A DNA stretch of 64,000 bases, taken from Kalaharituber pfeilii (taxonomy: Eukaryota > Ascomycota > Pezizomycetes > Pezizales > Pezizaceae). The stretch spans positions 62,001 to 126,000 of the forward strand of contig WHUZ01000064.1 in assembly GCA_015179045.1 (NCBI GenBank), in the 5' to 3' direction. This document shows, piece after piece, positions 1 through 64,000 of this stretch; the first letter of the stretch is position 1; each line of letters starts with the position of its first letter. The translations under genes were made by a program, and so were the position numbers. The notes under the pieces are model-generated. The model did no database searches. It was not told the origin of the DNA and saw only the letters and a program-made list of their open reading frames with translations.

Positions 1-24
1 TGCATTCATATGCCTATGTGGGCC

Positions 25-50
25 TTTTTTTTTATGTCATTACTCGCGTG
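25..50 (-). mobile_element. Sub-hairpin family-1 LINE tail insertion (26 bp)
   Basis: Nine T residues followed by 17 nt of the family-1 LINE tail (reverse of CACGCGAGTAATGACAT) sit between direct repeats TATGTGGGCC at 15-24 and 51-60. The whole insertion is therefore a poly(A) tract plus the last 17 nt of the element, less than half of the terminal hairpin. The flanking duplication makes target-primed reverse transcription the simplest origin. Confidence 0.75.
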
Positions 51-218
51 TATGTGGGCCTTGACTCACAGGAGCCTCACCTCTCTTGCCACTGTTCTTC
101 TCCTCCCTATTTCCCTTTAACCCCGCCTATGGAACTGCAATATCATGTTTAGCAGGAATGTAGGTAGTAATAGGTGATGTGGGGAAGCTGAAAGAATTGG
201 TGTTGCACCTGAATAGGC

Positions 219-282
219 TCCTCGCCATAGCCTACAAGGCGGCATGCGAGTAATGACATAAAAAAAAAAAAAAAAAAAAGAA
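219..282 (+). mobile_element. Hairpin-only family-1 retroinsertion
   Basis: The insert contains only the terminal hairpin (CTCGC/GCGAG outer stem, GCCT-ACA-AGGC inner stem), the TAATGACAT end and a poly(A) run. It is flanked by the 12-bp target-site duplication ACCTGAATAGGC at 207-218 and 283-294. The inner stem carries a compensated C-G to T-A pair relative to the commoner GCCC/GGGC. Confidence 0.85.
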
Positions 283-299
283 ACCTGAATAGGCCAAGC

Positions 300-2327
300 C
301 TGGTGATACCGGGTTGTCACTTTGGGATAAAGGATGGATCTTTCTATGGTTTCTTTGATTATTCTTCTTTGATTGTTTGGACTTCTTTCATTATTAGAAT
401 TCTTTGACATAGAATTTTTCTTTACTTTGTGATTCGAGTTCTTACTTTCTGCTTCCTTTGTTAACATGTAGATTAACGTAGTATATTTGTTCCCTAATTA
501 GGAGAAGCAATCTTTTCGGCACTCTTGCAATCCTAAACTTTGCACCCACGTTCCAATTCGCTATTTAATATGTGAATACAAGCCTTGTGTGTATATTCCG
601 CCAAATCTCAACCTTGCGGGTACTCTGAGGATAGTAGACACTATCGCTCTCCTCTTACAGTGACAATTTTTATGAAGATGGTGGCCTGAAATATACGGCC
701 TTAACAATTTCCCTAAGGCCAATTATGCGGGTGCGTCCAAAAAAGAAAAAGAACATTTGATGGCATATCCCCCCACCGCATGGGGACCATGCGGATTGAA
801 TTTCCTCCAAAGTCGGATCAATATCTACCACAAAGGGCTTGAAGGGCGTCTGATTAATACACGGGCTGTCATTGCGGTTGCAGTACTTGCAATTTCGTAT
901 GGCTAACGACTAGCCCCGCTCGCTATGGAGTGTTATACAGTGGCGTGATATACAGCTGAGATGCTGACTTTCAATGGGCGGCTGCTGTTCTAAAGTCGAC
1001 CCCGGAATTCCAGCTCCGCACGTAAGGAGGGCTTCGTTACGTAGAACAAGAGAGCTTCTCAGGAGGAATAAAGAAGATCTGTATCGTTGGGCCCAATAAG
1101 ACTGATTGATTAATTAAAGAGATGCAGGACAAACAGGATTATATATACATGATGAACATTGCATGATGTGACTGCAGAAGCATAACTAGACAGGTAGGTG
1201 TAACATATCAGGCAGGTGCAGAAGTCATTGCAACTAAGCGCTGTGGTATGAAGTTGGTGCTGTGAAGTTATTGCATGATTCATACACATAATGGCAACGT
1301 AATGTAGATCATGGATATGAGTTATATGAAAGAACAGAATAGCAACCAATAAACGAACAAAAACAGCAGCAGAAAGACTATCTATTAGTAACAGTAACAG
1401 AAAAAATTTAAGCAACATGCGGGTGGCGGATATCATGTTTCGACAGCTGCTTTAGGCTATATCCTGTTTTCATTTGTTTCCTGTCGAAGAGCGCATGTTC
1501 CTGGCACAATGATCTTCTTTTACCTCACCACCGCAATCCCCAGCAAAATGACCCACAGGCCAAAATGAGCTTATAATACTCGTATTCAATCAACAGGTTC
1601 TGGAATCCCGAGGTGGAGATCGCTGAGTCATGCGCTGCTGGATAATGCGTTCGACACTGGACGGAAGCAAGTGTCACTTGTGGTAACATCTGCAAATCAG
1701 TCGTACCCAAAATTTATCCTCAGCTGGTCTACACCACTGGAGTTTGCGGACTTAGACCATGTCAATTCCAGTCTTGCGGCAACTCACAGGTGGGGCCACC
1801 CTATCCCATAACGTCATGCGGTAAGCTATACGATAGCTTCGGCGAAGTGCTGTAGATCCTGCAACCTGTTTTGCCCTCTGGAGATCAGTATATTTCCCTC
1901 GATGTCACCAAAGGTGAGATGGTGCATTGGGACTGGAAGGCTGAACAGCTCTCGATGCAATTTTGTCTCCATATCTTTCGTATTGGTCACATTTATTATG
2001 ATTTATTTACTAACTAGAAAGTGCCACAGTGCTAATGAATCCTGACTGGTCAAAGCTTTTGATAATTCCTCACTACCGGTCAATTGAGGATGCATACAGT
2101 TCAGCGCTTTCCAGGTAGCGAGCCTATACTACATCGTTATATATCTTAGTCACAAACTTCCCATACTGGATATTGTCGGGCCGAGGCGTGATCCACAAAG
2201 GGCCGATATGAAGTAACAGAAGTTTATTGAACACAAAGGTTTTACGTAGTTGAAGTAATAATTCAGGTTGCAGGGAACAAGAATACGAGGTCTACAAGGG
2301 TCGAGCATAGTTATTAGTAATGGTAGG
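300..2327. other. No recognisable feature
   Basis: I see no confident gene, RNA or repeat here. Short open frames exist on both strands (for example a 61-codon frame on the minus strand at 1525-1710 that ends near a GTGAG sequence), but none has a recognisable domain or convincing exon structure. The sequence is of ordinary base composition and may be intergenic or a long-decayed insertion. Confidence 0.4.
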
Positions 2328-2681
2328 TTAGCTGGCAGGGCCAGAGAGATGAGGTACATTGGGCTGACTGTCGATCCCGTGCAGAAATGATGTAAATACT
2401 TCGATCTCACTCTCGGCAGCATTATTTTGCGCAAAAAGCTGCAACACCTTGATGGCTTCACAGACCTAGCCGAGCGCTACAGTCAAACCTTTTATATTGC
2501 ATAAGGCCGGACGGGCGTGATTATTCAATAAGAACAAATTTCCAATAATACCCACTGGCGCAATTGTCTCTGGCTGGCAAAGCTGATCTAATAAGGCAGG
2601 TTGTTTAAGATGACAGAGTTCGACTGTAGAGGTACAGAAAGTCATAAGAACACCGTATTCCAGAGATGATATTACACGCAT
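2328..2681 (-). pseudogene. Candidate exon/pseudogene of unknown family with in-frame TAG
   Basis: A frame of 118 codons reads protein-like on both sides of a single TAG at 2468-2466. The upstream part is rich in hydrophobic and polar alternation (LDQLCQPETIAPVGIIGNLF) and the downstream part resembles an amphipathic helix (EAIKVLQLFAQNNAAESE) before a natural-looking TAA. Either the TAG is a disabling mutation or an unrecognised intron lies here. I do not recognise the family. A further protein-like stretch lies at about 2700-2800 on the same strand, so this may be the 3' end of a multi-exon gene that also includes the frame at 3105-3362. Confidence 0.3.
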
Positions 2682-3104
2682 ACACGATTTTTACGACGTT
2701 TGTGCACCGCACTGATCATGGTCAGATGTCACATTCCATTTCAATTCGGCGCACAAGGTCACGAGATCTACAACTGTAGCAGAGCCAAGCCGCCAACAGA
2801 ATGAAAACCCTGTACTAGTACCAATGCATGTACCAGGTCACATCCCTACCGCATATCATCCCTTTTCAGCCCTCTATGATATTCCATCCCTCCTTAACGG
2901 GATATATACTGTATATACTGTGGAAGCTTAACCCGACCAGACGCCAAGCGACTTCTGTTCGCAATTCGACACGTGAACGCGATATCCTGGAGAATTTAGA
3001 TTCCCGAATCCCAGTAGTATTACCTCACAATTTCTCGCGAAACATCCCATTTGGAGCTCATCCTTCGATTCACATGTTTTGAGAATCAGTACGTTGTTAC
3101 TCAC

Positions 3105-3362
3105 GATGTAGTTAGAATTATCCGGTCTGCATGAATTCAGATATTGGATTTCTCTGATCCAATTAATGACGCCCGTGGCTGAAGCCAAGCTATGCACGTT
3201 AGATAGCATTTCACCAGCGATCATACCAATTGCGCAATCATCCATCAGGGTACATACTGTAGTTCACCACTTTCCCGGAATTCCGGACCAAAACTGCGCA
3301 ACTTTTGTGCTCAATATCTCAACAACAGCAACAGCATTTGTTAATGTGCTTTGTGTAGCCAT
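3105..3362 (-). CDS. Candidate exons of an unknown gene (possibly degraded)
   Basis: Two short frames follow each other on the minus strand. The first starts MATQSTLTNAVAVVEILSTK and stops after 32 residues. The second (from 3245) reads MDDCAIGMIAGEMLSNVHSL and continues to a GTGAGT donor-like site at 3104. The opening resembles the helical N-termini of fungal NLR-like or ankyrin proteins only superficially. No intron reconciles the two frames cleanly, so a frameshifted relic is as likely as a working gene. The family is not identified. Confidence 0.22.
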
Positions 3363-4128
3363 TAGACAAAGGGTAATTCTTGCGATCTAGCATTTTTCCT
3401 TCATCAAAAAATCTGGGTGCAAGGGAATGATGGCTTATCGCATTTCTGTTGGAAGGCTTGGCATTTATTCGTATGTGATCCCCATACAAAATGTTTCTAA
3501 GCCTAGGATGTAGTCCTACTCTTCAACGTTAATTACAATCGCTATGATATTTTATGTCAAGAATCACCTGAAGAGATATAGTAAGGTGCTGTATTTAATT
3601 TGCCTTAATTTGTTGAAGGTGTACAGCTACCTACTTATCAGAGTTGTTCGCATACCATGATTTCTATGGGAAATATGAATATTGTGAATAATTTCACAAA
3701 TACTACAAGAATTACCTAACTATATTGCTCATAACTTCCGACTTAGCGGTCCTGTTGCATGGGAGTGTCTGAATATTTTTAATGAATTTATTGCAGGTGT
3801 CGCATACAGAATTCGATAGTGGACACATCTGTATGGGGTGGTCTACAGCTATAAAAAAGGAGCTCGCTTTTGTTCAAGATCAGCCTTTTGTTACATCATC
3901 GGTGCAGATATTTCCATACACTAATACCGGATTGGATTTGGCGCTCACAGAAACTTCTACATACAGTAGGCTCCCCCACATTCGTGAACGGGTGATCTGC
4001 ACCTAGACTTCGCGACCAACACGTGCAGACTGGACTTGTGGGGAACCTGTGCCAAGATTGCTTCCACATGCAACCAACTTTATAGCAAAGTGCCTTGTAA
4101 GCGGCTGGAACTTACGTATGGCTGTGTA

Positions 4129-4215
4129 CAGTCTAACCTGCTATAACGAACACATAAAATTTGGCCCTTTGTATTTCACATAGCAAGGTTTTCCGTTGCA
4201 GAAAATTGTGTCGAA
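4129..4215 (+). mobile_element. Terminus of a pogo-like MITE
   Basis: After a TA at 4127-4128 comes CAGTCTAACCTGCTATAACG, then an AAATTTGGCCCTTTG motif and CATAGCAAGG. The same order, inverted, occurs at 10180-10256, and the terminal CAGTCT-ACC-TTGCTATA pattern matches the ends of the element at 18807-19656. Only one end is visible here, so the element is probably truncated. Confidence 0.5.
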
Positions 4216-4547
4216 ATAGTCATAATCCTGGCATCTTCGTTCGGATCCTTGAGCAGCTGAACTCATCAGAGGTTTAGTAGCAAGCGGCGAGCATGAAGTA
4301 TAGTAAAATAGAGAAATATCAAATATGCCAAAAAACAAGATTAGAGCCGAAACATAAAAAATAGACCTTGGATGAGTATCAGATGCGTTTTGTAAATGAA
4401 GAGGTTTGCTCCATGAAATATAGTGAAGTCTAATTACTAACAAACATCAATTAAGGGAAATAGATGACAGTATGTACCATGCCACAGATCTTAAAAGAGT
4501 CTGGATGGACTCTCACGCGACGTACCTGCCCAGCGATCTCCAGCCAC

Positions 4548-5112
4548 CGCCCAGAACACTCAACCCCCAAGAAAGACACCAGAACCTGACCCACGACCCC
4601 GGACCCCACTCCCACGTCCCAAAGCCAGATCCCAGCCCCCGACCCGCCCTGACAACCCTACCGCGAAACAAGGCATTGTCGTACACGGCATAGCCCTGAG
4701 GAAAGATTGGGGAATGTTCAAAGATGGTTGGAGGCGTCCAACAAAGACATAGGCAAGATCACAGGGATCAGATGGCTGCGTAAAAAGACAATCCTACTCA
4801 AGGAGGGCAAGAAGACAAGTTCCGTGGTAGTTTACCTGGAGACACCAACGGAAATCGGGAAAGTCAGACTCGGAGGAAGGTGGTTGAAGACCAACGTGTA
4901 TGGGACAGACAGGGGAAGGAAGTAGGAAGGTCACAGACACGACTCTGGGTTCCACCCGTGTTTAGCTACCCGCATCACGAAGGACACGCGGGCAATACAT
5001 GTAATTAGTGTTTAGTTTGTTTTTTTGCCTTTTTAGTTAACAAATACCTCGCCATAGCCCATAGGGCGGCAAGCCAGTAATGATATTAAAAAAAAAAAAA
5101 AAAAAAAAAAAA
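4548..5112 (+). mobile_element. ORF1-only LINE derivative with family-1 tail
   Basis: Flanked by a 13-bp duplication GATCTCCAGCCAC (4535-4547 and 5113-5125). It encodes the C-terminal part of a Tad-like ORF1 protein (VQRWLEASNKDIGK, then a SSVVVYLE strand and the VRLGGRWLK ending, stop at 4923). One frameshift near 4707 separates the GIVVHGIALRKD portion from the rest. It then runs directly into the LINE 3' untranslated region, the CTCGCC hairpin and poly(A). No reverse transcriptase or RNase H is present. Related ORF1-to-tail copies occur near 31905, 33051 and 49805, so this is a recurrent non-autonomous structure, not a one-off deletion. Confidence 0.8.
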
Positions 5113-5125
5113 GATCTCCAGCCAC

Positions 5126-6280
5126 TAGGAGTATTCAGGCTAGATGATCCAGGAGCCGGGGTTATCGATCAGTTTCCCCTTTCAGGATGTACCCTATCCC
5201 GTTCTCCCGACACGAGGCCTTATTCACCACCAAAATCCAACTTTCAGCAATGCTTAGGAAAAATGAACAAAAATTTGCAAAAAAAAATAAAATGGCAAAA
5301 AGAAGTATGCAAAAATATTAGACCACCTACTGACTATCACAGAGTTCAAAATCCTTCAAACCAACACAATTTTGGTTGAGGCGCTATGATTTGATACGGG
5401 GGAGGTCTCTGCTACATGTACCGCACACTCAAGGGATAGTGCATGCTTGCTAAATTCTGTTGTACTTATGTTTAATTGAAGTTTATTTTCCTTTTTTTTT
5501 TTATATATTATTAATCTCGTGCCGCGTTGTTCAATTTCAGATACTGCGACGATAGCTATAGAGAGACTACCTACAAAAGACAAAGCAAAAGGCAAAGGAA
5601 AAATAAGTGCGAATCACTTTCCTCCTCCACCACTGCGTCTGCCAGCCTCCTTCCTGAGCCTGTCCACCTCTCCCTCCTTCCATGTATGGCATTTCCTTAG
5701 CTCCTCCCACATGTCCGACAAAACCAAATATATTGGGGCGAATTTCCTTAGAAATTGCTCGAATACTTGTTTAAATGGTAATTTATCATGTAGACTTTTG
5801 TTACTCGCTATTTTCATGTCCGACAATATCCGGTCGAGTACTTTTAGTCTGAATACACTTACTGTACCTTTAGCTATTCACAACAATTAACCTGTCTTGC
5901 GCCTAGGATCGGATCGCCAGATGTATTCCCGCATGGAATATGAGCGAACTGCACGTTCCCGGTAGCACAGGACATAACTGCTTTCGCCTGCAGAATTATG
6001 GTATATTCGCAATGATGACCTTCCATTACGTATATATTATATTTCTTTTGCGTTCATCACTCGCATGCAACCAATTAGTCTGGTCTATGATCAGAGTCCA
6101 TTACGTACATTATTGTCGGGCAATGGCGTACGGTACGACATCCAAAGGCAGGGAAATGTTGGGCCAATCTTGCCTCATTGGGATGGTCCCTTTACCAACT
6201 AGCTATGGCGTGCGGATGAGCCAATTTGCGACAATATCTCGAAGGAGACTCATGGCTTATGGGGCTAGATGGCCAATATC
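5126..6280. other. Intergenic, nothing confident
   Basis: Upstream flank of lectin 1. Short frames on both strands (for example 5519-5890 and 5940-6290, plus strand) have no recognised domain and no supporting exon signals. I see no hairpin-tail insertion or terminal inverted repeat here. Confidence 0.4.
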
Positions 6281-6285
6281 TGAGA

Positions 6286-6292
6286 TATAAAA
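6286..6292 (+). promoter_or_regulatory. Probable TATA box of lectin 1
   Basis: TATAAAA lies 122 bp upstream of the lectin 1 start codon, followed by a pyrimidine-rich leader (CATCACATCTCCC) typical of fungal transcript starts. Confidence 0.5.
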
Positions 6293-6413
6293 GGCACATA
6301 CCTCGACCTCGAAGGTTCTAATTCTCCAATCCACCACTCAACATCACATCTCCCAAGAGCCATCTTTACACTACTCCATCAGTTTAGCAGTCCTCCGACT
6401 AAAAAAATTCACA

Positions 6414-7493
6414 ATGTCGAACATCCTCCCTCGCTCTGCCCTCGCAGCCACCAATTTCAACACCAACATCAGGATCTACTTTCAAGCATACGATGGGCAG
6501 CTTTTGGAAACCACCAGCGAGGATGGGGTCCACTTCAAACGCACCAGAGACCCACTTCCAGCTCCGAAAAAGCCCAAAACCTTCACGCCCATTGCTGCCA
6601 CCTCCTATCATGAGGGTCGAGAGGTTGCTTCATTCCTTCCCTATCTACCTTAGCAGCGTGCTGTACTGATATCAGTGTCATCAGGTCCGAGTTTACTATC
6701 TCACAACTGATTTCATTATCCAAGAGCTTTGCTGGAGTGGCTCTGGTTGGTACGCAGGAGCATTGAATGACCTTAACGTTCAGACTGCTTCCTACAGCAA
6801 CTTGGCTGTTGTCCACTACGAGGAGAAATTCCGTGTCTACTACCAGGTGTGTGGATTCAACAATCCCACCGATGAATTAGAAGCTAATTCAGGCCTCTAT
6901 ACAGGGTTCATCGGACAACAACATATTGGAACTCATCAATGATGGTCTCAAATGGGAGCATGGTTCTAGGATCCGTGAAGCCTCCCCAGGCACACAGCTT
7001 ACAGCCATTCACACTTCTAATGATAACGTCCTCCATTTAATTTACCAGGATCGACATTTCGCCACTCGTTACGTGATCTCAAGGAACGACTGGGAACAAG
7101 GTAGGTTCGCTTCCTCCCTCCGCTTACACCATCTTGGCAGAAGGGTTGCTAACGCACCTTGACCTCAAAGATACCGAGATCGTCAATGCTCGCACAGCAC
7201 CTGGCAGCTCCTTGGCCCTTATCAATATCAAGGCCAGCGCAGCCGATTTCCGCCTTTATCTTAACGAGCCACGCCAGGCTAAGTATGGCGAGTCGGCGAA
7301 TCCTAGTGGAGAGGTCCATGCATGGGGTGTGGTCAAGACGCTGATTAACAACATTCCACTTTCACATCTTGCGGCCGTGACATGGGGCAATGTGAAAGAA
7401 ATTAGAGTTTATTCGCAAACGAACGGAGATGACATCACGGAGTACAGGTGGGAAGGTGGCTGGAAGGCTGGCCACCATATTCCCACAGCCTAA
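6414..7493 (+). CDS. AAL-type fucose lectin 1, divergent sugar sites
   Basis: Four exons: 6414-6623, 6685-6846, 6905-7100 and 7141-7493, giving 306 residues, close to the roughly 310 of Aleuria aurantia lectin. Introns of 61, 58 and 40 bp start GT and end AG and restore one frame. The protein is built of six repeats with the pattern (I/V/F)R(I/V)Y...E...W, the mark of the six-bladed beta-propeller that binds L-fucose. Repeats 2 (VRVYYLTTDFIIQELCW) and 6 (IRVYSQTNGDDITEYRWEG) keep the Arg/Glu/Trp set. Repeat 4 (LHLIYQDRHFATRYV) has lost Arg and Glu, and repeats 1 and 5 are partial, so fewer pockets should work. No signal peptide is visible, as in the family. The first and last intron positions match lectin 2, supporting a shared ancestor. 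The 40-bp third intron is unusually short. Confidence 0.85.
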
Positions 7494-8034
7494 ATGGAAT
7501 GAGTCGTAATAGAAAGATGCAATTGGATTGGGAAAAGGGAGCGTGATTTCAGATGTTGGAGGAAGGCTTGGCCTTGGTTTGGTTCGAGATTTTCTTCTTT
7601 AAAAGCAAAATTGATGGAAAATATATGCAGCAAAGTGGTTGGATTCAGGATATGTAGCTTGAGAATGAATTGATTTACATTCTTTCTGAAAATTCTCTGT
7701 CGTTAAATTCGGGACTACTAAGTATAGGCTTCACGCCCATACACTATTTACCTGAATTCCAAAATAGTCAGAAATTATGCAGCAGTTAGCGAAGTGGAGG
7801 CATTATAGAAAGTCCAATGCAATTTGCATTCGGAGGCTGTTTTGAGGCTCCTGATGGTCTCGTTGTCAGTTAGGTAATTCATCTGTATAGATGCATAAGT
7901 ACTTAAAGCTTGATTCCCACTGTTGCGGTGGGTGAAGGCGCCACTGGCAACAAGTAATGTTATGAAGTACTTGAAGAAGTTGCAACTACGTAGTGCTCAA
8001 TGTAAATACATGGGTTACCTGCAAGGTACATACG
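7494..8034. other. 3' flank of lectin 1
   Basis: AT-rich flank with no gene I can support. It may hold the lectin 1 transcript end. Confidence 0.35.
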
Positions 8035-8090
8035 TTTTTTTTTTTTTTTTATATCATTACTCGCATGCCGCCCTAAGGGCTATGGCGAGG
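8035..8090 (-). mobile_element. Hairpin-only family-1 retroinsertion
   Basis: Poly(T) then ATATCATTACTCGCATGCCG and the rest of the hairpin (GCCCTTAGGGC inner stem on the element strand), ending exactly at the hairpin base. The target-site duplication AGGTACATACG is at 8024-8034 and 8091-8101. Confidence 0.85.
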
Positions 8091-8370
8091 AGGTACATAC
8101 GTTACGAATGTAATGTAGGTAGCATCAAGACGAGACAGTCACAGAACCCGGACTACGACAAATGGCGAAAGCCCTCAGAGCGGAAAAAAGGAACCGCCTG
8201 GGGCTGAGCTACAAACCCCTGCGGAGAAAAGGACACAGGGTGAGCATCCTAGCCGGACTGCTAGGAGGCAAAGGCCTACGAGCCTGGAGGTTCAAAATAA
8301 GCAAAGCCAACAGCCCGGAACAATGAATCCAACAGGCCGTGATCTGCATTGGACTGAAACCGCCTGGACC

Positions 8371-8503
8371 GGTCCAGGCCAATCAGGCCGGTCCAGGCCA
8401 ATCAGGCCGGTCCAGGCCAATCAGGCCGGTCCAGGCCAATCAGGCCGGTCCAGGCCAATCAGGCCGGTCCAGGCCAATCAGGCCGGTCCAGGCCAATCAG
8501 GCC
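8371..8503 (+). repeat. 19-bp tandem array (7 units)
   Basis: Seven uninterrupted copies of GGTCCAGGCCAATCAGGCC, followed by degenerate GGTTCAGGCCATTCAGGCC units. Each unit contains GGCCAATCAGGCC, an interrupted GGCC palindrome. Copy C of the same element at 61672 lacks this 5' array altogether, so the array expands and contracts between copies. Confidence 0.9.
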
Positions 8504-8935
8504 GGTTCAGGCCATTCAGGCCATTCAGGCCGGTTCAGGCCAATTAAACGAATCACTCCACAGCTATCCAGCTGAATTAAGGCCAGCATTTACCAGATTG
8601 TTTGAGTATTTAAATGAGTAGAATCTCCCGTATGTCTAGAATTTTAAACAGCAGCGGTCTACGGCTTTTGTCAAGTATGTATCACACTTTGTGTTCAAGA
8701 ATATATACTAAGAAATATTTTAGAAATGATGGACCTTCCAGATAATACAACAGACTGGACTTAATTCTTCGATGATGATACCTGATGCGCAACTGTCAAT
8801 TACTGATAGTGGAAATATCCAGGACTATTAAAATCTAATTCACCTGGGTTAAATTCCAAAATCGCTTGAATTTACGTAAATGGCCTGGTCGGCCTGGACT
8901 GGCCTGAATGGCCTGGACCGGCCTGATTGGCCTGA

Positions 8936-9700
8936 TTTTTTTTTTTTTTTTTTTTTTTTTTATTTCATTAATCGCATGCCGCCTCGAAGGCTATGGCGAT
9001 GTTTTAGATACATAATGTGAAATGAGAATGAAAAGAATAATATGAAAAACTGAGATATCCCCGCCCGCTCTAAGTCCCAAGTTTACTCTTTCCCCGCCCA
9101 GTCCAATATCTCCGCCATGTTGATGTCTTTGTCCGGATGTGTGAGGCTTTCAGCCCCTCCTCTCATCCTCCTGAGCCAAGGGGCGCAATCGTTGGATATG
9201 TGCGTCAGGTTTTCCAGGGCTCTCCCGCACCATCGACACTCCGGTGAATCGGCTTGGCCTATGCGGTGTCTCCACTCCTTGAGGCCCTTGTTCCCGAGGA
9301 TCCCTGCCAGGGTGGATAATCTTTTTCGGTTGTCGATTGTCTGGAGGGGTCTGTATGATAGTCCCAGACGATTGCGTTCTTCTGCTCTGAGTCTTTTGGC
9401 TTCTTGTCTTATACCCGCCTCCGTGACCATTTCGTCTTCGTACTGGATGGCTGTGCTCGTCCTGGCTGCCTTGTCCGCCTTGGAGTTCCCGACTATCCCT
9501 ATGTGGCTCTTGACCCACATGACAGCTGTGTCTAGGTCGCCGCGTCTGGTCCTCTCTTCCCATGCCTGTCGAACTGCCATGGATGAGCCTTCGGCGTTTG
9601 GGTCGCCGTTGGCTATCTTTTGTAGTCTGGAAATTGCTGTGCGCGAGTCGGTTAGGATCATGAGTTCCCCTTCGGTGTCGAGGGCCTTGCCAATTGCGAG
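8936..9700 (-). mobile_element. 5'-truncated Tad-like LINE (RNase H part) nested in hAT copy A
   Basis: The target-site duplication ATTGGCCTGA is at 8926-8935 and 9701-9710. The coding part (9661-9083) carries the middle and end of RNase H (ILTDSRTAISRLQ, MWVKSHIGIVGNSKADKAA) then the conserved linker and a CRWCG knuckle, ending ILDWAGKE-stop. The N-terminal DG and E catalytic residues of RNase H are missing through truncation. The 3' hairpin is ATCGC/GCGAT with GCCT/AGGC, doubly compensated against the common form. Confidence 0.9.
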
Positions 9701-10179
9701 ATTGGCCTGATTGTTTCAGGCCGCCTGGGCCGGTCCAGGCGGCCCTCACGGCCTGGCCTGATTGTTCAGGCCAGGCCAGGCCCAGAATTTCACGGTCCAG
9801 GCCAGTCCAGGCCTCCGATTGGCCTGGCCTGGCCTGGCCTGTTGGATTCATTGGCCCCGGAATACCGGTGGTGCGGTGAACGAGAGGAGACCACGGCACA
9901 CTTACTCGATGAATGTCGGGTATGGAGAAGGATATGACCAGGAGGCAGGGACGCCATCCGGACACCCCCGGAAGGGAGTGAAGAGAACGGGGACCCGTTA
10001 GTGACATTATTGGGAAGGATGGAAGACTGAACACATCGACTGAGGATCACTTGTACTCCTTTCTCATTTACTTATTTCTTTCCTTATCTCTTCCTTTCGC
10101 CATATCTCTTTACTTTTCTCATATGTACCTAATCTCGCCATAGCCCAAAGGCCGCACGCGAGTAATGATTTTTTTTTTT

Positions 10180-10256
10180 TTTTTTATTTTAAAAAAAATT
10201 GCTATAGTGAAAACAAAGGGCCAAATTTGACGTGTCATTATAGTAATGTTGGACTG
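10180..10256 (-). mobile_element. Terminus of a pogo-like MITE
   Basis: Reading on the minus strand, a TA is followed by CAGTCCAACATTACTATAAT, AAATTTGGCCCTTTG and ACTATAGCAA, collinear with the MITE end at 4129-4215. The other end is lost in poly(T). Confidence 0.5.
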
Positions 10257-10285
10257 TATATATAGAATAAGGACGCCGGGCCTAG

Positions 10286-10431
10286 TTTTTTTTTTTTTTT
10301 TTTTTTTTATATCACATAACCCCACGTGTACTAGCTAGTAAAATATGTATTCGGACACAGCGCATGAAGTGCATTAGTACCCCTGTCCGAATACATATTT
10401 TACTGGCTAGTAGCTGTTCGCTATGGCAGGG
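10286..10431 (-). mobile_element. Family-2 LINE tail interrupted by an 80-bp MITE
   Basis: Poly(T) then ATATCACATAACCCCACGTG, interrupted, then GCTGTTCGCTATGGCAGGG. Removing the nested MITE and one TA restores the family-2 hairpin tail, which otherwise matches copies such as 18455-18510. No clear target-site duplication remains. Confidence 0.75.
10331..10410. mobile_element. 80-bp TA-flanked MITE
   Basis: Terminal inverted repeats of 27 bp begin CTAGCTAGTAAAATATGTAT and CTAGCCAGTAAAATATGTAT (one mismatch), both reaching TTCGGACA. Only 26 bp lies between them. TA dinucleotides at 10329-10330 and 10411-10412 are the duplication expected of Tc1/mariner-type transposition. Confidence 0.85.
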
Positions 10432-10442
10432 CCGCCGGAGTT

Positions 10443-10482
<40 letters not shown>

Positions 10483-10519
10483 ATCATTAATCGCGTGCCG
10501 CCCTGAGGGCTATGGCGAT
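10443..10519 (-). mobile_element. Family-1 LINE tail, ATCGC/GCGAT type
   Basis: A long poly(T), then AAATATCATTAATCGCGTGC, the GCCCTCAGGGC inner stem and CTATGGCGAT. The outer stem is ATCGC/GCGAT, not CTCGC/GCGAG. No target-site duplication could be assigned. Confidence 0.7.
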
Positions 10520-11197
10520 ACAAGGCCGGGGATAGTTAGAAGGACGTTTAGGGCGCACCAACGCATGGGACGTATTCAATTGTTTTGACGCTGCGCCCAC
10601 GAGTCGGGACGCCAATTTCGTTGCTGATGTGCTGCCGCTTTCGTGTTGGTTCATTTGTCTCACCACTGTTGAACTGAGGCGGAAATGATAGCAACTTGTG
10701 CCTGGATGAAGTGTTTTTGAGAAAGTACACGAGTAAGAGGGCCAGAGATTGAAGGGAAACAATCAAGTAGAGAAGTAAGTACGTATGTTGACCCGTTCCA
10801 TTATCCTCATTTGGTTTCTTCACAAGTTTGGGAGAGGACCTGATACGAAGAAGCCTTTATACGGGAATCAATGGCGGTCAATGGATTCCTCACCTCAATG
10901 TACTCCTTTGCTTTGGAAAGTTTGGGTCTAGTCTAGCACTATAAACCTCAGTGTTTGTAGTCTCAGATTCTGGTTGGTTTTATCTCTCATAGTCTTCTTT
11001 ATCTCTTTCTAGTTCTGAGTGCTAAACACTCTTGCCTGTCACAGTCTGTTTGCTGGTTTGCGTGTCTTAGCTGGTCCCTCACCTGCTGCCTGCCTTATTG
11101 CTGTCTCTTGCTTCTGTAGGGTTTCAGTCTCTTCCTCTGCTAGCTTGCTGTTTTCTTTCTTCTGCGGAGATGTCGCTTCTTTCTTTATTGCCGGTGT

Positions 11198-11252
11198 CTC
11201 GCCATAGCCCATAGGGCGGCATGCGAGTACTGATATATATTAAAAAAAAAAA
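11198..11252 (+). mobile_element. Hairpin-only family-1 retroinsertion
   Basis: The insert starts exactly at CTCGCCATAGCCC and ends in poly(A). The 12-bp duplication TATTGCCGGTGT is at 11186-11197 and 11253-11264. Confidence 0.9.
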
Positions 11253-11450
11253 TATTGCCGGTGTGGCCTCTTTCTTTGTGGTAGCCGTTCTGGGTCGGCT
11301 TGCCTTTCCTTTTGGGCCCTTGGGTGGCCCTGGCAGGGGCGAGGGCCGTTGGTCGCCATTGTTGGCTGTTCCTTCATCATTCTGTGTTGGTTCCCAGTCC
11401 ATCGGTACTTGGTCCTTCTTGTGTTCTCTCAGCTTCGCTGCTTCCGCTTT

Positions 11451-11494
11451 TTTTTTTTTTTTTTAATATCATTACTCGCATTCCGCCCTGGAGG
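11451..11494 (-). mobile_element. Sub-hairpin family-1 insertion
   Basis: Poly(T), AATATCATTACTCGCATTCC, GCCCTGGAGG, then the duplicated target TTCCGCTTT (11442-11450 and 11495-11503). The element part stops inside the hairpin after about 30 nt. Confidence 0.75.
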
Positions 11495-12345
11495 TTCCGC
11501 TTTATACTTGCTGTTCTCCAGCCCCCGAGGTCGAGAGCCTCCATCTTCTCTAGCTCTGTGTCCGGCGCTGCCATTTCTGGTATCGCAGTCTTCTTCTGTT
11601 CTCTCAGCTTCACCGCTTCCGCTTATGCTTGCTGTTCTCCAGCTCCTCGAGGTCAATGCCCTTCGTTTGCTCTGGTTTTGTGTCCGGCGTGACATGTTCT
11701 GGTGTTGCGACCTGGGGTCCTGAATCGTTGACCAGATTGTTGTTAGGCTGAACTGGCTGTGGCTGGGCTTGTTATGGTCATGGGGCCTGGGCTTCCGGGG
11801 TGGGTGGGCTGTCGGTCGCCAATGGGACCAGCATCTGTCTAATTAGCCGCAGCTGTTTCTGGGAGTCCTTCATTATGTTACTTCGTTTCCAAGTTTCATC
11901 GCCAGCCCTGTAGTGGCTCGGTGGTCCGCAGCCATGATGTCCATGTGAGCTGCCCTATCCTTCTTTTCCAGATACCAATTCGTCATCGCCTCCTCAGGTG
12001 CTGCCCACTCGACGCGTCTGTGAGCCTCCTCTATGCCTCTTATCATGTGACTAGTCCCCACATTGCCCTGAGCAGTTTTCGCTCGGCGTGGATGTCTTCT
12101 GCTCTTTCCCCTAGCTCTTGTTCAATCTTCATGCCCTCTTACGCCCAGCTGCAGTCGCTGACCAGTCCTCGTCGCTGGGCTATGAAGACCTTGCGTTTCT
12201 CCTCCATTCTCGCTCCCTCTTGCGCTTCTCTTTCCCGGAACCTCTCCGGACAGGCAGATTCTGCCTGCCGCTCCCGGACCTCATCAGACGATAAACTTTA
12301 CGCCATGACACTGTGACACAGGTACCAACATTGTGGGGTAGGTAT

Positions 12346-12812
12346 GATCAGTTGTTGGTACAGGCATATGGCAAGACAAGTTTTAAAGTGGACTAGTGAC
12401 GTAAGTGCATACCGTGCCCACTGGTTACCAAATGTCGGCCCATGCTGTGATCTACTAGTTTGAATGCATGATTACTCAATTAAGTAAAAAATAAAAAATG
12501 GAAAAATAGATCTGAATTAATGAGCAGATGAAGAAACAAAAATGAAATTTTGGGTTTCCTGTAGTACCTCACTCTGTCATATTACTTGCTCATCAGTTCC
12601 GGTCACTGCTGGTAGGCTTCGCCTTGCGCTGTCTGTGCTCGTAGGATGTTACATTTGGAGTACACTACTCCAGATGCACAAGAGCTTATTCATTTGCAGT
12701 GCAGAGCATTTTGAGGGTGTGTAATTGAGGTGTAGGTGTATGTAGTAAAAGGTTCAGGATATCCTGCAAAGCCTGACAATTTTGAAACTGCTGGATGAGG
12801 TACGCTGCTTTA
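12346..12812. other. Spacer, nothing confident
   Basis: AT-rich sequence between the LINE 5' region and the Copia element. I see no gene or repeat I can support. Confidence 0.4.
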
Positions 12813-13134
12813 TGTTGAAAGATACGAGCTGAGGTGTGCATACAATGCACGAGTTCAGCTGATACAAGACAAGCTGATGCTGTCACTATGTTCAGCTGTT
12901 GTTACCACTGCATATGTCGTCATCTTCAGCTCTCATCATATTGCAGCAACACAGCCTCATGTCTTGGCTCAGCTACTTTGGCAAACTCATGCTCGTGACA
13001 ACGTCATAAGTCTGATAACTATGTCATATATTTTAATGACTCTCCTGTATATAAATCATTGTTTTTCTCTCTCATGTTCAGTATCAATCAAGCCAGCAGA
13101 CTACACAGGTCTATTACCATCTCGTTTTACAACA
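12813..13134 (+). repeat. 5' LTR
   Basis: Begins TGTTGAAAGATACGAGCTG and ends CTCGTTTTACAACA. It contains a TATATAAATC promoter-like motif near position 240 of the LTR. Confidence 0.92.
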
Positions 13135-13148
13135 GGTTATGAGCCCGG
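13135..13148 (+). promoter_or_regulatory. Primer binding site for a half initiator-tRNA-Met
   Basis: Directly after the LTR, GGTTATGAGCCCGG is the complement of the anticodon stem-loop of initiator tRNA-Met (GGGCTCATAACC). It is not the complement of a tRNA 3' end. Copia and several fungal Copia-type elements are known to prime from such an internally cleaved tRNA. Confidence 0.7.
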
Positions 13149-13308
13149 ACTGTGCTATATAGTCCACCGCATTTAAGTCGCATTTTTGTTGTATCTACTC
13201 TTATCACAGTTCTCGCTCATCGTATATATCGCTCGTCTCACTCCATACTCCTCGCTCCTTTGCACTCCTCGCTACTTACATTTATCGCCACTCCTCATCA
13301 CTTATCTC

Positions 13309-14319
13309 ATGATGTCTACATCTACTACTATCACCACCACCACGTCTACTGCTCCTGAGGTCTATATCAGCAAAAATGGATCAGTCCCTAAGCTGACTAC
13401 TGAGAACTACAGAGAATGGCGCTTAGGTGTAAAGTATATTCTCCGTGCTGACCGATCTTGGGATATTGTGCAAGGAATAGAGCAACCACCTGCGCCTCCT
13501 GTCCATGCTCTCAATGCTAGACAAGCAGCAATAGCAGAGGCTGATAGAGTATACGAATCACAACTTGAGTCCTATGAACAGCGCAAGTGGCGCGCTGCCT
13601 CTACTCTCTACTGCTCAGCTACGAAGGCAATTCAGGCCTATATCGATGAAGACAGCGAACCCCATACCATTTGGACAACTCTCCAGGATCATTTTGATAC
13701 TGCAGAAAGCCGCGCTGGACCTACTTATCTACGTACACAGTTCGAGTCAGAGAAACAACAGGAGGAGCAAACAGTTGACCAATATATCAGTATCTTGTTA
13801 GACTATCAGCATCAGTTAGCCCACTCAGAAAACCAGAAGATCACTGATGGGGCTCTAATCCACCACCTGCTTACAACTCTTCGTCCATCCTTCGAGCATA
13901 TTGTTGATATTATTCTAAGCCAACCTGTTGCACAACAAACACGAGCAAATGTATTCAACAGTTTACGCACCTATGAGAAACGAAAGCAGCTAAAGACAGT
14001 TGAAAATGCTGCAGTACTTGCAGCTAACAGCAAGCATGGTCATGACAATAGCAGTAATGGCCAAGATAGCAGCAGATATCGAGGCAGTAAAAGATACTGC
14101 CATAACGAAGATGAAGCCGAAAGCGAAGATGAGGATGAGGATGATACTCAACCAAAGCGTTTTGCAGGAGTGTGTTGGTATTGTACACGAAAAGGACATA
14201 CAGCAAAAGACTGCAAAATTAAGAAGAAAGCAAAGGAACTGAGGAATAAACGGCAGAAATTGAGCTCGGATAGCGAAGACCGTGCTAATTCTAGTGTCAA
14301 GTTAACAAGAGGTTTTTAG
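13309..14319 (+). CDS. Copia-type Gag
   Basis: 336 residues from the first of two adjacent ATG codons; an in-frame ATG at 13186 would add 41 residues but lies within the leader. The N-terminus is Thr-rich (TTITTTTSTAPEVYIS). A Gag region of the UBN2/Copia type follows (LTTENYREWRLGVKYILRAD ... FESEKQQEEQTVDQYISILL ... IHHLLTTLRPSFEHIV). After an acidic tract comes one CCHC zinc knuckle, CWYCTRKGHTAKDC (C-x2-C-x4-H-x4-C). It should form the particle and package RNA. The frame is fully open, but no Pol follows, so it must act with another element's enzymes. Confidence 0.88.
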   Translation: MMSTSTTITTTTSTAPEVYISKNGSVPKLTTENYREWRLGVKYILRADRSWDIVQGIEQPPAPPVHALNARQAAIAEADRVYESQLESYEQRKWRAASTLYCSATKAIQAYIDEDSEPHTIWTTLQDHFDTAESRAGPTYLRTQFESEKQQEEQTVDQYISILLDYQHQLAHSENQKITDGALIHHLLTTLRPSFEHIVDIILSQPVAQQTRANVFNSLRTYEKRKQLKTVENAAVLAANSKHGHDNSSNGQDSSRYRGSKRYCHNEDEAESEDEDEDDTQPKRFAGVCWYCTRKGHTAKDCKIKKKAKELRNKRQKLSSDSEDRANSSVKLTRGF

Positions 14320-14571
14320 ATGTTGAGCTTATCAGCCGTGAGATTGACTAGTCAATACAGTTCAAATAAATAAGAAACAGGTAGAGCCTGTTATGCATTC
14401 ACATCCACATTCAGAGTCTGCTACCACATTATGTGAAACTGCTGAAGAGATCCTATCCACGCCGCTTGCGTGCAGCCGCAACCAGCTCAATTATGAGTGG
14501 TAAAGACCCGAGAAACGCGCCTGCATATGTATATGCCAGGTGGCTTTGCACCTCACAATTCATTCATCCAC

Positions 14572-14750
14572 TGTGCATAACGCAAGTGAAGAGATCTCTA
14601 GCTGCTGCCATGTACTAGAATCTGGAACAAGTCATGCCCGACGAGGGAAGACTTCATCTACTGTGCTTATACGCAAGTAAAGAGATATCTAGGTGCTACC
14701 ACGCACTAGAATCTGGAACCCGCAAGTTACGCCCGACAAGGGAAGACTTG
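14572..14750 (+). repeat. Two diverged direct repeats inside the Copia interior
   Basis: About 88 bp containing ACTGTGCATAACGCAAGTGA ... CTAGAATCTGGAAC ... CCCGACGAGGGAAGACTT is repeated once with small differences (second copy from 14657). The function is unknown. Confidence 0.7.
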
Positions 14751-14829
14751 AAGCTCTGACTGGCCTGGTGAATGCTCTGAAGAGATTCGACCTACATATA
14801 TATGGGAGCTTATTTAAGTCCCGCCATCG

Positions 14830-15755
14830 AGTAAGGGTATGATTGGTTGCAAATGGGTATATAAGGAGTTGCTGAGATCAGTACTCGCATGATCGCTCGC
14901 CTTGTTAATAAAGCACTATGAGCATGTGGAAGGTGCTGGTGAGACCTTCGCATTAGTGGCTAGGTTTACCACATTGTGATATGTATATGGCGCAACCTGA
15001 AGCGTTCGCTAGTGGGAGCAGTGTCTACTGGCTCAATGAGGCATGTACAGCCTAAAACAAGCATTAAAAGCATGATAGTGTGACGTATCTCACATCTGTT
15101 AATTTTATTCCATCTTCTGAATATTTTAATCTGTATATGATAGCTAACGAAAAGGTTCTACTATTACTCGCCTGTACCGATTACACCAAACGATTCAATG
15201 CCTCTTCGTCCTTTCAGCATTTGACAGCTGCAAATGAGTTCATATTCCTCGTACCTGACAGTAGCATGGTCTACAATTCAAAGGACGGCACCTATGCCTA
15301 TGGCTACATCTTCATGTTTTCGTAATGTCTAGTCAGACATGTACATGATAAGTCAGAGGTCGCTCGAATGGTCGGATGTCTGTGAGGTCATGGAGGACTA
15401 AGCACATCGCGATTCACCATTACGGAAGGAATCGAAGTCAAGTGGAACAGTGGGAGTTCAGCTTGTAGAACTGGCATATTGGGGTAGTACTCTTTCTCTC
15501 ACGTAAGCTTTTTTCCCACTGGGTTTTTGCTACGGCGGTATGCATAAGGCATCGAGAGTTTTAAGGAGGCTATATGGAAAGAATATACATTGAGTGAAGT
15601 GTCTTTATATTGAGTTAAGTTTTTACCTGTTTTGTGTTGAACACTCTTTTTCCCTACCACGATGCTTTTTGTCCCACAGGGTTTTAGCACTGGAAAGGTT
15701 TTTATCGAGGTCAACAGTTCTGTACTATTGCCAGAGCATTTCGTTTGAGTGGGAG
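14830..15755 (+). other. Non-coding or captured Copia interior
   Basis: Contains a TATATAAGG and, about 50 bp on, TTAATAAAGC, reminiscent of an LTR promoter and poly(A) signal. An 81-codon frame at 15080-15325 (ends NSKDGTYAYGYIFMFS) has no recognised family. It may be captured host sequence or a nested decayed element. Confidence 0.35.
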
Positions 15756-16077
15756 TGTTGAAAGATACGAGCTGAGGTGTGCATACAATGCACGAGTTCA
15801 GCTGATACAAGACAAGCTGATGCTGTCACTATGTTCAGCTGTTGTTACCACTGCATATGTCGTCATCTTCAGCTCTCATCATATTGCAGCAACACAGCCT
15901 CATGTCTTGGCTCAGCTACTTTGGCAAACTCATGCTCGTGACAACGTCATAAGTCTGATAACTATGTCATATATTTTAATGACTCTCCTGTATATAAATC
16001 ATTGTTTTTCTCTCTCATGTTCAGTATCAATCAAGCCAGCAGACTACACAGGTCTATTACCATCTCGTTTTACAACA
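15756..16077 (+). repeat. 3' LTR
   Basis: Same length as the 5' LTR with no differences seen by eye. Followed by the target duplication CTTTA. Confidence 0.92.
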
Positions 16078-16364
16078 CTTTACAGGTTTGAATTCTTCGC
16101 TAGAAAGATTGGCATGACATTGCTCTGTTTAAATAATTTTGTTCCGCATACAAGCTACAATCCTATCGCAGAGACAAAAAAAAAAAAATAGGTTACCTCA
16201 CTACAATATGTGAAGTCGAGAATCCAGCTGGCGCCGTTTGGCCATGAGTCAATATTCAATGATCACAATCCGGCAGCTTGAGACATTGACGCTGTAGGTT
16301 CGGTTGATGTAGTTAATAGCCATCTAGGATGAATTAAAGTGATTGGAATTGGTGTCTGCAATTC

Positions 16365-17498
16365 TTTTTTTTTTTTTTTTTTTATATCAATACTCGCGTG
16401 CCGCCCTATGGGCTATGGCGAGGTCTAGTTACATCAAAACAAAGTACAAGTATGGAACAATAGAAGTAAATCCCCCGGGGCTAACCCCTCGCCCATTCCA
16501 AAATTCCTATCACTCCCCGAAGGCCCTCCCCTTCATCTTGGTCACCCAAGGGTCTGCACAATCCATCCTCACCTCTTGGGCATCTCTGCTTCCAGACTCT
16601 ACATTGAGACAATATGTGAAGGGTCGTTTCTTCAGCCTCGCCGCACCACCGGCATTCCGGGCTGTCAGCTGTGCCGACCTTGAATTTCCAGCGCCGGAGG
16701 CCCTTGCCTCCAAGGATGCCAGCTAGCGTTGCGACCCTATTGCCTAGTCTGCGTAGTGGCCTATATGACATATGCAGTCTGTTTCTTTCGGCCGCTCTCC
16801 TTGCTTTGGCCTCTTGTCTCATCCCGTCCTCCGTGACAATCTCGTTTTGATATGGCAGCTGTGTACCAACCTTGGCTGCTCGATCTGCTTCGGTGTTACC
16901 TGGGATTCCTTTATGACCTTTGACCCACATTACCGCTATGTCAAGGTCGCCCCTTTCGTTTCTCCGGTCCCAAGCCTCCCTTACTCGCTGTGCTGGCCCT
17001 TTGTGTGTTGGTTCCCCTTCGGCGATCCTTTGTAGCTTGGTTATTGCCGTCTGGGAGTCAGTGATGATCAGTAATTCAGTGAATCGGCTTGTGAGGGCAT
17101 CCTCCATGGCAATCAATTCCGCGTCATTTACTGTACTGAGAGCTCCCAGATATGTGGAAGTCCGTTTCTGGGTGTGCTGGGAGAACGAGCCTGCCCCAGT
17201 AGAGTCACCTATTCGGCTCCCATCTGTATAAACGCTGACCCAGCCTTGGTCTTCTGCTTCGGCAATAGCTGCCATCCATTCTTCAGCTGAGGTATCGGCT
17301 GGGAGTGTGGGAAATGTAGCTAATGGAAGAGGTCTTCTACGATGTAGCGATCCCCTGAGGTATGTGGTGTCCTGGTCTTCTCTTTGTAGCAGTTCTCCCA
17401 TAAACCGGAGTGTGCGTGCTTCCACCCGTATGCAATTCAAACAATGGTCCAAGCTTGTTGTGACATGGAAGCGTGTATTGGTACAGTAAGTAATACTA
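16365..17498 (-). mobile_element. 5'-truncated Tad-like LINE with near-complete RNase H
   Basis: An uninterrupted frame from 17530 to 16481 covers the end of ORF2: linker (LRGSLHRRRPLPL), RNase H (VYTDGSRIGDSTGAG with the first Asp, NDAELIAME with the Glu, IITDSQTAI with the second Asp, NTEADRAAK with the last Asp), the ERNRL-SYRPLRRL-GILGGKGL segment and the CRWCGEAEETTLHIL knuckle, stop after GILEWARG. All four acidic RNase H residues are present. The first roughly 10 codons of the frame lie in the adjacent MITE. The 3' hairpin is the common CTCGC form. Confidence 0.9.
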
Positions 17499-17712
17499 CT
17501 CGTTACCAGCATTTGTTGCTGTAATAGCATGCGTTGGTTGAAAGGCTGCGGCTACATTGCTATTTCCCCAGGCCCCCAAGAGAAACGCTGCTGTTTTCCC
17601 TACAAAACTGTCCTCTCGACAGAGAAGATACCCTGTTGCCACACCAGGTCACTGACCTCTCGCACGGACTATGCCCAGCCTCTAGTTTGCATCACTAAAT
17701 GCTGGTAACAAG
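17499..17712. mobile_element. 214-bp Tc1-like MITE
   Basis: TA (17497-17498) CTCGTTACCAGCAT ... ATGCTGGTAACAAG TA (17713-17714). The ends match those of the 611-bp element at 35590-36200, including the internal CTCTCGCACGG and GCATCACTAAATGCTGGTAAC motifs on the right side. It has no coding capacity. Confidence 0.75.
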
Positions 17713-17835
17713 TACCAACATTTGATCTACCTACCCCACAATGTTGGTACCTGTGTCACAGTGTCATGGCGTAAAGTTTATCGTCTGATGAGGTCCGGGA
17801 GCGGCAGGCAGAATCTGCCTGTCCGGAGAGGTTCC
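17713..17835 (+). mobile_element. LINE 5' leader and ORF1 start, inverted copy of 12240-12350
   Basis: ACCTGTGTCACAGTGTCATGGCG and about 70 bp more match the reverse of the left copy. Sequence identity ends at GAGGTTCCG. The leader can fold through GTACCAACATT/AATGTTGGTAC. The two copies point away from each other around the Copia element. Confidence 0.6.
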
Positions 17836-18454
17836 GTCTCTTTCCAGTCTCCTCTTTCTAAACTCCATGATTTCTCGTCAAGACATCGCCCGCTCACGTG
17901 ATCCGAGTCGTGGGGGAAGGGGATGTCGAATGATGGTCAACAGTGGCTAACATGAGTTTCATTTCTGCCAATGCACATAATACCCGTAAGGGGTGCATCT
18001 GTTGCTTGGGTAATAGTACTGGCGACCCTGGCAGTAACGAAGGCCAAGAAATCGACCAGTGTTCTTCCGATTTCACTAGAACTTGCTTTTTGGAGAGAGG
18101 TGAGGAAGTTTAATTACGGTTTGCTGCGAGGTTGATGCCAGATCCAGAAATGGCCCAGCGGCGCCAAGCAGCAAGTTTGGCTAAATCAAGTGACGAACAG
18201 CATTTGTATTGTTGTTTAGATACAGTAATACAAGCAGTGACCGGCCTCCCGGCCCTCAATACCACCACGCTCCCATACCTCTTCCACCGCTGGGGTTCCA
18301 TCAGGCCATATCATAGACGGAGAAACTACCCCACTCGCTTCACTCGGCGGTCGATACATTGTGAGGGCGAGATTAAGCGAGCCAATGATTATTTTTTTCG
18401 TGATGCGGTTCTGTGCTTTTTTCTTGGCACTTATTTCCGTACAATAGTAGACGG
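17836..18454. other. Nothing confident
   Basis: No gene or repeat supported. Short frames lack domains. Confidence 0.35.
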
Positions 18455-18510
18455 TTTTTTTTTTTTTTTTTTTTCCCGTGACCCCGCATGCAGCTGTTCG
18501 CCATGGCAGG
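18455..18510 (-). mobile_element. Hairpin-only family-2 retroinsertion
   Basis: Poly(T), CCCGTGACCCCGCATGCAGC, TGTTCGCCATGGCAGG. The duplication AGTAGACGG is at 18446-18454 and 18511-18519. It ends exactly at the hairpin base. Confidence 0.88.
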
Positions 18511-18806
18511 AGTAGACGGGGGTTCATTGGAGCCAAACATGCGGCGCCCATCCGGGAGTTGCTACATGAGTGTAGTGCTATCGCCACATCACTAGTGCAT
18601 CGGCAGGTGTTTCCCTTAACGTTCTCCGCATGCCCAAGGCATGCTCGCTAATCACGACAATCCATCCCAGTGCTGTGGCCTTTGATGCACGGTGAAAAAG
18701 AAGATGGCATAGTATATAAAACATCTATCAACCCCGCACTTCCCATGCTCAGCATTCTGCTTCATTGATTGGATGCTATTTGTGGTCATCGCACTGCTCT
18801 CACCTA

Positions 18807-19656
18807 CAGTCTACCCTTGCTATACCGGATCCCTAAAATCTGGCACTTTTCATCCGGTATAGCAAGGTTCCGGTATAGAAGAAAATGCTTGGCAGACAGG
18901 GGGGTGATACAATTTTGTAAATTCAAATAATTACTGAAATAGGAGATGAACGAAGTAAACATCAACTTGTTTCACACCCAGCCAAAGACATCAATATGCA
19001 TCAGTCACGAAATCTAGAAAAATGTTGGGCCTTGAGTGTGCTTGAGAAGCATCAAATATGTAAACATTGACTAGAACCAAAATATGCTAAAGAAAAGTTA
19101 AATGAATTTTTTTTTTTTTTTTTTTTTTTTGTCACATGACCCCGCATGCGGCTCTTCGCCATGGCAGGACAGTTAAATGAATTTGATAAACATCTTTGAG
19201 ATGAATTGGTAAGATTACCGTACTTTAACTTAACTTTGATATCCAAGGTATCTAATTCATTATTTTAAGCTGACCAGTAGCTGTATCTACTTAGTCAGGT
19301 ATTTTGAAATAAAGTGGTAAGTGGTTAGCAATTAATCTCGGAACATGGAACAAGAAGCAACGAAGTGCCCAGTTTCCATTACTCGAACAATAGTAGCAAC
19401 GGCATTAGCAGAAGTAGTGACAGCAGTGGTGGCAGCCAAGTGTGAAATGGAGTAGTCTAAGATGTATTAGTATTAGCGCATCCGGTATAGCAAATATTAT
19501 TTGTATGGAGACAGGGGGGTACTTGTCTGGAGGTTTCTGTCCGGTCTGGAATTGTTAGGGCGTCCTGTATAGCAAGGGCAATTTGTATGGGGAACGGATG
19601 TTGCAGCCAGAGGCCATCCGGTATAGCAAGGTTTCCGGTATAGCAAGGGTAGACTG
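18807..19656. mobile_element. 850-bp pogo-like MITE
   Basis: Flanked by TA (18805-18806; 19657-19658). Ends CAGTCTACCCTTGCTATACC and its inverse, with further inner CCGGTATAGCAAGG copies near both ends. No transposase is present. A family-2 hairpin insertion is nested inside. Confidence 0.85.
19110..19170 (-). mobile_element. Hairpin-only family-2 retroinsertion nested in the MITE
   Basis: Target duplication AGTTAAATGAATTT at 19096-19109 and 19171-19184. The hairpin carries GGCGAAGAGCC, giving a perfect GGC/GCC inner stem. Confidence 0.9.
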
Positions 19657-20396
19657 TAATTTGTTGTGAAGCTAATTTCAGCTGCGTTGACCATGCAGCA
19701 TATATAGACCCATGTAGCGATGTACTGATGTACCAAGGATTTGGGTATCTGTTGCACTTAAGTGACCTGGCTAAAAGCACCGACAATAGGCAGATATGAG
19801 GCAAGACCGATAAAAATAGTGAAGAAGAATATAGTCAACAGAGAAAAAGCACGACATTTTGTTTTACACTTAAGCTAACAATTCAATGGTGAGCGACTTT
19901 CGTAAATATACCACAAACAACAACAGGAAAACAAAATAAAGAGTGGTAAGAAATAGGATATTCAGAGTATTGTTAGCAGTGTGACAGCCCTGTTAAATGA
20001 TTGGCACTACAGTATGACTCCATTGCTGCATGTGATCGTGCAGAATTGAAGTTGCGGATAAAGCAGCATTGTAGCCGCATCGGCGAAATCGCTCATGGCT
20101 CGACGCTAAAGTAAGCCTGACATGAAAGGAGAGAAGATTTTCAATGCATTTCAATGGGTAAAACCGGCGCTCTGGAATGTGGGATATAGGACAACTTGGT
20201 ACCTGGAAGATAACTCAAAGTTTAAACTCTGACCCAGTCATCCACCAGCTGTGCAATCGCCTCCGCATCTCCCCCATAACAAAGCATCAAATAAATGCTG
20301 ACTGCTTGAAAGTAGTCGGAAAGTCAAGAAAGCTCCCCGGGTCGCACTCTACTATTCCCACCCAAAGTTTGGTTGACGAAACTTACCAGATTCAGA

Positions 20397-20966
20397 ATGA
20401 ACCAATTTATCGACAGCTATGTCAGCAACATGCCGGAGTCAATTGTACACCTCTCGCAGTGGTCTCAAGGTGTCGTGTATGGGGCCCTTGCTGGGGCCTC
20501 TGCACTCCTTGTGGAAATCGGCATCGAGAGTGTAGCTACTGTATACCTGGGGAGAAGTGGTCCACATGACGGGATCTTCTGGTCTGTGTTGATACGGCTT
20601 GCTTACGGCAGTCGCGCAGTATTTGAACAACAGAAAATGAACATTAGAATAGGCATTGCATGTGGTTCCGGAGCTATCTTAGGAACTCTGGAATACTGCG
20701 GAAGGCTGGATCACAAGGTTCTGTATTGGTGGCGGGCAGCATGTCTGTTGACGTAAGTAACGAGGACAGGTTCCGTTGCACGCACACTTTAGTTAATCTC
20801 GAGATGTCCTGCTAGAATCCTCCCCACGCTGTGGTTATGTGGGCGGCGACTAGTAGCAGGAGGCAAACTGAGACCTTTAGAAATTGAAAGGTTAGACCGC
20901 CTTCATTCTATGATGAGTTCAACGGCTGACCTACGAACTGCTAATAAAGCAAGGTTGATGCGGTGA
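20397..20966 (+). CDS. Small multi-pass membrane protein of unknown family
   Basis: Two exons, 20397-20752 and 20816-20966, joined by a 63-bp intron (GTAAGT ... CTGCTAG) give 168 residues. The start shown is the second in-frame ATG; the first (20373) would add 8 residues. Three or four hydrophobic segments are visible (VVYGALAGASALLVEIGIES, IRIGIACGSGAILGTLEYCG, YWWRAACLLT then ILPTLWLCG). The C-terminus is charged (LRPLEIERLDRLHSMM ... ANKARLMR). The exon-exon reading frame is smooth across a consensus intron, and the composition is unlike the surrounding mobile DNA, so I think it is a real host gene. An upstream exon cannot be excluded. I do not recognise the family. Confidence 0.6.
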
Positions 20967-21336
20967 AATTCTGCGTATGCAGTTCGATTCAAATTGGGCT
21001 TATTAGAAGCTGGATGCGCTATGGTAAGTGTCCTTGGTCTGCATATAGCAGGGCGGGTACTCGCTAGAACGAGCGGCTATAGGGTGGTTATGAGCGTCAA
21101 GCGCGACTATAGCTGAGGCCAGAGACGCAGCAACTTCACAACTATTTGATGGATGACTATGTAAGTGCTTCTCATATCCCGCCTTCAATCACGGGCATAC
21201 GGCTGGACAGGCCACTAATGAAACATGAAATTGCCGTGCGCGTTTGTCAATTCTAGGTTGTGTGCAGTAATTTCAAGGGAGTTAGTGCCGTTCAGAGTGC
21301 AGTTTTGTTTTCTCCCTGTTCACACAACTCCGCGTA
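20967..21336. other. Intergenic, nothing seen
   Basis: Spacer between the membrane-protein gene and the Fot1-like element. Confidence 0.35.
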
Positions 21337-21688
21337 CTGTGTTCTACCGGGATATTGCGCATAACCGGGATATTGCGCACTTTCGGGTGACTAATAATTG
21401 ACTTGTCAAAATTCAACGACTTGTTCAATTGACTTCAAATTAAATACAATGCATCTAGATACATGTAGAAACCTATTTCGGACCTTGTTTGAGCACACAG
21501 AAATTTTTCAGGTGGGGTGATTTTGGTAACATACCTATTTGGGAAGGACAGACACTTGAAGGTCTAACTTTTGCAGAATCATTTCCTAAGTCTCACAGCC
21601 ATTGTGGTAGATGATCTTGTGGGTCTAGATGGTGGGTGCGAAGTAGGAAAGAGCTGGCGTCTTGTGGGCGGAAGTGGTGTCTGAACAA

Positions 21689-23381
21689 CTATAGTATCCA
21701 AAAAGTGGTATCTGAGGCAGCATCAGATGTTTCAGAGTCATCTGTATCAGACCAGGCTTCTGGTGACTCTGAAGCAATTCTAGCTTGTTTGCGAGTACGT
21801 TGGGATGGTTGACGCTTGTTTTTGGCCTGTGGTTGCTGTGGCTTCGACTTGGATGTTCTTTTTTTTTTCGGTTTTTGCTTCTTTTGCTCTTCCATCTCTA
21901 GCTGCTTCTTGAGCCTGATAATATCCTTTCCAGTGATGGGCCCAATGACTGGAAGACGTCTTTGGTCCTTTGTCTTGAGTTTTTTACCACCCCTCTTGAG
22001 TTTCATATTGATATCTCTCTCAATATCAACCTCAGTCATTGCTCCTAATGCTGCTGATGAGAGTTTAAGAAATGACTTTTTGATTTCTGACTGAGAGGCA
22101 TTTGGAAGTCGTTGAATGAAGCGAATAGTACGTCTTTTGAGTGCTTTTGGTGTCCTAGGAGTATAGACACTATGGGAGGATATTGGACGTACTGGAGAGA
22201 GGTAGTTTTCGATAGCTGTATGTTGCATATTGCCAAGGGGGATTCTGTAGTTGCTAGGATATATTCCAGTCCCTGCCCATCCAGACTTGATATTCTGCTC
22301 CATAAAGGCACGCTCTCGAGCTGTCTTAAGCATTGGCCAAAAATTTCCTTTTCTAACAATATCAAAATTCTCTCTAGTAAAGGTATCCACCTCTTGACTA
22401 TAGGCATGTTGTAGAGGTGCAAATAACCCAACATCTAAAGGCTGTAGAAGATGTATTGAGTGTGGGGGAAGACAAACACTAACATATCATGCTCCAAACA
22501 CCATGAAAGAAATTCCTAAGAGCAATGAGAGGCATGTCCATCTAGAAACAACACAAGACGATGAGTTTTTTTAGACAATTTCATTGCTAGGGGTAAAAAT
22601 GATCCTGCAAATAGTCTTGACCAATTTTATTATCTGTCCATCCCTTAGATGAGTGGGTAAATCTTGCTTCCTTATCCTCTGGAGTTATACCTGCATACCA
22701 TCCTGCTACATGAGTTTTTCCTTTATATATAATATATGCAGGTAATACTTTACCGGCTGCATTAATTGTCTCAATATCTGTAATTGTTTCTCTGTTTCCA
22801 TCCACCCTCTTTCGCACATGCTTTCTCCCAGCTCTACAAATCACTTTGCATTTGCTTCCTCTTCCTAACATAAACCCTTTCGTATCCATATTCCATATAT
22901 TCTCTGCGGGTATCTTATTCCTTGCTATCACTTTTTGCGCTGCCTGAATAAACCTTTTTACCACTTCCGGATTATCTGCTACTGCCTGCTGGCGCTCCTG
23001 AGCTGTTGCTAACTTCTGCTTAACCTCTGGGTGTCTTTTCACAAACCTGCGTACCCAATTTTTGCCTAAATCTTGCTTAATGCCCCCCTTACATTTAATT
23101 ATTAAACTAGTAGCAATCTCTCTCAAAGTTTCTATCTCAATAGGAAATCCCATATCATCCATTCGCTTAAGATATCTTACCACTGCCTTCTCCTGCTCTT
23201 TATCTAGGTGCTGCTGACTCTCATGACTAACTTTACGAGCAGTAGTCTTCCCTTTATATCTATATCTCACTGTAGCTTCAACTAGTCTTAAAAAGTCTGC
23301 TGCTCTCCGAACTGACTTGAACTTACCATCTTTAAGGCCCTTAATAGCCTCCTGAATTTTCGCTTCTTGATCTTTTGCCAT
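21689..23381 (-). pseudogene. Fot1-like (DDE_1) transposase, frameshifted
   Basis: The first 264 codons (23381-22587) are open. They contain a psq-type helix-turn-helix (AIKGLKDGKFKSVRRAADFL), a CENP-B-like second helix-turn-helix (NWVRRFVKRHPEVKQKLATA) and the first catalytic Asp block (NIWNMDTKGFMLGRG, with Thr where Glu is usual). A frameshift then puts the second Asp (FLDGHASHCS) in another frame, followed by a TAG. The third motif (LLQPLDVGLFAPLQHAYS) is split again before a 233-codon tail (22390-21689). That tail is lysine-rich with a KKKRTSKSKPQQ segment, then acidic. At least three disruptions make the enzyme inactive. Confidence 0.88.
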
Positions 23382-23419
23382 GGCTGGGTTCTATAGACCT
23401 CCGTGAATGATTGTTGTTG

Positions 23420-23477
23420 CCTCGCCATAGCCCGTCGGGCGGCAAGCGAGTATTGATATATAAAAAAAAAAAAAAAA
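23420..23477 (+). mobile_element. Hairpin-only family-1 retroinsertion in the Fot1 element
   Basis: Duplication GATTGTTGTTG at 23409-23419 and 23478-23488. Inner stem GCCC-GTC-GGGC, outer CTCGC/GCGAG. It starts at the hairpin base. Confidence 0.9.
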
Positions 23478-23624
23478 GATTGTTGTTGCGTTGCTGTGCC
23501 CCCGCAACTGTAGTGTTATCAAGTAATTGCGCTATCGCACTAGCGCCACGCTAGTGCGCAACATCCCGGTCGTGCGCAATATCCCGGTAGAACATAGTAT
23601 AGCTACTAGCCACTGGCAGGGATT

Positions 23625-23684
23625 TTTTTTTTTTTTTTTTTTAAATCACATAACCCCGCTTGTAGCACGTGGCCATGGCAGGGT
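23625..23684 (-). mobile_element. Hairpin-only family-2 retroinsertion
   Basis: Duplication CACTGGCAGGGATT at 23611-23624 and 23685-23698. The hairpin variant (CGCTTGTAGCACGTGGCC) keeps the outer GC-rich stem. Confidence 0.88.
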
Positions 23685-23698
23685 CACTGGCAGGGATT

Positions 23699-24267
23699 GA
23701 GATCATAATCGAGCGTTCATATTATATTAGGTCAGGTCTGGGCCGCGACGCTTTTCAAATATGTCCATATATCGGTTGTGGCCGTCCCCCTATGATGGAG
23801 TGAGGGGAAAGAAAACTTGGGGAATGGGAGCTTGATCGAATAAAATAGGATATTCAGAGAGAAGGAATTTTATATGAGAGGTTCAACTGTGTTTCCTTTA
23901 TATCCTTTGCTCCTCAGCTCGTCAAGGGCAGCATAGAAGTGATGAAATGCAATGTTCCACTCCTGATATGAGCATATCCTTTCCTATTCAGACCCGTTCA
24001 GTACTAGCCATGGCATAAGTTGTAAGAGAACGCTGAACAACTCAATCGGGAAGTGGTCACTGGGTCACGCCTTTGCGTCATAGCCTGGCCGCTGAGCCGC
24101 CAGGCCAGGAACAATTTTGACCGTCATACCGCGCTACTAGGGAATGGGAAATGGTAAAGAGGTTTAAATAAGCTTTTTGGCAATTGGCAGCCGGTAAGGC
24201 CTAGCGTGTTTCTGGGGCAAGGCTGTTACGTTGATGTAGTGAAAGGAGGGTGTAACTTAGGACAACG
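23699..24267. other. Nothing confident
   Basis: No gene or element supported. From 24251 it carries TGTAACTTAGGACAACG, which recurs at 30438 and, diverged, near 51010. Confidence 0.35.
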
Positions 24268-24305
24268 TTTTTTTTTTTTTTTTTTTTTTTTGATCACGTA
24301 ATCCC
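24268..24305 (-). mobile_element. Sub-hairpin family-2 tail fragment
   Basis: A T run followed by GATCACGTAATCCC, which is only the last about 14 nt of the family-2 tail. No duplication is found. Confidence 0.45.
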
Positions 24306-24493
24306 AGCCGACCCCCGAGAACAGGAGACGACGACCCAGACCCATTACACACCCTAATGGAATTGCTTGGGGAGGATGAGTAAAGGGACACGCGGTAGAC
24401 TCTATTTCTTTTCCTTTGTATCCATTTCATGTAAGTTATCTATCCATCTTGCCCTGCCCTGGCAATAGCTGCATGCGGGGTCATGTGAAAGAG

Positions 24494-24534
<41 letters not shown>

Positions 24535-24618
24535 ATCCATCTCATGTACTTAACCTGACCTCGCCATAGCCCTTAGGGCGGCATGCGAATAATATTATTA
24601 AAAAAAAAAAAAAAAAAA
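24306..24618 (+). mobile_element. 3' end of a family-1 LINE with a nested tail
   Basis: Encodes the very C-terminus (MELLGEDE-stop) and the untranslated region, ending in the CTCGCCATAGCCC hairpin, AATATTATT and poly(A). It is interrupted at 24451-24530. Confidence 0.75.
24451..24530 (+). mobile_element. Near hairpin-only family-2 insertion
   Basis: Duplication ATCTATCCATCT at 24439-24450 and 24531-24542. Contains CCCTGCCCTGGCAATAGCTG and CATGCGGGGTCATGTGA followed by about 45 A. Confidence 0.8.
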
Positions 24619-24721
24619 CTCTACTAACCATATCATGGGCTGGGTGCCTTGTTGTTACCCACCTCCCACCCTTCTCTATCACCCATCCCTCACCCAGAAA
24701 TAGTAGTTCTACTCCCTCCTT

Positions 24722-25035
24722 AACAAGGGCCTGCGACAGTGGAGGCACCAGATAGGGGCGCTCGAGAACTACGGTCACATAATGACGGAGTGTAAGGCGT
24801 GGAAGAAGAGACTGCCAAGGGGAGAGGCAGGACTGAAGCAGCCGGCTAAGCAAGACGGGGAAGGAGACACGGTGGCGGAGGTCTTGGACTGGGCGGCGGA
24901 GTGAGGCACTGTTTTCTTTATCCCTTTTCTTTCATCTCTTTTATCACACAGTCTTTGTTACATAATACCTCGCCATAGCCTTTACAGGCGGCATGCGAAT
25001 AATGAAAAAAAAAAAAAAAAAAAAAAAAAATACAG
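24722..25035 (+). mobile_element. 5'-truncated LINE 3' end with internal deletion
   Basis: Duplication TACTCCCTCCTT at 24710-24721 and 25036-25047. Coding part GLRQWRHQIG joined directly to ALENYGHIMTECKAWKKRL, so the SPECRWCG knuckle half is missing. It ends VAEVLDWAAE-stop. The hairpin inner stem is GCCT-TTAC-AGGC, a compensated form. Confidence 0.88.
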
Positions 25036-25099
25036 TACTCCCTCCTTGTTTGCCCATTCCGGAACCATATCACTATTTCGAAGTGACCTTCCCATGTTC

Positions 25100-26350
25100 T
25101 GAAATACTACTCACACTCCTCGGCTATCTGACATTACTGATGGTCTTCTGGCCTCATCCCTGCCAGTGTTATACCCTCCAATGTCACCGATCTCTTAGCA
25201 GCCTCTGGTCTCAATGAGGCCCCTTTGATACCTCTGTTAATGCCTTTTGGTGAGGGGCAGCTCCTCTAAATGTGTCCAATACCTTGGCACTGGAAACATC
25301 TCTTCTCTGTATCTCGCTGCTTTCTCTTCTGATTTTTATATGCAGATCTAGTTCCTGACTCACCATTTCTTATTGCTGCAGGTGCAGATGGTGCGTTGGG
25401 TGGTGGGTTCGGTACTGGTACTGGTGCAGTAGCTCATGCCTTGGTAGTTAGTACTATGGCTGGTGTGGTAGCTCGAGTACTTACTGGTGACTTCTGGAGC
25501 CTTTCTGCTGCTGGCTTATACAATTTGACCTTCCTTATATCTTCTCCAATACTAACGCCCTCCTTAATAAGACGTTCTATGACCTGTGCATTTTCGGCTT
25601 CAAACTTAAATGCTGTTGCCTTAATCATATTTCATACATTTGGGCCAATCCTCTCTAGCCATCTTGCCCCAAATGCATATGCGTTACTAGCAACTACAGT
25701 GATATGCAGCCTCTGCCGCCCTTCAAGTCCTACCACTGGCACACTCTTTGCAATTAGTAGTACTATACCTCATTGCTCGCCCTATACATAGAGTAGATTA
25801 TCTCCAAAGACCTCTTCCAGCTCTTTCCTTGGTATGTCTACCACTTCCTTTTCCTCCATATCTCATGGTATATCAATGACTTGCCATTTCTACTCAAACC
25901 TTGAAACAGCTGTGTTCTCTACCAAATCACCTACCCGGATAGCCTTTTATTTGTTTCCGCTCTCCAGTGCAAGTAGTGCATTAGAAACATCCACTAGATG
26001 CTTCTTCCTCTCCTCCTGCTATCTCCCCCCTTCACATATCGCTGTCTGTTTGTGAGGAGAGATTACCATACATTTCCTAATCTTTTTCGTATCTACAACC
26101 TTCTAGGACTCTCCTTTGGCCCTTATCTGACCCAGCCTAATACGTTCAGCTGCCTCCTGAGTTTCAGCAGCTTTCTTTTATGCCTTCTCTTCTTCATATG
26201 CTTTTTTTACCTCTTCCTCACTAGCATTCTCATTTATCTCGATTTGCACTCTAGTAGACTTTTTCTCCATAGCTTCCAGTACTGCTTCTAGTGCTGCCTT
26301 TTCACTGCTTTTTCCAGGTCAATCCTCTGCTCTTCCTGTTTAGCTGCTGT
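25100..26350 (-). pseudogene. Decayed Gag/ORF1-like gene
   Basis: On the minus strand, many stops break a charged, coiled-coil-like region (26350-25800), a 64-codon open piece at 25628-25434 (AENAQVIERLIKEGVSIGED) and a zinc-knuckle relic CFQCQGIGHI-stop-RSCPS near 25300. The order coiled coil, middle region, knuckle fits the Gag-like ORF1 of a LINE or LTR element. Too decayed to classify further. Confidence 0.45.
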
Positions 26351-26589
26351 AAGATAGACAGATAGTATCAACTACTGCCTTGCGAAGGACCGGAGCGGTG
26401 AGAACTGGCGGAACGAACGTACGACCAAATGCGAGTGCGAGTGCATCAGGAAAGAAAAAGGTGCGTCCGGAAGCCATATAGGCGCGTCCCAGGACCGTTT
26501 TGTCTTTTTTGCGTCATGTGCGTCCTGACGTTGGTGCCATGAGGTCAACACCAGGACACAACTATTGATATTATGTGTCCAGACGCACA

Positions 26590-26935
26590 TCTAAACTAGT
26601 ATTATCAGGACGCAACAGTACCACTATGCTCCCAGGGCGCAATTGCAATAATGTACAATCAGGACGCAATTGCATTACTGTGCTTTCAGGGCGCAATTGT
26701 ATTACTATACTGTCAGGATGACAATGTTCGCCTCTATACTACCAGGATGCAATTGCAATGATATACAATCAGGACGCAAGTGCATTACTGTGCTATCAGG
26801 GCGCAATTGTATAACTATACAGTCAGGATGACACGATTTCACCTCTATACCGCCAGGACGCAATTGCATTACTGTGCTATCAGGGCACAATTGTATTAGT
26901 ATACTGTCAGGATGCAGACGCAATACTCTATGGTT
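26590..26935 (+). repeat. 27-bp tandem array, left arm
   Basis: Unit close to CAGGGCGCAATTGTATTACTATACTGT, 12 or so diverged copies with a few longer variants containing GGATGACAATG. Confidence 0.8.
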
Positions 26936-27059
26936 GGGGCTCTGCGCCTTTCTAGGTGCTGACCCAATTTAATTAATCCTTCAGAGAATACATTCATTCT
27001 ATATACATGCCAATGTCAATAGATCTATATCAAAGGACCAGCTATGCTACGCCTATGTA

Positions 27060-28110
27060 CAATGCCACGTAAATGGCACCATACTGCGTCGAATGATACC
27101 ATGCGGAGCGGATGCTGTCATGCTGCGCGCATACTGCCATGCTGCGCGAATACTGCTGTGGATGTATTCTGCCACACGCGAGAGGTTAGCCTTGCCACGA
27201 CGCGATGAGCATGATGCTGCAACTCACCTTGTGGCTATGCTGCATGAGTGCTACCATGCTGCGTAAATGCTGCCATACTGCATAAATGCTACCATGCCGC
27301 GTGAATGCTGCCATGCTGTGTGAATGCTGCCACACGCGAGAGGTTAGCCTTGCCACGACGCGATGAGCATGATGCTACAACTCACCCTGTGGCTATGCTG
27401 CGCGCATGCTGCCATGCTGCGCGAATGCTGCCATGCGGGATGTATGCTGCCATATATGAGAGCTTAGCCTTGCCACGACGCGATGAGCATGATAGCACAA
27501 CTTGCCGCCGTGCTGCGTGAATGCTACCATGCGGGATGTATTCTGCCCTATACGAAAGGTTAGCCTTGCTACGACACGATGAGCATGATACCATAACTCA
27601 CCTTGCTGCCATGCTGCGTGAATACTACCGTGCTGCGTAAATGCTGCCGTGCTGCGTGAATGCTGCCACACACGAGAGGTTAGCCTTCCCACGACGCGAT
27701 GAGCATGATATCAGAACTCACCTTGCTGCCATGCTCGTAAATGCTGCCGTGCTGCGTGTATACTGCCATGCTGCGCGGATGTATTCTGCCACATGCGAGA
27801 GCTTAGCCTTGCCACGATGCAATGAGCATGACACCACAACTCACCTTGCTGCCATGCTGCGTGAATGCTGCCATGTTGTACTGCGTAAATACTGCCATGC
27901 TGCGTAAATGCTGCCACACGCGAGAGGTTAGCCTTGCCACGACGTGATGAGCATGATAGCACAACTCACCTTACTGCCGCGCTGCGTGAATGCCGCCATG
28001 TGGGATGTATTCTGCCATACATGAGAGGTTAACCTTGCCACCACGCGACGAACATGACACCAAACTCACGTTGCTACCATGCTGCGCCAATGCTGCCATA
28101 GTGTCAAGCT
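27060..28110 (+). repeat. Higher-order repeat array
   Basis: About eight larger units of roughly 100-160 bp, each containing CGAGAGGTTAGCCTTGCC, ACGCGATGAGCATGAT and a variable number of 19-bp GAATGCTGCCATGCTGCGT units. Open frames here are by-products of repetition. Confidence 0.8.
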
Positions 28111-28636
28111 CTCCTGCTGTTGGGTGTCTAGTCTCGCAAGCTGTGGAGGTGTCAAGTTGTCGAGCTGCTATCCACGAGAAGTTAGCAATCAGCGGCGCGC
28201 GTCGCGTGAGCGAATGGACTCAAGTACACCTACCTGCCGAATCTCCTTTTTTGCTTTGGACAGTGATTTCTGTTATTTATTCCTGTTAGCCATGAAAAGA
28301 GATAAAAGGCTACCTGCTTACCTGTTATCCAGTCATTTTATTATCAAGTAGTTTGCTGTTTTGCAATACCTCTGTTGTAGCGGTAGTTGTCTTCAAAAGC
28401 AGGAGACAAGAAAGGGAGAGCATAACAGTGATACTATAGAAGTCCCTCCTACATGTCGACCTCCTACTGCGCACGGCTGAGGCGGGTAATGTCGGAAATA
28501 CAAGAGGCCTGTGCACAATGGCAACTGTAGATCATGCATATCCCGTTTTGCAGCAGCTCTCCAAGCTCGCATAGGCCTAACACAGCCTTGAACCAGACAA
28601 CGGCTTAACAAGCCTTTCAAGCAATTTGACATATAG

Positions 28637-28690
28637 TTTTTTTTTTTTTTTTCACTTGCATGCCGCCCTGTGAGCTATGGCGAGATTAGG
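28637..28690 (-). mobile_element. Family-1 tail insertion at the foldback centre
   Basis: Poly(T), CACTTGCATGCCGCCC, then TGTGAGCTATGGCGAG. The inner stem is imperfect. It probably arrived after the inverted structure formed, since no inverted partner exists. Confidence 0.6.
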
Positions 28691-29499
28691 TACAAAAGCA
28701 CACATAGGTTCCACTACTACGTCGCTCATTCCAGGTCTATGTATGTTTAAAGCCTTGCATTTACATGATAGAAATTATACAAGCTTTACCACCGTATGAC
28801 TCGAAGTGAGATAGATTACTATAACAAGTAATTTCCCACTCCACAACACATGCACTCAACTCACATGTGAGTGGCCGTACTCGCTACCAGTTGCAGAAGC
28901 GCGACTGTTGGAGTGGTCTGTGGAGAAAGGATTTTCTGCAGCCGGACAGACCCTTGCACGGTCCTCACAACCATGCACTTGAGGGGAACTTTATGCTGAT
29001 AGCGGGTACTACTTGGCATGGTGCACAGACCGGTTGCTTGTAAAAGTAACTCCAACCGAGCCTTCTTGCCTTGCCAGTAGTACTCGCCCCAGCCGCGCGC
29101 AGTAGCAGATTGACACTGAGGAGAAATCAGAGGGACTCCTCTAGTATCACTGTTATCCGCTCCCTCTTTCGGTCTCCTGCTCATGACAACGCCTACCACT
29201 ACAACAGAGGTATTGCAAAACAGCAAACTACTTGACAACAAAATGACTGGGTGATGGGTAAGCAGATAGCCTCTCATCTCTTTGCACGGCTGACAGGAAT
29301 GAATAACAGAAATCGCTGTCCATAGCGAAAAAGAGACTTCGCAGGTGAGTGTATCTGAGTCCATTCGCTCACGCGTCGCTGCTGATTGCTAACTTCTCGT
29401 GGATGGCAGGTAAACAGCTCGATGCTCAACAGTATGGCAGCACATGAGTACCACAGCAGCACGGTAGCAAGGTGAGTCCTAGCATCATACCTATCATGC

Positions 29500-29790
29500 C
29501 TGTGGTAATTCTAACTTCTCGAATACGGCAGCATTCACATAGCACGGCAGCATTTACGCAGCATGGCAGCAAGGTGAGTTGTGGTGTCATGCTCATCACG
29601 TCGTGGCAAGGCTAACCTCTCGCGTGTGGCAGCATTCACGCAGCATGGCAGCATTCAACGCAGTACAGCAGCATTCGCGCAGCACGGCAGCATTCACGCA
29701 GCATGGCAGCATTCACGCAGCATGGCAGCATTCGCGTGCTATGGCAGCCTACGCGTAGCATGCATGACAGCATCGACGTAGCATAGCAGG
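29500..29790 (-). repeat. 19-bp array, right arm
   Basis: GCAGCATTCACGCAGCATG units, the inverse of the 27-28 kb array, with one CGTGGCAAGGCTAACCTCTC block. Confidence 0.8.
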
Positions 29791-29904
29791 CCCTTCAGTG
29801 TAGAAGCCTTTGATACTTTAGCATGTATATAGAATGAATATACTATTTTGATGAGTGGATACATTGGGTGTGGATGTAGACATATAGAAGGCACTGCCTC
29901 CCAA

Positions 29905-30160
29905 CTATACAGGATTACAATTGCGTCCTGACCGTACAGCTATGCAATTGCCTCCTGACCGTACAGCTGTGCAATTGCCTCCTGAAAGAGTACAGCAATA
30001 CAATGGCGTCCTGACAGTACAGTTCTACGATTGCGTCCCGGCAGTACAGTTCTACAATTGCGTCCTGACTATACAGCTGTGCAATTGCCTCCTGACAGTA
30101 CAGCAATACAATGGCGTCCTGACAGTATAGTTCTACAATTGCGTCCTGACAATGGAACGC
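29905..30160 (-). repeat. 27-bp tandem array, right arm
   Basis: TACAATTGCGTCCTGACAGT-type units of 27 bp, the inverse of the 26.6-26.9 kb array. Confidence 0.8.
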
Positions 30161-30437
30161 TGGATATGTGTCTGGAAGTGAATAGCAAAGGTCTGCATCT
30201 AGACACCACATTTTAACTCTAGCTTCCGGGTATTGACAGCAGCAATGCGGTACCCAGGCATAGCAGTCAGAGGGCTGCGCACCCCGGGTGGCAAGTCTGC
30301 GTCAGAGGCGCTAGTGTCGTCTGACGCACAGGACGCAAAAAATTTTCCGTTCCTGATGTGCGAAAGCGTGAGAGCGAAAAAGAAGAGAAGAGAAGGTTGT
30401 TGTTACGGTTTCTACGATGATGTAATAAATATGAGGG

Positions 30438-30815
30438 TGTAACTTAGGACAACGCTTGGTGCTTGACCTTTCGACAGGGCAGCTCTAGCTGGCCCTTCTT
30501 ATAGTCAATCCGGCGTGCCTGCCTTCTATTGTTTATCTATGCTATGATATCACGATGTTCTACCTATGGGCATCCCTCAGTCACTGCCTCGCCTCATCTA
30601 GAGGTCCATCCGGTGGCTCTGCTCCTGGAGATCCGTTCAGTGGCTCTGCTCCTGGAGGTCCATTCGGTGGCTTTGCTCCTAGAGGTCCGTCCGGTGGCTG
30701 TCGCTACGCTCTGACCATGCCGGCTTAGTTGGTGTGGTTTTTCCTTAAATAAAGACCCTCGCCATAGCCCTTTGGGCGGCACTCGAGTATTGGTATTAAA
30801 AAAAAAAAAAAAAAA
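30438..30815 (+). mobile_element. LINE-tailed insertion with 27-bp repeats
   Basis: Starts with TGTAACTTAGGACAACG (shared with 24251 and, diverged, 51010), then holds four 27-bp units (GAGGTCCATCCGGTGGCTCT...) at 30600-30707, an AAATAAAG signal and the family-1 hairpin (one arm mutated, ACTCGAG) plus poly(A). It may be two elements side by side. Confidence 0.5.
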
Positions 30816-31126
30816 AATTATATATATATATACGAGATCGCCTCACGTGGCCCTTATCTCCACGTGCCTTCCATGCCAAGCTTTACCTCTTACCTATTCC
30901 GTCGTCGTCACCACACTGCTGCCTAGGCCTTACGTTCACTTCTCTCCCTTGCTTCTCTCTGCCTCACCTCCGATGCCTTTGCATAAGCTAAGGCTTTCTC
31001 AGTCTCTCTTCTTGCCTCGATCTCTAGGTTCTTCCTCTTTGTCTTCTCTTATCTCCTTCTGGCAGTATCCTTTTCCTCAATTGTAGCTGTCTCAAGTCTT
31101 ACTACTACTGAAGCAAGGCTCTCCTC

Positions 31127-31420
31127 CAGTGTTCCCAACCGCCCAAGCTGGTCCAGGCCGCCCAGGCTGGTCCAGGCCGCCCAGGCTGGTCCAGGCCGCC
31201 CAGGCTGGTCCAGGCCGCCCAGGCTGGTCCAGGCCGCCCAGGCTGGTCCAGGCCGCCCAGGCTGGTCCAGGCCGCCCAGGCTGGTCCAGGCCGCCCAGGC
31301 TGGTCCAGGCCGCCCAGGCTGGTCCAGGCCGCCCAGGCTGGTCCAAGCCGCCCAGGCTGGTCCAGGCCGCCCAGGCTGGTCCAGGCCGTCCAGGCTATTC
31401 AGGCCGTTCAAGCAATTTCA
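31127..31420 (+). mobile_element. hAT-like group-2 terminus with 19-bp array
   Basis: CAGTGTTCCCAACCGCCCAA matches the terminal repeat of the complete element at 43145-44595. It is followed by about a dozen units of GGTCCAGGCCGCCCAGGCT (31150-31390). No matching right end was found, so it is probably truncated. Confidence 0.6.
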
Positions 31421-31690
31421 GGGGCAGGAAGGCTGGTTACGAGGCTATTTCAGGGGCCACCTTCAGCTTCCTTGGACACGGATTTAATATGCACCCTTCA
31501 ATATTTTCGGATAACTATCTAAACTTTTTGTTTATTGAGCAGCGCTTTTCGCAGGTATTCAGGTAAGGAATTTTTTTTTGTATCGCTTGATATTGTATCG
31601 CTCGACTTTATACTAATTTCTTATTAGTATTATAGGGAGACAGACATTCTAACCACCGGTACTGGCGATGATAATTCCTTTAGTATTCTA

Positions 31691-31900
31691 CTATTCTTCA
31701 CTCTCCATAGTGCAGTTCAATTTTTGATCTTGCATCCACGATTCCCTGCAGTCCAATCTGATGCCGTTATCGATTCTTCTGCAATTTGGGTTACAAAAAT
31801 CTGGTGCGACAAAGTTGGATTTGACACTATGGTGAAGCTGTGCATGGCTAATGGAAAGTGATACTGGCGGTGTAAAATCAGCAAGCGAAATCCTAAACAT
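31691..31900 (-). CDS. Small open frame, 69 codons, unknown
   Basis: MFRISLADFTPPVSLSISHA then a Cys/His-containing middle and an acidic MESEE end before TAG. It reads like protein and lies outside recognised repeats, directly next to an ORF1-type LINE insertion that may have cut off upstream exons. No domain is recognised, and a chance frame is possible. Confidence 0.25.
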   Translation of the reverse strand: MFRISLADFTPPVSLSISHAQLHHSVKSNFVAPDFCNPNCRRIDNGIRLDCRESWMQDQKLNCTMESEE

Positions 31901-31904
31901 TAGA

Positions 31905-32269
31905 GGTTGGAAGTGGCGAACAAAGATTTGGGCAAGATCACTGGAATTCACTGGCTCAGGAAGAAGGCTATGCTGATGGATGAGGGAAAGGTAACGAGCT
32001 CGGTGGTAGCCTACCTGGAGATGGACACTGAGACAGGAAGGGTGAGACTTGGAGGTCGATGGATGAAATGCGACCGGTATGAGTTTGACAGGGGACGGAA
32101 GTAGGAGATACCGGTTCGGCATTCTACCCGCATCATGTATGAGCGCCGCGGGCAAAACACGTAGTCAGACTTAGCCGTTTTTTGTTTTAGTCCCTCTTTA
32201 AAGAATAAACCCCCGCCATAGCCCTCAGGACGGTATGCGAGTAATGATATTAAAAAAAAAAAAAAAAAA
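31905..32269 (+). mobile_element. ORF1-only LINE derivative with family-1 tail
   Basis: Encodes EVANKDLGKITGIHWLRKKA, SSVVAYLE, VRLGGRWMKCD and a stop after DRGRK at 32104, then the untranslated region and the hairpin (GCCCTCAGGAC, slightly decayed) plus poly(A). No ORF2. Confidence 0.75.
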
Positions 32270-32395
32270 GTTCACCGTGCAGCACCTCCCGAGGTATATG
32301 GAGGTGTCATCGTTGCCCTGGTATACCCCGGCGCCCGTTCTGTCTTCTACCTTGCTCCCATCAGTGTACACGCTCGTCCACATAAGGATAGAGAA
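32270..32395 (-). mobile_element. LINE RNase H fragment
   Basis: The minus strand encodes SVYTDGSKVEDRTGAGVYQG and SIYLGRCCTVN, the start of RNase H with its first Asp. It stops at the junction with the ORF1-type insertion. Confidence 0.65.
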
Positions 32396-32430
32396 AGCAA
32401 CGGAAGGGAGTGTATGCAGTTGTGGGCAGA

Positions 32431-32490
32431 CTTTTTTTTTTTTTTTTTATCATTAATCGCTTGCCGCCCTATGGGCTATGGCGATCGTTT
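32431..32490 (-). mobile_element. Family-1 tail, ATCGC/GCGAT type
   Basis: Poly(T), ATCATTAATCGCTTGCCG, GCCCTATGGGC and ATGGCGAT. Downstream TTTAGATACATAAAA belongs to the untranslated region. Confidence 0.7.
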
Positions 32491-32589
32491 AGATACATAA
32501 AACAGCTAGGGAAACTAACTTCTCTCTCCCCCCTCCCCCCCTCTCCTCCGTAAGAAATAAGAAATTAAAAAGGAATGTAACATCAGCCA

Positions 32590-32957
32590 AATGGCGGACT
32601 ACCTAGCATTCAGGTGTGAAGAAGAGGAGTACCCAGAAGAGTAGGAAAGGTGGGAAGATGCGGACGAAAAGAAGTGGGTGGAGCAACCAGAGAATGGGGA
32701 AGAGGTGGACATCTTGGGGGAGTTTTTTGGGTGGTTGAAGGTGTACTCGGGGAGGGGGCGATTTCTCATTTGTTTGAAGGTAATGGCGGAGGAAAGTTGT
32801 AGCTATTTTTATTGCCTCGTGGAGGTGGGGTAGGGTGGGGTCGAGGTTTTCATTTGTAGAGAAGGGGGTGGAAGAGGTAGCTAGACAAGCCTGCCTCCGG
32901 GCTTTGAGCGCTTAGACCAGGGGCCCTGCGATGGCGAACAGCTGCACGCGGGTCACG
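32590..32957 (+). mobile_element. Family-2 LINE 3' portion
   Basis: Ends GCCTGCCTCCGGGCTTTGAG ... CCCTGCGATGGCGAACAGC ... GCACGCGGGTCACGT plus poly(A). The part upstream has short frames (MADYLAFRCEEEEYPEE) broken by stops. The GCCTGYCTCCGGGC motif is shared with 34570-34829 and marks the family-2 untranslated region. Confidence 0.6.
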
Positions 32958-33050
32958 TAAAAAAAAAAAAAAAAGAAGAAAAACAATCTAACCCCTGAGT
33001 TCACTAGAATGTATCTCTTAGTAGCATAGACTACCTGTTCATAATAGCCT

Positions 33051-33516
33051 AAGAAGACCGACAAGCCCTCCGCCCCTCCACCGATCCCCGACGCCACCAC
33101 CTCGAAGCACGGCGTCGTAGTACACGGAATCGCCCTCAGAAAAGACCTGGGGAAAGTTCGGCGATGGTTGGAGACTGGGAACACGGGTCTGGGAAAGACA
33201 GTTGGAATAAGGTGGTTAAGGAAGAAGACCGTGCTGCTGGAAGAGGGGAAGAAGACCAGTTCAGCCGTGGTGTACTTGGAAGACAAGACTGGCGTAGAAA
33301 GGGTAAGACTGGGCGGGAAATGGTTGAGGATCAGCCCATACGAACCGGACAGACGACGGAAGTGAAGGACACTCCCTCGTATGGATACCCGCATCATGTA
33401 TGAGCACCGCGGACAACACATGTATCTAATGGTCGTTATTTTTCCTTTTCCTTTTAAATAAACCCTTGTCATAGCCCATAGGGCGGCATGCGAGTAATGA
33501 TATATAAAAAAAAAAA
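33051..33516 (+). mobile_element. ORF1-only LINE derivative with family-1 tail
   Basis: Duplication AATAGCCT at 33043-33050 and 33516-33523. An open frame encodes HGVVVHGIALRKDLGKVRRW, LGKTVGIRWLRKKTVLLEEG, SSAVVYLED and VRLGGKWLR, stop after PDRRRK at 33365. It is the most intact of the four ORF1-type copies. The tail hairpin starts CTTGTC, slightly mutated. Confidence 0.8.
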
Positions 33517-33880
33517 ATAGCCTTAAACTTTTAATAGTATATAGATTTACTACCAGAAACTGAGTAGTAAGCTAGGTATATGTTCTTGAACCCAAGACTT
33601 TCAAGTTATATATCATCTAAAAATACTTTAAAGGTAGTTGAAATTAGTCTTAGTCTGATTACTGTTGAATTGAGCAAAAAGCAAAGTTCCAGAACTATAC
33701 CAATACACATATATACCAGACACCAGTCTTGATACAGATGCAATACAAGGTCAAGCTATAAAAGAGAGAAGAAGGTCTCTTGAACTCAGCAGAACCTCAA
33801 GAAGGGAATAAAAACGGTGCAATAAAATGCATCTCCTCTTGATTAAATCTATATCGACCTGTTAGACGTGTTTTAAGATT
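33517..33880. other. AT-rich spacer, nothing seen
   Basis: No gene, tail or inverted repeat recognised. Confidence 0.4.
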
Positions 33881-34400
33881 TGTTTTTTTTTTTTTTATAT
33901 CATTATTCGCGTGCCGCCCTGGGGGCTATGGCAAGGTTAAGTACATAAAAGGAAGTGGTTAGGTACATGAAAGAAAATGGAATGAAAAATGTTGATAATA
34001 AAAATGAGAGGGAAATAAAAGCATCAAGGTAGAAGTCTCTTCCCATCGAGATTGTGTCAAATAGCCTCTGTCTACTCCCGCCCTACCCACTTCAGTAGCT
34101 CCGCCAGTTTGTCTCCTTCCCCTTCCTTTTCGAGTTTTGGTGGGGTCCTTCAGATCCGTCTCACCCCGGGCCACTTTCGCCTCTATACTTCGCAGTCATT
34201 GAGTATATGGTTGGTGTTCTCTAGGGCTTTGCTGCACCACCTACACTCTGATGAGTCGCATTGGCCTATTTGGTATCTCCATTGCCTTAGTCCCTTATTC
34301 CCAAGAATGCCTGCGAGTGTCACTACTGCTGTTCTATTACCTAACCTTTGTAGAGAGCGGTGTTTTAGGATAGCATACATACTAAAACCACGTCTTTGCT
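33881..34400 (-). mobile_element. 5'-truncated LINE 3' end
   Basis: The minus strand encodes LQRLGNRTAVVTLAGILGNK, QCDSSECRWCSKALENTNHI, then frameshifts before LLKWVGRE. The untranslated region matches that of the copy ending at 63585, so the two belong to one subfamily. The hairpin is lightly decayed (ATGGCAAGG). Confidence 0.8.
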
Positions 34401-34569
34401 CCTCCTGCAGTTAGTGACCGTGTATCTAAATTAATAGAATCATCTTCTTGTAGTCCATCTTCCACTGTACTTTTCAATATCCTTTTGATCCTTTGAGATT
34501 TTTCGACGCAACGTTATTTTACTTTCCTTCCAAAAGGTCTTGTCTACTACTCTACAGCGTATCCTGGTA

Positions 34570-34829
34570 TTTTTTTTTTTTTTTTTATTAACCACGTTAC
34601 CCCGCTTGCAGCGCCAAGCCATGGGGGAGTCCATGGGCAAGCCCTCATAGCCCGGAGACAGGCTAAACGAAAACTTCTATCTACATGACGTCGCCTCCCC
34701 CTCTCCGCCCCCTGCCCCCCGCCCCCCACCGCTACATCTCCAGCTCATCCCGTTCTCCCCCGTCCGCTTCCAGCTCTTTTCTCTGTCTCCCTATTCTCTC
34801 AACTCCTCCGACGAAATTTACCCCCCTAG
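34570..34829 (-). mobile_element. Family-2 element, about 260 bp
   Basis: Target duplication AGCGTATCCTGGTA at 34556-34569 and AGCGTATCCTGGT at 34830-34842, with a third copy at 34847-34860. On the minus strand it ends AGCCTGTCTCCGGGCTATGA ... CCATGGCTTGGCGCTGC ... GCGGGGTAACGTGG plus poly(A). No open frame. Confidence 0.75.
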
Positions 34830-34969
34830 AGCGTATCCTGGTCTAGAGCGTATCCTGGTAGTTGACTCGGAGGAGCACTAGAGCTCCGTTGCGAAAGGTC
34901 TCTATTCTGATCTAGATTTCTTAAGTGCTGCCAGCTATTCTATTACTTTAAATTCCACAGTTCACAAGA

Positions 34970-35190
34970 TGAGGCAGAATGAGCTTAATCTACACGTATG
35001 GCAGGCCCTTTTCCCGGCGCGATGATGCAGAATGAGGCGAATTTTACCGGCCTGGTAGGGCCCTTTTCGCGGCGCGCGATGATGCAGAATGAGCTGAATT
35101 TTACCGGCCTGGCAGGGCCCCTTTCGCGGCGCGCGATGATGCAGAATGAGCTGAATTCTACAGGTATGGCAGGGCCCTTTTCGCATCCGG
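34970..35190 (+). repeat. Four tandem units of about 56-57 bp
   Basis: Each unit runs GATGATGCAGAATGAGCTGA ... GGCCTGGCAGGGCCC ... TTTCGCGGCGC, with small differences. Confidence 0.85.
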
Positions 35191-35199
35191 ACTTTGGTT

Positions 35200-35335
35200 T
35201 AGCGCGATATTCACTCGTTTTCAGCCCTGTAATTCAGAAGGTTGGATCAGCACGATCTTCACTCGTATTCAGCCCTGTAAATCAGAAGGTTGGATCAGCG
35301 CGATCTGCACTCGTATTCAGCCCTGCAAGTTCTTT
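35200..35335 (+). repeat. Three tandem units of about 50 bp
   Basis: Unit CGATCTTCACTCGTATTCAG ... CAGAAGGTTGGATCAGCG, adjacent to the previous array. Confidence 0.85.
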
Positions 35336-35349
35336 CAAACTAGCCTTTC

Positions 35350-35528
35350 GGAAAGAGGAAACCTTTTTTTTCCCCTGTTTTCATGACGCCACTGAGATTT
35401 TTCCCCTGTTCAAGTTTCGGATGATCAACTAATACTATTTTATTTAGTGTATTCTATTACATATCATGACATTTCAGTGGCGTCATGAAAACAGGGGAAA
35501 AAAAAAGGTTTTCTCTTTCGGAAACCTC
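35350..35528. repeat. Inverted repeat of about 48-bp arms
   Basis: TTTCGGAAAGAGGAAACC ... CATGACGCCACTGA is repeated inverted after about 70 bp (TCAGTGGCGTCATGAAAACA ... CTCTTTCGGAAA). It could form a long stem-loop and may be a tiny foldback element. Confidence 0.85.
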
Positions 35529-35589
35529 TGCAGGCGATCTTGCCCTGGAAAGGACATTGACATGCGAATTCGCCATCGATATTGGTATA

Positions 35590-36200
35590 CTCGTTACCAG
35601 CATTTAGTGATGCAGGTGGGGGCGGTGTTGACAGACCGTGCGAGAGGTCTATATTCAGGTGTGTAAGATGCAATATGAACAACTTGAATGCATTTGACTC
35701 ACTGAACATGAGAATAATATCAACATTGTGTTAGTATTGTGTATGTCCACAATTGGCTATGATTACAGCTTGCACTCGGTGAGGCATAGAATCTGTCGAC
35801 TCTAATATCTCTTCACCAGTAATAACATCCCACTGTTCCAGTGTTCTAGAAACAAGTTGTTCTCCACGAGGTCTAGGAGATCGCTTGTCCAGTCTTTTCT
35901 TCATTATTCCTCAGATAGCCTCAATAGGATTGAGATCTGGAGATAAGGTGCCCATATCAAAGACTGCATATTGTACCAATTCCAAAACCATTGTGTTTGC
36001 TTCGCTGTATGAGCAGAAGCACCTTCCTCCATGACATACAGCCAGCAATTCGCATATGCACTTTCTACTTGGTAGAGAGGATTTAATTGGAATTGTACAG
36101 TTCTACGACTCGATATTGCATCTCACCACACCTGAACACAGACCTGTCGCACGGTCTGCCAACATCGCCCCCACCTGCATCACTAAATTCTGGTAACGAG
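35590..36200 (-). mobile_element. 611-bp Tc1-like element with roughly 85-bp inverted repeats
   Basis: TA at 35588-35589 and 36201-36202. Ends CTCGTTACCAGCATTTAGTG and CTCGTTACCAGAATTTAGTG continue to match for about 85 bp. The interior holds the C-terminal third of a Tc1-like transposase. Related to the 214-bp MITE at 17499-17712. Confidence 0.85.
35731..36110 (-). pseudogene. Tc1-like transposase, C-terminal fragment
   Basis: The minus strand reads ASAHTAKQTQWFWNW, a frameshift, SPDLNPIEAI (the third catalytic acidic motif), a TGA where Trp is expected, then MKKRLDKRSPRPRGEQ and the family-typical ending DSMPHRVQAVIIANCGHTQY-stop. The first two catalytic Asp motifs are absent, so it cannot be an active enzyme. 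Confidence 0.85.
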
Positions 36201-36202
36201 TA

Positions 36203-36740
36203 CAGGATGAAGGAACTTCTCTCCAGATCTGGAATCCTCATTTGAAACCCTGAAGCAAAACTGAACGAGTTATGTTTCCTTGATGGAACTGTTCTGTCCG
36301 TGGACGTGATTGCAGGCTAAACATCTGTTGCAAACTATCTACCCTGCTTTTTGTACGGAGTTACTACTGGGGTTACGGAATCCATATCTCGACAATATTG
36401 ACAAGCCTCGAGTGCTTTTATTGGAAGACGCCCCTTATGGTTTCGATGATGCCAAATAAAATCCAGATCGGGGAAAGTTAAAATGAGGAACAACAATATT
36501 CTGAGCTTGTACTCTGATCTTTGTGCGATCCACCAAGACCATTGGCGATCGAGTGTGTGTGCCAGGTAGGGCATTATGCTACACTCAGGACAGTCGGCTA
36601 TATGCAGACTTGTGGTACACAGGAGCGCCAGTTGTCTCCAAGTTTCGATAACAAGGTACAGGTGTATTTCGTCCTTGTGACGCAAAGTCCAGGCCGGGTT
36701 AGAATGTAGTGGTTGAAGGATGAAGAGTACTGCATCCCAA
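36203..36740. other. Upstream flank of lectin 2
   Basis: A 116-codon minus-strand frame (36685-36335) has no recognised domain. I cannot support a gene. Confidence 0.35.
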
Positions 36741-36742
36741 GA

Positions 36743-36748
36743 TATAAA
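36743..36748 (+). promoter_or_regulatory. Probable TATA box of lectin 2
   Basis: TATAAA within GATATAAAGG, 143 bp before the start codon and followed by a pyrimidine-rich leader, a similar spacing to lectin 1. Confidence 0.45.
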
Positions 36749-36890
36749 GGCAACACGTCTTCTTTAGTGAAGACTTTTCCACCAAACACCACTCCACTGA
36801 GCTTCATCAAGACGCATCTGGAGCTCTATATCTATTTCAATTACATCTCTCCGCTTGCTCAAGTTCTCCTGAATTTATCGATCTATCAAA

Positions 36891-37895
36891 ATGACGAGTC
36901 CCATCAAGCGCACCGCCACCGCAGCCATTGCATTTGGTAACGTCCATCTCAGGGTATACTTCCAAGATAAGGACGGCTGGGTCCGAGAATCGCAATGGGA
37001 CGGAAGCTGGACTGGTGGCGGTACTGCAAACAGGCTTTTTAAAGCCAAAATCAACACCCCGCTTGCAGCAGTCACCTGGGGCAGCTCCCCACATGTAAGT
37101 TCAGAATTCGAATTTCCCTTCCCCTTAGGAACCAATGACAATTTGGTGCTAATTTCTTCTACAGATCCGCGTCTACTACGTTGACGACAATGACACTTTG
37201 CAAGAGCATTGCTGGGATAGCTCATGGTATCACGGTGCTCTTGGGAACTCCAATGTCAAAGTTAGTTCCAATTCGAAGATTGGCGCTTGCACCTGGAGTG
37301 CCACCCCTTCTATTAGAGTGTACTACCAGGAGGCCTCCTCCACGACTCTCAGGGAGTACGGCTGGGACGGCAGCGGATGGTATCAGGGAGCATTCAAGAT
37401 AGATCACGCAATTGACGGGTCCTCTATTGCCGCCGTAGCACTGAGGAATCAAGCTAGCTTGAGAATTTACTATCAGACCTCAGACCTGTGGATTCGCGAG
37501 CACTGCTGGGAAGGACATTGGACAGCTGGTAGGTATTCCACTTTTGCAAGTATCCGTCTTACTTTGGTGTCGTAAAACTCTAACTCATGAATGACACAGG
37601 CCATAATCTCACACAAGCTCCAGGCTGCACTACTATCGGCGCAATCACTTGGAGCAGCGACCCGCAAATTCGCGTCTACTTTCACGACTACAATGGTGGG
37701 ATCCTCGAAAATGCTTACAGTGGTGGATGGAATACCCCAGTAAAGCTCACCAATGCACTCCGTGACACCTATTTGTCTGTTTGCTGCTGGGGATCCGTTC
37801 ATATCCGCATTTATTATCAGGAACAGCCACAAAAGGTCCAAGAGTATTGCTGGGACAATAGATGGGCTTCTGGGGCTACTGTACCTACATCCTAA
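36891..37895 (+). CDS. AAL-type fucose lectin 2, six complete repeats
   Basis: Exons 36891-37094, 37165-37528 and 37600-37895 give 287 residues. Introns are 70 bp (GTAAGT ... CTACAG) and 71 bp (GTAGGT ... CACAG). Six propeller repeats keep the fucose-pocket pattern Arg...Glu...Trp or aromatic: LRVYFQDKDGWVRESQW, IRVYYVDDNDTLQEHCW, IRVYYQEASSTTLREYGW, LRIYYQTSDLWIREHCW, IRVYFHDYNGGILENAY and IRIYYQEQPQKVQEYCW. Five have Trp in the last position and one has Tyr. It should therefore be a better fucose binder than lectin 1. No signal peptide. It shares the first and last intron positions with lectin 1 but lacks its middle intron. Members bind fucosylated glycans and are thought to act in defence or recognition. 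Confidence 0.92.
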
Positions 37896-38453
37896 GAATG
37901 TAACCTGGGAGGTTCCGTTTGCTTCATTCTGCTGTCCGATTCTTCAGGGCTAGTTTTTTTGTTACATAAAATCAAGGCTTGGAATGGAGGCATTGAATGG
38001 ATACAGACCGAGCAGGAGACCGCCAAGCAGTGGGAGAAAAAGTGGCAAGAGCGAAAAAGAAAAAAAAAACATCGTGCAAGTACTGGATGACAATCGTGCA
38101 ATGATTAATTATTTCTAGCTCGTGCTTTTGCATTTCATCACGTGAATCATGCTGTTTGGTGGAGACACAAGCTGAGATCGTGGTGATGTTCAGCAGTCGC
38201 TGACTTCAGCCGCATGCATGTCATAGTTTAACTACAGCAAACTCGTGGCCATAACAACCTTTTAATGAGCCTTTGGTGGACCTGCATATGAACTATTGTA
38301 TTTCTCTGCTATGTTCAGTATTAATTAACGAATCAATGACTCGCTGATGCAAAAAGTATTCGGACACTAGATGTTCCATACGAGCTATGTACTTTTAGGA
38401 TTAGTAGTGTTAAACCTAGCAAATATTACCGCAGTCCTCTAATAAGCATGAAA
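37896..38453. other. 3' flank of lectin 2
   Basis: No gene supported. GTATTCGGACAC near 38353 matches part of the terminal repeat of the 80-bp MITE at 10331, so an old Tc1-like end may lie here. Confidence 0.35.
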
Positions 38454-38505
38454 TTTTTTTTTTTTTATATTATTATTTGCATACTACCCTATAGACTATG
38501 ACAAG
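38454..38505 (-). mobile_element. Transition-mutated family-1 tail
   Basis: Aligned to the consensus on the plus strand, ATATTATTATTTGCATACTA ... ACTATGACAAG shows only C-to-T and G-to-A changes over about 40 nt. This is the pattern of repeat-induced point mutation. Confidence 0.65.
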
Positions 38506-38541
38506 AGTATGTACCTTATGTAATGAAAATAAGTAAAGGAG

Positions 38542-39470
38542 TTTTTTTTTTTTTATTTTTTTTATTTCATTACTCGCGTGTCGCCCCTGGGGCTATGGCG
38601 AGGTCTGGTTAAATACAGAATGTGTGTAGTAAAAGGAAAGTAAACGGAAATGTAAAGTCTCAGACAGAAATCGGAAGTCTCCTCCCATCAGCACTCTCGT
38701 CCTGCCCACTCCAAAATCTCCCTCAGTTTGTCCCCCTCCCCCTCCTTCATCTTGGGGGGCGCCTGCAGGTCCGCTTCCCCTCCCACCCATCGCCTCTTCC
38801 AGACTTCGCACTCGTTGAGTATGTGTGTGGTGTTCTCTTCCGCCTTGCCGCACCACCTGCATTCTGGTGATTCTGCCTTTCCGATCCGGTGTCTCCATTG
38901 TCTTAGCCCTTTGTTGCCTAATATCCCTGCCAGGGTTGCGACGGCGTGTCGGGATGCCAGCCTCTGAAGGGGTCGGTAAGTTAGTTGTAGTCGGTTCCTT
39001 TCCATGGCTCTCTGTGATTTCGCACATTGGCGTATGCCGGCCTCCGTGACTACTTCGTCTTGGTATTGCAGTGCGGTGCTAACTTTGGCGGCCTCGTCGG
39101 CTTAAGTGTTACCTGGGATGCCTGCATGCGCCTTTACCCATAATACTGCCAAGTCTAGATCGCCCCGTGCCGCTCTTTCTTCCCATTTTTCTCTCACCAG
39201 CTGTGCGGGTCCTTCGTGGGTCGGGTCCCCATTAGCGATTTTCTTCAATTTTGATATGGCTATTTTGGAATCTGTCATGATCAGGACTTCCCCGGTGTGT
39301 TTCATGGCTTCGCCCATGGCTATCAGCTCCACGTCGTTCACTGTGGACTGGTATCCTAGATACATTGATGCGCTTGCTCTGGTGAAGTGTTCTGGCCCAC
39401 CGACGAACATTTTCCGGTTCGCGAACCGGCCAGCCCAGCCACGAACACCTGGCCCAGCGGCGAACATGAA
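38542..39470 (-). mobile_element. 5'-truncated LINE with RNase H, one stop
   Basis: The minus strand encodes YLGYQSTVNDVELIAMGEAM, LIMTDSKIAISKLKKIANGD, LWVKAHAGIPGNT, then a TAA, ADEAAKVSTALQYQDEVVTE and the usual linker and CRWCGKAEENTTHIL knuckle, ending LEWAGREC-stop. The first RNase H Asp is cut off by truncation. The hairpin is CTCGC/GCGAG. Confidence 0.88.
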
Positions 39471-39544
39471 TGTACCTCGATGTACCTATATGTAATATAT
39501 ATACTCACTTATGATTTAATGTAATAGTGATCTACCATACAGCT

Positions 39545-39865
39545 AACTGTGTGAAAGAGGAGGTGGCCAGGTGGGGAAGAAGAGGTGTGGAGACCGAGAA
39601 GACAGAGGAAGGGGATCCATTGAGGACGGTATTCCTCGCCATAGCCCATAGGGCGGCATGCGAGTAATGATATTAAAAAAAAAAAAAAAAGAGGACGGTT
39701 CTAGAACTTATGGGGGAGCCGGAGGAGAGGAGGTAGATAGAGGGAGAGAAGCAAGAAGAGATGGAGTAGATATAATGTAAGGAACAGAGAGTAGAGTAGA
39801 GAGAATACTCGCCATAGCCCACAGGGTGACAGCGAGTAATGAAATAAAAAAAAAAATAAAAAAAG
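39545..39865 (+). mobile_element. LINE C-terminus and tail, split by a hairpin-only insertion
   Basis: Encodes DPLRTV then, after the nested insertion, LELMGEPEERR-stop, the same ending type as the LINE copies at 24306 and 9854. The tail is CTCGCCATAGCCC-ACAGGGTGACAGCGAG plus A-rich sequence. Confidence 0.65.
39631..39690 (+). mobile_element. Hairpin-only family-1 retroinsertion
   Basis: Duplication GAGGACGGT at 39622-39630 and 39691-39699. Consists of ATTC plus the hairpin and poly(A). Confidence 0.88.
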
Positions 39866-39901
39866 CAATTTCCACAGTCTCCGATCCCTCTATGCAGTCA
39901 T

Positions 39902-40789
39902 CTATGTACAAACAATAGTACTATATACATCACTATGTTCACTCTCATTCTCCTGGTTAGTACATTGACTAGTATTGCTTTTATGACAAGAATAAGAACA
40001 TTTAACCTTTTGACGTATACATATACAACGTAGAGAAGAACAGGTACCTAGACAAGAACATGAAAATTTGTCTTGAAAAGGTTTATCATGATGAGGTTGA
40101 CTGTGTATATTAGAGTGTATAGGTTGCCTGTTAGTACCATGTCTGGTTTTTCTTATACTGGTACTGGCATGTTTGTGGGTACTGATATTTGTTCTGATAC
40201 GTTGATTAGCACTAAAGTTAGTGCTAGTGCTTTTGTGAGTGCTAATATTGGTGTTTACACTCTTGCTGGTATTGGAGTTGGTCCTAATGCTTTTGCTGGT
40301 AGTAGAATTAGTGTTTCTACTGGCGATTTGGTTGGTGCTGGCGATTTGGCTGGTGCTAGCGATTTGGCTGGTGTTGATGATTTGGCTGGTACTGGCGATT
40401 TGGCTAGTGCTGGCGATTTGATTTGTATTATTTATACTTATATTTGTATTTTGAGTAGTTGCTTTGCAACGACAAGCTGCTTCACATAATGATATTGACC
40501 TTAAAAGCTGTAACTGATCAGGTTCAAATGAGATATTCTGCATATGTTGAATTTCGGAATTGGTGACAGAAATTGGAACTCTTTGAAGCTCTCGAGAAGG
40601 ATAATGACGATCTAAAAGACCATATATAGTATAAAGCTGATAGCGATCCAAATGTGACTTATGTAAAACTTTTGCAAATAGTCTGCGTTTATTGAGTCCA
40701 CAGCGATCTTTTTGTGGAATATATACTGTCACAATTTCTCCTGGTTCAAAGGTTCGAATTAGACGTTTTCTTTGATGACGTTGCTTCAT
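39902..40789 (-). CDS. C-terminus of a KRBA2/Ginger-like integrase, open frame
   Basis: 295 codons. The first 90 residues carry a conserved post-catalytic domain (FEPGEIVTVYIPQKDRCGLN ... YGLLDRHYPSRELQRVP), as in integrases of the KRBA2/Ginger type. A low-complexity Ser/Thr/Asn region with repeated IASTSQ follows (18-bp DNA repeats at 40322-40430). The protein ends with a cysteine-rich CXC-like domain (CSCLGTCSSLRCICIRQKVK ... CSYSCHK ... C). The frame continues upstream past one TAG into NVRQNTKRKR, so the ATG is not the true start. This part is unmutated while the catalytic core upstream is decayed. Confidence 0.6.
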   Translation of the reverse strand: MKQRHQRKRLIRTFEPGEIVTVYIPQKDRCGLNKRRLFAKVLHKSHLDRYQLYTIYGLLDRHYPSRELQRVPISVTNSEIQHMQNISFEPDQLQLLRSISLCEAACRCKATTQNTNISINNTNQIASTSQIASTSQIINTSQIASTSQIASTNQIASRNTNSTTSKSIRTNSNTSKSVNTNISTHKSTSTNFSANQRIRTNISTHKHASTSIRKTRHGTNRQPIHSNIHSQPHHDKPFQDKFSCSCLGTCSSLRCICIRQKVKCSYSCHKSNTSQCTNQENESEHSDVYSTIVCT

Positions 40790-43080
40790 TTGCTAGCGCT
40801 TTCGTTTTGTATTTTGGCGAACATTATGAAGAAGTAAGGATACTTCAGGCAAGGTTTCTGAGTCTTCTGACTTTGATTCAGAATTTGAAGTTGTATCTGA
40901 GAAAATAACTATCACTTCTTGAGAAGATAATGCTGAGCTCGTCAATAATAATAATGAATTTTTGAAAGACGAGGGAGAATCTTTAGAAGATAATATAGAG
41001 TCGCCTGAAGATAATACTAATTGTTTATTATATTTGAATGGGGGGGGTAAAGTAGATTCTAATAAGACTATACTTAGTAAAATAAGTTATAATAAAAAGA
41101 AAATTAAGAATTTTTACCGAATAATAATACTTTAGCCGAAAAATAAGATTGAATAAACTCTGGTTCTGATAAAGCAGAATTACTGAATTCGGGTTTTATA
41201 TTTACTTTATCTGAAGTAGGAAGTGTAACAATTTTACTATTTTCATTATATAAGATATTTCTTTTTCGACGATAATATGGTAATGGTAAACTATAAGGTT
41301 TTTATTTGAATACTACCTCATATAAACTATATCCAGTTGTCGAATATACTTATTAATGATTAGTATTAATATTTAAATTTATATAAAAAGAGATTACCTA
41401 AGCATTTATTATAGATATAACTTCCGATAATCCAAAATACCAGAAACTTATATTTCTTTTAGTAGTCTATGCTCTTAATTTCTGTTTAAGAATACTATTT
41501 GCTTATTCAATTAGTCTTTATATTTGTAGATACCGTAGACGTTTATATATTAATTAAATACTATGACCATGAACTAATGTCTTATATACACCTTTAAATT
41601 TAGTACTATTATTATATTGTAAAATTTTTGGCAGTCCAAAAAGACTAATTCAAGTTATGATATTTATTGCAACCTCTATAGCTCGTTTAGACTTTAATAT
41701 TATAATTTATAAAAACTTGCTAAAGTGGTCTCGTAAATGTAATATTAATCACTAGGAGAGCCTCACATATCAATTAAGTCTTGTTGAACTCGTTTCTATA
41801 AATGTGATACTTTGATTAGCTGTAGTTCTCTAATTATAGTTCGTGCTTAATTTTAAATATATAGTATGTAATATTGAATTACTTTCTCAACCTATTAGAA
41901 TATTAGAATTAATTACCTAATATAAAAAGAAAATAATTATTTACTTCTTCTCTAGAAATTTCATAATAATATTTATTAATATATAAAAATATTTTCGTTC
42001 GTCCAGTATAGAGTAATATTATATAAGTATTAACTATTTGATCCTATACTTCATGCTAAAGAATTACCTATTTAGGTATTTCTTTATATAAAGCTTAGAT
42101 TTTATTAGGTAACTTTATAAAATTTCTCTTATTATTAAATTGATACTCATGTAAAGCTATCCATTTTAATTATTGTTCTTTTTTAGAAGCTATCATTATT
42201 AGATTATTTAAAAATCAGTAATATTTTTTATAAGATAGACGAAAATGATAGGGGGAATTTTGTTATCTTAACCAGTTTTCAAATTCTATTTTAGCTTATA
42301 AAGAGAAACTAGATATAGGTTCAGAATTCGATATTAAAGTAGTAAAAGAGAATAAAAAAGAAGTAAATAAAGTATAATAGTAGAAGGCTTATAAAGAGTA
42401 CAAGATATACTAATATAATAGTATAATAATAGAATAATATAGTAAGATACGAGTTTATAATAAAGTATAAAAGTATAGTAATATAGAAGAAGAGGTACAA
42501 AAAAAGGTATAAGAAGATAAAGAGTTAACTTAATTAATAGATGAAAAATAGAGAGTAATAAATAAGAGGATTCTTAAAGCCTTAATATATTCTTAGAGCC
42601 TTGATGTCAAGAATATATATATTAGTGGTAATATAGGAAGACTTTTACAATATAGTAGTTATTACTTTAAAAGCCGCTTAATTCCATTTGGAATTAATAG
42701 AGTTATAAGTTATAGATTTAAGCTTTTAGTAGGTGGCGGAGAATAGAATAAATTTTTATTATAATACAATAGATTCATATCTAAATATATAAACGATAGG
42801 CTCAGATGAGAGCCCTATGTAGTGAAAATCTAATACTTCAATAGAGGCTTAATTCCGTTTGAAATTGATAGAGTTATGAGTCATAGATATAAGCATTTTG
42901 TAAGTGGTAGAGGGTGTTGAAAATTTTTATTATAATATTATAAATTCATATCCGAATACATAAACAATAGGCTTATATGAGAGCTCTATGTAGTGGCAAT
43001 CTAATGCTTCAATAGCTGCTTAATTCCGCTTAGAATTGATGGAGTTAGGAGTTATAGATTTGAGTCTTAGATAGTGTAAA
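40790..43080 (-). pseudogene. Transition-mutated integrase core in an AT-rich block
   Basis: Extremely AT-rich. On the minus strand near 41650-41440 an integrase core is still legible: LFGLPKILQYNNSTKFKGVY, with Asn where the catalytic Asp should be, then YKRLRYLQI-stop-RLIE-stop-ANSILKQKLRA. The substitutions are those expected from C-to-T and G-to-A changes (Asp to Asn, Glu to Lys, Pro to Leu, Gln to stop). This fits RIP-like inactivation of a transposon. Confidence 0.6.
42660..43075 (+). repeat. Tandem repeat of about 185 bp
   Basis: Two and a half copies of a unit containing GCTTAATTCCGTTTGAAATT ... TTCATATCCAAATACATAAA ... TAGTGGCAATCTAATACTTC. A further copy lies on the other side of the hAT-like element, at about 45110-45245. 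Confidence 0.75.
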
Positions 43081-43144
43081 GAATGGGTTAGGGCCGGGGT
43101 CGAGATATAGGGTAGGCAGCGGGTGCCAGGGAGGTAGCGGAGTT

Positions 43145-44595
43145 TAGTGTTCCTAACCGGCCAGGCCGCCGATCAGGCCGCCTGGCCTGGTCTGATCAGC
43201 GGCCTGAAACCGCCTGGGGCGGCCCCGGCGGAGCTTCTGATGGCCTGGGCCGGCCTGGACCGGCCTGAAACATGCAGGCCGATTCAGGCCATTCAGGCCG
43301 ACTCAGGCCGATTCAGGCCATTCAGGCCATTCAGGCCGGTTCAGGCAGACCAGTTTGCGCAAACACTACGAGCACCACCAGTTTGAGCCTGTGTGCTAAG
43401 GTAGCTATTTCATTGAAGAGTTCTGTTCACTATGCCGTCCATTTTTTACTGTGTTCTGTATTCAGTGTTTTGTGTTCTCGTTCTGATCATATAAGTACAG
43501 GTGGGCACCTGCGTAATCCCTCTCACACCATAGCGGAGTAAACTACATTCTCCTCCACTTTTCGCAGTCAATATCTTCTCAATTCCACTTTCTCAGTTTC
43601 GCATCTACAGTACCTAAACTTTGTAAAACTGTCTAAGGGCTATTCTGATAATCTTACACGTATAAGTACAGTCACCAGATGACCTGGTGCTGGCTGTATT
43701 ATAATGGAAATTCTCAATTCAGTCAATTATTACGTATATTACATTGTCGACAAATATAGATATGTGGCCAAGGCAGTTCTTCAACTGCTAATTGGTTGTA
43801 GTCATTCAAGAGTATACGCTGATCTTGATGATCAAAGGCCAAAATTCAGTTACTGATTGGTTGATGCTATTCAGGCTGTTTCAGACGGCCCAGACGGTAC
43901 AGGCTGGCCCAGGCGGTCCAGACCATTTAGGTATACTTTTTTAGTATTTAAACCCCGACAAATATCCACGCGTAGGGAGTGCGGTCATATACCCGGCTAT
44001 TCATCTCACCACCTATTATTCTTTCCACGTGTATTTATTTTGCCCACCTATGATTCTTTCAAATTGAGGTCACATATCGCGCGTATTTATTCACCACCTA
44101 TTATTCTTTCCGCGTGTGTTCATTTCGCCCAGCTATCACTTTTTCAAATTTAGGTCACATATCGCGTCCATTTATTTATTTACAACTATTATTCTTTCTA
44201 TGTGTATTTATTTCGCAGTCTATTATTCTCTCCGATTGAGGTCAAATATCGCATGAGTTTATTTCACCATCTCCTATTCTTTCCAGGTGTATTTATTTCG
44301 CCACCTATTATTCTTTCAGATACCGCGCGTATTTATTTCACTATCTTTTATTCTCTCATGTATATAGCGACATTATTTTCACTCTTTGTTCTGGACTGGC
44401 CTGAATAGCCTGGACCGGCCTAGGCCCGCCTGGACGGCCTGGACCGGCCTGAAACATTCAGGCGGCCTGGACCGGCCCAGGCCGACCTCATGGCCGGTCT
44501 GAAAGATCAGGCCAGGCCCAGGCCTAGATTTTCACGGTCCAGGCCGGCCCAGGCCATACCCTTGGCCTGGCCTGGCCGGCCCGTTGGAAACACTG
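43145..44595. mobile_element. hAT-like group-2 element, complete, 1451 bp
   Basis: An exact 8-bp duplication GCGGAGTT (43137-43144; 44596-44603) flanks ends TAGTGTTCCTAACCGGCC and CAGTGTTTCCAACGGGCC (inverted). GGCC-rich subterminal blocks enclose an AT-rich middle. No transposase frame is present. From 43930 to 44350 there is a tandem repeat with TATTATTCTTTC and CGTGTATTTATTTCGCC motifs. Confidence 0.85.
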
Positions 44596-44603
44596 GCGGA
44601 GTT

Positions 44604-46020
44604 CACGGCGGGGAGAGACAGTCGGCGCTATATGATGTAGAGAGATGTATGCAGAGTTACGTACAGCCTGAGGGTGGATACAAGTTGTTACGTGAGGAGC
44701 AGAGAGGGAGGTGGGAATGAGCCTCCTTTATGGAGAGCCCAGGAACTTGGCAAAAGAACATTCTAGATACAGGAGAATCAAACGAGCCCAGAAACTTGGC
44801 AGAAGAACAAACTAGCGCGCGAGAGAAGCTTCGAGCTAATGCAGGAGAACATTCTGGACGAATCATGGATGCAAGAGAATATGCAGGAACATACGGGCAA
44901 CGACCGGGATGCAAGCGGCTGCTGTGCGTAAGGATTCAGGGCTGGCGGCGAGAGTCGGAGCTTTCAGGCACTGCGGCTACGTGGCGGCTCGGCAGGAGTT
45001 CGGGCTGTGGCAGTGTCTCGGGGGCTCGGGCGTCACGTGCAGGAGGAGTATTTCGGCCGTGGTGGAGGTTGGTTCGTTACAGATAGGTGGCAAAGAGGAT
45101 AGCAACTTTTTATCACTACGTAATGAATTTATATCCAAATACATAAACGATATACTCAAATGATAGCCCTTTATAGTGGCAATCTAATACTTCTATAGCT
45201 ACTTAGATTTATAAAGAATTGATTGAGTTATAGATTATTAAGCTTAAAGAGTTAATGAAAAATAGTATTAATTTTATCTTTATTTATATTACTAATTGCG
45301 AATAATTATTATAGTGTATACTAATAGATAATAGTATATATTAAAACTACTTCAGCTTAGCTTTCTAAAAATATAAAAATTATGTAAATTAGATAAAAAC
45401 TGATAATGTAGAATAGCGTTAAATTTATTGAGTTAATAATGTGGCAAAGGGATGAGGTTGTAACTTGCTTAAAGCAGATACTTGGCACTTGCAGGGATCT
45501 TACTCACTACTGTTTCTGGTAATACAACTACCAAAATTTTCATTCTTGGCATCAACGCCATCTCTGTTCCTGCCACAATACAATACCAGAATGGCGGAGG
45601 ATTCCGGATATCTCTATCTATGAAGATAACACTCCAAAATTTTGTTTAGAGTATGAAAAATACTAGAAGCATATTTAGGGATTTTCTTCTAGTATTTCGG
45701 TTAACAATAATTTAGTTATGATTAGAAATTTGTTTTCTTAACTACAGTAGTCTAGAAGCGTAGCGAATTATTAATTAAATTATCTGTATTATCTTCTAGT
45801 ATGTGAGTAAGAAGTAGCAACTTATCACCGACAGCAACTTTCAAGTGGCAACTCGTAGGTGGCAACTTGTCAGTGGCAATAGGACTGTGCTAACACACAG
45901 TAACTGGCTTATCAATTAACGCTGGTAGCAGAATGTTTCTCTATACTCAATCACTAGTAGTACGTAGAGGTACCTAGTGGTACTTGTACTAAACCAGTGT
46001 TCGTCGGTAGGCCAGAACAG
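44604..46020. other. Unassigned, GC-rich then AT-rich
   Basis: A GC-rich stretch (to 45100) has chance frames only. From 45110 an extra copy of the 185-bp repeat appears, then AT-rich sequence with repeated GGTGGCAACTTG-like motifs near 45830-45880. I see no gene. Confidence 0.4.
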
Positions 46021-46039
46021 CAGCTTCCTATGTCCCTCC

Positions 46040-47166
46040 TCAGTTCGTGTTGACCTGGGCATCAAGACTTGGGTCCGGCGTTGGTGAGGTAAAGACGGGA
46101 ATGGCAGGTGGGACCAACAATTGCTGAGTGTGTGAGTGCGAGTTACTTTGCGAATTGAGCTGATTCAGCAGAAGCTGCTGATTGAGCAGCTTCTGCTCAA
46201 GTTTGTCAATTCGTTCCAATACCTAGGGCACGCAAGGTTAGTTGACAATGTAATAAGAGAAAGGGCAGTGGTACTACCGTCGCTTGCTCATCTGCCGCGT
46301 TCTTGGCTACAGATTCCACCTGCTTCCTTGCGGCTTCCGCCTCCTTCATTACAGCTTCCACCTGCTTACTTGCGGTTTCCTCCTTCGTTAGAGCTTCCAC
46401 CTGCTTCCTTGCGGCTTCCGCCCCCTTCCTTGCGGCTTCCGCCCCCTTCCTTGCGGCTTCCACCTGTTGCTTTGCGGCCATATAGTCTGCCTTTGTAGCA
46501 ACCATCCCCTTGCTCACCGCAAAGTGTATAATCTTCTCCCATTGCGATTCCTGAAACAATTTCTCCCACTCCTGTTTAATCTTCGCTCCAACGTCCGTCT
46601 CACCCATCTGAACTCGATTCCGAAATGCCTTGACCTCTTTTTTCCACCCTTTGGGCGCATGGTTGGTTGGGTTTGCGAGATCGATCCGCTCGTATGGTTT
46701 TTCGAGGACAGCCTCTATGAGTGTCTCGAGGTTGGCAAAGGCCATGCGTGTGATGGCAGGGGAACTTGGTTGATCCGGCCGGTTGGGATTGAAGTGCATC
46801 ATTGTGCGCTTGACTTGGGCAAGGCTCAGGCTGTGCACGATTCTATTGGTTCTCGCCGTAAGCGGCTGCAAGCTCTCAAGAAGAGTTGTCAAGTCGCGAA
46901 TCTTCAGCTTTGCAGCTACACCAGTGGCAGCGAGGGACGGAGGAGTGACTGAAGGCTCAGTAGGAGCCGGAGTGCCAGGCTGTGCGGGAAATATAAAGAG
47001 CTTCTGCTCCTGGTCGACGCTGTCCTTAAGCCACTCAACAAAGTGGGCGTGCGGGCCACCGGGCCAAGACCGCGGAGAAGGACCTCGACTTGCTTCACAC
47101 CCAAGAACGAAGCGAATAATGTCGCCGCCAGCTCCCGCAGCCACAGGTCATAGGCCAAGTCCGACA
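46040..47166 (-). pseudogene. Damaged copy of the coiled-coil gene
   Basis: The copy matches the intact gene at 53648-54944 over most of its length, including the GTAGTA...CCCTAG intron (46277-46223) and the last exon (VLERIDKLEQKLLNQQLLLN ... VNTN-stop, 46222-46040). Two lesions stand out. A one-base loss in the GGGCC run near 47066 shifts the frame, and about 235 bp covering the N-terminus are deleted at about 47197. The coiled-coil stretch has more KxxEAARK-type repeats than the intact copy (21-bp DNA units at about 46380-46470). Confidence 0.75.
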
Positions 47167-47482
47167 TAGCAAGGCAATGTGCCTCCTCTCGGTCTGGGGT
47201 ATTTGCGCGATGCTGGGGCTGGCTGGAGGAGAAGGCGCAAGACAGAAAGCGTGTGCTGCTGAGTATTGTGTTTGCCCGCGGCGCTGATGCTCTGATGTTT
47301 GTGGGTTCGGTGAAATTGTGGGGTCCGGTGAATTTGTGCGTTGGGTGAATTTGTGGGTTCGGTGGAATTGGAGCGCTGTCGCCAGTTTAAATATGCGATG
47401 GGGCGTCTTGGCATTTTTATCAGGCTGGGTAAGGTTGAGGCAACTACAGTCACAGTAAGCTGAATTTGACAGGTATTGCAGC

Positions 47483-48216
47483 CAATGAATCTAGCAGGCC
47501 AGGCCAGGCCAGGCCAGGCCGTGATCTGCATTGGACTGAAACCGCCTGGACCGGCCTGGACCGGCCTGGACCAGCCTGATCCACATGAATCAGGCCAACC
47601 AGGCCAGTCCAGGCCAGTCCAGGCCCATCAGGCCGGTCCAGGCCAATCAGGCCGGTTCAGGCCAATTAAACGAATCACTCCACAGCTATCCAGCTGAATT
47701 GAGGCCAGCATTTACCAGATTGTTTAAGTATTTAAATGAGTAGAATCTCCCATATGTCTAGAATTTTAAACAGCAGCGGTCTACGACTTTTGTCAAGTAT
47801 GTATCACACTTTGTATTCAAGTATATATACTAAGAAATATTTTAGAAATGATGGACCTTCCAGATAATACAACAGACTGGACTGAATTCTTCGATGACGA
47901 TACCTGATGCGCAACTGTCAATTACTGATAGTGGAAATATCCAGGACTATTAAAATCTAATTCACCTGGGTTAAATTCCAAAATCGCTTGAATTTACGTA
48001 AATGGCCTGGTCAGCCTGGACTGGCCTGAATGGCCTGAACCGGCCTGGTTGGCCTGGACCGGCCTGATTGGCCTGGGCCGGCCTGAATGACCTGGACTGG
48101 CCTGGTTGGCCTGATTCATGTGGATCAGGCCGGTCCAGGCCGGTTCAGGCTGGTCCAGGCGGTTTCAGTCCAATGCAGATCACGGCCTCTCAGGCCACGC
48201 CAGGCGGGATTCATTG
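47483..48216 (+). mobile_element. hAT-like non-autonomous element, copy B
   Basis: Ends CAATGAATCTAGCAGGCC and GGCG-GGATTCATTG (inverted). It has the same AT-rich core as copies A and C, with degenerate GGCC-rich repeats on both sides. The flanks do not show a matching 8-bp duplication, so one end may have been exchanged. Confidence 0.75.
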
Positions 48217-48297
48217 GATGTAGGTGCTGGTGGCTGTGAAGTAACTGGTACAAACCGATTTCCCCGGTGACCACCCCTTAAGCCTCTATGGAAGCTC

Positions 48298-48367
48298 TTT
48301 TTTTTTTTTTTTTTTTTTCTTTATATCATTAATCGCTTGCCGCCCTATGGGCCATGTCGATGTGCAT
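48298..48367 (-). mobile_element. Hairpin-only family-1 retroinsertion
   Basis: Duplication TGGAAGCTC at 48289-48297 and 48368-48376. Hairpin of the ATCG/CGAT type with one mismatch, plus seven extra bases. Confidence 0.8.
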
Positions 48368-48448
48368 TGGAAGCTCATAACCCGTGTTTGACCGACCAGT
48401 GAGTGATTGTGGGTAAGTTGCATCGCGTTGGAGAGGACGCGTCATGTT

Positions 48449-50850
48449 TTTTTTTTTTTTTTTTTTTATGTCATTACTCGCATGCCGCCTTGTAGGCTAT
48501 GGCGAGGATTTAAATACATATCAACGAATAAACAGAGTATAACATCACAGAAAAAGTAAAAAACAACGTCGCATCATCGAGCGTGTCCTGCACCACTCCG
48601 TCTACTCTGCCGCCCAGTCCATCACCTCCGCCAGCGTCATTTCTGCCCCCCTAACCCCCTCATCCCTTATCGGCCCCCTTAGTCCCCCCTCTCCTCTCGG
48701 TAGTCTCTTCCTCCACACCTCGCACCCCCCCATGATGTGCGCAAAATTTTCATAGTCTCTTCCGCACCACCTGCACTCGGGAGAAGTCTCCTTCCCTATC
48801 TTGTGTCTCCACTGTCGTAATCCCTTGTTTCCCAAGATTCCCGCGAGAGTGGATACCCTTCTCCTGCTCCCTAGATACTCCAGTGGTCTGTACGACAACT
48901 TCAATCTCTTTCTCTCCTCGGCTCTCCACTCTTTGATCTGCTGTTTGATCCCCGCCTCTGTCACTGTCTCATCCTGGTATTGCATTGCTGTGGCAACCTT
49001 CGCCGCCATGTCCGCCATGGCGTTGCCCCTGACTCTTCTGTGCGATTTCACCCACAACACCGCAACGTCATATTCCCCTCGGGCTACTCTCTCTTCCCAC
49101 CGCCTCCTCACAAACTCAGCCGACCCCTCTGGCGTTAGGTCTCCTCTCGCTATCCCTTGTAGTCTTGTTATGGTAACTCTGGAATCCGTGACGACCACCA
49201 ACTCTCCGTCTCCTTTCAGGGCTTCTCCTACCGCTATTAATTCTGCATCGTTCACCGTGCATTGCCTCCCCAGATACACGGATCTGTCTTTGGTCCCCTG
49301 GTATACTCCAGCTCCTGTCCTCCCCTCTCTCCTGCTTCCATCTGTGTATATACTCACCCACCCCTCCTCTGTCTCTCTGGCTATGATGTCTTCCCACTCT
49401 TGTCCACTAAGGTCTTTGGGATGGAACTGATGTATATGAATTGGTAAGGGGTCGCGGTGTTCGAGGGATCCTCTTAAGTACCTGGTCTCCGGTTGCGGGT
49501 CTCTTATTGGTTCCTTCTCAAACCTCAACGCTCTTTTTTTTTTTTTTTTTTTTTTGCATTACTCGCGTGCCGCCCTATGGGCTATGGCGAGGGTTTTATT
49601 TAAAAATAGCTAAAAGAAAGGAAATAAAACTTAGATACATGATGCCCGCGGTTTGTATGGTATTGCGGGGGGAAGCGGTCAGTAGGTCCAAATCATCTCC
49701 GTCCTCTTTCAGACTCGTACTGGCTCGCCCTGAGCCACCTCCTCCGAGTCGCACCTTGTCCATGTCTTGTTTCTCTTCCAAGTAAGCTACTATGGAACTT
49801 GTCTTCCTCAACGCTCTTGCTTCCACCCTCTTCGCCTCTCCGTTCACGAAGGTCTCAACTGATTCCAAGTTTGCCAACCCCTCCACCACGTCCCTCCTCG
49901 TCCCCCATGGAGCCCCGACTATCTCCCTGGCTACTCCATACTGCCATTTCTCCAGCTGTCTGAGCTTGTGTTCCGGAGGGGAGGCTTTCGCGTAACTGGC
50001 CCACGCCCAACTTCCCCAGGTAGCTATGTTCCTGGCGATGCTTGTATACAACTGTCGTCTTCTGCCGGGAGGAATCTTGTTTAGTCTTGATGGTACCCGC
50101 CACGCCGCCTTCCCCAGTTGCAGCCTCCTGTTGAAGTGGTCATTGAATTTCAGCTCCCAGTCTACATACAGACCTACCAGCCTGTAGCTTCGTCCCTTTG
50201 TCCCTATCACGACTGTCTCAGACTTCCGTGGATCCAGCTCAAACCCCTCCTCCTGTGCCTCCTCAGTCAACCTCCTGCGATGTTCCACTATGTCTTTCTT
50301 CAGCTGCCTCAATGACCTGTTGGATACGACACTGTGAAAATCGTCTACATAGGACCTGGAGAACTCGCGGCTGTCGACTTTCTTTGCTACTGGCGCGACC
50401 GCCACCAGAAAAAGTACCGGGGATAGAGGGGAGCCCTGAGGGGTGCCATCGGTCATTCTGCTCTCCCCCCTGACCCTTCTATCCCACGATACTTTGAACG
50501 TTGTCGGCTGAAGGAACCCTTCCACGAATGCTGCTATGTTCGGATCAACCGCATCTAATCTTCTCACCACTCTCTCTCTCCATATGTGGTTGAACGCTGA
50601 TTTTATGTCATCTCCAACTATTGCTGTCCACTCTCTCTTCTGCAGTCTCCTGTCTACCTCCTTCAGTACCTGTCGCGGCAGATCCTCTGCACCTCGCTTT
50701 GGTCTACCGCCCAACTGAGTCTTTCTGAACAGTTCGTCTTGTCGTTGAATGAGGTCCGCTACTACCGTCTGGCCCAATTTTGGCGACTGTATTCAGCAGG
50801 GTAATCGGTCTCCATCCTGCCGGGTCATCCCTGGGTCTGCCTTTTTTGTC
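48449..50850 (-). mobile_element. Longest LINE copy: reverse transcriptase and RNase H
   Basis: ORF2 runs 50850 to 48602 if the nested insertion at 49536-49805 is ignored. Reverse transcriptase motifs, in order: WRPITLLNTVAKI (frameshift just after), DDIKSAFNHIW (motif A), GTPQGSPLSPVLF (motif B), YVDDFH (motif C) and the thumb (QLEKWQYGVAREIVGAP). Then RNase H: IYTDGSRREGRTGAG, NDAELIAVGEAL, VVTDSRVTITRL and NAMADMAAKVA, and the CRWCGRDYENFAHIM knuckle, ending VMDWAAE-stop. Both polymerase Asp residues and all four RNase H acids are present. It is 5'-truncated in the first palm motif. Hairpin GCCT/AGGC type. A GTCATG sequence occurs at both ends as a possible short duplication. Confidence 0.92.
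49536..49805 (-). mobile_element. ORF1-only LINE derivative nested in ORF2
   Basis: Duplication CCTCAACGCTCTT at 49523-49535 and 49806-49818. Carries the ORF1 end (TSSIVAYLEEKQDMDKVRLG), the untranslated region and the CTCGCC hairpin plus poly(A). It interrupts ORF2 exactly between thumb and RNase H, which at first sight suggests a false fusion protein. Confidence 0.88.
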
Positions 50851-51369
50851 ATGTGTGGCCGATGTAGGCAAAAACAAATTTTTGTGGGGATCAAATTCAG
50901 ATCACCAGAATCAGCGTACTGAAAACCATTGATCCAAGTAAGGTTCGTGAGTAATCCACTTGTGGTTGCGAAGTCGCTCCAAAAACTCATTCTGTGGAGG
51001 TTGTTGTCAGTCTAGGACAACGCTTAATGCTTGACCTTTGCGGGACCTGTCCTGCTGGCACCTCAACCCTGCGTGCCTACTGTATATTGTAACTGCCATC
51101 AAGTATCTATGCTACCTTAACAGACCTCCAGCAGTTGTGGCAGCCCACACAACTCCGTTGATAGCTATTTCAAAATTTCCAATTGGGTAACTGAGATGCG
51201 GAAGTTACTTTCCTATACCTCTCCAAGCTGAATGTGCAATTTGGTTATCTTCTATGAAGATTTGGCCTTATAGGAGGCTATTGTTTTTATTCCGGAAGTG
51301 CGCCGGATCCCGGTCAGTGACGTTACATAGGGAGGCCTTTCCTCACACTAACAAAAGGCAGTTTCCCAT
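50851..51369. other. Mostly unassigned
   Basis: Near 51010, TCTAGGACAACGCTTAATGC and the following about 100 bp resemble the sequence at 30438. No gene supported. Confidence 0.35.
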
Positions 51370-51620
51370 CTAAAGTCCAACCTCGCGAGATGTGCAAAGG
51401 GTGCCTTGAAGAAGAGACGCACTCATTAGGCCCCCGCAAGGGGGGACAAGGGGAAGGGCAGCACTGAAGCACTGGGTGGACCGCTCGTTATCCGGGACCG
51501 GGCGGAATGTTGTTCTATTTCTCATGTTTCTCATGTTTCTCATGTTTCTCACGTGCCTAATCTCACCATAGCCCACAGGGCGGCATGTCCGTAATGATAT
51601 TTTTTCAAAGAAAAAAAAAA
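51370..51620 (+). mobile_element. LINE 3' fragment
   Basis: A knuckle relic (CKGCLEEETHSLG), four TTTCTCATG repeats, then CTCACCATAGCCC-ACAGGGCGGCATG and an A-rich end. Mildly transition-mutated. Confidence 0.55.
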
Positions 51621-51943
51621 AAAAAAAAGGGGGTGTGTTCACGTTTTTTTTTTTTGCTGATGGCATCAGTGAAGTACACCGACCTTCTCTGCCAACGTCA
51701 CTAGCATTATTGTTTCCTTTGGTCTCCTTTGTATTTTCTTCGCCATGGCGCCAAGGGTGGTATCCGGGTAATGATATATCTTTATTAGAAAAAAAAGGTG
51801 CAATGACCGAGGGCACCCAGGCAGCGCTGCAGGGCAACAAGGTGCAATGTCTTGTTGTCCTTCCGCATGCTCGGCCTGCTACTACCGTGCTTTTCGAATT
51901 CAACTTGGCACAAAAGTTACCCGGAACTCACACGGCATTTGAA

Positions 51944-52867
51944 GTACCGTACGGAGTATTACCTCACATAAGAGCAAGAAAACAAACGCGCGCTAGTCCG
52001 GTCTTGGCAGAACTCAGGCGTCATTAATCGCGCTAGCGCGTGGTTGGTGCAATCTTGGTATTACTAAGCACAGGAATGCAATTATACATGGCCAGCTTCT
52101 CTATGATACTCTGTAACGGAGGTGGTAAACGCAGAGATTACCGTCTGCCAGGCCAAAAAGACACTTTACTAGTGATGCTCGCTAATTCTCTATGTAGCTC
52201 ATATAGCCATTGTGCGACTGCGACGCATTTGCGCATTGCATTTTTCGCGTGCTCCACCAGCCGCCCACCCTACGGTCGACATCGCGGTGACCCTATAACT
52301 TTTTTTTTTTATTTTTAAATATCATTACCACCCTTTAGGCTATGACGAGACTAACTACAAAAGAAATAAAGGAATAAAGATATACAGTAAGATGGCATAC
52401 CATCCTCCACTTCTGCCACAGTAAGGAAAAGCTCTTTTGACCCCGCCGGTAGCCTTGCTGTAATAGGTTGTCTATGTGGTCCAGGGCGTTTTTTTAGTGC
52501 ATTCGATCGATTCTTCTGTAAGGAGGTTTGCGAGAGCTCAGCTGCCAACTCATTGACTTGTGTTTCAGTAACTTGCGGGTTATTAAGAATAGAAGAAATC
52601 ATGATGCTCCAGTATAGGTACCTATAGTATAAGGATGATTTCATTAACACTCCACCACCTCAAAGCCAGTTTATTTATCCCCCTGATCCAGTCTCCTACT
52701 TCTGTGCTCCGTTCCTTCATAATATCAATCTCCGTGGTGTTGAGGTTAGCATCGCGGCGGGGATCATTACGCGCCCGTGCGTGATACACGCGCACTGGCG
52801 CTGAAAGGTTTGCCAAGACCGAACTAGCGCGCGTTTGTTTTCTTGCTCTTATGTGAGTCAATACGGT
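51944..52867. mobile_element. Unclassified element with long inverted ends
   Basis: The left end CTCACATAAGAGCAAGAAAA ... GCGCGCTAGTCCGGTCTTGG is repeated inverted at the right end (52810-52860) with few changes. The interior minus strand has protein-like pieces (SKELFLTVAEVEDG; LVEHAKNAMRKCVAVAQWLY) split by a LINE tail at about 52297-52375. No family recognised. Confidence 0.55.
52297..52375 (-). mobile_element. Decayed family-1 tail
   Basis: T-rich run, AAATATCATTACCACCCTTT, AGGCTATGACGAG. The CTCGC arm is largely lost, with G-to-A changes. Confidence 0.55.
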
Positions 52868-52887
52868 AGCCTAAACATGGGTACATC

Positions 52888-52956
52888 TTCTTCTTTTTTT
52901 TTTTTTTTTTTTTCATATCAGCACTCGCATGCCGCCGTAAGGGCTATGGGCGAGAG
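52888..52956 (-). mobile_element. Hairpin-only family-1 retroinsertion
   Basis: Duplication GGGTACATC at 52879-52887 and 52957-52965. Ends at the hairpin base. Confidence 0.88.
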
Positions 52957-53080
52957 GGGTACATCGAAAACACAAACTACACTTGTCCTAGTGGCAATTA
53001 CCTCAACTGCCTCGGACTCATTTCATGTCTTTTGCATCCAATGATTCCGACACGTGGTGGAGATAAAGATGTTTTTATTG

Positions 53081-53280
53081 GAACAGGAAGATCACAGGGG
53101 GAGCAGAAGGAATAAGGCAGATAGATAAGGATACGAACTTGGCGGAAATTATGGAATGGGCAGAGGAGGAATAGGACTTTTACTTTCTTTATCTCTTTTC
53201 CTTTTAACTTTATTGTTATCAACCTTACCATTCATGTAACTAAACATCGCCATAGCCCTTAGGGCGGCACGCGATTAATG

Positions 53281-53322
<42 letters not shown>
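53081..53322 (+). mobile_element. Short LINE 3' end
   Basis: Duplication AGATGTTTTTATTG at 53067-53080 and 53323-53336. Encodes DTNLAEIMEWAEEE-stop, then the untranslated region, an ATCGC/GCGAT hairpin and more than 40 A. Confidence 0.9.
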
Positions 53323-53325
<3 letters not shown>

Positions 53326-53336
53326 TGTTTTTATTG

Positions 53337-53640
53337 ATGATAAGTCTGTAAAAAAAACTCACACCGTGTATGGCGGCACTAACGGAGATTACATCCAAAG
53401 TCACGTTCCCCCACAAACTAGGATATCACAATGCGAAAGGGAAAAAATGAAAAAAAATGAAAAAAAGAAGACAACCAACATCGTAATACCGCACCGCCGT
53501 AATTTTTTTCAGGACCTGGAAGGTTCGGGTGGGGAAAAAAAAAGTCATGGCCTAAAAAAAAAAAAAAAATATCGGCATAGCTCAAAACTGCGAAGCGAAA
53601 ACGGGATTGTTACGTTGCTTTCACAAAGCAGCTTTCTATG
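53337..53640. other. A-rich spacer
   Basis: Several A runs, no hairpin tail and no supported gene. Confidence 0.35.
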
Positions 53641-53647
53641 TCCCTCC

Positions 53648-54944
53648 TCAGTTCGTGTTGACCTGGGCTTCAAGACTTGGGTCCGGCGTTGGTGGGGTAA
53701 AGACGGGAACGGCAGGTGGGACCAACAATTGCTGAGTGTGTGAGTGCGAGTTACTTTGCGAATTGAGCTGATTGAGCAGAAGCTGCTGATTGAGCAGCTT
53801 CTGCTCAAGTTTGTCAATTCGTTCCAATACCTAGGGCACGCAAGGTGAGTTGACAATGTAATAACAGAAAGGGCAGTGATACTACCGTCGCTCGCTCATC
53901 TGCCGCGTTCTTGGCTACAGATTCCGCCTGCTTCCTTGCGGCTTCCGCCTCCTTGCTTGAGGCTTCCGCCTTCTTCCTTGAGGCTTCCGCCTGTTGCTTT
54001 GCGGCCATACAGTCTGCCTGTGTAGCAACCATCCCCTTGCTCACCGCAAAGTCTACAAACTGCTCCCATTGCCATTCCTGAAACAATTTCCTCCACTCCT
54101 GTTCAACCTTCGCTCCAACGTCCGTCTCACCCATCTGAACTCGATTGCGAAATGCCTTGACCTCTCTTTTCCACCCTTTGGGCGCATGGTTGGTTGGGTC
54201 TGCGAGATCGATGCGCCTGTATGGTTTTTCGAGGACAGCCTCTACTAGTTTCTCGAGGGTGGCAAAGGCCTCGAGTGTGATGGCAGGGGAACTTGGTTGA
54301 TCCGGCCGGCGGGGATTGAAGTGCGTCATTGTGCGCTTGACTTGGGCAAGGCTCAGGCTGTGCACGATTCTATTGGTTCTCGCCGTAAGCGGCTGCAAGC
54401 TCTCAAGAAGAGTTGTCAAGTCGCGAATCTTCAGCTTTGCAGCTGCACCAGCGGCAGCGACTGACGGAGGAGTGACTGAAGGCTCAGTAGGAGCCGGAGT
54501 GCCAGGCTGTGCGGGAGATATAAAGAGCTTCTGCTCCTGCTTGACGTTGCCTTTAAGCCACTCAACAAAGTGGGCGTGCGGGCCACCGGGGCCAAGACCG
54601 CGGATAAGGACCTCGACCTGCTTCACACCCAAGAACGAAGCGAATAATGTCGCCGCCAGCTCCCGCAGCCACAGGTCATAGGCCAAGTCCGACATAGCAA
54701 GGCAATGTGCCTCCTCTTGGTTTGCAATCTCGCGCGTGGCGGCAGCAAGAACTATAGAGCATTCATGAAGCTTGTCGGAGGCTGCATGATTTCGCAATGT
54801 GGCGATGACTGCGTCCCCAATGGGTTTTGCACAGTCGGCGGACATTCTGATGCTGTAGTTGGGGGCCACTGCTGGATAGGTGTCGAGCAGTCGGACCCTG
54901 CCGGGGTTGGAGGAACGGCGAGGGCGGGGATGGTGGGTTTGCAT
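53648..54944 (-). CDS. Uncharacterised coiled-coil protein, intact copy
   Basis: Exon 1 54944-53886 and exon 2 53830-53648, with a 55-bp intron, give 413 residues. The N-terminus is basic and proline-rich (HHPRPRRSSNPGRVRLLD). A long mostly helical region follows (DAVIATLRNHAASDKLHECS, MSDLAYDLWLRELAATLFAS, LTTLLESLQPLTARTNRIVH, GWKREVKAFRNRVQ). Next comes a coiled coil of Lys/Ala/Glu repeats (AEASRKKAEASSKEAEAARK), then after the intron a leucine/glutamine zipper (VLERIDKLEQKLLNQQLLLN). No catalytic motif, signal peptide or membrane segment. It is likely a self-associating scaffold, but the function is unknown. A damaged duplicate lies 7 kb away. Whether it is a host gene or an element's Gag-like protein is open. 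Confidence 0.65.
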
Positions 54945-55059
54945 GCCGTGCGGAGGTGCGGGTATTTGCGCGATGCTGGGGCTGGCTGGAGGAGAAGGCG
55001 CAAGACAGAAAGCGTGTGCTGCTGAGTATTGTGTTTGCCCGCGGCGCTGATGCTCTGAT

Positions 55060-55150
55060 GTTTGTGGGTTCGGTGAATTTGTGGGTTCGGTGAATTTGTG
55101 GGGTCCGGTGAATTTGTGCGTTGGGTGAATTTGTGGGTTCGGTGGAATTG
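55060..55150 (+). repeat. 17-18-bp tandem repeat upstream of the coiled-coil gene
   Basis: Five variants of GTGGGTTCGGTGAATTT, also present upstream of the damaged copy (47297-47365). May belong to the promoter or leader. Confidence 0.75.
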
Positions 55151-55176
55151 GAGCGCTGTCGCCAGTTTAAATATGC

Positions 55177-55483
55177 ATGGCAGTACGAAATCGGGAAAGC
55201 AGACAGCCCAGAATGTCGATGGTGTGGGGAGGAGGAGGAGACTACTGAACATGTGCTCACTAGGTGCAGGACATGGAAACGAAAGTGGCCAGGAGGCATG
55301 CAAGACTTGGTCACTCCTCCGAAGAGCAAGGACACAGACCCACTAAGAGACATCTTGGAGTGGGCAGGGGCATAGGAGACACACAGGATCTTTTCTTATT
55401 CCTTTTCTTCTACCTTCATATGTATCTAATCTCATGTAACTAATCTCGCCATAGCCCCCAGGGCGGCACGCGAGTAATGATAT

Positions 55484-55509
<26 letters not shown>
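55177..55509 (+). mobile_element. 5'-truncated LINE 3' end
   Basis: Duplication AGTTTAAATATGC at 55164-55176 and 55510-55522. Open from WQYEIGKADSPECRWCGEEE to ILEWAGA-stop, then the CTCGC/GCGAG hairpin and poly(A). The empty site is preserved in the other gene copy near 47383-47395. Confidence 0.92.
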
Positions 55510-55514
<5 letters not shown>

Positions 55515-55572
55515 AAATATGCGATGGGGCGTCTTGGCATTTTTATCAGGCAGGGTCGGGTTGAGGCAACTA

Positions 55573-56148
55573 CAGTCATGACCTAGTCTCGTAACCAGAC
55601 CCTGACTAGTCATGACCTTGCTACAACGCAAGGAAAAAATTTGCCATCGTTATTCGTTATAGCAAGGTTTTCGTTATAGAATATTGAGTGGCAAATTAGT
55701 CAGAATGCTTGGCTGGTAAGTACTTTAGAGATTTCTGTAGGACATACTGCGGGATAGTTGAACATGAAATTGTAAATATCTACATCAACACACTTAAAAA
55801 AAAAGAATGTCTACAAACTATTAGGCATTAGGGAAGTTAGAGAAGCAACAAGTATGTAAAGAGAAACCTAGTAGCTGAGTGAAGAAAGAGGTGAGATACC
55901 AACATAATTATGTACACCGTCATGAGTAGGGGATTCAGAGGTGACATTGCACAAGTAACCTTGCTTAGTCAGGTATTTCATAGCTGCTTTTCGTCATACC
56001 AAGAGCGATTTGTATGTAGACAGAAATTAACTTCACTCCTATCTCATTTTCGTTTCCTTATTTGGTGGAATCTCGTTACAGCAAGGCGCATTTGAGTGCA
56101 AACGGGAGGAAGGAGCCACGACATTTTCAGTATAGCAAGGTAAGACTG
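55573..56148. mobile_element. Pogo-like MITE
   Basis: TA at 55571-55572 and 56149-56150. Ends CAGTCATGACC(...)TTGCTAC and CAGTCTTACCTTGCTATAC (inverted), with inner GTTATAGCAAGG motifs. A roughly 34-bp local duplication disturbs the left end. Same family as 18807-19656. Confidence 0.7.
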
Positions 56149-56169
56149 TACCTATCTCTACTACATATG

Positions 56170-56947
56170 AGACAAAGAGCGGTGAATGACGGGAAAATGC
56201 TAGCAATAAGCAAAGCCCTACAGCACGAAGGGGAGGTCCTGATAGTCACGGACTCTCGTACGGCAATTGCCAGGCTACAAAGGATAGCCAGAGGAGACCC
56301 CACGATCGACGGAACATCACAAGCAGTCAGGGAACAATGGGAGATGAGAATTGCAGGAGGCAACCTGGATCTCGTGATCACATGGGTCAAAGCGCACAGA
56401 GGCATAAAGGGAAACACTAAAGCAGACAAAGCTGCGAAGATCGGCACAGCGTTACAATGTGAAGACGAGATAGTTACGGAAGCGGGGATAAGACAAGAAG
56501 CCAAGGCACTCAGAGCCGAGGAAAGGAATCGCCTACAACTATCATACCGGCCATTGCAGGAGTTAGACAGCCGCCGGACGGTATCGACTCTTGCGGGCAT
56601 CCTTGGAAACAAGGGACTGAAGGAATGGAGATACAGCATAGGCAAGGCGGACTCACCTGAGTGCCGATGGTGCGGGGAGGCACCAGAGAACCTTACGCAC
56701 ATAACGACTAACTGCAAACCATGGAGAGACAGGATGCCGAACGGGGCGGATGGATTGAGAAAGCCTAAGGGGGATTCAGAAGTGGCAAGGATACTGAGAT
56801 GGGCGGGGGAGGAGTAACTACGATGGGGGAGCTTATTTTAGTTTAGCTTTATTTTTCTTTTCACTTTTGTTAGTTAAGTAAACCTCGCCATAACCTTACA
56901 GGCGGCATGCGAGTAATGAAATAAAAAAAAAAAAAAAAAAAAAAAAA
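56170..56947 (+). mobile_element. 5'-truncated LINE with open RNase H frame
   Basis: Duplication TCTACTACATATG at 56157-56169 and 56948-56960. The frame runs to 56817: AVNDGKMLAISKAL (the catalytic Glu replaced by L/K context), LIVTDSRTAIARLQRIARGD, TWVKAHRGIKGNTKADKAAK, the linker and CRWCGEAPENLTHI, ending LRWAGEE-stop. Hairpin with one transition (CATAACC). Confidence 0.92.
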
Positions 56948-56960
56948 TCTACTACATATG

Positions 56961-57602
56961 GTACTGTACACGATTGGCCGCCCAGCGTACGCTCCGGCCC
57001 TCGGCTAGCGCAGATCGAGGCGGGCGAACCACTCCTCGATTAGGGTACGCTCTACTCCCTCCTGCCTCCATCCCTTCTCCTCTAAATCCTGCGGGCTCCC
57101 AGTGCTGCCAGGTGACCGTCTCACTGTTCTCCCTCTTTCTCTTTGGCCGCTCCAGGTAGTCGCACTCGAAAACCACACATTCTGCACTCCAAGCCTCCTC
57201 GCAGGTATGTATGTGTATGGTATAGTTATGCGCTACGAATAACCCCAAATAATCAACCGTAGAATAATAGAATTGAGTTGCACCATCTGGGTCATTTTCT
57301 TGGCTAGATTATTATGCCTAATGCTTACCCATAAAATCATTTGAATTCGATAACCGGAATCTTCGAAGTCCACGTAAGTAGGGACTACTAAGTGCATCCT
57401 GCCTTAGGGTACACGCACCGAGCCGCATTGTGACATATCTGGTGGCTAAGCAGAACGTCACAAACAAGGATCCCCCTCTATCAAAACGATTCAAATTGAT
57501 ACATACTCTCCGAAATCAGATGTATTCTTAATGGACAACTTTTGAGTTACAATGGAGTTGTATGTATAGCAAGATATAAAAGTACGTATACATCGACCGG
57601 AC
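56961..57602. other. Nothing confident
   Basis: Short frames only, no repeat recognised. Confidence 0.35.
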
Positions 57603-57809
57603 TTACTTCTTCGTCTTCCGAATAACTCTAGCGGTTGCAAGTTGGTTGCAACCGGGGCATCGATGTCTCCACAGTAGAGTAGAGTACATGACACATTCCG
57701 GTACAATAAAGCCGGGCACGAGAATAAAGAGTGTACCGGGTAAGTACTCTGCAGCATCATTTTGATTCTTCAGCACCTGTGAGACATAATTCAGATGAGA
57801 CCCCTCCAC
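57603..57809 (-). CDS. Possible exon, 68 codons, unknown
   Basis: MEGSHLNYVSQVLKNQNDAA, a hydrophobic stretch (GTLFILVPGFIVPECVMYST) and a CPGC before a basic end. A TTCAG- or CACAG-type acceptor near its start could make it a last exon. No family recognised, and upstream exons are not found. Confidence 0.25.
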   Translation of the reverse strand: MEGSHLNYVSQVLKNQNDAAEYLPGTLFILVPGFIVPECVMYSTLLWRHRCPGCNQLATARVIRKTKK

Positions 57810-57859
57810 GGTAGGTAGAAGGTATGAAGAGGCATGCTATGCACATCTATCATAAAGGA

Positions 57860-57930
57860 TGTCGGGATATTCTCCCAATAATGCACGCTACCGGCACTAC
57901 CGGGATATTGCGCACTTGGCATGGCGCTAG
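57860..57930. mobile_element. Fot1-like terminal repeat remnant
   Basis: CTACCGGGATATTGCGCAC and GCGCTAGCAAACTAGCGTGG match the end of the Fot1-like element at 21337-23597. No partner end was found nearby. Confidence 0.55.
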
Positions 57931-57952
57931 CAAACTAGCGTGGTTATACTTA

Positions 57953-60900
57953 TGGTTGGGGACATGTGTACTCGGATCAAATTTCGCATCAACTTCAACA
58001 CTCAAATCACAACTAAAATAAATAGATAAAATTAGTTTCATGCTATACGATGATAAATTAGTGAATGAAAAATAATTCTATAGAGCGATATCTATTTAAT
58101 TAATTTTTTGTACTGGTGATTTGACAGTCAAAGATGAGCAGTTTTATATGGGAATCGGTCAAATTGTCCACCTCTAGTAACTACTAAATATAGTATAGTA
58201 TAAACCAACCTAACCAAAAAAGGAAAAACACTAACCTCAAATAGAATAGTATATACATATACTCTATACATATCCCTTCTACCACTTCGTTTTATCTGGT
58301 ACTTGTCTATGACCTTTATATATATATGAATGAAACTCCTTCGTACCATAAGTTAATCCTTCACTATATGCATCAATAGACCGTAAACAATGATAATAAA
58401 AACGATTAATAGATGCAGAAGAAACAGAATGTAATGCCAGAGGAAGAGTATCTCGTAAACCATCAAATGAATAAGAACAGTTTTCTCGTAAATAATACTT
58501 AACAGAACACCAATAACGCTCAATAAAATTAAGTTCACAATGAAACTTAGGATAAAAAATTACCTGTTGACCAGCAGCTTCTAATTCTTCTTCTAGTCGG
58601 CCTTTTTGCTGTATAAAATCAGGTTGCTGAGAGAGTAAAGTTCGTGCGCAACAGCCTCCGGCAAGAGTTGGTGTACAGCCAGTACGGTCATGAGAGGTTG
58701 GACATTTCAGAAGAAAAGCAAACCCATCTGACCGATGGCTTTTCCAAAGCCCTCTTTCTTTCAGCACTTGACGAATACCTTTTGGCTTTCCCCGTAGTAA
58801 TATATTAGGATAGTTCATAGGAAATACCATAGCTTGAGGTATTTGCTTTGCATGAATAAATCCTTCACGCATCAAAGGTTGTTCTCCACCAGGATTGAGA
58901 TTCATTCGTGCTGCTACAAGTGCATCTGGAGCAAATGAACAGTGATTTGAAGCATTATCAAATGCAAACAAGGCTTGACAATTAGGAAATGCATACCGGA
59001 AGATAGGTAGTGCTGTTCGAATAGTATGTTCAACCATTTTGTCACCTGTCCAATAATTCTCCTTTCCATATTCCAATAATTCAAGTGCTTCACGAACTGG
59101 CTTGCCAGTTTCTGATATTGGCCACATAGGATTTCGTAAAAGCTCATCATCTGAAATATGATCAGGAATACGTAGAATTCCACCCGGAGTAAGAAAACCA
59201 GAGACCATTATGCCTTTACCCTTTCCCTTAGGTCGTAATGGTTGTTTTCCATCTTTCATCCAGATCCTACGCTTGCCATCATTAGCATTGAATGTAGACT
59301 CATCATGCGTAATTAAAACTAATGGTTTTTCTCCATTGAGAACATTAGCTGGTGGCATTTCAAATGATCCATCCTCTTTAAAAATCACAAAGCGGTGTTG
59401 AGCTTTCTTCCATTGGGGTAAAAAAACGGAATTTCGATATGCAATCACATCTTCCCGCTCATGTCCATCGATATAAACTGACTTTGTGACAGTATTATAT
59501 TGAAATCCCATTCTTTTTAGCCATCGCCGTGCAGTTCTAGCTCTTATACGAAGTGTACGGGGAGCTATTGAAGTATTTTCCCCTGTATTGCTGTCGTGGT
59601 TTTGTAATGTAGCCGCTATAACAGAAACCGCACGCTGTGAATTTAAGTATTCACCAACTGCTTTCGCTAGCCCATAAGCTGTAATCTCTATTTTAACATT
59701 AATCATTTATTTTTCTAACTGCGCATTGATGTATTCTATACTACTTACTTTCACCAGTACCACTTAGCCATTCCCGTACTGCTAATTGAACCCCCTCATC
59801 ATTAAACCATGACTTGACTTTACTAAAGCAGCCTCGGTGCCCTTCTGATATAGTTCGATCCTATATATATTAGTATAAGAAATTAAGATCCTCATATATG
59901 CTTTACCTTTTTCCATTGCAGTTCCCATGTTATAACCTTTCTTGCAAAATATTTCCCTCTATTATAGCACCGTGCAACAGCAAAAGCCATCTCTTCTCGT
60001 GTCTCACCAGGCTTTCGTAACCGACATGTATACAGAAGAGAAAGCACTGCCCTATGCCGCATTAAATTCTGCCCTTCAAGCTTTATCTTCTTTGATTGCA
60101 GCTTCTTCTCAAGATCCTTAATAGCTTGTGTATCTGAATCTAATTCAGTCTCTGCTTCCCTAGTAGTAGAAGCCTCAGATGTAATAGACTCGGACTGTGT
60201 CTTACTGAAGTAGTATGTAATACTACGAGATCCATTAGCTGCTGCTGCCAATTCTGCTGCTGTTTGTCGTTTTCTTCGTTGCTGCCTTTCGCTATATTTA
60301 GGACCTCGCTGGTACCGGATATTTCTGGATGATTCTCCTCTAGATGACATCAAGAGTTCAAATACATCTTGATTGAACTCATCATTCTCTGGCTCATCCT
60401 CAGTGAATTCACAATCTTCTTCTGAACTAGAGTCAAACTCTTCCCAATGAACTGCTGTTGGCACCTCCGGCTCTCCTGGTCTCCATGCATCCTCCTCACT
60501 TTCATTATCCAAATGTGCTATTAGTTCCGCTTCCAGCTGTGCTTCAGCTAGCCGCGCTCGTTTTGCCTGTTTTGCCTGTCGAACTCTCTCCAGATGCAGC
60601 GCCCGCTTGCTTTTCCGTCCCATTTTGTGAATCTGTATTAACATTAAGTGAGCCATAGACTAATTAATTAACTCAAGCATTGGAACGTATTTACCAATTC
60701 TAGTCCTTTAATTAATTCTTTGATTCAAGCGACAGGGTGGCTGAACAGGCCGATATGTGCGACCGATGCAACAGGTATCAAGTATGCAAGTATAGGGGAC
60801 AACCAGCGGTGGACAGTGGATTGTTGCTGTAGGGCGGTAGGAAGAAAATCGCATGAAAGAGGGGGGCATCAGTGCATGTAACGACTACATAACTAGTGCT

Positions 60901-60964
60901 TATAGTGCTTAGTCATCATCGAAGCAAATGTCCGCCCTCCTCCGCATACAGATGTCCCCAACCA
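57953..60964 (-). mobile_element. IS630/Tc1-like DNA transposon, 3.0 kb, apparently complete
   Basis: TA at 57951-57952 and 60965-60966 flanks ends TGGTTGGGGACATGTGTACT and TGGTTGGGGACATCTGTATG (inverted). The only gene is an uninterrupted three-exon transposase. The combination of intact ends, TA duplication and an intact gene suggests a recently active element. Confidence 0.82.
58279..60656 (-). CDS. DDE transposase of the IS630/Tc1-like superfamily, three exons
   Basis: Exons 60656-59907, 59860-59749 and 59687-58279; introns of 46 bp (branch TACTAAT, acceptor TATAG) and 61 bp (GTAAGT ... AATAG) restore one frame of 756 residues. A second ATG at 60623 (MGRKSKR) is an equally good start. 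The N-terminal 220 residues are charged and disordered, with basic then acidic tracts and a PCNA-box-like RSITYYF. A DNA-binding helical part follows (VQLAVREWLSGTGEKITAYG ... RTARRWLKRMGFQY). The catalytic triad is probably Asp416 (LITHDESTF), Asp531 (FAFDNASNH) and Glu677 (CELNFIERYW). Between the last two lies a roughly 145-residue insert with clustered Cys (GCTPTLAGGCC). Similar proteins are widespread in fungal genomes. Confidence 0.82.
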
Positions 60965-61042
60965 TAACAACACCGTAACAGCGGGGTACAGAAGGTACCA
61001 ACAACGCTTCAAATTCTTCCCGGAGGTCTTTAGCACTCAATA

Positions 61043-62571
61043 ATGAGAGTAAATAAAGAAAAGAAAATCCAGTAGGCGATTAAAGGGTTGCAGGAGGGTA
61101 AGTTTCCATCAGTTCGGAAGGCTGCTGCATTTTATGAACTGGCTCCATCTACGCTGAGATATAGGTATAAAGGCAAGACTATTTCTCATAGAGAAAGTCA
61201 TGAGTGTCAGCAGCATCTAAATAAAGAAGATGAGAAGGCATTAGTGAGATATATTCAGCGGGTAGATGATATGGGATTCCCTATTGATTATAGCACTCTG
61301 AAAGAAATTGCACTTAGCTTAATTCTTAGGAAAAAAAAGATTGAAGCAGTAGGTGAGAATTGGATATCTAGGTTTGTCAAAAGGCATCCGGAGGTTCAAA
61401 AGCACATAGCAAATACCTTGGCATGTCAACGGGTAATGGCAAACAATCCTGAAGTTGTTAAAAATTTCATTGAAATGGTCGGAAAGATAGTGAAAGAAAA
61501 TAAAATTCCTCCGAAGAATATTTGGAATATAGATGAGAAAGGATTTATGTTAGGAAAAGGAAGAAAGTGTAAGGTAATTTGCAGGGCTGGAAAGAGGAGA
61601 GCAAAGAAACGAACAGATGGTAATAGAGAATGGATTACAGATATTGAGACTATTAATGTGACAGGTAATGTCAATGAATCCAACAGGCCAATTAAACGAA
61701 TCACTCCACAGCTATCCAGATGAATTGAGGCCAGCATTTACCAGATTGTTTGAGTATTTAAATGAGTAGAATCTCCCATATGTCTAAAATTTTAAACAGC
61801 AGCGGTCTACGACTTTTGTCAAGTATGTATCACACTTTGTATTCAAGTATATATACTAAGAAATATTTTAGAACTGATGGACCTTCCAGATAATACAACA
61901 GACTGGACTCAATTCTTCGATAATGATACCTGATGCGCAACTGTCAATTACTGATAGGAAATATCTAGGACTATTAAAATCTAATTCACCTGGGTTAAAT
62001 TCCAAAATCGCTTGAATTTACGTAAATGGCCTGGTCAGCCTGGACTGGCCTGAATGGCCTGGACCGGCCTGATTGGCCTGATTGTTTCAGGCCGCCTGCG
62101 CCGGTCCAGGCGGCCCTCACGGCCTGGCCTGATTGTTCAGGCCTGGCCTGGCCTGTTGGATTCATTGGGTAATGTACTACCTCCATATATTATATTTAAG
62201 CCAAAAACACATATAATGGGGTGGTATACTGGTGTTAATGAAGATGATACTGAAGTACGATTTAACTACTCACCTAAAGGATAGACAGATAATAAAATAA
62301 GTCTTGACTATTTGCAGAATCATTTCATTCCTAGAGTCCAAAAAAATATAGATAAGCGTTTTCCTCTTCTTTTTTTATCGGATGGACATGCTTCTCATTG
62401 TACTTGAGAATTTCTTTATTGGTGTATGGAAAACAATATTACTCTTTGTCTTCCTCCACATTCTATGCATTTACTACAGCCTTTAGATGTCGGGTTATTT
62501 GAACCATTACAGTTTGCATATAGCAAAGATGTGGATAACTATACCAGGGATAATTTTTGATGTGATCTCGC
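61043..62571 (+). pseudogene. Fot1-like (DDE_1) transposase, copy 2, split by a hAT-like element
   Basis: Begins at KIQ-TAG-AIKGLQEGKF (a stop in the first helix). It is then open through the helix-turn-helix (NWISRFVKRHPEVQKHIANT) and first Asp block (NIWNIDEKGFMLGKG) to TGNV. After the 496-bp insertion it resumes LPPYIIFKPKTHIMGWYTG, a TAG in place of Trp, FLSDGHASHCT (second Asp), a TGA, and LPPHSMHLLQPLDVGLFEPL (third motif), stopping at DNF-TGA. A different lineage from the copy at 21689-23381. LINE sequence replaces its 3' end. Confidence 0.85.
61672..62167 (+). mobile_element. hAT-like non-autonomous element, copy C, 496 bp
   Basis: A perfect 8-bp duplication GGTAATGT (61664-61671; 62168-62175). 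Ends CAATGAATCCAACAGGCC and its inverse. It has the same core as copies A and B but no 5' 19-bp array. Removing it and one duplication restores the transposase frame exactly. Confidence 0.93.
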
Positions 62572-62652
62572 GCGCCGAGTCTCTCCAGAGGTAGGTATGT
62601 CAGACCCAGTCTATTCCTTTCTCGTGCTCTCTCTCGCTTTGCCTCCTGTCTC
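62572..62652 (-). mobile_element. Inverted LINE fragment
   Basis: The minus strand encodes MRQEAKRERARERNRLGLTY and LPLERLGA, part of the linker after RNase H. It abuts a plus-strand LINE head to head. Confidence 0.75.
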
Positions 62653-63585
62653 ATGCTAGGTATACAAAGCACAGTGAACGATGCAGAACTGCTAGCAATG
62701 AGCAAAGCAATGGCCCAAGATGGGGAACTGCTGATTGTCACCGATTCGAGAGTAGCCATATCAAAACTAAGAAAGATCGCGAAGGGCGGCCCAACCCACG
62801 AAGGTCCGGCGAAGGAAGTACGAGACCAGTGGGAGGAAAGGACAGCCAGGGGCGACCTAGACATCGCGGTACTTTGGGTCAAGTCTCACATAGGCATCCG
62901 GGGCAACACGGAGGCCGACAGAGCAGCCAAAGTCTTTTTTTTTTTTTTTTTTTTTCACGTGACCCCGCATGCAGCTGTTCGCCAAGGCAGGGCAGCAGCC
63001 AAAGTCGGGACAGCCTTGCAATACCAGGACGAGATAGTCACGGAAGCAGGCATGAGACAACACGCGAAGGCACGGAGAGCTGGCGAAAGAAATAGACTCC
63101 AGCTAAGTTATCGCCCTCTACAAAGGCTAGGCAACAGAACAGCAGTAGCGACACTCGCAGGCATCCTCGGGAATAAGGGACTAAGACAATGGAGACACCA
63201 AATAGGTCAATTCGACTTGCCGGAGTGCAGGTGGTGCGGCAAAGCCCTGGAGAACATCAACCACATACTAAGCGACTGCGAAGTGTGGAGGCGGAAATGG
63301 CCTGGGGGGTGAGACAGATCTGAGAACCCCACCAAAACCCGAAAAGGAAGGGGAAGGAGACAAACTGACGGAGCTACTGAAGTGGGCAGGGCGGGAGTAG
63401 AATTCTACACATTTTCGATGGGAAGAGACTTCCACCTTGACACTTTTATTTCCCTCTCATTTTTATTATCGACATTTTCCACTCCATTTTCTTTCATGTA
63501 CCTAACCACTCCCTTTCATGTACTTGAGCTCGCCATAGCCCCCAGGGCGGCACGCGAGTAATGATATAAAAAAAAAAAAAAAAAA
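62653..63585 (+). mobile_element. 5'-truncated LINE with RNase H and nested hairpin
   Basis: Encodes LGIQSTVNDAELLAMSKAMA (Glu), LIVTDSRVAISKLRKIAKGG (Asp), LWVKSHIGIRGNTEADRAAK (Asp), then reads in frame through a nested family-2 hairpin, resumes AAKVGTALQYQDEIVTEAGM, and ends with CRWCGKALENINHIL and KWPGG-stop at 63312. A frameshift separates the last LLKWAGRE. The hairpin is CTCGC/GCGAG plus poly(A). Confidence 0.88.
62935..62994 (-). mobile_element. Hairpin-only family-2 retroinsertion, frame-preserving
   Basis: Duplication GCAGCCAAAGTC at 62923-62934 and 62995-63006. Insert plus duplication add 72 bp, so the RNase H frame stays open and gains FFFFFFFHVTPHAAVRQGR. Confidence 0.9.
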
Positions 63586-63713
63586 GACCTGGACCTGGCG
63601 ATAATGTGGGTGAAGTCTCACACGAGCATAAAAGGCAACACCGAGGCAGACAAAGCAGCGAAGGTAGGAACCGCCCTGCAATACCAAGACGAGACGATCA
63701 CTGAGGCTGGCAT
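63586..63713 (+). mobile_element. LINE RNase H fragment
   Basis: DLDLAIMWVKSHTSIKGNTE ... DKAAKVGTALQYQDETITEAG, cut by a poly(T) tail insertion at the right. Confidence 0.75.
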
Positions 63714-63767
63714 TTTTTTTTTTTTTTTTATATCAGTACTCGCATGCCGCCCAATAATAATGGGCTA
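63714..63767 (-). mobile_element. Family-1 tail with enlarged loop
   Basis: Poly(T), ATATCAGTACTCGCATGCCG, CCCAATAATAATGGGCTA. The inner GCCC/GGGC stem encloses nine bases, not three, and the copy ends before the 5' CTCGC arm. Confidence 0.7.
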
Positions 63768-64000
63768 TTTTTTTTTTTTTTTTTTTTTTTAAATTTCATT
63801 AATCGCGTGCCGTCCTTGGGGCTATGGCGATGTGTAGATACATGAACTATATGAAAGTAATGAACTAAAAATAGATAACCCCCTACTCCTCCGCTGCCCA
63901 TTCCCGCCCATTCCAGGATCTCCATTATATTCGTGTCTTTCTCCGCCTGTCTTATTCCTTCCGCGCCCTTAGTGTTCTTTCTTCGCCATGCCTGACAGTC
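63768..64000 (-). mobile_element. LINE 3' end running off the window
   Basis: Poly(T), ATTTCATTAATCGCGTGCCG, CTATGGCGAT hairpin, then on the minus strand AWRRKNTKGAEGIRQAEKDT and IMEILEWAG, the usual ORF2 ending. It continues beyond the window. Confidence 0.8.

Follow-up and report, generated by a model that had tools for sequence, protein, structure and literature searches.

Why LINE copies are shortened so frequently has long been asked, and weak processivity is the usual answer. The question is raised anew by a 64,000-nt stretch of the genome of the desert truffle Kalaharituber pfeilii (GCA_015179045.1; contig WHUZ01000064.1, 62,001-126,000; hereafter the window), for which 11 insertions had been listed as consisting only of a hairpin and poly(A), flanked by 9-14-nt direct repeats. 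What makes them stop there? We read all 11 and found them as described, and an automatic scan recovered 11/11. Their 5′ ends lie within a few bases of the hairpin foot; those at 39631 and 48298 lie 4 nt and 6 nt 5′ of the stem-closing base. A twelfth member, absent from the earlier list, was found at 24450-24531 (+) with a 12-nt target-site duplication (TSD), ATCTATCCATCT; the scan scored it as a 60-nt body, preferring a longer repeat with one mismatch. The hairpin-only insertions of the window, belonging to families 1 and 2 (F1 and F2), and two copies cut inside the hairpin are as follows:

219..282, plus strand: F1 hairpin-only, starting 2 nt 5′ of the stem base; TSD ACCTGAATAGGC
8035..8090, minus strand: F1 hairpin-only; TSD AACGTATGTACCT
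11198..11252, plus strand: F1 hairpin-only, 5′ end at the stem base; TSD TATTGCCGGTGT
18455..18510, minus strand: F2a hairpin-only, 5′ end falling 2 nt short of the usual F2 one; TSD CCGTCTACT
19110..19170, minus strand: F2a hairpin-only; TSD AAATTCATTTAACT
23420..23477, plus strand: F1 hairpin-only; TSD GATTGTTGTTGC
23625..23684, minus strand: F2b hairpin-only; TSD AATCCCTGCCAGTG
24450..24531, plus strand: F2 hairpin-only, directly upstream of an F1 tail at 24559; TSD ATCTATCCATCT
39631..39690, plus strand: F1 hairpin-only, starting 4 nt 5′ of the stem base; TSD GAGGACGGT
48298..48367, minus strand: F1 hairpin-only, starting 6 nt 5′ of the stem base; TSD GAGCTTCCA
52888..52956, minus strand: F1 hairpin-only; TSD GATGTACCC
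62935..62994, minus strand: F2a hairpin-only, set in the RNase H reading frame of a LINE; TSD GACTTTGGCTGCT
26..50, minus strand: copy truncated within the F1 hairpin, leaving 17 nt plus poly(A); TSD AAGGCCCACATA; outside the scan by its edge rule
about 11456-11494, minus strand: copy cut inside the hairpin; short repeat AAGCGGAA, read by eye

The scan searched 354.6 kb for A-runs, blind to family, leaving out those less than 60 nt from the start or less than 40 nt from the end of a sequence, and kept TSD-bounded bodies; hairpin hits that lacked a TSD, 87 of 164, were excluded from the length statistics. Among the resulting 82 bodies, 34 measured 35-45 nt, all of them F1 or F2 tails, and a single one was shorter. 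When downstream flanks were permuted among A-runs, TSD matches amounted to 0 to 0.4 per replicate in each bin below 300 nt, against 11 bodies observed at 35-40 nt and 22 at 40-45 nt, and to 1.0 to 1.6 per replicate in bins from 300 to 800 nt. Rather than being smooth with no excess at the foot, the lengths outside the window included 18 bodies of 35-45 nt where 0.35 were expected (Poisson P ~7e-25); one of these (L021+304) is a copy cut inside the hairpin and lengthened by TA repeats, leaving 17. The other TSD-bounded 5′ ends were scattered, 10-722 nt beyond the foot. The hairpin-only copies are a discrete and recurrent class of insertions, cut at or within a few nucleotides of the hairpin base.

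Both hairpins are the 3′ ends of RNase H-bearing LINEs, and the same structures sit after LINE RT or RNase H-like sequence. Some F2 LINEs carry a second hairpin (hp2) upstream of the tail hairpin (hp1). The window holds the following longer copies and frames:

48443..50792, minus strand: LINE copy of the F1 parent type, with an RT frame (RVT_1), an RNase H frame ending at 48602 and an F1 tail at 48458-48507
49534..49805, minus strand: F1-tailed LINE fragment, 250-nt body plus poly(A), inside LINE 48443..50792; TSD AAGAGCGTTGAGG
16373..17551, minus strand: LINE RNase H frame; an F1 hairpin and poly(A) follow 60 nt downstream
32886..32970, plus strand: longer F2a copy, hp2 then hp1; no TSD found
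34567..34840, minus strand: longer F2 copy with both hairpins, body of about 255-260 nt, outer edge approximate; TSD TACCAGGATACGCT

The RT frame at 49596-50792 does not run straight into an F1 hairpin of its own but is broken by the insertion at 49534-49805. The hairpin-only insertion at 48298..48367 lies 242 nt downstream of a LINE RNase H frame, past that LINE's own tail. Loop variants of the hairpin-only copies were also found on longer LINE copies, and the two classes resemble each other in poly(A) median (20.5 for short versus 23 for longer copies), TSD length (9-14 versus 9-19 nt) and a Y|A-rich nick motif, a pyrimidine occupying -1 in 31 of the 34 bodies of 35-45 nt and in 41 of the 47 longer ones. 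The hairpin-only copies are LINE by-products that carry LINE variants. The idea that F2 is a stand-alone element without LINE parents was ruled out by the longer F2 copies; a first upstream pattern for F2a, too specific and matching only the window's own copy, was dropped, other extended F2a copies being present.

The 5′ ends fall at two points. Ends at the foot of hp1 occur in F1, F2a, F2b and F2c, and in family 2 they are exact almost to the nucleotide: of 18 copies, 15 agree with the parent LINE, which we assigned from longer F2 copies, for 2-3 nt before CCTGCC and then diverge. One nucleotide past the usual end, the parent is matched in 2 of 15 copies, no more than chance, which is what run-off at the end of a template would give; one extra nucleotide absent from the parent was seen in 3/18. 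Across the genome, agreement with the parent is lost within 2 nt of the foot in 31 of 100 exact F2b hairpins and over the next 14 nt in 6, and the count steps from 201 for AC plus core to 134 for GGAC plus core. At hp2 in F2b, 3 of 6 TSD-bounded copies containing this hairpin have their 5′ end on its closing pair (AAGCC..GGCTT or TAGCC..GGCTA). F1 ends are less exact, spreading from +1 to -6 nt (n = 20 copies). The share of copies ending at the foot also differs between lineages of similar predicted stability, 47 of 50 exact F2a copies being without CAGGGG upstream versus 31 to 38 of 100 for F2b. In 12 hand-picked rows for each stem, two-sided changes affected 5 of 9 F1 pairs and 1 of 12 F2 pairs, and a U-G wobble of the F2 stem was kept in 11/12 rows.

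With close to even confidence, we favor LINE RNAs already cut back to the base of the hairpin, serving as the templates of these insertions, over an enzyme that lets go after the hairpin. The LINE enzyme would probably recognize the hairpin and poly(A), as stringent-type LINEs do, through putative protein binding. Many templates would be polyadenylated 3′ fragments with their 5′ end at the base of the tail hairpin, not whole LINE mRNAs, made by an endonuclease or by a 5′-to-3′ exonuclease stalling at the hairpin base; target-primed reverse transcription to the fragment end would then give poly(A)-tailed inserts with normal TSDs, ~36-44 nt long for hp1 and 76-77 nt for hp2. Pre-cut templates are favored because two different hairpins both have ends on their 5′ (exit) side and because the F2 ends are nearly exact. 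That it is the RNA rather than the cDNA that is shortened, and the agent that would cut it, are parts of this explanation that we infer. Several observations count against it: the few copies cut inside the hairpin indicate that aborted copying occurs too, F1 ends scatter, the 90-nt end of F2b folds no better than shuffles (z -0.23), and the foot shares of F2a and F2b differ.

The main competitor, to which we give rather less than an even chance, is that the LINE enzyme copies the full-length RNA and ends right after finishing the hairpin: cDNA freed by RNase H could snap back and pull its 3′ end off the template, the enzyme could hold the hairpin and let go, or, in F2, it could meet the next structure. 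This would likewise predict ends at each hairpin base, these LINEs do carry RNase H, and a Magnaporthe LINE enzyme is described, in a portion of the source, as quitting its template at nucleotide-exact sites (PMC2104539). The Magnaporthe motif given there, GCC*A/U, differs however from the GGG and GTT that precede the F2 and hp2 ends. Structure-induced pausing should give ends at the 3′ (entry) foot instead, and the F2 U-G wobble would become an A-C mismatch in cDNA. Predicted pairing upstream of the F1 foot is low (mean 0.44, as 3′ partner 0.20; 44 long copies), so collision with a next hairpin fails to explain F1. In F2, by prediction, pairing does occur upstream of hp1 (mean 0.59; 11 long copies) and upstream of hp2 (0.59-0.85; five long copies), leaving room for a halt at the next structure; this weighs for enzyme release and against pre-cut templates. 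No template-switch chimeras were recognized at the foot, although for 13 of the 41 hits whose TSD lay elsewhere the sample offered no relative for judging. Microhomology in longer inserts with a parent in the sample was 0,3,2,0,0,1,2,0,5,2,0,0,1,0,0,0,0,0,0,0,1,0,0 nt (n = 23), too few to separate the classes. Of the two mechanisms offered by the original prediction, pre-cut tail RNA is in somewhat better accord with the exact ends and the absence of microhomology, an enzyme halt being also compatible with the sequence.

A self-propagating, free-standing SINE-like element of ~42 nt with its own transcript is improbable. It could draw on the exact F2a hairpin, for which copies without CAGGGG outnumber those with it by 47 to 3 and 468 hairpins lie within one mismatch. 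However, near variants of F2a are often extended (454 places within two mismatches of CAGGGG plus hairpin; 340 of a related end), and hairpin-only copies of F1, F2a, F2b and F2c all exist, with the variants of longer copies. A two-box internal promoter would hardly find room in 42 nt. At gathering score, no Rfam family was found in the 64-kb window; a lax threshold applied to 62900-63000 gave one match (PhotoRC-I, E 3.3), far below the cut-off and at chance level, and the window contains no tRNA genes. The proposed smallest SINE-like unit stands as a discrete class, nearly nucleotide-exact in family 2 and with a second stop at hp2, but is improbable as an independent SINE, the body being a LINE tail only, with no promoter or master copy of its own found. 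Random 5′ truncation, with the peak reflecting how short inserts are detected or survive, is very improbable: CR1 in Anolis does yield LINE insertions <50 bp, with truncation likelier near the 3′ end (PMC5389967, in part), but uniform criteria gave 1 of 82 bodies below 35 nt versus 34 at 35-45 nt, and parent loss falls within 2 nt genome-wide, with the second stop at hp2.

The end points follow RNA structure, a pattern seen at two separate hairpins and across several LINE lineages, which makes insert ends a genomic record that bears on whether the template was already cut or the enzyme lets go. RNA fragments ending in a hairpin may themselves be the source of new genomic copies. If templates are pre-cut, LINE insert length would be shaped by RNA decay or processing, and a 42-nt hairpin plus poly(A) would suffice for retroposition. 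A broader statement, which we consider plausible although on balance somewhat doubtful, is that cut LINE tail RNAs are a main template here, that the hundreds of ~42-nt inserts represent the smallest recurrent retroposed unit, and that the exact F2a lineage is now almost only hairpin-only.

We found no description of such a class in the open-access literature searched, which does not imply its absence elsewhere; the comparisons below draw on portions of the cited papers. Like ordinary 5′-truncated LINE insertions, the truffle copies have an intact 3′ end, poly(A), TSDs within the 9-19 nt range and the nick motif of longer copies, but ordinary truncation is usually spread along the element (PMC5389967), whereas many of the truffle ends form a step at the hairpin base. 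UnaL2 and ZfL2 are stringent-type LINEs whose 3′ stem-loop is bound by the LINE protein (PMC4176376), and there too the hairpin adjoins the priming end, the need for it being putative in the truffle; the truffle hairpin also marks the end of the copy, which is not described for UnaL2/ZfL2 in the part of PMC4176376 consulted. The template-switch sites of Magnaporthe MGL and its MINE chimeras share recurrent exact ends, near predicted hairpins and without microhomology. In MGL, however, the site follows a hairpin located upstream, bears the motif GCC*A/U and is where the copy passes into another RNA, whereas in the truffle the hairpin has already been copied and the insert stops (PMC2104539). 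Mg-SINE is likewise short with a LINE-like 3′ end (PMC2104539), but the truffle unit is the tail alone, with no separate 5′ body or promoter seen. Finally, Anolis CR1 also produces many LINE inserts <50 bp; there, truncation falls with distance from the 3′ end (PMC5389967), while in the truffle it stops sharply at the hairpin base.

The window was originally predicted to hold at least eleven insertions made up only of a terminal hairpin and poly(A), cut near the 5' foot (the base) of the hairpin. All eleven were inspected with their flanks, and target-site duplications (TSDs) of 9 to 14 nt were detected again around every one by a scan of A-runs of at least 8, run on both strands and blind to family; a further, twelfth hairpin-only insertion lies at 24450-24531. 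The scan covered 354,561 bases, comprising the window, twenty 10-kb stretches drawn from two contigs (C295 and C46) and thirty stretches of about 3 kb around matches to hairpin family 1 (F1), and used a uniform TSD rule for all lengths (9 or more letters once leading A's are discounted, with a penalty of 3 per mismatch and the upstream end at most 800 nt away). A TSD-bounded body, i.e. the insert between the TSDs without poly(A), was obtained from 82 of 255 A-runs.

TSD-bounded bodies per length bin (nt; bins 0-34, 35-45, 46-59, 60-99, 100-199, 200-399 and 400-799, in that order)
Window: 0, 10, 1, 1, 2, 5, 3
10-kb stretches: 0, 6, 2, 3, 0, 1, 3
L001-L030 (sampled stretches outside the window), flanks: 1, 12, 1, 5, 1, 2, 6
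L001-L030, ascertained central copies: 0, 6, 0, 2, 2, 4, 3

When body lengths were tallied, a peak appeared at 35-45 nt, in agreement with the discrete class proposed: leaving aside the window and the central copies, 18 bodies were observed against 0.35 expected from the body density at 46-800 nt, one of the 18 (L021+304) being cut inside the hairpin. Each of the 34 bodies in the 35-45 nt range has a tail of F1 (19) or of family 2 (F2; 15), and three more foot copies, insertions whose TSD sits at the foot, fall at 46-50 nt because their tails are longer or interrupted. After permutation of the downstream flanks, no bin below 300 nt exceeded 0.4 scan matches, and bins above that length gave 1.0-1.6. 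The two window bodies of 100-199 nt are a single palindromic element read on both strands. Over all 82 bodies (354.6 kb), the nick motif shows a pyrimidine just before the TSD in 73, A-rich first two TSD bases and a favoured A at -3 (37/82).

A profile search for hairpin tails yielded 164 matches (113 F1 and 51 F2), with the TSD at the foot in 36 (20 F1, 16 F2), elsewhere in 41 and none found in 87. Collinear upstream similarity to another copy was absent in all 36 foot copies; in two of them LINE protein sequence occurs upstream, at 242 and 944 nt, outside the TSD, and thus belongs to neighbouring elements. The 41 tails with a TSD elsewhere include window+24453, a foot copy if its shorter TSD is used, and L021+270, with its cut within the hairpin; three stop at the base of a second hairpin, L010+2302 stops close to the equivalent stretch in another subfamily, and the remaining 35 have ends scattered 10-722 nt beyond the foot.

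The 5' ends of F2 are sharper than those of F1. In F1, the insert starts 2 nt 5' of the base that closes the stem in 7 of 20 copies, and the starting position ranges from +1 to -6 across all 20. For F2, each of 18 copies was set against the parent type that we assigned to its subfamily (..GGGGC, ..GGGAC or ..GGGTC before CCTGCC). These copies were the 16 with a TSD at the foot, window+24453 and L042+5496, the last with only 8 counted letters in its TSD. The match before CCTGCC extends exactly 2 nt in 13, 3 nt in two and 0 nt in two, and 1 nt in the remaining copy (2 if the GGGGC parent is used). Counts of short patterns across the genome (78.03 Mb, 360 contigs), taken irrespective of TSDs, step at the same point for exact F2 (AC plus hairpin 201, GGAC plus hairpin 134). 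Among the first 100 exact hairpins listed for subfamily F2b, AC precedes 93, GGAC 62, an 18-nt parent stretch 56 and the whole second hairpin 43, with 14 nt beyond the latter in 26 (22 of the 43). Only the first step of this series is clean, since at least three of the losses reflect mutations in longer copies and variation among parents contributes to the later steps. When mismatches were tolerated, F2b gave 627 matches for the hairpin, 375 across its foot, 631 for the second hairpin and 194 across its base. In subfamily F2a, CAGGGG lay upstream of 3 of 50 exact hairpins (places taken without TSD check); near variants that do have CAGGGG upstream are numerous (454 places at up to two mismatches, of which the first 100 were listed), a related end occurs at 340 places, and the statement that nearly all are hairpin-only therefore applies only to the exact F2a type.

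The hairpin tails belong to LINEs. The window contains reverse transcriptase (RT) and RNase H frames with matches to Pfam RVT_1 and RNase_H, and the LINE RT frame used as a protein query returned 17 proteins, eight of them from Kalaharituber pfeilii.

48443-50792: LINE with frames for RT and RNase H; own F1 tail at 48458-48507
49534-49805 (-): F1-tailed LINE fragment of 250 nt with TSD AAGAGCGTTGAGG, interrupting the LINE at 48443-50792

The RT-RNase H frame of the interrupted LINE reads on across the 5' junction of this insert. By tblastn, LINE protein lies less than 1 kb upstream of 13/30 F1 and 1/11 F2 tails with a TSD elsewhere, and of two further F2 tails. TSD length and poly(A) length agree between hairpin-only and longer classes, as does the nick motif (pyrimidine at -1 in 31/34 bodies of 35-45 nt versus 41/47 longer bodies); both classes are therefore probably products of one machinery. 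Moreover, the F1 variant TACAAG with TAATGACAT is common to 219 (hairpin-only) and 48458 (longer), and the F2a variants CCTTGG, GCAAG, GCACG, AGCCG and AATAGC occur on hairpin-only and on longer copies; given this recurrence, the class seems to arise repeatedly from LINE RNAs.

The window is a transposon-dense region, with these further frames:

22587-23390 (-): Tc5/pogo-type frame (HTH_Tnp_Tc5, DDE_1)
58279-59706 (-): DDE_3 frame
13177-14319 (+): Copia-type gag frame

A near-palindromic, MITE-like element of about 143 nt with long terminal inverted repeats (CCCCTGTTTTCATGACGCCACTGA..) lies at ~35345-35516, flanked by CTTTCGGAAA repeats, and minisatellite arrays with a 19-bp unit occupy 8332-8559 and 31073-31471, a shorter form occurring elsewhere in the window. 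At 63720-63832 (-), an F1 tail without the first bases of its stem abuts the poly(A) of a second F1 copy, as though one had inserted into the A-tract of the other.

The F1 tail is predicted to fold as CUCGC....GCCC...GGGC.....GCGAG, with two-sided changes at 5 of 9 pairs, the closing pair included (12 hand-picked rows). The predicted F2 fold is (N)CCCUGC...GCGGGG(U), its top being variable; covariation backs only 1 of 12 pairs because the lower stem hardly varies. Compared with shuffled sequences, single-sequence folding energies gave five tails only a moderate advantage (z -1.26 to -2.65) and the 90-nt F2b end none (z -0.23). F2b ends carry the second hairpin, AAGCCTG-TCTC-CGGGCTT, upstream of the terminal one. 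This pattern occurs at 8 places in the sample, 6 with a TSD; three of these six (L006, L007 and L040) begin at its first base pair, L006 if one nucleotide of TSD overlap is assumed and L007 with a T-A instead of an A-T closing pair, and the other three are longer (bodies of 255, 490 and 494 nt). The F2 cut falls in the middle of an odd palindrome, which reads CAGGG-N-CCCTG in F2a and F2b (e.g., window ~32918-32930 (+)) and GGG-N-CCC in subfamily F2c; a palindrome of this kind was not seen at F1 or at the second hairpin. In L042 (-) at ~5085, some 300 nt of other sequence interrupt an F2c tail, possibly an insertion within an insertion, and the 5' end of this tail lies one nucleotide from that of L010+2302.

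Reverse transcriptase travels 3' to 5' on RNA and reaches a hairpin at its 3' foot, and stalling on the hairpin should therefore leave ends within the tail; the observed ends are at the 5' foot, not the 3' foot. We put just short of an even chance on a template RNA cut at the hairpin base beforehand. Such an RNA would already end there before copying, made by an endonuclease or by a 5'-to-3' exonuclease halted at the hairpin base. Ends should then be exact, microhomology should be lacking past the cut and extra nucleotides should turn up now and then; F2 shows all three. Copying might instead stop once the hairpin is complete, for example if the cDNA folds back; we regard this as only a little less likely, and the fold-back form is slightly weakened by a U-G wobble that F2 stems retain. 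Neither a pre-cut template nor a stop after the hairpin accounts for the foot share, exact F2a being almost all hairpin-only versus about one third of F2b. A halt at a further hairpin, the proposal made in section 9 of PMC2104539 for the Magnaporthe element MGL, may apply to the F2 terminal or second hairpin, given the predicted upstream pairing (0.59, and 0.59-0.85 in five longer copies, respectively), and on the predicted structures would not explain the F1 ends, since little pairing is predicted upstream (0.44).

A discrete insertion class with ends on hairpin bases was not found in searches of an open-access library. LINE truncation is a known phenomenon, as are the binding of LINE proteins to 3' stem-loops (PMC4176376) and LINE inserts shorter than 50 bp (PMC5389967).
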